Source: Steroidobacter sp. (GTDB taxonomy: Bacteria > Pseudomonadota > Gammaproteobacteria > Steroidobacterales > Steroidobacteraceae). From it: 35,650 nt of DNA. The notes beneath the pieces were generated by a model. That model did not search any database and was not told where the DNA came from. It saw only the letters and a program-made list of their open reading frames with translations. Location: NCBI GenBank assembly GCA_025929585.1, contig JAICPY010000036.1, positions 1 through 35,650 on the forward strand. Direction: 5' to 3'. This document shows positions 1 through 35,650 of this stretch, one piece after another (within the stretch, counting starts at the first letter, position 1; every line of letters starts with the position of its first letter). A program made the position numbers and the translations under genes.

Positions 1-11
1 CATCACCTTCA

Positions 12-1535
12 TCACTTGGCACCCAAGAACATCTTGTACGCCGGATTGTCCGTCTCCTCCGCGTAGACGTACTTCAACTCTTTTACGTGCAAGTCGAAGT
101 CGACGCTTTGTGCGGCGGGAATTTGAATGCCAGCCAAGACTCGACCGTAGTCTGAACCATGATTGCGGTAGTGAAACAAAGTGATATTCCATTGCGTGCC
201 GATCGCGTTCAGGAACTTGAGCAGTGCGCCCGGCCGCTCCGGAAATTCGAATCGGAACAGTCTTTCGTTTGCTATTCCTTGCGAATGGCCACCCACCATA
301 TAACGGACGTGCAGCTTTGCCATTTCATTGTCGCTCATGTCGACAACGGCATAGCTCGCTTGCTTGAGCTGCGAGATCACCGCTTCTTTCTCTTTGCGAC
401 CTTCAGATAGAGCGAGGCCAACGAACAGTTGCGCGGCGCTGGCGTTGCTGTAGCGATAATTGAATTCGGTTACCCCGCGCCGGCCAAGCGCTTCGCAGAA
501 ACGCAAGAAGCTCCCCTTCTCCTCCGGGATTTCCACCGCGATCAGCGCTTCGCGCTGGCCGCCGATATCGGCGCGCTCCGCGATGTGCCGCAGCCGATCG
601 AAGTTCACGTTCGCCCCGCAGTTGATCGAGACGAAGGTTTTGCCTTTGCACTGCTCGCGCGCGACATAGCGTTTGATGCCGGCGACCGGCAACGCCCCGG
701 CCGGCTCGACGATGGTACGGTTGTCTTCGAAGATGTCCTGGATCGCAGCGCAGACTTCGTCCGTGCTAACGGTGATCACTTCGTCGATGTACTCGCGGGC
801 CAGTCGAAATGTCTCCTCGCCAACTCGGCGTACCGCGACACCATCCGCGAAGATTCCGACGCGATCCAAAGTGACACGCGAACCTTTCTGAAGAGATCGA
901 TACATGGCATCGGCATCTTCGGGTTCGACACCGATGATGCGAATCTTTGGGAAGAGGTACTTCACATATGCCGCGACGCCCGCAATCAAGCCGCCGCCGC
1001 CCACCGCGATAAAAATCGCGTCGATTTCATCGCCCGAATGCTGGCGCAGTATTTCCATACCGATCGTCCCCTGGCCCGCAATGACGTCAGGGTCATCGAA
1101 CGGATGGATGAACGTGAGCTGGCGATCGCGCGCCAGCGTCAAAGCGTGCTCGTAGGCTTGATCGTAGTCATCGCCATGCAAGACTATTTCGCCGCCCAGG
1201 TCGATCACTGCCTGCACTTTGATCTGCGGCGTGGTCTGTGGCATCACGATCGTGGCGGGAATACCGCGGCGTTTGGCGGCCAGAGCAACCCCTTGCGCGT
1301 GGTTGCCGGCAGAGGCGCAAATGACGCCGCGCTGCGCGGCCGTCTCGGACAAGTGAGCGATCTTATTATAAGCGCCACGAAGCTTGAACGAGAATACCGG
1401 CTGCAGGTCTTCACGCTTGAAGAGAACCTCATTGCCTAGACGCCGACTCAAGCGGCTAGCCGGCTCGAGGGGAGATTCGATCGCAACGTCATAGACGCGC
1501 GCCTTCAAGATGCGTTCGAGATAGTCGTGGGACAT
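12..1535 (-). CDS. ilvA: Threonine ammonia-lyase, biosynthetic
   Basis: Converts L-threonine to 2-oxobutanoate and ammonia, the committed step of isoleucine synthesis, in the cytoplasm with PLP. From the ATG at 1535 the protein is 507 residues, close to the 514 of E. coli IlvA. The PLP lysine lies in SFKLRGAY (K51), the phosphate-binding glycine loop is GGGGLIAG, and the last roughly 170 residues form the two ACT-like domains that bind isoleucine (feedback inhibition, known for the family). The frame stays open 83 codons upstream, but that stretch is low-quality sequence and MSHDYLERIL is the natural N-terminus; no clear Shine-Dalgarno precedes it. Eight bases after the stop, GAAGGTG is followed by an ATG at 3-1, so another gene probably continues off the left edge. 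It is not beside the ilvB/ilvN genes at 15.6-18.2 kb. Confidence 0.95.
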   Translation of the reverse strand: MSHDYLERILKARVYDVAIESPLEPASRLSRRLGNEVLFKREDLQPVFSFKLRGAYNKIAHLSETAAQRGVICASAGNHAQGVALAAKRRGIPATIVMPQTTPQIKVQAVIDLGGEIVLHGDDYDQAYEHALTLARDRQLTFIHPFDDPDVIAGQGTIGMEILRQHSGDEIDAIFIAVGGGGLIAGVAAYVKYLFPKIRIIGVEPEDADAMYRSLQKGSRVTLDRVGIFADGVAVRRVGEETFRLAREYIDEVITVSTDEVCAAIQDIFEDNRTIVEPAGALPVAGIKRYVAREQCKGKTFVSINCGANVNFDRLRHIAERADIGGQREALIAVEIPEEKGSFLRFCEALGRRGVTEFNYRYSNASAAQLFVGLALSEGRKEKEAVISQLKQASYAVVDMSDNEMAKLHVRYMVGGHSQGIANERLFRFEFPERPGALLKFLNAIGTQWNITLFHYRNHGSDYGRVLAGIQIPAAQSVDFDLHVKELKYVYAEETDNPAYKMFLGAK

Positions 1536-1749
1536 CGATGCCAGAGGAAAGCTAGTTTTTGATCGAACGCTACGGTAGCAGGAATGTGAGCGAGGGTCTG
1601 CGGGCTCATCAGCAGACTTCCAGTAATTCTCGGTGGTGGCCCTGGTAGAGTGTTGAAAAAGGCTCTTCCCGTGGTGTTCGGCATCGCTATGGTAAGCGTG
1701 GCGTTCATGGGGCCGTCCATGTTCGAACCTGCGCCCGCTGACGCACCTA

Positions 1750-1780
1750 TCGACAGCCGAATCGAGCGACCTGCAATAAT
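1750..1780 (+). promoter_or_regulatory. Possible sigma-70 promoter of the aminotransferase gene
   Basis: TCGACA (1750-1755, 5/6 to the -35 consensus) and AATAAT (1775-1780, 5/6 to the -10) are separated by 19 bases, slightly long. They lie 36 bases before the ATG at 1817. The rest of the 281-bp divergent gap 1536-1816 shows only a short GTCTGC/GCAGAC hairpin (1596-1617) and no convincing leader peptide for ilvA. Confidence 0.3.
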
Positions 1781-1816
1781 GCACCGTTTATAGAGATCTA
1801 CATTCCTGACGATCTT

Positions 1817-3124
1817 ATGCCGACTTCATTGAGCCGCCGAGAACTACTGACTGCGACTGCCGGCCTCGCATCGTTGAGCGCGACCCAAATCAGCTCCGCA
1901 CAGAACGGGACGATCCCCTCGTCCTCGAGGGAGCTGTGGGCCTGGGTGAAGACACAGCCGGTGCTCGAACAGCAAATCGCGTACCTCGACGTCGCGACCG
2001 CCGGACCTACGCTGCGCGCAGCGATGGCGGCCGAATACCGAGCACGCGAAGCCCAAAGCTTGGCGCTCGCGACGACCACATCCGGAAGCCATTGGGCAAC
2101 CGAGTCTGCCCGCCTTGCGACTCGCTTTGCCGCTTTTCTAGGATGCGATGCGGATGAGCTGTTATTCACGCATGGCGCCGGCGAAGCGCTGAGCTTGGTT
2201 GCACTAGGGTTGGATTTGAACGCCGGCGATGAGGTGCTTACTACTTCACGCGAGCATCCTTCTGCTTTGACACCGTGGCTGGTTCAGGCGCGCCGGCGCG
2301 GCATCATCGTCAAACAGATTGACTTACCCACCCCCATGACGGGGCCGGAACAGGCGCTTGGACTGTTCGCGGGTGCAGTAACCGACCGAACGAAAGTGCT
2401 CGCGTTCTCTCATGTGCAGTACGCCGATGGGGCTCTGCTGCCGGTGGCGGATCTGTGCCAGTTCGCACGTCAACGCAACATCATCAGCGTCGTCGACGGC
2501 GCCCAAGCCGTAGGGATGCTCGATTTTCAACTGCGCGATCTGGGTTGCGACTTTTATGCGACGTGCTTTCACAAATGGATCGGAGGCAGCCATGGAACGG
2601 GCGCGCTTTTCGTTCGTAGAGAGATGCTAGATCGCATTTGGCCGATCGAGCCGCGCGGACTCGATGCCTCGCCACCGATTTTCAGCCCCACGCAAGCATT
2701 GGGTCACGAGGCTGCACCGGCTACGCTGCACAAGCTCGGCAACATCGTGCCCAAGCTTTGGCCTGCGCTTCGCGGTACGGAATCTGCCATCGAATTTCAG
2801 CAGCAAGTGGGGCGCTCGAAGATCGAAGCGCGCGTTCGCGAGTTGGCGATTTATGCGCGGCTACGGATTCAGCAACTCGCCAACATAGAGATTCTGACTC
2901 CAGCGCGGCCGGGCTTGTGGGCAGGCATCCTCACGCTGCGCAGTGCTCGCCACAGTGGTATGGATCTCGCGACCTCGCTGGCGCGAGGCAATCGCGTGTA
3001 TGTGCGCGGGATCGAATGGCCCGATTCGACATTGGGCGCGCTGCGCCTGTCGGTCCACATCTTCAACACTCACGACGAGGTTGAAAAAATGCTCCAGGGA
3101 TTAGATCGGGCGCTGAAGATATGA
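1817..3124 (+). CDS. Exported class V aminotransferase-fold PLP enzyme
   Basis: A 435-residue fold-type I PLP enzyme of the class V group (cysteine desulfurase/isopenicillin N epimerase-like). The cofactor aspartate is in VVDGAQAVG (D227) and the Schiff-base lysine in TCFHKWIGG (K253), followed by the typical SHGTGALFV. The N-terminus SRRELLTATAGLASLSA fits a twin-arginine signal, which would export the folded, PLP-loaded enzyme to the periplasm; this is visible in the sequence but cleavage is inferred. Substrate cannot be told: a desulfurase would need a catalytic Cys loop that is not evident. The gene stands alone; after its stop comes the heptad inverted repeat at 3133-3283. Confidence 0.85.
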   Translation: MPTSLSRRELLTATAGLASLSATQISSAQNGTIPSSSRELWAWVKTQPVLEQQIAYLDVATAGPTLRAAMAAEYRAREAQSLALATTTSGSHWATESARLATRFAAFLGCDADELLFTHGAGEALSLVALGLDLNAGDEVLTTSREHPSALTPWLVQARRRGIIVKQIDLPTPMTGPEQALGLFAGAVTDRTKVLAFSHVQYADGALLPVADLCQFARQRNIISVVDGAQAVGMLDFQLRDLGCDFYATCFHKWIGGSHGTGALFVRREMLDRIWPIEPRGLDASPPIFSPTQALGHEAAPATLHKLGNIVPKLWPALRGTESAIEFQQQVGRSKIEARVRELAIYARLRIQQLANIEILTPARPGLWAGILTLRSARHSGMDLATSLARGNRVYVRGIEWPDSTLGALRLSVHIFNTHDEVEKMLQGLDRALKI

Positions 3125-3132
3125 GCATGAGA

Positions 3133-3283
3133 GAAGCGGATAGCGGATGGCGGATGGCGGATAGGTCGAAAGCGGGCGAGCTCGCACGACCAAGACGTAA
3201 ACGTTCGCAGAACCTCGCTGCCCAATCTATCGACCGCTCCGGCACCTCACCCTATCCGCTATCCGCCATCCGCTATCCGCTTC
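3133..3283. repeat. Heptad inverted repeat A
   Basis: Left arm 3133-3165 and right arm 3251-3283 are complementary at 32 of 33 positions. Each arm is four tandem units of GCGGATA or GCGGATG. The 85-base loop contains the palindrome GCGAGCTCGC. The element starts 9 bases after the aminotransferase stop and fills the gap before the next gene, which is on the same strand. Probable terminator or mRNA 3'-end structure; no T-tract follows. Confidence 0.9.
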
Positions 3284-3302
3284 TTTCATCTCTCAACTCT
3301 CC

Positions 3303-3710
3303 ATGGAGCTGACCCAAATGCTTCTGACCGGTTCGCTGGGCGGCCTGGTCAGCGTGCTCGCCCATTCGGCACTGTGGTCGGCAGTCGGTCTCGTTCGAAG
3401 AAGTGCCGTAATTTCGCGCGCCGAGCCGACTGCAAGCGAAGCGCTGCTGCACATGGGATGCGGAATCGCGCTCGCGTTTCTGTTCTGGCTGAGCTGGGGA
3501 CTCGCGGCAATTTCCGATCCGAGATGGTGGGTACGCGGGCTTTATTTCGGCGGACTCACTTGGCTGGCGCTGGTCGTGCCGACCATCGGCAGCATCGCGA
3601 TCACGCGCGCTTTGGATTTGAAGTCGGCGGCCGTGCTTGCCTCGCGTTGGGGGACGACGGCATTGACCGTAGGCCTCACCTGTGCCTGGAGTTGGCACCA
3701 AGCGGTCTGA
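3303..3710 (+). CDS. Small integral membrane protein, unknown function
   Basis: 135 residues, not recognised. Hydrophobic stretches at about 5-30, 49-68, 76-97 and 110-130 suggest three or four membrane helices, with a Trp-rich turn SDPRWWVRG between the second and third. There is no signal lipobox and no catalytic motif. The ATG at 3303 overlaps the NcoI-like CCATGG and lacks a clear Shine-Dalgarno. The stop codon lies inside a perfect hairpin (3701-3730). The gene is convergent with the hydrolase-fold gene and has no operon partner. Confidence 0.65.
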   Translation: MELTQMLLTGSLGGLVSVLAHSALWSAVGLVRRSAVISRAEPTASEALLHMGCGIALAFLFWLSWGLAAISDPRWWVRGLYFGGLTWLALVVPTIGSIAITRALDLKSAAVLASRWGTTALTVGLTCAWSWHQAV

Positions 3711-3730
3711 GCTCGATCGCTCAGACCGCT
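3701..3730. terminator. Perfect 12-bp hairpin between convergent genes
   Basis: AGCGGTCTGAGC (3701-3712) pairs exactly with GCTCAGACCGCT (3719-3730) around the 6-base loop TCGATC. It covers the last codons and stop of the membrane-protein gene and ends 10 bases before the end of the convergent gene. No T-tract is present on either strand, so it would act as a two-way hairpin, perhaps a Rho-linked or 3'-stabilising one. It has no heptad periodicity. Confidence 0.65.
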
Positions 3731-3740
3731 CGAGAATAGG

Positions 3741-4592
3741 CTATCGATCGAGGAACTCGCGAGCGACCGAGGCGAAGCGTTGTGGCGCCGCGCTCAAGAA
3801 TCCTTGGCCGAAATCCGAAAGATCGAGCATCGAGCCATTGCTCAGTGCGCCTCGTATTCGCGGTGCTTGCTCCCAGAATTCATCTTTGAGCCGAAGCACC
3901 AAGGTGGGTTGCTTCACCAGCGGCAATCGCTCGCTCGGGGCGTAATCCAACGCAGCGGCCAACCCTTTCACACCATGCACGCCCGCACGCAAACGGTCAG
4001 CGAAATCTTCGGCAAGTGCAGCCGGAGGGACGCCCGGTCCACGGCGCTCGAGCATACGCTGCCACTCTTCGGCAACGTCGCTCCCGTCCTCGCGAGAACC
4101 GATCGCAGCCGGATGTTGAAGCAGAGTCACTCGATCCTGAGAAGAGTACGCGGGCACGCCCCACAACATTATTCGCCGAATCTGCTGTGGACGCGTGATT
4201 GCGAGCTCGGCAGCGACAGCCGCGCCGAGTTGGTAGCCGAACACATCGACTTGACGCAACCGCAAGCCATCGAGAAAGTCGCCGACTGCGGCCGCCAAGT
4301 CCGCTACGCTCGCCTTACCATTCGGAGCATCGGACGTGCCATGACCTGGAAGGTCAGGAGCATAGATACTGCGGTCGCTGCCGAGCTCTTTGAGCATCGG
4401 CCCGAACAATCGTCCCGAACCGCCGCTGTGATGCAGGCACACAACCGGCATGCGCTCGTCGAAGCCGCCGCCGGATGGGTACGCAGTCCAGAGATGGATT
4501 TGACCGTAACGGCTCTCCGCATAAGAGCGTCGCACGTGAATCACGGCAGGCTGTGGTATCGGAAGACGATTTCGATGTTTCGCGTGGATCAC
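3741..4592 (-). CDS. Alpha/beta-hydrolase-fold protein lacking Ser and His of the triad
   Basis: 283 residues from a GTG at 4592. The fold is clear: oxyanion-type HHSGGSGRL (54-62), APDLPGHGTSD (78-88), nucleophile elbow and a C-terminal acid-turn LRLKDEFW (D237). The elbow reads GYQLGA, with Gln121 (CAA at 4232-4230) where the nucleophilic Ser should be, and the usual catalytic-His turn reads DFGQGF with Gln263 (CAA at 3806-3804). Two of three triad residues are therefore replaced, so ordinary esterase chemistry is unlikely; a binding, scaffold or cofactor-free non-hydrolytic role is possible. Alternative GTG starts exist inside the first 20 codons. It is divergent from the S9 peptidase and convergent with the membrane protein. 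Confidence 0.8.
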   Translation of the reverse strand: MIHAKHRNRLPIPQPAVIHVRRSYAESRYGQIHLWTAYPSGGGFDERMPVVCLHHSGGSGRLFGPMLKELGSDRSIYAPDLPGHGTSDAPNGKASVADLAAAVGDFLDGLRLRQVDVFGYQLGAAVAAELAITRPQQIRRIMLWGVPAYSSQDRVTLLQHPAAIGSREDGSDVAEEWQRMLERRGPGVPPAALAEDFADRLRAGVHGVKGLAAALDYAPSERLPLVKQPTLVLRLKDEFWEQAPRIRGALSNGSMLDLSDFGQGFLSAAPQRFASVAREFLDR

Positions 4593-4798
4593 TTATAACC
4601 CTCTGTGGCGTTTCCAACCCGACAGTCGCACTGCATCGCGCAGCTGACATATGCTGGAGCATCGCGCCCAATTGAATGTGAAGACGGATTTTACGTACCT
4701 AGGCCTCGCAAGAAATGGATCCACTTCTCAGCTTCGGCACCCGCAAACGGACTCGCTTGGCACACTTGAAAACGACCACAACCGTTCGAGGTTCGAGA

Positions 4799-6913
4799 AT
4801 GACACGACTGATGACGAGTAAGTTCAACGCGCAGTTGCTCGCGGTGTGTGTTTTGTGCGCGAGTTCGCTATCCCAGGCGCAAAGTCAGCCCTTCACCGCT
4901 GAGGCGATGTGGGGACTGAAGCGTCTCGCCGACCCGGCGATCTCGCCCGATGGACGCATGGCCGTCGTGCCCGTTACTGCTTACGATGTTGCAGAAAATA
5001 AAAGCAACACTGACCTGTGGCTTGTACCCACGAAGCCTGGCCGTTCCCGCCAGCTCACGAGCGGTGAAGCGAACGACAGCTCACCGGCATGGAGTCCGGA
5101 CGGACAGTTGATCGCCTTCGTTTCCAAACGCGGCGAAGACGAAGAAGCTCAGCTTTATGTCATTCCCGTCGATGGCGGCGAAGCACGCAGAGTCACCAAT
5201 GTACCCACCGGGGTGATCGGTCCTAAATGGTTTCCCGATTCGAAGCGCATCGCCTTCCTGTCGCAGATCTGGCCGGAGTTGAAGACATGGCCGGAAATGG
5301 CGCAGCGCATGAAAGAGCGCGCCGAACCGAAGATGACCGCCCAGGTGTGGAACAGGGCGCCAATCGCGTACTGGGATCGCTTCCTCGATCATCGAGCCAC
5401 GCACGTGTACTCGATCGGCATCAACGGTGGCGAACCCATTGCGATCACGGTGCGCTCTGGCTTGTCCTTGGACGTTGCGGAGCCCGATGCGAGCTCGTAT
5501 GACATCTCCGCGGATGGAACCGAAATCGCCTTTGCGTCCGACACGGATGGCACAGGCATCGACCAGAATTTCGACATCTTCATCATGCCGATCGAAAACG
5601 GCATGCCGACAAACATCACGGCGAACAATCCTGCGGACGATGTCGGCCCCATGTATAGCCCGGACGGTCGCTTGATCGCGTTTCGCCAGCAGCGCATCAA
5701 AGATTTCTATGCCGATCGCGCGCGCTTGATGCTCTTCGATCGCAAGGCGCGCACCGTCCGCTCGCTCACGGAAGATTGGGATCGATCCGTCGATGGGCTC
5801 GTGTGGTCGCCGGAGGCGGACAGTCTTTTCGGATCGATCGATGACGCCGGAGTGCGTCGCATCTACCGCTTCGACGTTGGCGGCGGTGCACCGCGCGCGA
5901 TCACTCGCGAGCACAGCTTCTCTTCACTCGCAGTCGCGGGCAACGGACCTGTCATCGTTGGTTTGCGTCAAAGTTTCGTCGAACCACCCACGCTGGTGAG
6001 CATCATCGCTCGCAACGGCTCCGCGACTAAACTTTCCGACTTCAACGACACTGCGCTCGCGAACCTCACCCAGGGCCGTGTCGAAAGCGTGACGTATCCA
6101 GGCGCGAATGGCGAAGAGGTCCAGATGTGGATCGTGTATCCACCCGACTTCACCGCTGAGAAGCGCTGGCCGTTGTATTTGTTGCTGCACGGCGGTCCGC
6201 ACAACGCCATGACCGACGGCTATCAATGGCGATGGAACGCCCAGGTGTTCGCAAACTGGGGTTACGTTACGGCTTGGCACAACTTCCACGGATCCAGCGG
6301 CTTCGGCCAAGCCTGGACGGACTCGATCACGAAGGAATGGGCAGATCTACCCTATCAAGACACCCTCAAAGCGGCCGAATGGTTCGCGAATCAACCCTGG
6401 ATCGACAGCGAGCGAATGGCTGCAGGCGGCGGCAGCTTCGGCGGCTACCTAGCGAGCTATTTGCTGGGGCACGAACATCCTTTCAAGACCTTGGTTGCGC
6501 ATGCAGCCGTGTACAACTCCTATACACAGTACGCAAGCGACTATGGTGCATCGAAGAAACGCTTCGGAGAATTCTGGGAGGATCTGGACCGCTTCAATCG
6601 CAACTCCCCGCACATGAGTGCAGCGAGCTTCCGAACTCCGACGCTGGTGATTCACGGCCAACAAGATCTGCGTGTACCGGTCAATCATGGCATCGAATTG
6701 TTCCATACCCTGCAGAACCGCGGCGTGCCCAGCCAATTCGTTTACTTCCCGGATGAGAACCACTGGATCCTCAAGCCGCAGAACTCATTGTTTTGGTATG
6801 AGACCAAGCGCAAGTGGCTGGGACAATACGTGCAGCCCGGGCCCGTGGATCCCATTGTTCCGGCTACAGCCCCCGTTGAATCAGAGAGCGATGTAAGCTC
6901 GAATAGCGAGTAG
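4799..6913 (+). CDS. S9 family prolyl oligopeptidase-type peptidase, exported
   Basis: Serine peptidase of the acylaminoacyl-peptidase/DPP-like S9 group, 704 residues from the ATG at 4799. The first 24 residues (LLAVCVLCASSLSQAQ) look like a Sec signal, so the enzyme is probably periplasmic or secreted. Residues about 30-420 hold the WD40-like beta-propeller (repeated SPDG motifs such as AISPDGRMA, WSPDGQLI, YSPDGRLI). The C-terminal hydrolase domain has Ser546 in GGGSFGGY, Asp623 in GQQDLRVP and His655 in DENHWI, a complete triad. The open frame runs 28 codons further upstream, but the ATG chosen gives the signal peptide and has a purine-rich GAGGTTCGAGA before it. The 206-bp divergent gap on its left holds no promoter I would defend. 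Confidence 0.93.
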   Translation: MTRLMTSKFNAQLLAVCVLCASSLSQAQSQPFTAEAMWGLKRLADPAISPDGRMAVVPVTAYDVAENKSNTDLWLVPTKPGRSRQLTSGEANDSSPAWSPDGQLIAFVSKRGEDEEAQLYVIPVDGGEARRVTNVPTGVIGPKWFPDSKRIAFLSQIWPELKTWPEMAQRMKERAEPKMTAQVWNRAPIAYWDRFLDHRATHVYSIGINGGEPIAITVRSGLSLDVAEPDASSYDISADGTEIAFASDTDGTGIDQNFDIFIMPIENGMPTNITANNPADDVGPMYSPDGRLIAFRQQRIKDFYADRARLMLFDRKARTVRSLTEDWDRSVDGLVWSPEADSLFGSIDDAGVRRIYRFDVGGGAPRAITREHSFSSLAVAGNGPVIVGLRQSFVEPPTLVSIIARNGSATKLSDFNDTALANLTQGRVESVTYPGANGEEVQMWIVYPPDFTAEKRWPLYLLLHGGPHNAMTDGYQWRWNAQVFANWGYVTAWHNFHGSSGFGQAWTDSITKEWADLPYQDTLKAAEWFANQPWIDSERMAAGGGSFGGYLASYLLGHEHPFKTLVAHAAVYNSYTQYASDYGASKKRFGEFWEDLDRFNRNSPHMSAASFRTPTLVIHGQQDLRVPVNHGIELFHTLQNRGVPSQFVYFPDENHWILKPQNSLFWYETKRKWLGQYVQPGPVDPIVPATAPVESESDVSSNSE

Positions 6914-6923
6914 CGGCGACAAA

Positions 6924-6997
6924 GGTGTAGACGTTGGACGTCAGAAGCGAGAATCTCTTGATCTTGATCTGGGAAATCTGTCATCTGACCTCTACAC
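6924..6997. repeat. Heptad inverted repeat B (imperfect)
   Basis: The left arm 6924-6947 contains units TAGACGT and TGGACGT followed by CAGAAG. The right arm 6981-6997, read on the minus strand, gives GTGTAGAGGTCAGATGA. The arms align if one whole heptad (TGGACGT) is missing from the right arm. The element begins about 11 bases after the peptidase stop, and its loop is about 33 bases. Weaker than A, F or K. Confidence 0.55.
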
Positions 6998-7028
6998 ATT
7001 TTCACCTCGACACGCAGCTTATGCCTCT

Positions 7029-8102
7029 ATGAACCGTCGCGACGCGATCAAACTAACGGCCGCAGCATTGAGTGTTTCGGTGAGTTCCTCGGCTTTCGCA
7101 ACAAAATCACTGCGCGTTCTGATCTTAGGCGGTACGGGTTTCATTGGGCCGCATTTCGTCGAAGCCCTGAGTGCTCGCGGACATACGCTGACGTTGTTCA
7201 ACCGCGGCAAACGCAACGCCGCGCTTTTCCCAAAGATCGAAACGCTGATCGGCGATCGAAACGGCGAGCTCGATGCATTGCGCGACGGCAACTGGGATGT
7301 GGTAATAGATAACTCCGGTTACGTGCCACGACACGTTCGGCTCTCGGCAGAGTTATTGAAGGAACGAGCCGAACGTTACATCTTTGTCTCCAGCATTTCC
7401 GCTTATGCAAATTTGACCAAGCCCGGAATCGATGAAGATTATCCGACGGCGACCCTGCCCGACCCTTCAGTGGAGCAGGTCAATGGCGAAACCTACGGCG
7501 GCTTAAAAGCATTGTGCGAGAAAGCTGTCGAGCAGGCATTCGGAGCGCGCGCGACGATTCTTCGACCGACCTATATTGTGGGCCCCGGCGATCACACGGA
7601 TCGTTTTACCTATTGGCCCGTGAGAGTTGCGCGAGGCGGCGAGATGCTCGCTCCCGGCACCCCGAAAGACCCGATCCAGTTTGTAGATGTTCGCGATCTC
7701 ACGGATTTCACCCGCGCTTGCGTCGAGGAAGGCATCACTGGCCGCTTCAACATCTGTAATCCGCCTCGCGAAGTTACTATCGGCGAGTTGTTGGAAATTT
7801 CCAAACGCATTACCAAGGCAGACACGAAGTTTCGCTGGGCTGACGAGGCATTTCTGGAATCGAACAAGTTGCTCGACAGCGGTGAGATCCCGATCTGGTC
7901 GCCGACCAAGGGCGAATACGCTGGAGCAGCACTCGTGAATCCGGCGCGCGCAATCGCAAGAGGATTGCACTTCCGCGACGCGGCGACCACGGTCACGGAT
8001 ACCTTGTCTTGGCATCGCACACGACCTGCCGAAGAGCAGAAGTTGCGAGCGGGGCTCACACCGGAACGTGAAGCGGAGTTGCTGAGCAAACTAACAGGCT
8101 AA
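7029..8102 (+). CDS. Exported NAD(P)-dependent epimerase/reductase (extended SDR)
   Basis: 357 residues. NRRDAIKLTAAALSVSVSSSAFA at the N-terminus reads as a twin-arginine signal with cleavage near residue 24. The Rossmann nucleotide loop is GGTGFIG (34-40), the SDR serine region is VSSISAY (120-126), and the catalytic pair is Y156-x3-K160 in YGGLK. The family includes NAD-dependent epimerases/dehydratases and isoflavone-reductase-like proteins; the substrate is not evident. Tat export would let the cofactor be bound before transport (known principle, inferred here). The gene follows the S9 peptidase on the same strand after repeat B and precedes a lipoprotein gene by 37 bases, so the latter two may be cotranscribed. 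No clear Shine-Dalgarno; a three-codon ATG frame (7021-7032) overlaps the start. Confidence 0.85.
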   Translation: MNRRDAIKLTAAALSVSVSSSAFATKSLRVLILGGTGFIGPHFVEALSARGHTLTLFNRGKRNAALFPKIETLIGDRNGELDALRDGNWDVVIDNSGYVPRHVRLSAELLKERAERYIFVSSISAYANLTKPGIDEDYPTATLPDPSVEQVNGETYGGLKALCEKAVEQAFGARATILRPTYIVGPGDHTDRFTYWPVRVARGGEMLAPGTPKDPIQFVDVRDLTDFTRACVEEGITGRFNICNPPREVTIGELLEISKRITKADTKFRWADEAFLESNKLLDSGEIPIWSPTKGEYAGAALVNPARAIARGLHFRDAATTVTDTLSWHRTRPAEEQKLRAGLTPEREAELLSKLTG

Positions 8103-8139
8103 GGCCGATTCTCGGTCGCAAGAAATTCGAGGAGAGATT

Positions 8140-9030
8140 ATGAACCGCGCAATTCGTTCGAAGCTGATTCGGCAATTGATCGGATCGATGCTGGTTTGCT
8201 CTTCCGTGCTGCTCACGGCCTGCGTCGATGACAAGGTCGAAACATCGGAGGCGGCCTCGACACCGGCGCCAGCCGCCGCCGCGGATCACGACAGAACGAT
8301 GGAATGGGCTAGCGCGGCGCTCGCACGAAACCCTCAGATCGAGTTGGTGGCGACCGATTCGAATTCTCGAGTCTTTACTCTGCGAAATAAGCAGACCGGC
8401 GAAGTCTCGGCCGTTAAATTGAACGAGCTCGCCGCCGCGCCAGTCTCGCAGCTCGCAACCTCGCCGACATCACAATCACAGATGCAAGAGTCCGAGCCTG
8501 CAGCTACGGCAAGTCGGAGCGCCGAAGCAACGGACATAGATGAACCGAACGCTGAACCACGAGCCGCCTCGCAGGGTGCCTCGAACGACGTCACTGCCGG
8601 GTACACCATCGAGCGCAACGAAGGCCAAGTGCGCGTCACGGGACCTGGAGTGAGCATCGTGAGCTCCGGTCCTGCATCCGAAGGCGGTGCGCAAGCAGCA
8701 GCGGAGAATGCTTCTGAACCCATCATCTGCGAAGGCGCGCGCATGGTGCATTTCGACAACCGCGAGATCTTCGTCGAAGGCGATGCGATCACCGTGCGCG
8801 GCGGCTGCGAGCTTTACATCACGAACAGCCGCATCGTAGCGAGCGGAACCGGCATCGTCGTGCAAGATGGCACGGTGCACGTTTCCAACAGTCACATCGA
8901 AGGGGCTGAAGGTTCCTTCGACGCGGACAGCCGCGCAAAAGTGTTCGTCCGCGCGTCGACCTTCAGAGGCTTGCCCCGCCGCTCAGAGCTCGCACTGGTG
9001 CAGGATCAAGGCGGTAATCGTTGGAGGTAG
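8140..9030 (+). CDS. Lipoprotein with C-terminal beta-helix-like domain
   Basis: 296 residues. A lipoprotein signal ends in LLTAC with the lipidated Cys at 28. Residues 30-185 are rich in Ala, Ser, Glu and Pro and probably disordered. The last 105 residues alternate short hydrophobic strands with NS and G turns (YITNSRIVASGTG, VHVSNSHIEGAEG), a pattern typical of right-handed parallel beta-helices; three Cys (positions near 28, 201 and 229) include a possible disulfide in the helix part. The start is fixed by an excellent ribosome site AGGAGAG at 8130-8136. Function is not known; the beta-helix suggests binding to polysaccharide or another surface ligand, but this is only inference. Confidence 0.8.
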   Translation: MNRAIRSKLIRQLIGSMLVCSSVLLTACVDDKVETSEAASTPAPAAAADHDRTMEWASAALARNPQIELVATDSNSRVFTLRNKQTGEVSAVKLNELAAAPVSQLATSPTSQSQMQESEPAATASRSAEATDIDEPNAEPRAASQGASNDVTAGYTIERNEGQVRVTGPGVSIVSSGPASEGGAQAAAENASEPIICEGARMVHFDNREIFVEGDAITVRGGCELYITNSRIVASGTGIVVQDGTVHVSNSHIEGAEGSFDADSRAKVFVRASTFRGLPRRSELALVQDQGGNRWR

Positions 9031-9064
9031 CGCGATGGGAGCGCCAACGCGCACGTGCTTACAA

Positions 9065-9157
9065 GTGACTCGTGACTAGCGGGTCGCGGGTGGTCAGAGA
9101 GGAAGGTTGACTCTTCAGATTTTTCCGACGACCCGCTGATCACCAATCACGAGTCAC
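9065..9157. repeat. Heptad inverted repeat C
   Basis: The left arm 9065-9092 consists of GTGACTC, GTGACTA, GCGGGTC and GCGGGTG. The right arm 9127-9157, on the minus strand, reads GTGACTC, GTGATTG, GTGATCA then GCGGGTC. The 11-base GTGACTCGTGA matches exactly between arms, and the second block aligns after one extra heptad in the right arm. It lies in the gap between the convergent lipoprotein and cupin genes, with a loop of about 34 bases. Confidence 0.75.
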
Positions 9158-9194
9158 GATTCAGCGCTGCTACCCGCACGCCTGACGCCGCAAA

Positions 9195-9680
9195 TCACTC
9201 CTCCAGCGGTCCAAACGGGTTGCCTGCATCCAAGTCGAAAATATCCACGCCTTTGGCGTGGCGGAACATGCGCTTGCCTAGCTCAGGGAAGTCGGCAATC
9301 TCAACGTCGCGGTTTTCACCGCCCATCAAATAGACAAGCTCTGATTCGAAGGGATTGCGCAGATGATGCGCAACGCCGGGTACGGGAAAAGCCATGAAAT
9401 CCCCGGCGCCGACCTCGTAGTCGGTGCCATCGATCCGAGCAATTCCCCGGCCCGATAGAATGTAAATCCACTCCTCTTCGGTCCAATGAGAGTGATACAC
9501 GAAGGATTCTTTGCCTGGAGGCATGCGCGCGATGGTGACTCCCAGTCGGCGTAAGCCAGTCGACTTCGCAAGCGCGTAACCGATGAGCTCCGAGCGAGGG
9601 TTCCAAGGATGAGAGAAGCTTTGTGCGCGGGCCTCGATGTCTGCAGCGCGCAATAGATAGAGATTGGGTCGATCTGACAT
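9195..9680 (-). CDS. Cupin-domain metal-binding protein
   Basis: 161 residues forming a single cupin barrel. Motif 1 is YHSHWTEEEWIYILSGRG, with metal ligands H63 and H65 and E69 or E70. Motif 2 is GDFMAFPVPGVAHHLRN, with H105 as the fourth ligand. All metal ligands are therefore present, which fits either a small dioxygenase or isomerase or a ligand-sensing protein; nothing here separates these. The N-terminal 40 residues (LRAADIEARAQSFSHPWNP) are a common lead-in in single-domain cupins of unknown function. The ATG at 9680 has no clear Shine-Dalgarno and sits 11 bases from a GCGGTTA triple repeat. Confidence 0.85.
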   Translation of the reverse strand: MSDRPNLYLLRAADIEARAQSFSHPWNPRSELIGYALAKSTGLRRLGVTIARMPPGKESFVYHSHWTEEEWIYILSGRGIARIDGTDYEVGAGDFMAFPVPGVAHHLRNPFESELVYLMGGENRDVEIADFPELGKRMFRHAKGVDIFDLDAGNPFGPLEE

Positions 9681-9691
9681 GGTCTTGCGAA

Positions 9692-9712
9692 GCGGTTAGC
9701 GGTTAGCGGTTA
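9692..9712. repeat. Single-arm heptad repeat D
   Basis: Three exact tandem copies of GCGGTTA, followed by GAAGAG. No complementary arm is found within the next few hundred bases. It lies between divergent gene starts (cupin at 9680, TPR lipoprotein at 9809), unlike the other elements, which lie at gene ends. It could be half of an element whose partner was lost, or a progenitor that has not yet been duplicated in inverted form. Confidence 0.85.
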
Positions 9713-9808
9713 GAAGAGTACATCGGAGGTGCATTGTTGACTGCATGGCCGTGCGATGACTCGCGCAGCAGCTTGCGCGCTCACATCAAGCTCGGCAACT
9801 ATTGCAAT

Positions 9809-11335
9809 GTGAGTACCGAAACATCTTATCGTCCGTACGCCTATCTGCTGGCCAGCTGTGTAGCGTTGCACGCTTGTACAAAGGAAGAGCCGCCTCCCGC
9901 ACCCGCGCCTCCACCGGCCCGCGAGGAATTCCATGCGGTAAAGCCGTTGCGGACTCTCGTTTCCATTCCATCCGAAACCGATAAGGGAGCGGAGCAAGTT
10001 GCCTGGCTACAACGAGAACTGAATTATCTGCTGAGGCGCGGGCAGATGCACGTCGCCTCGGGTTCTGCTGCTACCGGCTCGGCGTTTCTTCTCTCCATCG
10101 AGCTCTCTGCTGATCGTTCGCAAGCCAGCTTGAAGCTGATTGCGCCCGATCAAGTCCTGGAGCGGCAACAACAAGTAGCTCTGTCACCCAAGGTGCAACT
10201 CGCCACGGTCACTGCGCTGGCGCACGCTCTGCCCTCGTTTCTCGATGCATCGCATGCTTCGGGAGACTGGAGTGCCTTCATCGGCACGAAAGATGAGCGC
10301 GCGTACGAATTGTATGTGCGCACCGCCAACGAGCTGCTTGGCCCCAGTGCATCCGGCATCACCCGACCGGTCGCTTCGAGGCCTCGCGCGCGCGCGGTGG
10401 AAAGACTCGAAGCATTGACGCGAGCGCACCGAGAATTCGCTCGAGCATGGGGAGCACTGGCAATCGGGTATCTGAGTTTGGGCGGCGATGATCTCACTTC
10501 GCTCACAGACCTAGCCGAATCCAGTGCCGAACACGCGCTTCAGCTCGATGAGAATTTACCGGAAGCCCACACAGCACTGGCCATGGTGGACTTGAGAAAC
10601 AGTGATTGGATCGCGGCTCATGAGAAATTCCGCTGGGCGCTATCGCTGGACTCGAATCTCGCAGGAGCCCTCGAAGGACTCGCTTGCTTGCACGCAGACG
10701 CAGGTCACTATGGCGAAAGTCTGACATACGCAATGCGGGTACTTACTTTGCAGCCGCGCAATGCGGGCGCGTCGGAATGTCTCGCCTATGCGCAGCTCGG
10801 AACCGCGCCGGAACAGGCGATCCCGGATGCGCTCCCTGCTTACGCAGCTCGCGTACGCGCACTGGCAGCAGTTCTGCAAGGTGAACGGCGCACGGCCAGC
10901 CGCCTCTTACGTGGAGCAATGAGCGGCGCGGAGTTCGATATGTGGGCCGCACCGATGTTGCGCGCTGCAGGCAATCGCCAGCTGGTGCCCGATGCGTTAA
11001 AGGCTATCACGCGCGCCGCGAATGAGGGATTCATCGATGCATCAACCGAAATTCTCTGCGGAGTTGCGCTCAAGCAGTCGGAGTTCGTCTTCAATCGAAT
11101 CTCTCGTTTGCAGCGAGAGAATGTCCACGCGCCGTTGCGCATGCTGTGGCTGCCTCGAGCGGATTTCTTGCGGCAGCATTCGCGATTCCAGGAAACCATT
11201 GGCGCTGCTGGCTTGACCGCTTTTTGGCACAGCAATGGCCCGCCAGACGTTTGCGAGACGGAACCTGTTGTATACGGTTGTAACTTGAAAGCGGAACGAG
11301 CGATCGGCTCCTCTGTGAGCGCAGCATCTCAGTGA
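9809..11335 (+). CDS. TPR lipoprotein resembling a CadC/TolB-like module without a DNA-binding domain
   Basis: About 508 residues from the GTG at 9809, which gives a short signal ending LASCVALHAC, a plausible though non-ideal lipobox; a start at 9734 is also open. After a Pro-rich linker comes a TolB-like alpha/beta region (about 45-150), then TPR-type helices (about 155-440) with the family-like lead KDERAYELYVRTANELL. The C-terminus FWHSNGPPDVC resembles the W-x-D-F/V-C tail of the TolB-TPR sensory halves of CadC-type winged-helix regulators. Here the cytoplasmic winged helix is absent and a lipid anchor takes its place, suggesting a periplasmic scaffold or sensor relic. Similarity is judged by eye. 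Divergent from the cupin gene; followed by the fatty-acid pair with a promoter between. Confidence 0.7.
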   Translation: MSTETSYRPYAYLLASCVALHACTKEEPPPAPAPPPAREEFHAVKPLRTLVSIPSETDKGAEQVAWLQRELNYLLRRGQMHVASGSAATGSAFLLSIELSADRSQASLKLIAPDQVLERQQQVALSPKVQLATVTALAHALPSFLDASHASGDWSAFIGTKDERAYELYVRTANELLGPSASGITRPVASRPRARAVERLEALTRAHREFARAWGALAIGYLSLGGDDLTSLTDLAESSAEHALQLDENLPEAHTALAMVDLRNSDWIAAHEKFRWALSLDSNLAGALEGLACLHADAGHYGESLTYAMRVLTLQPRNAGASECLAYAQLGTAPEQAIPDALPAYAARVRALAAVLQGERRTASRLLRGAMSGAEFDMWAAPMLRAAGNRQLVPDALKAITRAANEGFIDASTEILCGVALKQSEFVFNRISRLQRENVHAPLRMLWLPRADFLRQHSRFQETIGAAGLTAFWHSNGPPDVCETEPVVYGCNLKAERAIGSSVSAASQ

Positions 11336-11372
11336 TTACCGAGATCGCAGGCTGAATCGCTCCTGCGGCGGC

Positions 11373-11400
11373 TTGGTCCGGCGTGTTTAGCACCTATAAT
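11373..11400 (+). promoter_or_regulatory. Likely sigma-70 promoter of the beta-oxidation pair
   Basis: A perfect -10 TATAAT (11395-11400) is preceded at 16 bases by TTGGTC (11373-11378), a weak -35 sharing TTG. Transcription would start near 11407, giving an untranslated leader of about 80 bases before the ATG at 11490. This is the best -10 box seen in the window. Confidence 0.55.
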
Positions 11401-11489
11401 CGCGGCCTGCCTTTCAACACTCGCCGGCGCGCGAATCGAAATTCCGCGGCGCGCTGAGGTTGTGACGCCTTGCCTCCGTGGAGATATGC

Positions 11490-13580
11490 ATGCTTGCCAT
11501 TGGTTCCGCAGCCACCTTATCCATCGAGAACGGCATCGGAGTTCTAACGCTGAATTTCCCGCCGGTAAATGCATTGTCGCATGCGGTGCGCGAGGCGATC
11601 GTGGCCGGCGTTCGTCAGGCAAATGAATCGGCCGAACTCCAAGCGATCGTGTTGATCTGCGAAGGCAAAACATTCATTGCGGGTGCCGATATCACCGAGT
11701 TCGGCAAACCACCGCGTTCTCCGAATCTATTGGAAGTGGAAGAGGCGATCGAAGCTTCCGCAAAACCTGTCGTCGCTGCCATTCACGGAACCGCGTTGGG
11801 AGGCGGGTTCGAAGTTGCCTTGTGCTGTCATTATCGAATCGCAGTCCCGTCGGCGAAATGCGGGCTGCCGGAGGTGCATCTCGGACTGATACCAGGGGCT
11901 GGCGGCACGCAACGTCTGCCCCGGCTCGTCGGCGCGGAGATGGCCCTCGATATGATGCTTACCGGCAAGCACGTGTCTGCGGCTACGTTGCAAAGCAATG
12001 GGGTAATCGATGAGCTCGCGCAGGAGGGCGAGTTGCGTCGAGACGCGATCGACTTTGCTACGCGCATCGTGCGCGAGCAGCGTCCTTTGAGAAAGATTCG
12101 CGACCTGAACGAGCGAACGATGGCCGCACGCGACAACTTGCAAATGTTCTCGGCAATCAGAAAGAGCATCGAGAAAAAGGCCCGCGGTTTTCTCGCACCC
12201 GAGTACGCGATTCGTGCCGTCGAGGCGGCCGTGACACGATCTTTCGAAGAGGGCATGAAGGTCGAGCGTGTATTGTTCGATGAGTTGATGCTCAGTGAGC
12301 AATCGGCGGCGCAACGCTATGTATTTTTCGCCGAGCGACAAGTTTGGAAGATTCCGGATGTGCCGGAAAGCACGCCCACGATCGCAATCAAGAAGGTCGG
12401 GATTCTCGGCGCAGGCACCATGGGCGGCGGTATCGCGATGAACTTCGCAAATGTGGGTATTCCAGTCACCATCGTCGAAGCGAAACAGGACGCGCTCGAG
12501 CGTGGCTTGGGCGTCATTCGCAAGAACTACGAAAGCTCCGCAAAACGCGGCCGCATCAAAGTGGACGAGGTCGAGAAGCGGATGGAGATGCTGCAAGGCA
12601 CGCTCAGTTTCGAGGCGCTGGGTGACTGCGATCTCATCATCGAAGCCGTTTTCGAGAACATGGACGTGAAGAAGGAGGTATTCGCCAAGCTCGATAGGAC
12701 TGCGAAGCCGGATGCGATCCTCGCGACGAACACCTCCGCACTCGACATCAACGAGATTGCAAGCGTCACGCAGCGTCCCCAGCACGTGATCGGATTGCAC
12801 TTCTTCTCACCCGCCAACGTGATGCGATTGCTGGAAGTCGTGCGAGCCCAGCAGACTTCAAAACCAATCATCGCAACCGCGATGCAGCTTGCGAAGAGAA
12901 TCGGCAAGGTTGCGGTCCTCGTCGGTGTATGTCCCGGATTCGTTGGTAACCGAATGCTATTCGCGCGGCAGGATCAGGCACAGGCGATGCTGATGGAGGG
13001 CGCAATGCCGTGGGACATCGACAAAGTGCTATACGATTTCGGATTACCGATGGGCCCGTTTGCAATGGCCGACTTGGCGGGACTCGATCTCGGATGGAGA
13101 AAGGAGGCTTCGAGCAGCTCGACGATACGAGAAGTTTTGTGCGAGATGGATCGGCGCGGCCAAAAGAGCGGCGCGGGCTATTACGATTATGACGATCAGC
13201 GCAATCCAAAACCTTCGGCGATCACTCAGAAAATCGTCGAGGACTTCATGAGCAAAGCCGGCACGAGCAAACGAAGCATCTCCGAAGCGGAGATCCTCGA
13301 GCGCTGCATTTATCCCATGATCAATGAAGGCGCGAAGATCCTCGAAGAGAAGATCGCAATTCGTCCTTCAGACATCGACATCGTCTGGATCAACGGCTAT
13401 GGCTGGCCTGCCTACCGAGGTGGACCAATGTACTACGCAGATAAGGTCGGATTGCAGAACATCGTCGGTAAGCTCAAAGCCTACGGCACCAAGCTGGGAC
13501 CCAAGTTCGTGATTTCGCCACTGCTGGAAAAGCTAGCCGCCGAAGGCAAAACTTTCGGCCGGATGACGGATGATAGCTAG
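11490..13580 (+). CDS. Bifunctional enoyl-CoA hydratase / 3-hydroxyacyl-CoA dehydrogenase (FadJ/FadB-like)
   Basis: Carries out the hydration and NAD-dependent oxidation steps of fatty-acid beta-oxidation. 696 residues, about the length of the FadJ group. Residues 1-190 form the crotonase domain (oxyanion [13 protein letters not shown], glutamate-bearing [19 protein letters not shown]). Residues about 305-480 form the NAD domain, starting [19 protein letters not shown], with the dehydrogenase His in [13 protein letters not shown]. Two C-terminal dehydrogenase domains follow, including [13 protein letters not shown] and [13 protein letters not shown]. The start at 11490 is preferred over the GTG at 11478 because GGAG (11480-11483) sits six bases before it. 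A thiolase gene follows on the same strand 75 bases on, so the two likely form the alpha and beta parts of one complex. Confidence 0.93.
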
Positions 13581-13655
13581 TTGCCACGAAAGCCAACCGT
13601 AGATCTTAGCCTGCCGCCGACTGTCCACCGTCAATTACAAACCAAAGGTTCCGTT

Positions 13656-14858
13656 ATGCGTGAAGCCGTCATCGTATCCGTTGCTCGCACTCCGATCGGC
13701 AAAGCCTATCGCGGTGCATTCAACGACACCCAGGGTCAAGCGTTGGCTGCTCATGCGATCTCGCAAGCAATCGAGCGAGCGGGAGTCGAGCCCGCCGAAA
13801 TCGAAGATGTGATCGTCGGCTGCGCGCTGCAGCAGGGTTCCACGGGTGGCAACGTTGCCAGACAAGCACTGCTGCGGGCGGGACTTCCGGCGAGCGTGCC
13901 GGGTATGACGATCGATCGTCAGTGTTCTTCAGGTCTGATGTCGATTGCGACAGCAGCAAAACAAATCGTCGAAGACGGCATGCAGATCGCGGTGGCCGCC
14001 GGAGTCGAATCCATTTCGCTGGTTCAGAACGACAAAATGAATCGCTATCGCGCAGCAGATCCTTATCTGGTCACAAATCTGCCGCAAATTTATATGACGA
14101 TGATCGAGACAGCCGAAATCGTCGCGGATCGTTATGGCATCAGTCGCGAAGCGCAAGATGAGTACGCGCTGCAATCTCAGCAGCGCACGGCGCAGGCGCA
14201 AGCCGAGGGTCGCCACAGCAAGGAAATCGCACCGATGTCATCCGTCATGATCGTGACGGACAAAGAAACCGGCGCAACCTCGCAGAAAGAAGTGACGCTT
14301 AAACTCGACGAAGGCAATCGACCGAACACGACGCTCGCCGACCTGCAGAAGTTGCAACCGGTTTTTAAGGCGGGACAGCGCATTCAGCAAGGACGTTTCA
14401 TCACGGCGGGCAACGCATCGCAACTCTCGGATGGCGCAGCGGCTGTGGTACTGATGGAAGCAAAGGAAGCCGAACGTCGAGGCTTGAACGCACTTGGTGC
14501 ATTTCGCGGAATGATGGTTGCGGGGTGCGATCCCGATGAGATGGGCATCGGACCCGTGTTCGCCGTACCCAAGCTTCTCAAGAACCAAGGCAAGAACATG
14601 AATGACATCGACATCTGGGAGCTCAACGAGGCGTTCGCCTCGCAAGTGCTCTACTGCCGCGACAAGCTCGGCATCCCGAACGAAATCTTGAACGTCTCGG
14701 GCGGCGCGATTTCAATTGGCCATCCTTACGGCATGTCCGGCACTCGAATGACCGGCCACATTCTGATCGAAGGAAAGCGCCGCGGCGCGAAGCTCGGCAT
14801 CGTCACGATGTGTATCGGAGGTGGAATGGGAGGCGCGGGACTGGTGGAAATTTTTTAG
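13656..14858 (+). CDS. Acetyl-CoA acyltransferase (thiolase)
   Basis: Cleaves 3-ketoacyl-CoA with CoA to acetyl-CoA and a shortened acyl-CoA. 400 residues. The nucleophilic Cys lies in DRQCSSG, the NEAF motif in [10 protein letters not shown], the catalytic His in [14 protein letters not shown], and the second Cys in [11 protein letters not shown], all conserved. The ATG at 13656 is chosen because [16 protein letters not shown] is the normal thiolase start; the 25 codons upstream begin at a TTG directly after the previous stop and do not look like protein. It is the probable beta partner of the FadJ-like protein upstream. The stop is preceded by a run of six T and followed within 6 bases by heptad element E. 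Confidence 0.95.
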
Positions 14859-14863
14859 TCGCA

Positions 14864-14948
14864 CTCTGCAGTCTGTAGCCCGCAGCAAAAGGACTTCGTA
14901 TCCGGCTTTATCTGGCTACGGACTGCAGACTGCAGACCATGGACTGCT
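14864..14948. repeat. Heptad inverted repeat E
   Basis: Left segment 14865-14880 (TCTGCAGTCTGTAGCC) pairs with 14914-14929 at 15 of 16 positions around a 33-base loop. The right arm continues in 7-base steps (GACTGCA twice, then GACCATG, GACTGCT), so it carries at least one more heptad than the left. It starts 6 bases after the thiolase stop, between convergent genes. Confidence 0.8.
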
Positions 14949-14957
14949 CGCTCCTCC

Positions 14958-15377
14958 TCACCACTCCCCCGTATTCCCCATCGACAGCCACGGTTCTGCC
15001 GGCGGTAGCGGTCCGCCTTTTTGCAGAAGCTCGATTGAGATATTGTCAGGTGAGCGTACGAACGCCATGCGGCCATCGCGCGGTGGTCGATTGATCGTGA
15101 CGCCGCAATCCATCAAGTGCTTGCAGGTCGCATAGATGTCTTCAACTTCGTATGCGAGATGGCCAAACGCACGGCCGATCTTGTAATCCTCTGGATCCCA
15201 GTTGTAAGTGAGCTCTACCTGCGCTTGTTCATCACCAGGTGCCTCCAAGAACACCAGCGTGAATCGAGCCTTTTCGTTCTCGGTCCTCCGCACTTCGCGC
15301 AACCCGAGCCCGTCGCAATAGAACTTCAGCGATTCATCGAGATTGGTCACACGGACCATGGTGTGGAGATAGCGCAT
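14958..15377 (-). CDS. gloA: Lactoylglutathione lyase (glyoxalase I)
   Basis: Isomerises the methylglyoxal-glutathione hemithioacetal to S-lactoylglutathione. 139 residues, like the short bacterial GloA (135 in E. coli). The four metal ligands fall where expected: H5 in [11 protein letters not shown]55 in QVELTYNW, H73 in FGHLAY and E116 in ISIELLQ. The short form lacks the extra loops of the zinc type, so a nickel or cobalt enzyme is likely (family knowledge). The start codon lies only 6 bases from the left arm of heptad element F and no Shine-Dalgarno is visible, so the arm is part of, or borders, its 5' leader. With gshA at the other end of the window it indicates a glutathione economy. 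Confidence 0.93.
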
Positions 15378-15382
15378 GGAAG

Positions 15383-15572
15383 AAGGGGGTAATGACTAGG
15401 GGGTAGGGGGTAGCAAGAAAAAGTCAAAGAAAGTTGGTCCGTGGTATAGAAACAAAGCTGAGACGTGTGTCAGCAGATCGACACTCGAATGCGAGAACGG
15501 CTCTTAGTCTGGGCCGCAGACTGAACACCTTCTTATTCTTGCTATCCCCTACCCCCTAATCATTACTCCCTT
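15383..15572. repeat. Heptad inverted repeat F
   Basis: Left arm 15383-15419 and right arm 15536-15572 are complementary at 34 of 37 positions. Units include GGGGGTA (15385, 15399, 15406) and ATGACTA, all in 7-base register. The inner ends carry GCAAGAA on both arms. The 116-base loop contains a small AGTCTG/CAGACT hairpin near its right end. The element fills the gap between the ilvB stop (3 bases away) and the gloA start (6 bases away), both genes on the minus strand. Confidence 0.92.
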
Positions 15573-15575
15573 TCC

Positions 15576-17423
15576 TCAGAACATCTCCGACTCATCCGGA
15601 CTTCGGATCTCGGTCTTGTGGCGGGAGGTGATGAAATCGCCGGTGATCATCTCGTCGTACGCTTGGCCGGGACCGACCATGGGGTAGACGCCCGCGTCCG
15701 GGTCGATCATCACTTCGAGGAAAGCCGGTCCATTGAATTCGATGAATTCCTTGATGACTCGCGGCACGTCTTCCTTGCGGTCCAGGCGCATCGCGAACTT
15801 GAAACCATCCGCTTGAGCCGCCTTGATGAAATCTTTCTTATGCAGCGATTTATCGCTTGCGGAAAGCCGGCCTTTGAAGAACAGCTTTTGCCATTGCTTG
15901 ACCATGCCATCGCCGCAGTTGTTGAGCACGACCACCTTCACCGGCAAGTCGTATGTCGTGACCGTCTCGAGCTCACCCAGGTTCATGCGAATACTGGCAT
16001 CGCCATCGACGTCGATGACGAGCTTGTTCGGATTCGCTACTTGCGCACCGATCGCGGCCGGCAAGCCGAAACCCATCGTGCCCATGCTGCCGGAAGTCAG
16101 CCACAAGCGTGGATCCTTGAAATCGAAATACTGCGCGCTCCACATTTGATGCTGGCCGACACCGGTGGTGATGATGGCCTCACCGCGCGTGAGCTTGTTG
16201 ATTTCTTCGATGACGTAATACGGCTGAATCAGCTCGCTATTGCGATCGTAGTTCATCGCGTGGTCGCGCTTGAGCGCCGCGCAGTGCGCATGCCATTCGC
16301 TCCAGTTGCCTTTGAAGCTGACGCGTCGGCCGTAAGCCCGCAGCTCGCGTAAGGCTTCGGGCAGAAGGCCGGTGTGATGCCAGCTGACAGCCTTGACCTT
16401 GTTGATTTCCGAGATGTCGATGTCGATTTGCACGACGTGCTTCGCCCGTGGCGCGAACTTCGCTGGATTTCCGGCCACGCGGTCATCGAAGCGCGCCCCG
16501 AGCGCGATCAAGAAGTCGCAGTCATCGACCGCGTAATTTGCGAATGCAGCGCCATGCATGCCGAGCATTCGCATTGCCAGGGACTGGGTTGTATCGAACG
16601 AGCCCAGCCCCATCAGCGTGGTGACGACCGGAATCTGGAACTCGAGCGCAAAGTCCCGCATCGCTTGCGAAGCGCCGGAATGAATGACACCACCGCCTGC
16701 GTAAATCAGCGGCCGCTTCGCCTTGCCCAGCATCTCGAAAAGGGACTCGCTCTGCTCTTCGGTCAAGACATTGCGGGCGAGCCGATTCATGCGATGGCGA
16801 TAGCCGGCGATCGGCAATACACCGCTGCCTTGAAATGCGCCGCGCCAATTCTGAACGTCTTTGGGAACATCGACGACGACTGGCCCGGGCCGACCGGTGC
16901 GCGCAATCTCGAACGCAGTTCGGATCGTGGCTTCGAGCTTCGTGGCATCGGTCACGAGAAATACATGCTTTGCCACCGAACCCATGATGCTGGCGACCGG
17001 AGCCTCCTGGAAGGCATCGCTGCCGATTGCAGCGGTGGGAACTTGACCGCAAATCACGACGATGGGTACGGAATCAGCCATGCAGTCCCGCACCGGAGTG
17101 ACCGTGTTCGTTGCGCCCGGACCCGAGGTCACCACACAGACGCCCACTTTTCCACTGCCGCGCGCATAACCCGCCGCCATGAATCCGGCACCTTGCTCAT
17201 TCGCCGGCACGATCAACGGAATCTGTGTGCGATTCTCGCTTGCCGCGTCTTGGTTGTAGACGAAGATGGCGTCATAGGTCGGGAGAATCGCTCCTCCGCT
17301 GTAGCCGAAGATCGTGTCGACACCTTCGTCGGCGATCACTTGTACGATGATTTCGGCACCCGACATCGGCTTCCCAGCCAACGGGTGCGCAGGCGAATTG
17401 AACGCGGCGTAGTTGTGTTTCAC
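15576..17423 (-). CDS. ilvB: Acetolactate synthase, large (catalytic) subunit
   Basis: Condenses two pyruvates to acetolactate (valine/leucine), or pyruvate with 2-oxobutanoate (isoleucine), using thiamine diphosphate and FAD. 615 residues from a GTG at 17423; an ATG at 17366 (MSGAEIIVQVI) gives 596 residues and is a real alternative. The catalytic Glu is E76 in ANEQGAGF, within a variant of the usual RHEQGA, and a longer insert precedes it (YNQDAASENRTQIPL). The thiamine motif runs from DGDASIRMNLGELE to VVVLNN. FAD and central domains are normal. The sequence looks like a distinct clade from E. coli IlvB/IlvI. Its regulatory subunit is encoded divergently, not downstream as is usual. Confidence 0.92.
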   Translation of the reverse strand: MKHNYAAFNSPAHPLAGKPMSGAEIIVQVIADEGVDTIFGYSGGAILPTYDAIFVYNQDAASENRTQIPLIVPANEQGAGFMAAGYARGSGKVGVCVVTSGPGATNTVTPVRDCMADSVPIVVICGQVPTAAIGSDAFQEAPVASIMGSVAKHVFLVTDATKLEATIRTAFEIARTGRPGPVVVDVPKDVQNWRGAFQGSGVLPIAGYRHRMNRLARNVLTEEQSESLFEMLGKAKRPLIYAGGGVIHSGASQAMRDFALEFQIPVVTTLMGLGSFDTTQSLAMRMLGMHGAAFANYAVDDCDFLIALGARFDDRVAGNPAKFAPRAKHVVQIDIDISEINKVKAVSWHHTGLLPEALRELRAYGRRVSFKGNWSEWHAHCAALKRDHAMNYDRNSELIQPYYVIEEINKLTRGEAIITTGVGQHQMWSAQYFDFKDPRLWLTSGSMGTMGFGLPAAIGAQVANPNKLVIDVDGDASIRMNLGELETVTTYDLPVKVVVLNNCGDGMVKQWQKLFFKGRLSASDKSLHKKDFIKAAQADGFKFAMRLDRKEDVPRVIKEFIEFNGPAFLEVMIDPDAGVYPMVGPGQAYDEMITGDFITSRHKTEIRSPDESEMF

Positions 17424-17725
17424 GGGACTTATCCAAAACGCCTTGGCTCGAGGGGCCGGCGGCGAGCGTAATGCAGTGCAAAGAGACTAGCAGCATCCCT
17501 CCCCCAACGTCTATTTGCGTGTATTTACGTGTGGTTTGGCTGCAAATTCACCTGCGCGTTACAGTGTTCCAGCGCCCTCGATAGCGCGTCTCTCTAGGCG
17601 ATTGCCGACACCATCCCGTATCCTGTGTGGAAGTTGCTCCGGGTGCGGGGCTTTCAAAGACGACAACGACGAGCCTGCCGCAACGCGCCTTGACTAGGCG
17701 GCAGGCACCATGAGGACACATCGGG
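17424..17725. other. Divergent ilvB-ilvN control region
   Basis: A 302-bp gap between the two acetolactate synthase genes. It contains a candidate ilvN promoter (17536-17565) and a hairpin CCTGCCGC/GCGGCAGG (17674-17681 with 17698-17705) that ends 20 bases before the ilvN start. No leader peptide rich in Ile, Val or Leu was found on either strand, so classical attenuation is not supported. No confident promoter was found for ilvB. Confidence 0.6.
17536..17565 (+). promoter_or_regulatory. Possible sigma-70 promoter of ilvN
   Basis: TTGGCT (17536-17541) and TACAGT (17560-17565), each 4/6 to consensus, are 18 bases apart. The transcript would have a leader of about 150 bases that includes the 8-bp hairpin at 17674-17705 next to the ribosome site. 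Confidence 0.3.
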
Positions 17726-18232
17726 ATGACCACGCGTAAGCGTCACATCATTTCTATTCTTCTGCAGAACGAGGTGGGTGCACTGACTCGCGTTACGAGT
17801 CTGTTCTCGACACGCGGGTACAACATCGAATCCTTGAACGTCGCGCCGACCGATGATCCGACCATCTCGCGCTTGACGCTGGTGACGAGCGGCACTCCCG
17901 CCGTCATTCAACAGATCGTCAATCAGTCGCTGAAGTTGATCGACGTCGTGAACGTCGACGATCTGACGCGCGACCAACACGTGGAGCGCGAGTTGTTGCT
18001 GCTGAAGTTGAAGACGCCGCCTAGCTTGCTCACCACGTTGCGCACGAGCGTGCAAAAAGCCGGTGGAAAGATCTTGTCGGATGATCCAGAAAGTTTTACC
18101 GTCGAGCTGACGGATAGCGAATCGCAAATCAATCGATTCATCGCCGAAGCGGGGAATTTTGGCGAGGTAATCGAAGTAGTGCGCAGCGGAGCACTGGCGA
18201 TCTTGCGCGGAGCGACGACTCTGCGAGCATAA
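17726..18232 (+). CDS. ilvN: Acetolactate synthase, small (regulatory) subunit
   Basis: 168 residues, the standard length of IlvH/IlvN-type regulatory subunits of about 160-175. An ACT domain at the N-terminus (HIISILLQNEVGALTRVTSL, then FSTRGYNIESLNV) binds valine; the C-terminal half (ERELLLLKLKTPP, EVIEVVRSGALAILRG) is the ALS small-subunit domain that activates the large subunit. Normally this gene is directly downstream of ilvB/ilvI; here the two are head to head, so stoichiometry must be set by two transcripts. A short frame ATGAGG (17710) overlaps its start but carries no branched-chain codons. The symbol ilvH would serve equally. Confidence 0.93.
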   Translation: MTTRKRHIISILLQNEVGALTRVTSLFSTRGYNIESLNVAPTDDPTISRLTLVTSGTPAVIQQIVNQSLKLIDVVNVDDLTRDQHVERELLLLKLKTPPSLLTTLRTSVQKAGGKILSDDPESFTVELTDSESQINRFIAEAGNFGEVIEVVRSGALAILRGATTLRA

Positions 18233-18300
18233 GCGTCGGTAAGAGGCGCGAATCCGAGCCGTTCTGGTCTCGAACATCTTGAGGGCAGGTGTTTGAAACC

Positions 18301-18371
18301 GCGATCGAGTAATCGACCGCGTAGCGCGGCTGCGCGCGGTGAGATCCGAAGAGAGTACTGCTCTCGCGGAT
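18301..18371. other. Stem-loops between ilvN and the GST-fold gene
   Basis: Two hairpins lie in the 158-bp gap. The first is CGCGATCGA/TCGACCGCG (18300-18321, one mismatch, GTAA loop). The second is ATCCG-GAGAG with CTCTC-CGGAT (18344-18371, loop TACTG, small internal asymmetry), 19 bases before the GST-fold start. No T-tract is present. They may end ilvN transcription or structure the GST-fold leader. Confidence 0.45.
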
Positions 18372-18390
18372 AGGTTGAAGTGGAGCGAGT

Positions 18391-18999
18391 ATGTACCGAC
18401 TTTTCGATTACCTGCCCTCGGGAAACGGCTACAAGTGCCGTTTAGTTCTCAAACATCTGCAGCTTGCCTATGAGTTCATCGATGTCGACATCAAGAGCGG
18501 CGGATCGAGAACTCCCGAGTTTTTGGCGAAGAATCCGAACGGCCGCATTCCAGTGTTGGAAGTCCCCGGCAAGGGTTATTTGCCCGAAAGCCACGCCATC
18601 ATTGCGTTTCTCGCCGACGGCACGGACCTCATTCCGGAGGAAGCATTCGATCGCGGCCGGATGTGGCAGTGGATGTGCTTCGAGCAATACAATCTCGAGC
18701 CGACGATCGGCACTGCTCGCTTCTGGGTCAGCACACTCGGCAAGACTCGCAACGAGTTGGGTGAGAATCTGATCGAGAAGAAGAAAGGCGGCTACGCGGC
18801 ACTCGATGTGCTCGAAGAAGGGCTTCGGGGCCGACGCTATCTGGTTGCAGAACGCTACACGCTGGCAGACATCGCGCTCTTTGCCTATACACACGTCGCG
18901 CACGAAGGCGGGTTCGATCTTGCTCCCTATCCGAACATTCGTGGTTGGTGTGATCGCGTCGCGAGCCAGCCGAAGTGGCAACCGATTACGGCCAAGTGA
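18391..18999 (+). CDS. Glutathione S-transferase family protein
   Basis: 202 residues with a thioredoxin-like N-terminal domain (1-80) and an all-helical C-terminal domain. MYRLFDYLPSGNGYKCRLVL is the first strand and helix, GRIPVLEV carries the cis-Pro, PESHAI is the gamma-glutamyl-binding Ser motif, and YTLADIALFAYTH is the N-capping-box helix of the family. Likely conjugates or reduces electrophiles with glutathione; the class and substrate cannot be read from sequence alone. The start is fixed by GGAG (18382-18385) five bases before the ATG. It follows ilvN on the same strand but with hairpins between, so it is probably separate. Heptad element G begins 5 bases after its stop. Confidence 0.9.
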   Translation: MYRLFDYLPSGNGYKCRLVLKHLQLAYEFIDVDIKSGGSRTPEFLAKNPNGRIPVLEVPGKGYLPESHAIIAFLADGTDLIPEEAFDRGRMWQWMCFEQYNLEPTIGTARFWVSTLGKTRNELGENLIEKKKGGYAALDVLEEGLRGRRYLVAERYTLADIALFAYTHVAHEGGFDLAPYPNIRGWCDRVASQPKWQPITAK

Positions 19000-19004
19000 G
19001 AAAA

Positions 19005-19087
19005 GGTCTGCGGTCCGCGGTCTGCGGCCAGAGAAAGAGCAGGCTAGCAGGATGAATCCGCAGTCTGCAGTCGGTGGTCTGCAGGCA
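19005..19087. repeat. Heptad repeat G (mostly direct)
   Basis: Left block 19005-19025 is GGTCTGC, GGTCCGC, GGTCTGC. Right block 19060-19087 is GCAGTCT, GCAGTCG, GTGGTCT, GCAGGCA. Both are in 7-base register. As an inverted pair they match only 11 of 15, whereas as a direct repeat they match about 18 of 22, so this element departs from the inverted design. It starts 5 bases after the GST-fold stop. Confidence 0.7.
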
Positions 19088-19104
19088 GAAACGCGGTTGA
19101 GAGC

Positions 19105-19170
19105 TTGACCATTGACGGTCAGAGAAGACGCGTACTCTGACTGTCAACCGCCACTGTCAACAGTCAACCG
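19105..19170. repeat. Heptad inverted repeat H
   Basis: TTGACGGTCAGAG (19112-19124) pairs with CTCTGACTGTCAA (19135-19147); the single mismatch is a G-U pair in RNA. The loop is 10 bases. The left side begins with the unit TTGACCA (19105); the right side repeats ACTGTCA and ACAGTCA in near 7-base steps to 19170. A further short GCCGCC/GGCGGC hairpin (19170-19188) reaches the stop of the convergent oxidoreductase gene. Together with G this fills the convergent gap. Confidence 0.75.
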
Positions 19171-19189
19171 CCGCCTTAACTAGGCGGCA

Positions 19190-20161
19190 TTAAGGCATTA
19201 GTACTGTCGAGCCCGTCGTCCTTCGAGCTTCGAGCTCGCGATGCGCCTGCGCTGCCTCCTTGAGTGGGAATGCTTGGCCGATATGGACGTTGATGACGCC
19301 GCGTGAGACGAGCTCGAACAATTCTTGAACCGCTCTGACGAGGGCGTTGCGCGTTCGGATGTAGTCGAATAGCGTGGGGCGCGTCAGGAACAGCGAACCC
19401 CGCTTTGCCAGCTCCAGCGGTGCTACTGGTGGAACCGCGCCGGATGAATTGCCGTAGGTAATCATCATGCCGCGAGAACGCAGACAATCGAGCGAACGCA
19501 AGAACGTGTCTTTGCCGACCGAATCGTATACGACGTGTACGCCCCGCTCCGCGCTCATCGTTTTTGCCGCAGTTACCCAGTCGTCGTGGGTCAGCACCAC
19601 CTGATCCGCTCCGAGCGCTTTTGCGTGATCCGCCTTCGCTTCATCGCCTACGATGGCGAGGACGCGAGCGCCAAGATACTTGGCCCACGATAAGGCGATC
19701 GAGCCCACTCCCCCTGCAGCCGCATGGATGAGCACGAAATCGTTCTTGCGCACTCGATACACCTGCCGCAGCAACATCTGAGCGGTGAGGCCTTTCAGCA
19801 GCACGGCAGCGGCAACACGATCATCGATACCTTCGGGAATGCGCACGACGCGCTCTGCTGGAACGAGGCGCTGCTCGCTATAAGAGCCTGATGTATTGGA
19901 GACATAGGCAACGCGATCCCCAGGCGAGAAATATCGGACGGCGGAGCCTAATTTCTCGACGACGCCGGCGGCTTCGCGTCCGGGCGTGAGCGGCAACGTA
20001 GCTTGGTACAAGCCAGTGCGCTCGTAAACGTCGAAAAAGTTCAGGCCGACGGCCGTGTGTCGAATGAGGACCTCATCGGCACCGGGTTCGCCGATCTCGA
20101 TCGGCTCCCACTGCAAAACTTCGGGGCCGCCGTGATGATGAATGCGAATGGCCTGCGGCAT
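19190..20161 (-). CDS. qorA: NADPH:quinone oxidoreductase, zinc-free MDR family
   Basis: Reduces quinones, or alpha,beta-unsaturated carbonyls, with NADPH. 323 residues from the ATG at 20161, matching E. coli QorA (327). The GroES-like domain covers 1-120 (GLNFFDVYERTGLY, LTPGREAAGVV) and lacks the Cys/His zinc ligands of alcohol dehydrogenases. The nucleotide-binding AAAGGVGSIALSWAKYLGA follows, with no acidic residue at the end of the second strand, as in NADPH-users. The start is decided by the strong ribosome site AGGAGACAAGG directly before this ATG; ten upstream codons are open but unlikely. Convergent with the GST-fold gene. Confidence 0.92.
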   Translation of the reverse strand: MPQAIRIHHHGGPEVLQWEPIEIGEPGADEVLIRHTAVGLNFFDVYERTGLYQATLPLTPGREAAGVVEKLGSAVRYFSPGDRVAYVSNTSGSYSEQRLVPAERVVRIPEGIDDRVAAAVLLKGLTAQMLLRQVYRVRKNDFVLIHAAAGGVGSIALSWAKYLGARVLAIVGDEAKADHAKALGADQVVLTHDDWVTAAKTMSAERGVHVVYDSVGKDTFLRSLDCLRSRGMMITYGNSSGAVPPVAPLELAKRGSLFLTRPTLFDYIRTRNALVRAVQELFELVSRGVINVHIGQAFPLKEAAQAHRELEARRTTGSTVLMP

Positions 20162-20324
20162 CCTTGTCTCCTGCTCAGAGCGTGAGGACATGGGTCAAGG
20201 TGTTCGAGGCTTACACCTTAACTCCGTCGCAGGCACGATGCGAAATGAGCATTAGGAAATGCTCATGGCAGCATCCAGAAGATCGATGCAAACGTAATTG
20301 GCGGAAGATGCAAACCGCCGCGGA

Positions 20325-20351
20325 ATGCAGCGTGGCGATGCCACGCTGCAT
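20325..20351. terminator. Perfect 12-bp hairpin downstream of glnK
   Basis: ATGCAGCGTGGC (20325-20336) pairs exactly with GCCACGCTGCAT (20340-20351) around a 3-base loop GAT. It lies 23 bases beyond the glnK stop on the minus strand. It lacks a T-tract, so it may be a Rho-linked or stabilising 3' structure instead of a classical intrinsic terminator. The remaining sequence between qorA and this hairpin shows nothing I can name. Confidence 0.6.
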
Positions 20352-20374
20352 GAGGACCCGGTGCTGCGGAAGAG

Positions 20375-20779
<405 letters not shown>

Positions 20780-20849
20780 TTAAGTTCACTGCGGCAGGCC
20801 GGCATCGAAGGCCAGTATCCAAGCACTGCCCCTGTGTAGTCTTGGCAAT

Positions 20850-20864
20850 GCACATTTTATGCCG
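20850..20864 (-). promoter_or_regulatory. glnK: Possible sigma-54 promoter of glnK
   Basis: On the minus strand CGGCATAAAATGTGCAT has the invariant GG (20863-20862) and GC (20851-20850) exactly 10 bases apart, with CA after GG and A after GC as in the consensus TGGCAC-N5-TTGCA. The -12 T is G and the -24 T is C. Transcription would start near 20838, leaving a leader of about 125 bases. No upstream NtrC site was identified. Confidence 0.35.
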
Positions 20865-21033
20865 CTTGCTACGCGCCGTCGCCCGCAGACTGCATGCATC
20901 GGCGAGAGCTGCTAGAGAATCATGACACGGCCACGCACCAGGGGTTTGGAATCCTTGGCTCGGGCAACCTTCGCGCCGGCTGCAGAGATACGCCGCACCA
21001 TCTTAGAGCGCGACACAGCCCCTGACGCGCGTC

Positions 21034-21077
21034 TTTGGTGCGAGCGCCTGCCGAGCGGGCTCACCAAAAGGCGCTCG
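21034..21077. promoter_or_regulatory. Interleaved inverted repeats, possible RNA switch
   Basis: TTTGGTG (21034-21040) pairs with CACCAAA (21062-21068), and the directly adjacent CGAGCGCCT (21041-21049) pairs with AGGCGCTCG (21069-21077). Both pairs are perfect. The order A-B-A'-B' with no linkers and a 12-base middle means both stems can hardly form at once, so the segment is either a tight pseudoknot or two alternative folds. It lies about 215 bases upstream of the protease ATG. Confidence 0.5.
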
Positions 21078-21291
21078 TCCGGGCGCACACAGCGGGCAGG
21101 CGCGGCAGCCAAACACAGCGCGCCTCAGCTCACACCTTAGTGCGCTTTAGGGCGATGGATCAGCGCTGAACATCGAAAAGCCTGCCTTCCGATAGCCTTG
21201 ATATGCGCGCAACGTGACTGAAGTCGCGACTATCGAGCACGCCGAACGCAGTTCCTTGTTCGCTCAAAAACCCCGTGCGACAAGCCGCTCC

Positions 21292-23031
21292 ATGTCAGGA
21301 GAGGATAGAAACTTGCTGAGCGGCGCGGGCGTACGCAGACGCCTTGGCCATCTTGTCGTGCTGATCGCGGCTTGCGCTTGGTCGTATGGCGCAAGCGCAG
21401 ATGAGCGCGCTGACGCACACATTCTGTATTTCGAGCCGTTTCATGTCTCGGTTCCCTCGAGCACAGGTGAGCAGCACAAGACGTCCGCCGACAATCTCAA
21501 AAAGCTCGCCTTCAACGCCTATGGCCGGGAGTACACGTTGAATGTGGACGCGGACCATGCCTTTCATTCCAGTCTTCTCCAAAAGCCTAACCGCAGCTCC
21601 TTGAAGCTTTATCGCGGCTCGATCGAAGGCCTCGCGAGCTCCTGGGTGCGTCTTGCGACTCGGGGCACCGAGGTTCACGGCATGCTGTGGGATGGAGCGC
21701 ACGTTTATGTGATTGCACCAAGCGACGAGGTTCGCGATCAACTCGTCCCGCCGCTCCAGGCATCGAGCCATTCGGTGATCTTCAGGCTTTCGGATGTACT
21801 CATCTCCACGCAAGACATGGCGTGCGCTACCGACGAGGCCGTGTCGATGCAGCGTGCATCGCAAGCGTATGCATCATTGACGCAGGAAGTGCAGCAGCAG
21901 CACCAGCAGGACGTGGCAGCTAGCTTGCAGCTTACCGTGTCCGCTGTGGGCGATTCGCACTTCGTCGATAGGCACGGCAGCGCCGAGGAAGCACGCGATG
22001 AGATTCTGCTTCGCATGAACAATGTCGACGGCATCTTCAGCGCGCAGCTCGGCGTGCAGATCAAAGTACCCATCGTGCAAGTCCACGATGCGATGACCGA
22101 TCCCCTGTCGAGCGCGGACAACCCGAGCGCACTACTCAATGAGCTCGCGCAGGAGCGGCGTCGATCTAGCGAACTGCGCTCGAGTGGACTCACCCATTTG
22201 TTCACCGGCCGAGATCTGGCGGGAACGACTATCGGGATCGGCTATCTCGATGCGTTGTGCGATTCGAAATACGGCGCGGGCCTGACCGAAGTCGGTCATC
22301 GGGGCGCATGGTATGAATCTTTGATTGCTGCCCATGAGATCGGGCACAACTTCGGCGCGGTACACGACGGCGAGGCCGGCAAGGCCTGTGCAAGCACTCC
22401 GCAGGGTTTGTTTCTGATGTCACCGAACGTCAATCCAGTCGACAATTTCTCCGAGTGCAGCCAGCAATCTATGCGGCCAAATATCTCCCGTGCGCATTGC
22501 ATCACCCCCCTGCCGCCAGCGGATGTCATCGTAGGTGAGGATCTGGGCGTCGTACGCCGCCCTGTTGGCACCCCATTTTCCTGGGACCTGCCGATCACGA
22601 ACATCGGCGGTACGCGCGCTTTGAACGTGCGCGCGGAGATTCACGTTCCCGGGACTCTCATAGCGGAAGACGCGTTTGTAGAGGGCGGGTCATGTACGAA
22701 TGGCGCGGGTGTCGTGCAGTGCGAGATTGGAGCTCTGGCCGCTGGAAGCTCAGGCACGGTCCAATTGTCATTGCGCGGTGAGGTCGCCGGACTCAGCGCG
22801 ATCTCCGCGAATGTATTTGCCGCCAACGAACAGCGAACTCAGAACAACGGCGCCACCGGCACGATCGAGATCGAAGCCGACGCGACACCGGCCGTGCTGG
22901 AGACCCCCGCACCCACGCCCCCAGCGGCAAGTCCGGCGCCCGCAAGCTCAGGGGGCGGTGGATCAAATGGTGCGATACTGTTGGCCGCTTTAGGGTTATT
23001 CAGCCTGCTCCGACGGATCCGCACGGGCTGA
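21292..23031 (+). CDS. Secreted reprolysin-like zinc metalloprotease with GlyGly-CTERM tail
   Basis: About 579 residues. A Sec signal (RRRLGHLVVLIAACAW, then SYGASA) is followed by a propeptide-like region (FNAYGREYTLNVD, LKLYRGSIEGLASSWVRL), then the catalytic domain with HEIGHNFGAVHD at 348-359, the extended zinc motif of M12B/adamalysin proteases. After it come paired Cys, a DUF11/CARDB-like beta domain (PITNIGGTRALNVRAEI), a Pro/Ala-rich linker, and the tail SSGGGGSNGAILLAALG ending in a basic cluster RRIRTG. The tail fits GlyGly-CTERM, a rhombosortase-processed sorting signal linked to type II secretion. The ATG at 21292 is chosen for the signal peptide; a GTG at 21214 is also in frame. 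No classical Shine-Dalgarno is seen. Confidence 0.88.
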   Translation: MSGEDRNLLSGAGVRRRLGHLVVLIAACAWSYGASADERADAHILYFEPFHVSVPSSTGEQHKTSADNLKKLAFNAYGREYTLNVDADHAFHSSLLQKPNRSSLKLYRGSIEGLASSWVRLATRGTEVHGMLWDGAHVYVIAPSDEVRDQLVPPLQASSHSVIFRLSDVLISTQDMACATDEAVSMQRASQAYASLTQEVQQQHQQDVAASLQLTVSAVGDSHFVDRHGSAEEARDEILLRMNNVDGIFSAQLGVQIKVPIVQVHDAMTDPLSSADNPSALLNELAQERRRSSELRSSGLTHLFTGRDLAGTTIGIGYLDALCDSKYGAGLTEVGHRGAWYESLIAAHEIGHNFGAVHDGEAGKACASTPQGLFLMSPNVNPVDNFSECSQQSMRPNISRAHCITPLPPADVIVGEDLGVVRRPVGTPFSWDLPITNIGGTRALNVRAEIHVPGTLIAEDAFVEGGSCTNGAGVVQCEIGALAAGSSGTVQLSLRGEVAGLSAISANVFAANEQRTQNNGATGTIEIEADATPAVLETPAPTPPAASPAPASSGGGGSNGAILLAALGLFSLLRRIRTG

Positions 23032-23120
23032 ATCCTCGCTAAGCCTCTCTCGCGACCTGTGGTCGTGACTCCTCGTGGCTATGCCTTGATTTTCAAAAGG
23101 AACGCCTCTAGTTCCAAGCT

Positions 23121-24080
23121 ATGGACTACAAGGATTACTACAAGATCCTGGGCGTTGCCCGGGACGCCAATCAAGACGAGATCAAGCGCGTCTATCGGCG
23201 CTTGGCACGCAAATTCCACCCGGATGTAAGCAAAGAATCGAACGCGGAAGAACGGTTCAAGGAAGTTCAGGAAGCGTACGAAGTCTTGAAGGATCCGGAG
23301 AAGCGCGCGGCGTACGACCAACTCGGCTCGAGCTGGCGTTCCGGCCAAGAATTCAGGCCGCCCCCCGATTGGGGCAAAGACTTCGAGTTCACGACATCGT
23401 TCGGCGGTGGCCAGAGCGAGGATGGCGGCTTCAGCGATTTCTTCTCATCTCTGTTCGGCGCACGCAGTCCGTTCGGGCAGCAACAAACCGGTAGGCGCGC
23501 CGGTGGTTTCGCGCGCAGCGGAGAAGATCATGTCGCGAAAATTCAAATCGATCTCGAAAGCGCCTTCCGCGGCGGCACGCAGACAATTGAGTTGAAGGCA
23601 CCTCAGATGAGCGATGACGGGCGCGTCGTCGTCAAGCCGCGAACGCTGCGCGTCACCATCCCGGCGGGTGTGATCGAAGGCCAGCGCATTCGGCTCGCTG
23701 GCCAAGGCAGTGCGGGACTCGGCGGCGGTCCTACGGGAGATTTGTATCTCGAGATCGGCTTCCGCCCGCATCGGCTATTCCAGGTAGAAGGACGCGACGT
23801 CACGCTCACGCTGCCCGTCGCACCCTGGGAGGCCGCGCTAGGCGCAACGATCCAAACTCCGACACTCGCAGGACCTGTCGACTTACGCATTCCTGCTGGC
23901 GCGAAAAGCGGACAAAGATTGCGGCTGAAGGGCCGCGGTCTGCCCGGCGCCACGCCAGGCGATCAGTATGTGGTACTGAAGATCGTGCTGCCGCCTGCCG
24001 ATACTCCGGAAGCGCGCGCGTTGTTCGAAAAGATGAAGAAGGAAATGCCGTTCGATCCGAGAGAAGAACTTGGAAAGTGA
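23121..24080 (+). CDS. cbpA: DnaJ-family co-chaperone CbpA
   Basis: 319 residues. The J domain at 1-70 carries HPD (33-35), which stimulates DnaK ATPase; a Gly/Phe-rich linker (about 78-130) and two CTD beta-barrels follow. There is no zinc-finger Cys region, which separates CbpA from DnaJ. Family members bind curved DNA and act with DnaK in stationary phase. The partner/inhibitor gene cbpM usually follows cbpA but is missing; instead the convergent receiver gene comes next. The stop codon lies inside the first heptad of element I. A purine-rich AAGGA lies 20 bases before the ATG, too far for a normal ribosome site. Confidence 0.92.
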   Translation: MDYKDYYKILGVARDANQDEIKRVYRRLARKFHPDVSKESNAEERFKEVQEAYEVLKDPEKRAAYDQLGSSWRSGQEFRPPPDWGKDFEFTTSFGGGQSEDGGFSDFFSSLFGARSPFGQQQTGRRAGGFARSGEDHVAKIQIDLESAFRGGTQTIELKAPQMSDDGRVVVKPRTLRVTIPAGVIEGQRIRLAGQGSAGLGGGPTGDLYLEIGFRPHRLFQVEGRDVTLTLPVAPWEAALGATIQTPTLAGPVDLRIPAGAKSGQRLRLKGRGLPGATPGDQYVVLKIVLPPADTPEARALFEKMKKEMPFDPREELGK

Positions 24081-24196
24081 CGGGTGACGAGTGACCGGTA
24101 AGAAAGTGGAACGAGGTGAGACAGCAATTTAAGAATACTGCTTGATCGAATCTCGTGATGAGAGATCTTCTCTTGCCCGTCACCCGTCACTCGTCA
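24077..24196. repeat. Heptad inverted repeat I
   Basis: The left arm is three units of GTGACGG type (24077-24097) and overlaps the cbpA stop codon. The right arm 24173-24196 is built of CCGTCAC, CCGTCAC and TCGTCAC. The arms match at 20 of 24 positions, with differences at the variable heptad positions. The loop is about 75 bases. It fills the gap between the convergent cbpA and receiver genes. Confidence 0.82.
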
Positions 24197-24200
24197 CCTC

Positions 24201-24590
24201 CTAGTGCCTCAACTCCATCAGCGCATGATCCAACAGATACGCGACGCGGCGCACGATTGCGAGATCTAGATGAGGCTTCTCGATGAAGTCGACTGCGCCC
24301 TCGCGCATCGCGGCGACGGCTGCGTTTACGTCGGCCTCATCTCCCACCAGGATGACGGGCGGGGAGATGCGCATCGAGCGCAGCAGCCGCAGCAAGTCCA
24401 ATCCCGACATGCCGGGCAACGCAACATCGGTGATGACGCAGCCTAACTTTTCCCCATTGGCAGCCAGGTAACTCTCTGCACTTTCGTAATCGTGCACATC
24501 TACGTCTAAGGCGCTGAGCAGGGATCGAAGCGTGTGGCGGTCCGTTGCATCTGCTTCGATCACTGCAACGATGGGTCGTGCGGTCGCCAC
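24201..24590 (-). CDS. Single-domain receiver protein with degenerate active site
   Basis: 129 residues, a lone CheY-like receiver closest in style to FixJ receivers, from a GTG at 24590. The phospho-acceptor Asp55 (CVITDVALPGMSG) and the Lys in DFIEKP are kept. The acidic pair is altered: where FixJ-type proteins have VDD, this one has IEA (E12, A13), so one Mg2+ ligand is Ala. The switch Thr is replaced: ITGHGDV of the neighbour corresponds to VGDEADV here. Phosphorylation may be weak or absent. It sits 288 bases downstream of the fixJ-like gene, same strand, separated by element J, and has no output domain, so it may be a phosphate sink, competitor or decoy of the kinase. Confidence 0.85.
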   Translation of the reverse strand: MATARPIVAVIEADATDRHTLRSLLSALDVDVHDYESAESYLAANGEKLGCVITDVALPGMSGLDLLRLLRSMRISPPVILVGDEADVNAAVAAMREGAVDFIEKPHLDLAIVRRVAYLLDHALMELRH

Positions 24591-24786
24591 AATATAGTTC
24601 GAGATGAAAAGCGTGCGCGCGCTCGGACCGTTGCCGAGATCACACGCGGCGCAATGGTGGACGTGGAGAGAAGAAGTAGCGACGCGGCGGGAGAAAACAT
24701 GGGCCGCATCTTTGGACCGTCGCCCGCGGACGAGAAGTTCGGACTTGTACTTAAGGTAAGAGCATGCGCGCAGCGCGCTCTGGAAA

Positions 24787-24866
24787 GTCCGTAGTCCGCA
24801 GTCTGCAGCCAGCGCGTCAACCGCAATCGCGCTGCGGTTCTTACTCTTGCTGCAGACTACGCACTA
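24787..24866. repeat. Heptad inverted repeat J with nested hairpin
   Basis: The left arm has units GTCCGTA, GTCCGCA and GTCTGCA (24787-24807) followed by GCC; its 24792-24809 part pairs with 24849-24866 at 16 of 18 positions. The loop contains a perfect 7-bp hairpin AACCGCA/TGCGGTT (24819-24839) followed by TTCTTAC. It starts 12 bases beyond the stop of the fixJ-like gene. The rest of the 288-bp gap (24591-24786) shows nothing I can name. Confidence 0.8.
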
Positions 24867-24878
24867 AAGACCTCGTCC

Positions 24879-25505
24879 TCAAGCCTGCCCCACTTCCAGC
24901 ACCATGCGCACCAGATGCGCGAGCGAGGACGCTTGCATTTTCTCCATCACGCGCGCGCGATGGATTTCGACAGTGCGTTGGCTGAGCTTCAAATCACCCG
25001 CGATTACTTTATTCGCTTTGCCGTGGACGACCAGATCGAGTACTTCGCGTTCGCGTGGCGTCAGAGTATCGAGTCGTCGACGGATATCGTTGCGCTCGCC
25101 CAGTGCCGCGCGATTGCTGCCGTCTTTCTCGAGCGCTTGGTTGATGCGATCGATCAGATCTTGATCGCGAAAAGGTTTCTGAATGAAATCCACGGCGCCG
25201 GCCTGCATTGCTTCTACCGCCATCGGAACATCGCCATGACCGGTAATGAAAATGATCGGCAAGATCGAGTGCTTCTCGTTGAGCTTCTGCTGCAACTCCA
25301 GACCCGACATACCAGGCATCCGAATGTCGAGCACTAGGCAACCCGGACGATCTTCGCTGTATGCATCCAGAAATTCCTGCGCCGATCCGTACGTCTCCAC
25401 CGCCTGACCGACGGAGCGAAGCAGCAGCTTCAGCGCGTCGCGGACGGCCGCATCGTCATCGACGATGAAGATCGTAGGTCGTGCGTTGTTCGAATTTCCC
25501 CTCAT
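24879..25505 (-). CDS. FixJ-family response regulator
   Basis: 208 residues from the ATG at 25505. The receiver (1-125) has the acidic pocket VDDD (16-18), phospho-Asp60 in CLVLDIRMPGMSG, the Thr in FITGHGD and the Lys in DFIQKPF, all intact. The C-terminal LuxR-type helix-turn-helix starts LTPREREVLDLVV and has the recognition region SQRTVEIHRARVMEK. It is the output partner of the kinase directly upstream: the kinase stop and this start overlap as ATGA (25505-25502), giving translational coupling. In FixLJ systems low oxygen activates the pair; the target genes here are unknown. Confidence 0.93.
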   Translation of the reverse strand: MRGNSNNARPTIFIVDDDAAVRDALKLLLRSVGQAVETYGSAQEFLDAYSEDRPGCLVLDIRMPGMSGLELQQKLNEKHSILPIIFITGHGDVPMAVEAMQAGAVDFIQKPFRDQDLIDRINQALEKDGSNRAALGERNDIRRRLDTLTPREREVLDLVVHGKANKVIAGDLKLSQRTVEIHRARVMEKMQASSLAHLVRMVLEVGQA

Positions 25506-27052
25506 TGCGGACTCCCTGTTGACGTTATTGCCGGCAGTGTAAAGAAGAATCTCGCGCCGCCTCCCGGATTCGGACTGCACCACAGCTTGCCGCCATGCGC
25601 CCGAATGATCGAACGACTGATCGATAGCCCGAGACCTGTGCCGCCCGGCTTGGTCGTAAAAAACGGATTGAATACCTCTGCGACCGTGGAGGGATCCAAG
25701 CCCACTCCGCGATCGGCAACCATGAATTCCACGTCGCCTTCAGCGTCGATATACGTTCTCAGCACGATCTCGCGCCGCGGCTCAGGCACATTCTGCATCG
25801 CATCGATACTGTTGCGCACCAGATTCAGGATGACTTGCTGAATCTGCACCGCGTCCGCCTGCACTTGCGGCGCCTCGGTGGCAGTTTCCAGCGACATATG
25901 GACACCGTTATGCCGCGCATCGGTCTGTGCCAGCGTCAGCACATCTTCGAGCAAGCGGTTGGCCTCGATCAACTCGCGTTTCACCTCTCGGTTTTTCACG
26001 AACGTGCGCAGACGACGAATCACCTCGCCGGCTCGCAAGGCTTGAGCGCTGATATGCTCCAGCGCCTCGCCGATTTCTTCGTGCGAGAAGCCGCCCGCAC
26101 CGATCAATCGTTGACACGCTTGCGCATACGTCGCGATGGCTGTCAGAGGCTGATTCACTTCGTGCGCGATGCCGGCAGCCATTTCGCCCATGGTCGAAAT
26201 ACGGCCGAAGTGCGCGATGCGATCCTGCATCTGCCGCGCTTCATCTTCGGCGCGACGCCGATCGGTTATATCGTGAATGGTGCCGACCTGCCTTAACACA
26301 CGGCCTTCCGCGTTCAAGGTGGTATGGGCGATGTGATGCACATAGCGCAAAGAGCTGTCGGGATGATGAATTCGATACTCGATGTCCATTGAGCGCGCGC
26401 CGCTGTCGAGTTCCTCGCGCGCTTGCTGCCATCGAGCGCGATCGGCGGTGTGCACCATCGGCGCGAGATAGTCATACACGCCGATATACGGCTCCCCGAA
26501 ACGGCGCCCGAGCACACGGTACAAATGAGGCGACCAGTAGTCTTCGACGTGACCTTCGAAATGCACCACATAGTTGCCGAGGTTCGCAATCTCTTGTGCG
26601 ATCGTGAGCTGCGCCTCGCTCCGCCGAAGTGCCTCTTCGGCATTGCGCCGTATCGTGACATCGCGAATGAAGCCGACGAAGCGCGGTGGATCGGTGCCCT
26701 GCACTCTTCCAACAGCGAGCTCGGCATAGAATTCGCTGCCGTCGCGTCGCTTGGCGAGCAATTCGCGGCCAATGCCAATGATCCGCGGCTCGCCGATCTC
26801 GATGTAATGACGAAGGTAATCTTCGTGCTGTGAGCGGTATGGCTCAGGCAACAAGATGTGGACTTTCAGGCCGATGACTTCTTGTTCGTTGTAGCCGAAC
26901 ATGCGCTCGCCGGCGTGGTTCAGAAGCTCGATGCGTCCTTCGTGGTCGAAGAGCACTACCGCATCCACAGCAGCATCCAGCACAGCCTGGAACTCTCGTT
27001 CCAGCCGATGCGCGCGCTCCTCTTGGGGCTCAGAGACTCGCAACAGCGTCAT
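25502..27052 (-). CDS. FixL-like sensor histidine kinase with haem-type PAS domain
   Basis: 516 residues with no membrane segment. PAS1 (about 18-140) closely follows rhizobial FixL, with PEPYRSQHEDYLRHY giving H76 at the position of the proximal haem His (H200 in Bradyrhizobium FixL) and RIIGIGR giving R96 for the distal Arg (R220). FixL's H214 is Arg here. PAS2 (about 145-270) ends HDITDRRRAED, then HisKA with H297 in GIAHEVNQPL, and HATPase motifs NLVRNSIDAM, DRGVGLD and GGTGLGLSIS. Predicted to autophosphorylate in response to oxygen or another haem ligand and pass phosphate to the overlapping FixJ-like regulator. Haem binding is inferred from the residue match, not shown. No Shine-Dalgarno is obvious. 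Confidence 0.9.
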   Translation of the reverse strand: MTLLRVSEPQEERAHRLEREFQAVLDAAVDAVVLFDHEGRIELLNHAGERMFGYNEQEVIGLKVHILLPEPYRSQHEDYLRHYIEIGEPRIIGIGRELLAKRRDGSEFYAELAVGRVQGTDPPRFVGFIRDVTIRRNAEEALRRSEAQLTIAQEIANLGNYVVHFEGHVEDYWSPHLYRVLGRRFGEPYIGVYDYLAPMVHTADRARWQQAREELDSGARSMDIEYRIHHPDSSLRYVHHIAHTTLNAEGRVLRQVGTIHDITDRRRAEDEARQMQDRIAHFGRISTMGEMAAGIAHEVNQPLTAIATYAQACQRLIGAGGFSHEEIGEALEHISAQALRAGEVIRRLRTFVKNREVKRELIEANRLLEDVLTLAQTDARHNGVHMSLETATEAPQVQADAVQIQQVILNLVRNSIDAMQNVPEPRREIVLRTYIDAEGDVEFMVADRGVGLDPSTVAEVFNPFFTTKPGGTGLGLSISRSIIRAHGGKLWCSPNPGGGARFFFTLPAITSTGSPQ

Positions 27053-27122
27053 GCGCTGATTCTAACCACGCGCGAGGCAAAGTATCGAGCTTCGATCGAT
27101 ACGGGAGCTGTGAGAAGGCGGT

Positions 27123-27260
27123 AGGGGATAGGGGATAGGGGATAGGGGATGGTCAGAAGCGCTACCGCGTCTTTCGTCGCCTCGCGGATCGGCCTGTGGC
27201 CAACCCCGAGCGATAAAAGAGCGATCCGAACTATCCCCTATCCGCTATCCCCTATCCCCT
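27123..27260. repeat. Heptad inverted repeat K
   Basis: The left arm has four tandem units of GGGGATA (the last GGGGATG), 27124-27151. Left 27123-27150 and right 27233-27260 match at 27 of 28 positions. The loop is 82 bases. The left arm's inner end continues GTCAGAAGCG, the same ten bases as element B. It lies between the pyruvate carboxylase stop (13 bases away) and the FixL-like kinase gene, both on the minus strand. Confidence 0.93.
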
Positions 27261-27273
27261 TCCTTCTGACTAC

Positions 27274-30200
27274 TCACGCGAACACGAACAGCAAATCTTT
27301 CGCATCGACCGTCTCGCCCGGCTTAGTCACGACTTCCGCAATCGTGCCTTCGCGATCGGATCGCACCGATGTCTCCATCTTCATCGCTTCGATGGTAACG
27401 AGCAGGTCACCCTTGGAGACCTTGCTGCCGGCTGTGACTGCTACTGTTGCGATCGTGCCGGGCATCGGTGCGCCGACTTGGGCGGCGTCCCCGACATTCG
27501 CCTTGCGCCTGGGCGGCTTGAGTGCGACATGAGTCCGATCGCGCACCTTCACCGATCGCGGCTGGCCGTTCAACTCGAAAAACACGGTACGCGTGCCATC
27601 TTCGTGACTATCGCTGACGGCAACGAAGCGAATGATGAGGGTCTTGCCTCGATCGATGTCGATACTGACTTCCTCGCCTGACTCCATTCCATAGAAGAAC
27701 AACGGCGAAGGCAGAACGATCACTCGGCCGAAATCCAAGCGATTCTGCATGTACTCGATAAATACCTTCGGGTACATGAGATACGACGCGAACTCCTCAT
27801 CCGTGATCTCTCGCCAAGTTTTGGCTTCCGCTTCCGCTCTCGCTTGCTCCAGATCCGTGGGCGGCAAGACTTGCCCCGGCCGCACCGTCAGCGGCGTGGC
27901 GCCCTTGAGCACTTTCTTCTGCAACGCTTCCGGAAAGCCGCCATAAGGCTGTCCGAGATCCCCTCGGAAGAAGGACACGACCGATTCGGGAAAGGCAATC
28001 TCGGTATTCGGATCGAGCACTTGCGCTGCGCTCAAGCCGCTGGTCACCATCATCAGCGCCATGTCACCCACGACTTTAGAGGTTGGCGTCACCTTGACGA
28101 CGTCGCCAAACATCTCGTTGACCTTCGCGTAGGCATGCGCGACTTCCGGCCATCGCACATCATCTATGCCTAAGGAGCGCGCTTGTTCGCGCAAGTTAGT
28201 GAACTGACCGCCTGGCATGCCGTGCAGATACACCTCTGAGGCGCCCGAACGCAGATCGCTCTCGAAGGCAGCGTAACCGTGACGCACTTGCTCCCAATAA
28301 CCGGATAGCACTCTGAGGTTCTCGGCGTTGAGACCCGAGTCTCGCGGTCCGTGCCGCAAGGCTTCGACGATCGAACCGAGATTCGGCTGAGAAGTCAGAC
28401 CACTCATCGCATCCATCGCGCCGTCCACTGCATCGGCACCGGCTTCGATTGCAGCGAGCACGCTGGCTGCCGCAATGCCGCTCGTGTCATGAGTATGGAA
28501 ATGCACCGGCAATCCAATCTCTTCCTTGAGTGTCTTGACGAGCGTGAACGCAGCTTTCGGCTGGCAAAGACCGGCCATATCCTTGATGCCTAAAATGTGC
28601 GCACCGGCGCCCTTGAGCTCGCGCGCAAGACTCAGGTAATACTTCAGATCGTATTTTGTCTGGCGCGGATCGGCGAGATTTCCGGTATAGCAGATCGCGG
28701 CTTCGCACAACTTGTTCGTCTCGCGCACGGCATCGATCGCAACGCGCATGTTCTCGACCCAATTGAGTGAATCGAAAACTCTAAATAGGTCGATGCCGGA
28801 CTGCGCTGCCTGTCGTACGAAATATCTGACGACGTTATCCGGATAGTTGGTGTAACCAACGGCATTCGCCGATCGCAGCAGCATCTGCAACAACAAGTTC
28901 GGCATCGCCGCGCGGAAGGCGTGCAATCTCTCCCACGGGCATTCCCATAGGAAGCGCATCGCGACGTCGAAAGTCGCGCCACCCCAGCATTCCACCGAGA
29001 ACAAGTCCGGCATCAACTGCGCGTAGTACGGCGCGATCGCTTTCATGTCGTGGGTGCGAAAACGCGTCGCAAGCAACGACTGATGCGCATCTCGCATGGT
29101 CGTGTCGGTCAACAGCACACGTTTCTGCTCGAGCATCCAAGCGGCGAACTTCTCCGGTCCGAGTTGATCGAGCTTTTGCTTGGTGCCCGGCGCGGGCTGT
29201 GTAAGCGCGACCTTCGGCAAACGCGGTATCGCGATGCGAGTCGGCTTGGGACGCCCCTTCACCTCCGGATTGCCATTGACGATCACATCGCCGATGAAAT
29301 TCAGGAGCCGGGTCGCACGATCGCGCTTGCGAGGAAAGCGGAACAGCTCCGGCGTCTGATCGATGAACTTGGTCGTGTACTCGGCCGAAGCGAATTGCGG
29401 ATGCATGATCAGTTGATCAAGGAAGCGCAAGTTGGTCACGACGCCTCGAACGCGAAACTCCCACAATGCGCGATGCATTCGCGCGATCGTTTCATGCGGC
29501 GTCGGTGACCATGCGGTCACTTTGACCAGCAGAGAATCGTAAGAGCGCGTAATGATTGCGCCGGAATAAGCGGTACCCGCATCCAACCGAATACCGAAAC
29601 CCGCAGGGCTGCGATAGGCTGTGATACGGCCGTAATCGGGAATGAAGTTGTTCTCGGGATCTTCGGTGGTCACGCGACACTGCATCGCGTAACCGTTCAG
29701 GCGAATGTCCTTCTGATCCGGCACGCCACTGTCGGCAGCGCCGATCTTCGCCCCTTCGGCTATTCGAAGCTGAGCTCGCACGATGTCGATGCCGGTCACC
29801 GCCTCAGTCACCGTATGCTCGACCTGGATGCGTGGGTTGACTTCGATGAAGTAAAACTTACCGCTATCCGCATCCTGCAAGAACTCGACGGTTCCTGCGT
29901 TCAGATAGTTGACCGCTCGACCGATCTTCAGCGCTTCGGCGCATAGTAAAGAACGCTGCTCATCCGAGAAGAATGTCGCCGGCGCACGTTCGATGACTTT
30001 CTGATTGCGGCGCTGAACGGTGCAATCGCGCTCGAACAGATGCACAAGCGTGCCGTGTGCATCGCCCAGCAACTGCACCTCGATGTGACGCGCGCGACGC
30101 ACGAGTTTTTCCAGGTACACCTCGTCATTGCCGAATGCTGCCTTGGCCTCGCGGCGTGCCGTCTCGACCATCTCTTTCAGATCGGCTTCGTCCTCGACGA

Positions 30201-30720
30201 TACGCATGCCGCGCCCGCCGCCACCCCAACTCGCTTTGAGCATGACGGGAAAGCCGACCTCTCGTGCCATGCGCAGCGCTTCTGCGTGATCGCGAGGCAG
30301 CGGTGGGGTCGCAGGCATGACTGGCACGCCGGCGGCGACCGCAAGGTTGCGCGCCATGACTTTATTGCCCAGCCGCCGCATGATTTCGGGCGTCGGGCCG
30401 ACGAAAATGATGCCCGCCTCCGCGCACGCTTCAGCGAACTGGGGATTCTCGGAAAGAAATCCGTAGCCGGGATGCACTGCATCGACGTGCGCCGATTTCG
30501 CAATACGAACGATGTCGGCAATATCCAGATAGGCGTCCACTGGCGACTTGCCTGCGCCGACCAAGTAGCTCTCGTCCGCCTTCATGCGATGCAGAGAGAA
30601 TCGATCTTCCTGGGAGTAGATCGCGACCGTGCGGATACCCAACTCGGCTGCCGCCCGCATCACTCGGATGGCGATCTCGCCACGATTGGCGATCAGCAAG
30701 GTCTTGATTCGGTCGGCCAT
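27274..30720 (-). CDS. pyc: Pyruvate carboxylase
   Basis: Carboxylates pyruvate to oxaloacetate with ATP, bicarbonate and biotin, refilling the TCA cycle. 1148 residues from the ATG at 30720, the size of the single-chain alpha4 enzyme. The biotin carboxylase domain (1-450) starts IKTLLIANRGEIAIRV and includes GGGGRGMRIV and the metal-site FIEVNPRIQVEHT; the carboxyltransferase domain (about 530-800) starts TDTTMRDAHQSLLATR, with HFHTHDTSG; the carrier domain at the C-terminus has biotinyl-Lys in EAMKMETS, 34 residues from the end. A GTG 12 codons upstream is in frame but is not needed. A good promoter candidate lies upstream (30840-30867). Together with the acyl-CoA degradation genes it suits growth on fatty acids or steroids as well as sugars. 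Confidence 0.96.
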   Translation of the reverse strand: MADRIKTLLIANRGEIAIRVMRAAAELGIRTVAIYSQEDRFSLHRMKADESYLVGAGKSPVDAYLDIADIVRIAKSAHVDAVHPGYGFLSENPQFAEACAEAGIIFVGPTPEIMRRLGNKVMARNLAVAAGVPVMPATPPLPRDHAEALRMAREVGFPVMLKASWGGGGRGMRIVEDEADLKEMVETARREAKAAFGNDEVYLEKLVRRARHIEVQLLGDAHGTLVHLFERDCTVQRRNQKVIERAPATFFSDEQRSLLCAEALKIGRAVNYLNAGTVEFLQDADSGKFYFIEVNPRIQVEHTVTEAVTGIDIVRAQLRIAEGAKIGAADSGVPDQKDIRLNGYAMQCRVTTEDPENNFIPDYGRITAYRSPAGFGIRLDAGTAYSGAIITRSYDSLLVKVTAWSPTPHETIARMHRALWEFRVRGVVTNLRFLDQLIMHPQFASAEYTTKFIDQTPELFRFPRKRDRATRLLNFIGDVIVNGNPEVKGRPKPTRIAIPRLPKVALTQPAPGTKQKLDQLGPEKFAAWMLEQKRVLLTDTTMRDAHQSLLATRFRTHDMKAIAPYYAQLMPDLFSVECWGGATFDVAMRFLWECPWERLHAFRAAMPNLLLQMLLRSANAVGYTNYPDNVVRYFVRQAAQSGIDLFRVFDSLNWVENMRVAIDAVRETNKLCEAAICYTGNLADPRQTKYDLKYYLSLARELKGAGAHILGIKDMAGLCQPKAAFTLVKTLKEEIGLPVHFHTHDTSGIAAASVLAAIEAGADAVDGAMDAMSGLTSQPNLGSIVEALRHGPRDSGLNAENLRVLSGYWEQVRHGYAAFESDLRSGASEVYLHGMPGGQFTNLREQARSLGIDDVRWPEVAHAYAKVNEMFGDVVKVTPTSKVVGDMALMMVTSGLSAAQVLDPNTEIAFPESVVSFFRGDLGQPYGGFPEALQKKVLKGATPLTVRPGQVLPPTDLEQARAEAEAKTWREITDEEFASYLMYPKVFIEYMQNRLDFGRVIVLPSPLFFYGMESGEEVSIDIDRGKTLIIRFVAVSDSHEDGTRTVFFELNGQPRSVKVRDRTHVALKPPRRKANVGDAAQVGAPMPGTIATVAVTAGSKVSKGDLLVTIEAMKMETSVRSDREGTIAEVVTKPGETVDAKDLLFVFA

Positions 30721-30839
30721 ACAGTCACTCGGAACGAAGGGCAGGCATACATCCACGCACCGTCATACCGGCGCATGGGGCGATCAGTCCACGCATCAAT
30801 GCTTAAGGCTGCCGGTTTGCCGTGCAGCAAGAGGCGGGG

Positions 30840-30867
30840 ATCATAGCGGCACACACGATCCCTGCAA
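30840..30867 (-). promoter_or_regulatory. pyc: Likely sigma-70 promoter of pyc
   Basis: On the minus strand TTGCAG (30867-30862) and TATGAT (30845-30840, 5/6 to consensus) are 16 bases apart. Transcription would start near 30833, about 113 bases before the ATG. Confidence 0.45.
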
Positions 30868-30932
30868 CTGCCAGGCGCAGGAGTTTGGCGAATCAAGAGC
30901 CATCGCCGGCCATGATCGGGCCGGGATTGGGC

Positions 30933-32186
30933 TTACACGACTGTGCTCAGCGAATCCTCGGGGGCTGCAGCACCTTTTCGGAACGCCCCCGTTGAGAGTT
31001 GGGCGTACTCCTTATCCATGATCACAGTCCGATCGCGCCCGCGTTCCTTCGCGGCATAAAGCGCCTCGTCCGCCAACTGGATGAACCCGAAACAGCTTCG
31101 ACCCGGCACCGGTTCGACGCAAGCCGCTCCGATGCTCACAGTAAGCCGCTTTTCCGGGGCTGGAGATGCGGCATGGTCGATGGCCAGCGCCTCGATCCCA
31201 GCACGGATACGACGAGCGGCCTCCTCGGCATGATCGCGCCTCGCGTCATACAGAACGACCGCGAACTCCTCGCCGCCATATCGGGCAGTCACATCGAGCG
31301 GCCTGCGCGCACTGCGGCTCAAGCAAACCGCGACTTGCCGCAAGCATTCGTCTCCGGCCTGGTGGCCGTAATAGTCGTTGTAGGCCTTGAAATGATCGAT
31401 ATCCACGAGCAGCAGCACCAGCGCAGAGCGGTCACGAATTGCCTGCGGCCAGAGCGTGTCGATGTGCTCATCGAAGAACCGACGATTGTGAATACCGGTC
31501 AGTCCATCGCGGCTGGCCGTTTCGATCAACAGCCGCTCCTCGAGAAAATTCGTCCGGTTTGCCCGTTCCAGGGAATAACCGACCATCGCGCCGATTACGT
31601 TCGTGAACGCGAGGACGCTTAAATCGATGGTCATCGGTGCGGTTCCGAGCTCTGCCATCTGCGCGGCAACCGCGTAAGCGACGAACACGACCAGGGCGGA
31701 GGCCAGTGCCGGGTAAAAGGTCATCCCCAGCATGAAATAGATATAAATGGTGACCAGCACGACGGCTGAAAGCAGGCTCACGCCCTCGGTGGCGGCGATG
31801 ACGGCGATTGCTACGGCACCGATACCGAACAACGGAGCACCGATCAGGCAGACGATCGGATACAAGCGCTCGTACCAACGAGAATGCACGACGACCAGCG
31901 TTATCAATAGCAAAGGAACGAATGTCGCGGTCCGGATGAGATCCAATTGCCGGCTCGTTTCGGGCCCAAGGACCATATGGGTCAGAATCGCGAACACGAT
32001 CAGAAAGGCGATGCCTAGCCATAGGTTGCGTCGGATCTGAGGCAGCGTCTCGCGGCGATGGACACTCTTGAATTCCTCCTCCAAGCCCGGCTCGAAGCGC
32101 AGACGCGGAAACCCGCGCTCCAATTGCGCAGCGTGTGGCGATTGCGGCGCAGCGCCAGCAGGTTTCGTTGCTTTCGGGTCACGCAT
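30933..32186 (-). CDS. Membrane-bound diguanylate cyclase (GGDEF)
   Basis: 417 residues. An N-terminal cytoplasmic stretch (1-53) is followed by six predicted membrane helices (about 54-72, 86-101, 109-130, 137-155, 160-178, 189-205), then the GGDEF domain: ASRDGLTGIHNRRFF, VDIDHFKAYND, and the active-site GGEEF at 304-308. RPLD at 295-298 stands exactly five residues before GGEEF, the RxxD product-inhibition site, so the enzyme should make c-di-GMP and be feedback-inhibited. The membrane part resembles the MASE-like integral sensors but no named family is claimed. The ATG at 32186 lacks a Shine-Dalgarno. The 271 bp upstream (32187-32457) hold nothing I can name. Confidence 0.93.
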   Translation of the reverse strand: MRDPKATKPAGAAPQSPHAAQLERGFPRLRFEPGLEEEFKSVHRRETLPQIRRNLWLGIAFLIVFAILTHMVLGPETSRQLDLIRTATFVPLLLITLVVVHSRWYERLYPIVCLIGAPLFGIGAVAIAVIAATEGVSLLSAVVLVTIYIYFMLGMTFYPALASALVVFVAYAVAAQMAELGTAPMTIDLSVLAFTNVIGAMVGYSLERANRTNFLEERLLIETASRDGLTGIHNRRFFDEHIDTLWPQAIRDRSALVLLLVDIDHFKAYNDYYGHQAGDECLRQVAVCLSRSARRPLDVTARYGGEEFAVVLYDARRDHAEEAARRIRAGIEALAIDHAASPAPEKRLTVSIGAACVEPVPGRSCFGFIQLADEALYAAKERGRDRTVIMDKEYAQLSTGAFRKGAAAPEDSLSTVV

Positions 32187-32457
32187 AGAATCGGCCGCCC
32201 GAAGTGGTTTGGAATGAAGGGACGGGCGAATGCCTTACGGTACCGGTAAAGCTGCTTTCGGCACAAGGACGTGGGGCATCCGGACCCACTCTGGGCGCTG
32301 AATCCTGCGATGCGGACGCTCTGCGAGCCTGCAGCCGAGAAACCCGGTGGCCTGACCGATGACTCAGCGACCGTGCAAGTCACCTGGGAGATGGAACGGC
32401 GGCTCGAGATATTCCGAAAGTGTTCTTGAGCGCGTATTCGATATCAGTTCTACGCGA

Positions 32458-32736
32458 TTAATTCTGCCCGGGAGCCTTGCGGCGATCGCGAGCTTCTTTG
32501 ATGAAGCGGCGCCAAACGTCATACGCATCCCATGCGCCGGTGCCTTCGATGCTCGTGGTTTGCACAGTCGTATCGATCATCGACTCGCCGAGCTCGTCGG
32601 CATTGGCTGCCGAAGCTGTCTCGATAAGTGTTCGTTTTATTGGTTTCGTTGCACTATTCATAAGATCAAGATCGCCGGACTTTGCATCACCGGGAAGTCC
32701 GGGGCGTTGTTCGGGAGTAAAGAAGACGGTATCCAT
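32458..32736 (-). CDS. Small hypothetical protein
   Basis: 92 residues from the ATG at 32736 (a GTG at 32748 adds four). The N-terminal half is polar and probably disordered; the C-terminus GTGAWDAYDVWRRFIKEARDR is a compact amphipathic Trp-rich helix, with the look of a real short protein more than of a random frame. It has no signal peptide or metal motif and no known family was recognised. No strong ribosome site. It stands alone between the GGDEF gene and gshA; the 272 bp to gshA (32737-33008) hold nothing else visible. Confidence 0.5.
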   Translation of the reverse strand: MDTVFFTPEQRPGLPGDAKSGDLDLMNSATKPIKRTLIETASAANADELGESMIDTTVQTTSIEGTGAWDAYDVWRRFIKEARDRRKAPGQN

Positions 32737-33008
32737 GGTATGTCGCACAGCACATTCGATGCGTGCGTAGTTCTCAGTTTGAGGATTTTCAGTCGCAATC
32801 TGAGGCGAAAACTCCGCCGATGGATGCTCGACTGAGTGGTAACTCGAAATATCGCTCGATTATGTTCAAGCGACGCGCGGTCGCGCTTGCCAGGTGCGAA
32901 AGGATAGCGTCGGACGCGTTCGTTCGCCAGTCATTTTGTAAAGCGGGATCCGAATGACTGATGACGCAATGCATGCAACTTAACCCTCTCCAACGACGCA
33001 ACTGCACA

Positions 33009-34592
33009 TTACTGCCGAAAGTACTGCGCGAGAAATTGGTCGAAAGTCATGGTATCCGCCGCTTCGATTTCCGCTTGTTTACGTAATGAGTCTTCCGCTT
33101 CAGTCGCAAACTCCGCGAGCCGCTGTTCATTCGGCGGATATAGCTCAACGAAGTAGGCCTTATGCAGATGCGACATTCGCAACGCTAGCTGCGCGAACGA
33201 TTCGCCGCTGCTACGCAATTCATCGAGCGTACGTGCCGATGGTGTGAGCGCCGGATCTTGAACCTTCGATTCTTGCAACTCGAGCGCCGCGGTGTACGGA
33301 CGGCTCGCTTCGCCTTCGTCTAGCAGCTCGCAAATTCCGCGCATTGAATCGATCAACTCCATTGCCCAGGCGCGCAACTCTATCGGCCGATTGTTGCGAT
33401 TGAGTTTCAAACCCGGCTCTCGTCCGCGACGCGCGACGATCGCGTGGTTCGCATCAAGATGCACTTGTTCGCTCGCACCGATCGGATCGCTCTGTTTGAG
33501 TACGCACAATGCTGCGAACGCTTCCAGAAACCGCAGCTTGTTTTGGTTCACGCCGACCGGATCGAACGCGCTGACATCGAGTGCTCGGAACTCCACGTAC
33601 TCCACTCCGCCGCGCTTCAACGCTTCGGAGGGATGCTCGCCGGAACGCGCCACGCGCTTCGGACGGATGTAGCTGTAGTACTCGTTTTCGATCTGCAAAA
33701 GATTCGCATTGAGCTGACGATACTCGCCATTCACTTTCACGCCGATCTTCTGATACTCCGGATGCGGCGTGCTGACTGCGGCGGATAGATCCCGCACATA
33801 CTCGGACAAACTGTTGACGCTGATTTGAACGCCCGCCTGATTCTTGTTGCGATAGCCCAGATCGCTCATGCGAAGCGAGGTGGCATACGGATCGAACAGC
33901 GTTCCGGGACTCAATGTTTGCAGGTCGTGATCGCGGCCTTTGACGAAAGAGCTACACAGCGCGGGAGAATTACCGAACAGATACAGGATTAGCCAACCGA
34001 AGCGGCGATAATTTCGCAGCAGCGCGAAGTACTGCTCGGAGATGAAGTTGCGATCCGCTTTGCGAGCTTGCATCGCTTCGGCGAGAACGGGCCAGAAGCG
34101 CTGCGGAAAGGAATAGTTGAAATGCACGCCGGAGATGGCCTGCATCAACCGACCATATCGAAATCCAAGCCCGCGGCGATAAACCTCCTTCATCTGTCCG
34201 ATATTGGAACGGCCATACGTCGCGATTGGGATGCTCTCATCGCCCTCGACGATGCACGGCATACTCGCCGCCCACAGCAGTTGATCCGGCAAATGCCGAT
34301 AAACAAACTGGTGCAGATCGCACAGGTACTGCAGCAGCTCCCACGTTTCTGCGAACGGCGGAGTGACTAGCTCGATGAGCGCTTCGGAATAATCGGTTGT
34401 GATGTGTTCGTGTGCGAGCGCCGAGCCTAGCGCAATCGGGTGGGCACTCTGCTCGATGTGCCCCGCTGGGCTGACTCGCAAGGATTCCCTCTCGACGCCC
34501 TTGAGGCCGCGCTGCAAAACGCCTGCTTCGCGGGCATTGACGAACGTAGCCAAACGCCGCTCGAAAGCGCGATCGATACCAGAGCCACTCAT
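33009..34592 (-). CDS. gshA: Glutamate-cysteine ligase (proteobacterial type)
   Basis: ATP-dependent ligation of glutamate and cysteine, first step of glutathione synthesis. 527 residues against 518 in E. coli GshA. Recognisable stretches: LKGVERESLRVSPAGHI, ITTDYSEALIELVTPP (substrate-binding Tyr and Glu), MPCIVEGDESIPIATYG, GVHFNYSFP and YVEFRALDVSAFDPVGVN. The upstream gene (Mpo1-like) ends six bases before the ATG, so the two are cotranscribed. No strong Shine-Dalgarno is seen, so translation may be coupled. It links functionally to gloA and the GST-fold gene elsewhere in the window. Confidence 0.96.
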   Translation of the reverse strand: MSGSGIDRAFERRLATFVNAREAGVLQRGLKGVERESLRVSPAGHIEQSAHPIALGSALAHEHITTDYSEALIELVTPPFAETWELLQYLCDLHQFVYRHLPDQLLWAASMPCIVEGDESIPIATYGRSNIGQMKEVYRRGLGFRYGRLMQAISGVHFNYSFPQRFWPVLAEAMQARKADRNFISEQYFALLRNYRRFGWLILYLFGNSPALCSSFVKGRDHDLQTLSPGTLFDPYATSLRMSDLGYRNKNQAGVQISVNSLSEYVRDLSAAVSTPHPEYQKIGVKVNGEYRQLNANLLQIENEYYSYIRPKRVARSGEHPSEALKRGGVEYVEFRALDVSAFDPVGVNQNKLRFLEAFAALCVLKQSDPIGASEQVHLDANHAIVARRGREPGLKLNRNNRPIELRAWAMELIDSMRGICELLDEGEASRPYTAALELQESKVQDPALTPSARTLDELRSSGESFAQLALRMSHLHKAYFVELYPPNEQRLAEFATEAEDSLRKQAEIEAADTMTFDQFLAQYFRQ

Positions 34593-34598
34593 AAGAGT

Positions 34599-34928
34599 TT
34601 AAAACTTGCGACGGCGCAGGAGCACGTCGCGGAACAGTGCGAAGTCTCCTAACAAGCTGTACCAGGGATGGCTAAATGTCGCCGGACGATTTTTCTCGAA
34701 TCCGAAATGACCGATCCATGCGAATCCGTATCCAGCCAGCGGTGCGGCCAGCAACCACCATGCGTTGCGGCTCGCGATCGCAATCACGACACTGACCAGC
34801 ACCAGGCTCGTGCCTATCACGTGGAGCCGTCTGCAAACCGGGTTGCGGTGCTCTTCCAGATAATAAGGATAGAAGTCCGCGAAGCGCCGGAAGCGGCCTC
34901 GATGAACGGTGGGCGCGGACTGATCCAT
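34599..34928 (-). CDS. Mpo1-like (DUF962) membrane protein
   Basis: 109 residues with two close hydrophobic helices (about 38-68). Conserved blocks FYPYYLEEHRNPVCRRLHVIG and GHFGFEKNRPATFSHPWYSLLGDF are characteristic of the Mpo1/DUF962 family; yeast Mpo1 is an Fe(II) dioxygenase acting on 2-hydroxy fatty acids, and its His residues (H31, H36, H73, H87 region) are present. The bacterial role is not settled. The gene overlaps gshA's transcription unit (six-base gap) although a direct link to glutathione is not evident. The ATG at 34928 has no clear ribosome site. Confidence 0.88.
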   Translation of the reverse strand: MDQSAPTVHRGRFRRFADFYPYYLEEHRNPVCRRLHVIGTSLVLVSVVIAIASRNAWWLLAAPLAGYGFAWIGHFGFEKNRPATFSHPWYSLLGDFALFRDVLLRRRKF

Positions 34929-35257
34929 GTTGGGGCAGAAGAGGCCTCGAAGTGAGGCGGAGCAAGTTTCTCTAGTGCGATCAAAGGCGTCAAGCGAATG
35001 CTTAAGAGCGATCGGTAATAAAGAGGTTTCTATCCATTCTGAACTCCCTCACCGTTCATCGGCTCGTTGCGACGTTTCGTCAAGTTTCAGACACAGCGTG
35101 CAGTCGCTGTGGTCTGATTCAGCGCTCGACGCAGTCTCAAATAATATTTCGCGGAGCGTGCGCTTGAAGGGTCTCGCGTCCCGGTTTGCCCGGGCTTGCG
35201 CCTAATCCTTCGGCCCGTTCCAAGCTCTTACCTCAGTTCGGCGTTGCGAGGATTCGT
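34929..35257. other. Divergent gap between the Mpo1-like and GGDEF genes
   Basis: 329 bp without a gene. The only strong structure is a near-perfect dyad at 35087-35117 (listed separately). No promoter here reaches a level I would defend. Confidence 0.5.
35087..35117. promoter_or_regulatory. Near-perfect dyad, possible operator
   Basis: TCAGACACAGCG (35087-35098) and CGCTGTGGTCTGA (35105-35117) are inverted copies, differing by one inserted base, around a 6-base centre. Lying in the middle of a divergent gap, it would suit a dimeric regulator controlling either gene, or a hairpin in a leader RNA. Confidence 0.4.
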
Positions 35258-35650
35258 GTGGACTTGCCGATGATTGCCACCGTGTCTAAGGCTCTGTCCA
35301 TCCCGTGGTCGGTGGGTCTCGTGCTCGCGCTGGTGCTCACGGTTTTCGCGGCCCTAGCTCGCACACTGGTTCTGCATACGCGCATCGCCCGTCGTACTGA
35401 AGAGCTCGAACGGGAACTTTCCCTACGACGAGAAATCGAGAACGAGCTCGGAGCGATCCGGGATGAGCTCGAGAATCGAGTGCGTGAGCGCACTCAAGCG
35501 CTCGAGTCACGTAACGCCGAGTTGACTCAATTACGTCTGGCTTTGGAAACCGCGAATCAACGGCTCAAGCGTCTCGTCGCCGTGGACGCTCTGACCGGAG
35601 TGGCCAATCGCCGGCATTTCGATCGCGCGTTGGATCGAGAGTTGCGGCGC
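35258..35650 (+). CDS. GGDEF-domain protein, 3' end beyond window
   Basis: 131 codons are visible with no stop before the edge. After a short start (MDLPMIATVSKALS) a membrane helix WSVGLVLALVLTVFAALA is followed by a long charged coiled coil (about 40-105, many Glu/Arg heptads such as ELERELSLRREIENELG). Then the start of a GGDEF domain is seen, VDALTGVANRRHFD, which reaches the edge. A membrane-anchored diguanylate cyclase is probable, but the GGDEF signature itself is not visible so activity cannot be judged. The GTG at 35258 is chosen because GAGGA (35248-35252) lies five bases before it; the ATG at 35270 is the alternative. Confidence 0.8.
   Translation, partial: MDLPMIATVSKALSIPWSVGLVLALVLTVFAALARTLVLHTRIARRTEELERELSLRREIENELGAIRDELENRVRERTQALESRNAELTQLRLALETANQRLKRLVAVDALTGVANRRHFDRALDRELRR

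Follow-up and report, generated by a model that had tools for sequence, protein, structure and literature searches.

Facing arrays of short tandem words in the intergenic DNA of a Steroidobacteraceae genome, a possible REPIN-like insertion superfamily

A stretch of 35,650 nucleotides (the window), part of the 5.13-Mb draft genome of a Steroidobacter sp. (Steroidobacteraceae, Gammaproteobacteria), carries intergenic inverted repeats whose arms are written in short tandem words, and the question it raises is what kind of element these repeats represent. A sequence-only reading had listed eleven elements (A to K) with clear period-7 arms, had sorted their words into groups while giving each element a word of its own, and had looked for precedent in the heptanucleotide repeats of filamentous cyanobacteria, a frame that is inapplicable to this gammaproteobacterial host. 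Literature searches by topic and by the name Steroidobacter returned no report of such elements in this lineage.

Sequence sample and detection of arms

We analyzed the window together with 40 further stretches, in all 665,083 of 5,131,029 bases (13%); long contigs are over-represented in this sample, and contigs C37, C41, C65, C95, and C111 were taken from a list of GGGGATA matches. Genes were called with a simple hexamer ORF caller. Arms were detected with profiles of ten word families which, as the families were named by the analyst, recover look-alikes of the chosen words. The loci of the relative G007 comprise 28 contigs, many of them picked for matching window repeats, which biases their element density upward.

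Results

Period-7 arrays are far above chance: the sample holds 67 intergenic arrays, compared with none in 20 dinucleotide shuffles, and 567 kb of coding DNA holds 8. Periods 8 and 9 are enriched too (12 and 10 arrays, respectively, in the 665-kb sample). The ten profiles find 308 arms in the 665 kb, 17 of them mostly within called genes, whereas a block-shuffled sample yields three arms and no facing pairs. Neighboring arms face each other in 120 of 139 pairs, and both arms belong to one family in 109 of these 120, compared with the 11% expected from family frequencies. Four units per arm is the commonest number (88 of 236 arms), with two close behind (77 of 236), and the preference for four is moderate. 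The elements of the window are as follows.

Element A, 3129..3286: GSGGATA-family arms at 3129-3171 (+) and 3247-3286 (-), loop of about 85 nt, flanked by co-directional genes on both sides
Element B, 6924..6997: GTGTAGA-type hairpin with inner heptad GTCAGAA, resembling L089:6861
Element C, 9066..9152: GCGGGTC/GTGACTA-family arms at 9066-9099 (+) and 9122-9152 (-), in a convergent gap
Element D, 9689..9713 (+): solo GCGGTTA arm of 3 units, facing partner not found
Element E, 14861..14945: GTYYGYA arms at 14861-14893 (+) and 14907-14945 (-), in a convergent gap
Element F, 15384..15571: GGGGGTA arms at 15384-15425 (+) and 15530-15571 (-), loop of about 108 nt
Element G, 19005..19094 (+): GTYYGYA arms at 19005-19036 and 19057-19094 in direct orientation, found by profiles
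Element H, 19103..19169: TTGACGG arms at 19103-19126 (+, weak, 12.6 bits) and 19133-19169 (-)
Element I, 24077..24197: GTGACGG arms at 24077-24108 (+) and 24168-24197 (-), in a convergent gap
Element J, 24785..24874: GTYYGYA arms at 24785-24814 (+) and 24842-24874 (-)
Element K, 27123..27264: GSGGATA (GGGGATA) arms at 27123-27159 (+) and 27223-27264 (-)

Five of the eleven emerge as period-7 hairpins without prior models, namely A (37 of 39 nt complementary), F (37 of 41), K (27 of 28), E, and I. C and J are each 74% complementary and both are recovered by the family profiles, and H is recovered by profile alone. The period of 7 is not clear in B, which is nevertheless a hairpin with the shared inner heptad; D is a single arm, and the two arms of G point the same way. 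Two additional weak profile matches in the window, at 1-17 and at 13607-13634 (inside a gene), were excluded from the elements. Rfam gave no match at the gathering threshold, and the window contains no tRNAs.

The genome holds at least ten word families, with words of 7, 8, or 9 nt. The earlier grouping of the words is correct; the further idea that every element is written in a word of its own fails in nine of ten families, since the words are genome-wide and partner arms, when arms are detected one by one, show no sign of co-variation and resemble each other no more than do arms taken from different elements. The exception is GTYYGYA, with partner arms that are more alike (p = 0.0015); GSGGATA and the 8-nt family give p = 0.07. 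We rejected arm-to-arm gene conversion as a source of locus-specific words: likeness within elements exceeded likeness between elements in nine of ten families among arms preselected for complementarity, and this signal disappeared in nine of ten families once arms were detected one by one. Also rejected was selection on RNA pairing through G-U asymmetry, as 49 tandem elements show no such bias among the mismatches of their transcribed strand (32 G-U, 35 A-C, and 46 transversions). Because partner arms are no closer in nine of ten families and mismatches are unbiased, it is the consensus of the family, not pairing, that is maintained. GGGAATC arrays are also present, in a minority, and other words make up the ten profiled families; one GGGAATC element has GGGAGTC units in its opposite arm, showing that units spread inside an arm.

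Arms of unrelated words tend toward one common closing heptad, approximately GYMAGAA, on the loop side; its loose form follows 134 of 233 arms, compared with 89 of 1286 random intergenic places. Loops range from 13 to 194 nt and are unrelated to one another: 77 loops of at least 20 nt, compared with the 665-kb sample, gave no loop-to-loop matches, 99 matches to arms, and three short others (16-17 nt). Target-site duplications show no excess in 81 elements at k = 3 to 9. The 77 loops and 81 elements thus display neither of these classical MITE traits, an internal sequence common to copies or a target-site duplication.

Genus members, in which the sequence-only reading had suggested that the same architecture be sought, have the same plan with other words. 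Arms with the Povalibacter words GCGACGA/GCTGCGA and GGCGTGA and the G007 word GGGCTCT mostly end in GCCAGA or GGCAAGA. Povalibacter and G007, like the genome of the window, are rich in elements, and G009, G004, and G005 are poor in them. Occupied and empty orthologous sites both exist. Gap A measures 178 nt here versus 6, 19, and 15 nt in G009, G004, and G005; gap B 115 nt versus 2 nt in both G004 and G005; and the gap of G and H 190 nt versus 6 (G004), -4 (G005), 6 (G012), and 1779 nt (G013). Gap C is 164 nt here versus 34 nt in G007, and gap E 99 nt versus 27 (G007) and 56 nt (G009). At gap F, G007 has the same family with a short loop, Povalibacter a different word, and G012 a gap of 12 nt; at gap I, G007 carries a GTGTAAAG-type element and the Povalibacter gap is 26 nt. 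Gap J holds a GCGATGA-word element in Povalibacter and shows no shortening among relatives (266-388 nt versus 288 here), and gap K (221 nt here) measures 211 nt in G009, 119 nt in G004, and >2 kb in G005 and G013. These last two are uninformative: G009 has nearly equal lengths (266 and 211 nt) with no facing pair detected.

Elements occupy 20 of 75 convergent, 45 of 235 tandem, and 9 of 90 divergent gaps (convergent versus divergent, p = 0.007; tandem versus divergent, p = 0.048). In tandem gaps, element edges lie at a median of 6 nt past the stop and 14 nt ahead of the start.

Discussion

The explanation that we tentatively prefer, at somewhat less than even confidence, is that these elements form a superfamily of REPIN-like insertions, non-autonomous and written in several words, with a putative mobilizer. 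At A, B, and G/H the gaps measure 115-190 nt here but -4 to 19 nt among relatives, which argues that arms and loop arrived together as an insertion. The unit would be two facing arms with a nonconserved loop between them, each arm a short run of family-word units (7, 8, or 9 nt) shut on the loop side by the heptad. A sequence-specific trans-acting factor would read array plus heptad and would disperse the elements, hold arms near the family consensus, or both, and insertions would survive where the stop codon and ribosome-binding site are spared. Several observations count against insertion: the missing target-site duplication, the gaps J and K of about equal length in G009, the failure to find a mobilizer, and the loops, never common to two copies although recent copies should share one, which we ascribe to putative age and neutral decay. 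The persistence of arms at same-word orthologous gaps is weak evidence, because those gaps were preselected for the same word. Also counting against insertion, in the part of the report of Rehm et al. (2015, PMC4692102) drawn on here, Xanthomonas heptamer repeats generally lack association with mobile elements and stability is increased near them.

REPINs offer the nearest mobile precedent, as they too are facing, extragenic, non-autonomous doublets in several families per genome (PMC3116915, as excerpted), and are present in many copies. This likeness would suit the view that the elements are REPINs proper, mobilized by a RAYT (REP-associated tyrosine transposase), as would a 17-nt period-7 match at L314, the locus of a Povalibacter gene for a Y1 transposase. 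Inverted doublets are indeed present, but their arms are tandem arrays rather than REP palindromes, and compensatory changes, described in that excerpt as common in REPIN hairpins, are not seen here, where loops of 13 to 194 nt are not conserved and no RAYT matches. The genome's single Y1_Tnp gene has no period 7-9 array in its 3.3-kb locus, nor do 10 of 11 other Y1 loci of the genus; element-rich G007 (75% complete) has no Y1 match, and G003 has two Y1 matches and no profile arms in 40 kb. The RAYT link is therefore not supported and this origin is distinctly improbable; the putative trans-acting factor does not look like a RAYT. Replacement of the word in both arms of one ancestral element that stays at its site is even harder to credit. 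Of 33 gaps inspected by eye in three species, five carry an element in every species; in four of those the word is not the same throughout, and at L090:16794 all three words differ. However, with 18, 10, and 7 of the 33 gaps occupied (by eye), chance would give about 3.5 triple sites if insertion is confined to the 19 gaps occupied somewhere; occupancy here and in Povalibacter is not clearly associated (p = 0.12), and the association with G007 (p = 0.008) counts same-family sites and three hairpins without heptad arms. Word turnover in place is not needed to explain the data.

Transcribed hairpins acting at gene ends, in 3'-end protection, RNase III processing, or termination between genes, would suit the excess in convergent and tandem over divergent gaps, the edges close to stop and start codons, and the transcription of most Xanthomonas heptamer repeats (Rehm et al. 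2015, PMC4692102, in the part cited); yet the mismatches lack a G-U bias, partner arms match no better than other arms of their family in nine of ten families, orthologous gaps often lack an element, and the placement equally fits insertions purged from other positions, so that we consider an RNA function unlikely. Replication slippage expanding the words as simple sequence repeats, with template switching to make and homogenize the second arm, is improbable: it accords with the tandem units, the GGGAGTC units opposite GGGAATC, and the alike partner arms of GTYYGYA, but not with four as the commonest unit number, predicts similar partners that nine of ten families lack, and leaves the common heptad and the insertion into gaps of a few nucleotides unexplained. 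Least credible, and very unlikely indeed, is the G-quadruplex reading put forward for the heptamer repeats of Xanthomonas and Nostoc. G is abundant in the GGGGATA, GGGGGTA, and GGGAATC words, and GGG tracts arise where GTGACGG units join, but the canonical four-tract motif occurs in only 11 of 236 arms (six GSGGATA and five GTGACGG), and no GGG tract is present in the GTYYGYA, TTGACGG, and GCGGTTA words.

Eukaryote foldback transposons likewise have long inverted ends made of short tandem repeats; the elements described here are far smaller, bacterial, and without a target duplication seen. Paired inverted heptamers, which the sequence-only reading could not name, are a kind already known in part: Rehm et al. 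(2015, PMC4692102, the sections used here) describe 70 and 75 facing pairs of GGGAATC (GGGNATC) repeats in two Xanthomonas genomes. As there, units of 7 nt with four preferred lie in intergenic DNA near gene ends, rarely between divergent genes, and face in pairs, GGGAATC arrays included. Unlike the repeats of that account (PMC4692102), those of this genome comprise at least ten word families with periods of 7, 8, and 9, the 8- and 9-nt families going beyond its heptamer definition, have a heptad common across families, mostly lack a quadruplex motif, and show empty and filled orthologous gaps and different words at one gap. TAACTGA repeats of Beggiatoaceae, cyanobacteria, and a few others, proposed as sites of a post-transcriptional regulator, also consist of heptamers arrayed between genes, with two to six units per array, but in the excerpted description (PMC4679880) they use one word, in 169 direct sets and one inverted.

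A broader proposal, which we regard as doubtful, is that one machinery disperses or recognizes facing arrays in which the heptad, approximately GYMAGAA, is a fixed anchor and the 7-9-nt word is free, a plan that may reach other Gammaproteobacteria. In genome G470, GGGAATC pairs end in GTCGAAG, GTTGAAG, GTTCAAG, or GTGAAAG, but also in GTAGTTG and GGAAAAG. If the proposal is true, words would diverge into families and different words would fill one gap in related species, and the elements would form a class of mobile DNA whose recognition word can be exchanged; a single machine that tolerates many words would represent a new mode of recognition. The elements add to a poorly understood type of repeat that is known from plant pathogens of the genus Xanthomonas, so that one heptamer word, read as a G-quadruplex in a way that fails to cover most words here, would become part of a wider class with a common plan. 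The closing heptad, the empty and filled gaps, and the facing pairs provide testable handles on how bacterial intergenic DNA may be invaded.

Period-7 arms in intergenic DNA

Repeat statistics were drawn from a 665,083-base sample made up of the window and 40 other stretches of its genome, a draft of 5,131,029 bases in 297 contigs in which the window is contig C202. Repeat finders recovered most of the arms that the sequence-only reading had claimed for the window, and the period-7 excess over shuffled DNA proved real: a lag-match score identifies 67 period-7 arrays in 97 kb of intergenic DNA, versus 8 in 567 kb of coding DNA and 0 in 20 dinucleotide shuffles. The same scan gives 12 arrays at period 8 and 10 at period 9, with 40, 4, and 7 at periods 14, 16, and 18 (multiples of 7, 8, and 9) and 0 to 3 at each other period from 2 to 20. 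The sample holds 85 intergenic hairpins, 51 with period-7 arms, 10 with period 8, 8 with period 9, and 1 with period 5; 15 lack any period by the score used. Of the eleven intergenic period-7 inverted repeats originally proposed (A-K), five are recovered by the hairpin search (A, E, F, I, and K) and the others are not:

Elements of the window outside the hairpin set
C, J: arms pair less well (74%)
H: detected by family profile only
G: two arms in direct orientation
D: solo arm
B: closing heptad present, period 7 absent

The genes around these elements look ordinary. The acetolactate synthase at 15576-17423 is present in 14 of 14 genomes of the genus (this one counted); its best named-genome matches are in a Steroidobacter MAG, at 82%, and in Povalibacter uvarum, at 81%, which places the window in Steroidobacteraceae (Gammaproteobacteria).

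Arm anatomy and word families

Read inward, an arm consists of a run of units followed by a heptad near GYMAGAA, in forms such as GTCAGAA, GCCAGAG, GTAAGAA, and GCAAGAG. Among 236 arms, 77 have two units, 57 three, 88 four, and 14 five or more, and 45 further arms outside this count have fewer than two exact units each. A loose heptad follows 134 of 233 arms versus 89 of 1286 random intergenic places, the profiles containing the heptad border by design; this border is common to families of unrelated words and is also found on most other-word arms in relatives. Loops span 13 to 194 nt (median 57), with no loop-to-loop match among the 77 compared.

Grouped by word, the arms form genome-wide families: GSGGATA; GCGGTTA; GGGGGTA with ATGATTA; GTYYGYA; GTGACGG; TTGACGG; GCGGGTC with GTGACTA; CAGCGGCG; 8-nt GTGACGRR; and 9-nt GTGATGDAV, beside a few additional words including GGGAATC. 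Profiles of these ten families detect 308 arms in the sample, 17 of them mostly inside called genes, and only 3 arms and no facing pair after block shuffling. Neighboring arms face each other 120 times, run in the same direction 17 times, and lie back-to-back twice; by the count used, 49 arms lack a neighbor inside 250 nt. Both arms belong to one family in 109 of the 120 facing pairs, versus 11% by chance. In a comparison of 109 pairs with arms detected one by one, partner arms are no closer to each other than to arms of other elements in nine of ten families, and the earlier idea of a different word at each locus therefore falls. Only in GTYYGYA are partners closer than that (p 0.0015), with borderline values for GSGGATA and the 8-nt family (p 0.07).

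Placement and gap comparison

Elements occupy 20 of 75 convergent, 45 of 235 tandem, and 9 of 90 divergent gaps of 30 to 1500 nt. Across 46 tandem cases, the median distance is 6 nt from stop codon to element and 14 nt from element to start codon, so an occupied tandem gap is often nearly all element. Orthologous gaps were compared in relatives (G-numbers denote other genomes; G013 is P. uvarum):

Gap lengths (nt) in this genome and in relatives
A: 178; 6 (G009), 19 (G004), 15 (G005)
B: 115; 2 (G004), 2 (G005)
G/H: 190; 6 (G004), -4 (G005), 6 (G012); 1779 (G013), uninformative
C: 164; 34 (G007)
E: 99; 27 (G007), 56 (G009)
J: 288; 266-388 in relatives
K: 221; 211 (G009), 119 (G004)

At gaps A, B, G/H, C, and E the loop is missing in relatives along with the arms, as would be expected of non-autonomous, REPIN-like elements placed into gene gaps; gaps J and K disagree. 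No target-site duplication is seen around 81 elements.

Arm pairing does not look like the conserved property, since transcribed-strand mismatches between arms comprise 32 G-U and 35 A-C and partner arms show no special likeness to each other. The features that recur are the word of the family, the short unit run, the heptad that closes it, and the facing arrangement of the arms, a combination compatible with a sequence-specific factor that would act on the doublet, as proposed for REPINs (PMC3116915). A REP-associated tyrosine transposase does not fit as mobilizer: the single Y1 transposase gene of this genome has no array in its locus, no Y1 gene was found in G007, G003 has two and a 40-kb sample free of arms, and G012, with five such genes, contains at least one element. 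A short period-7 match adjoins one Povalibacter Y1 gene (stretch L314).

Distribution in relatives

Arms matching the ten profiles occur at 46 per 100 kb in this genome, 38 in G007 (from 28 partly selected contigs), 12 in Povalibacter, 5 in G002, and 2.5 in G009 (two arms, no pair), with none in the samples of G004, G005, G001, G003, and G012 or across 320 kb sampled from other genera (11 genomes). Words outside the profiles include GCGACGA/GCTGCGA and GGCGTGA in Povalibacter, 9-nt GTCACGAAR in G012, and GGGCTCT, GGGGCTT, and GTGTAAAG in G007.

Counted by eye, facing pairs occupy 18, 10, and 7 of 33 gaps comparable in this genome, G007, and Povalibacter, respectively; all three genomes carry a pair at five gaps, and at four of these at least one word differs. 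Word replacement at a standing element would produce this pattern, and chance coincidence at insertion-tolerant gaps accounts for it nearly as well, with ≈3.5 triple-occupied gaps expected by chance versus the five counted. At five gaps picked for a shared word (seven comparisons, no shuffle control), arms are 69 to 100% identical at aligned positions, and in six of the seven comparisons loops score no higher than the best of 15 shuffles, two of the six lying near it.

Other repeats were encountered in these comparisons (L-numbers denote sequenced stretches). A separate, conserved family of hairpins with arms like GCGTCGCCGGGAGTGACCTACCTCGTCCCGGCA occurs at L201:151 and 492 (G005), L211:6918 (G001), and L212:71 (G002); the samples of these three genus members contain heptad elements rarely or not at all. 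Matches repeated at 21-nt steps over ≈300 bases at G013:C2:1058821-1059117 appear to form a long GTGACGG-type array in Povalibacter. The G007 ortholog of L103:12338-12421, a convergent 204-nt gap, contains a hairpin whose units are longer and irregular (AGCTTTCGCTAGAAGGCT type) and which may belong to another class of repeat. In G022, from another genus of the family, perfect hairpins lie at L216:1568, 16371, and 19716 and L217:9268, and GGTGCCGGG is present in three of these. Two of the hairpins score period 8 or 9, a possible link to the word elements. Short blocks alike in this genome, G007, and Povalibacter, such as CAAACTCCGATCATACGCGCGCTTTTCG and AAAAGGCGCGGAATTGTACACTA (L103:15727, L090:8867, window:24591-24878), lie in element-free gaps or in the gap part outside the element and are perhaps promoters or leaders.

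Relation to known repeats

In two Xanthomonas genomes, GGGAATC repeats with four units preferred form 70 and 75 facing pairs and are interpreted as G-quadruplexes; that study generally finds no mobile-element link (Rehm et al., PMC4692102), which counts against an insertion origin for the Xanthomonas repeats. A class-wide search for the GGGAATC triple matches 2 of 369 genomes, this one and G470, where the loop-side letters are GTCGAAG, GTTGAAG, GTTCAAG, or GTGAAAG, but also GTAGTTG and GGAAAAG, a possible resemblance to the closing heptad of this genome. At L118:8299 (end of G000:C111) and L310 (G000:C136:3429), long arrays of GGGAATC give way to GGGAGTC-type units; one sits at a contig end, and such repeats may be interrupting the draft assembly. 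In the open-licence literature, as far as consulted, we found no published account of such elements in Steroidobacteraceae by name or topic. What is new is a multi-word superfamily with 8- and 9-nt members, a common closing heptad, evidence of insertion, and differing words at one gap.
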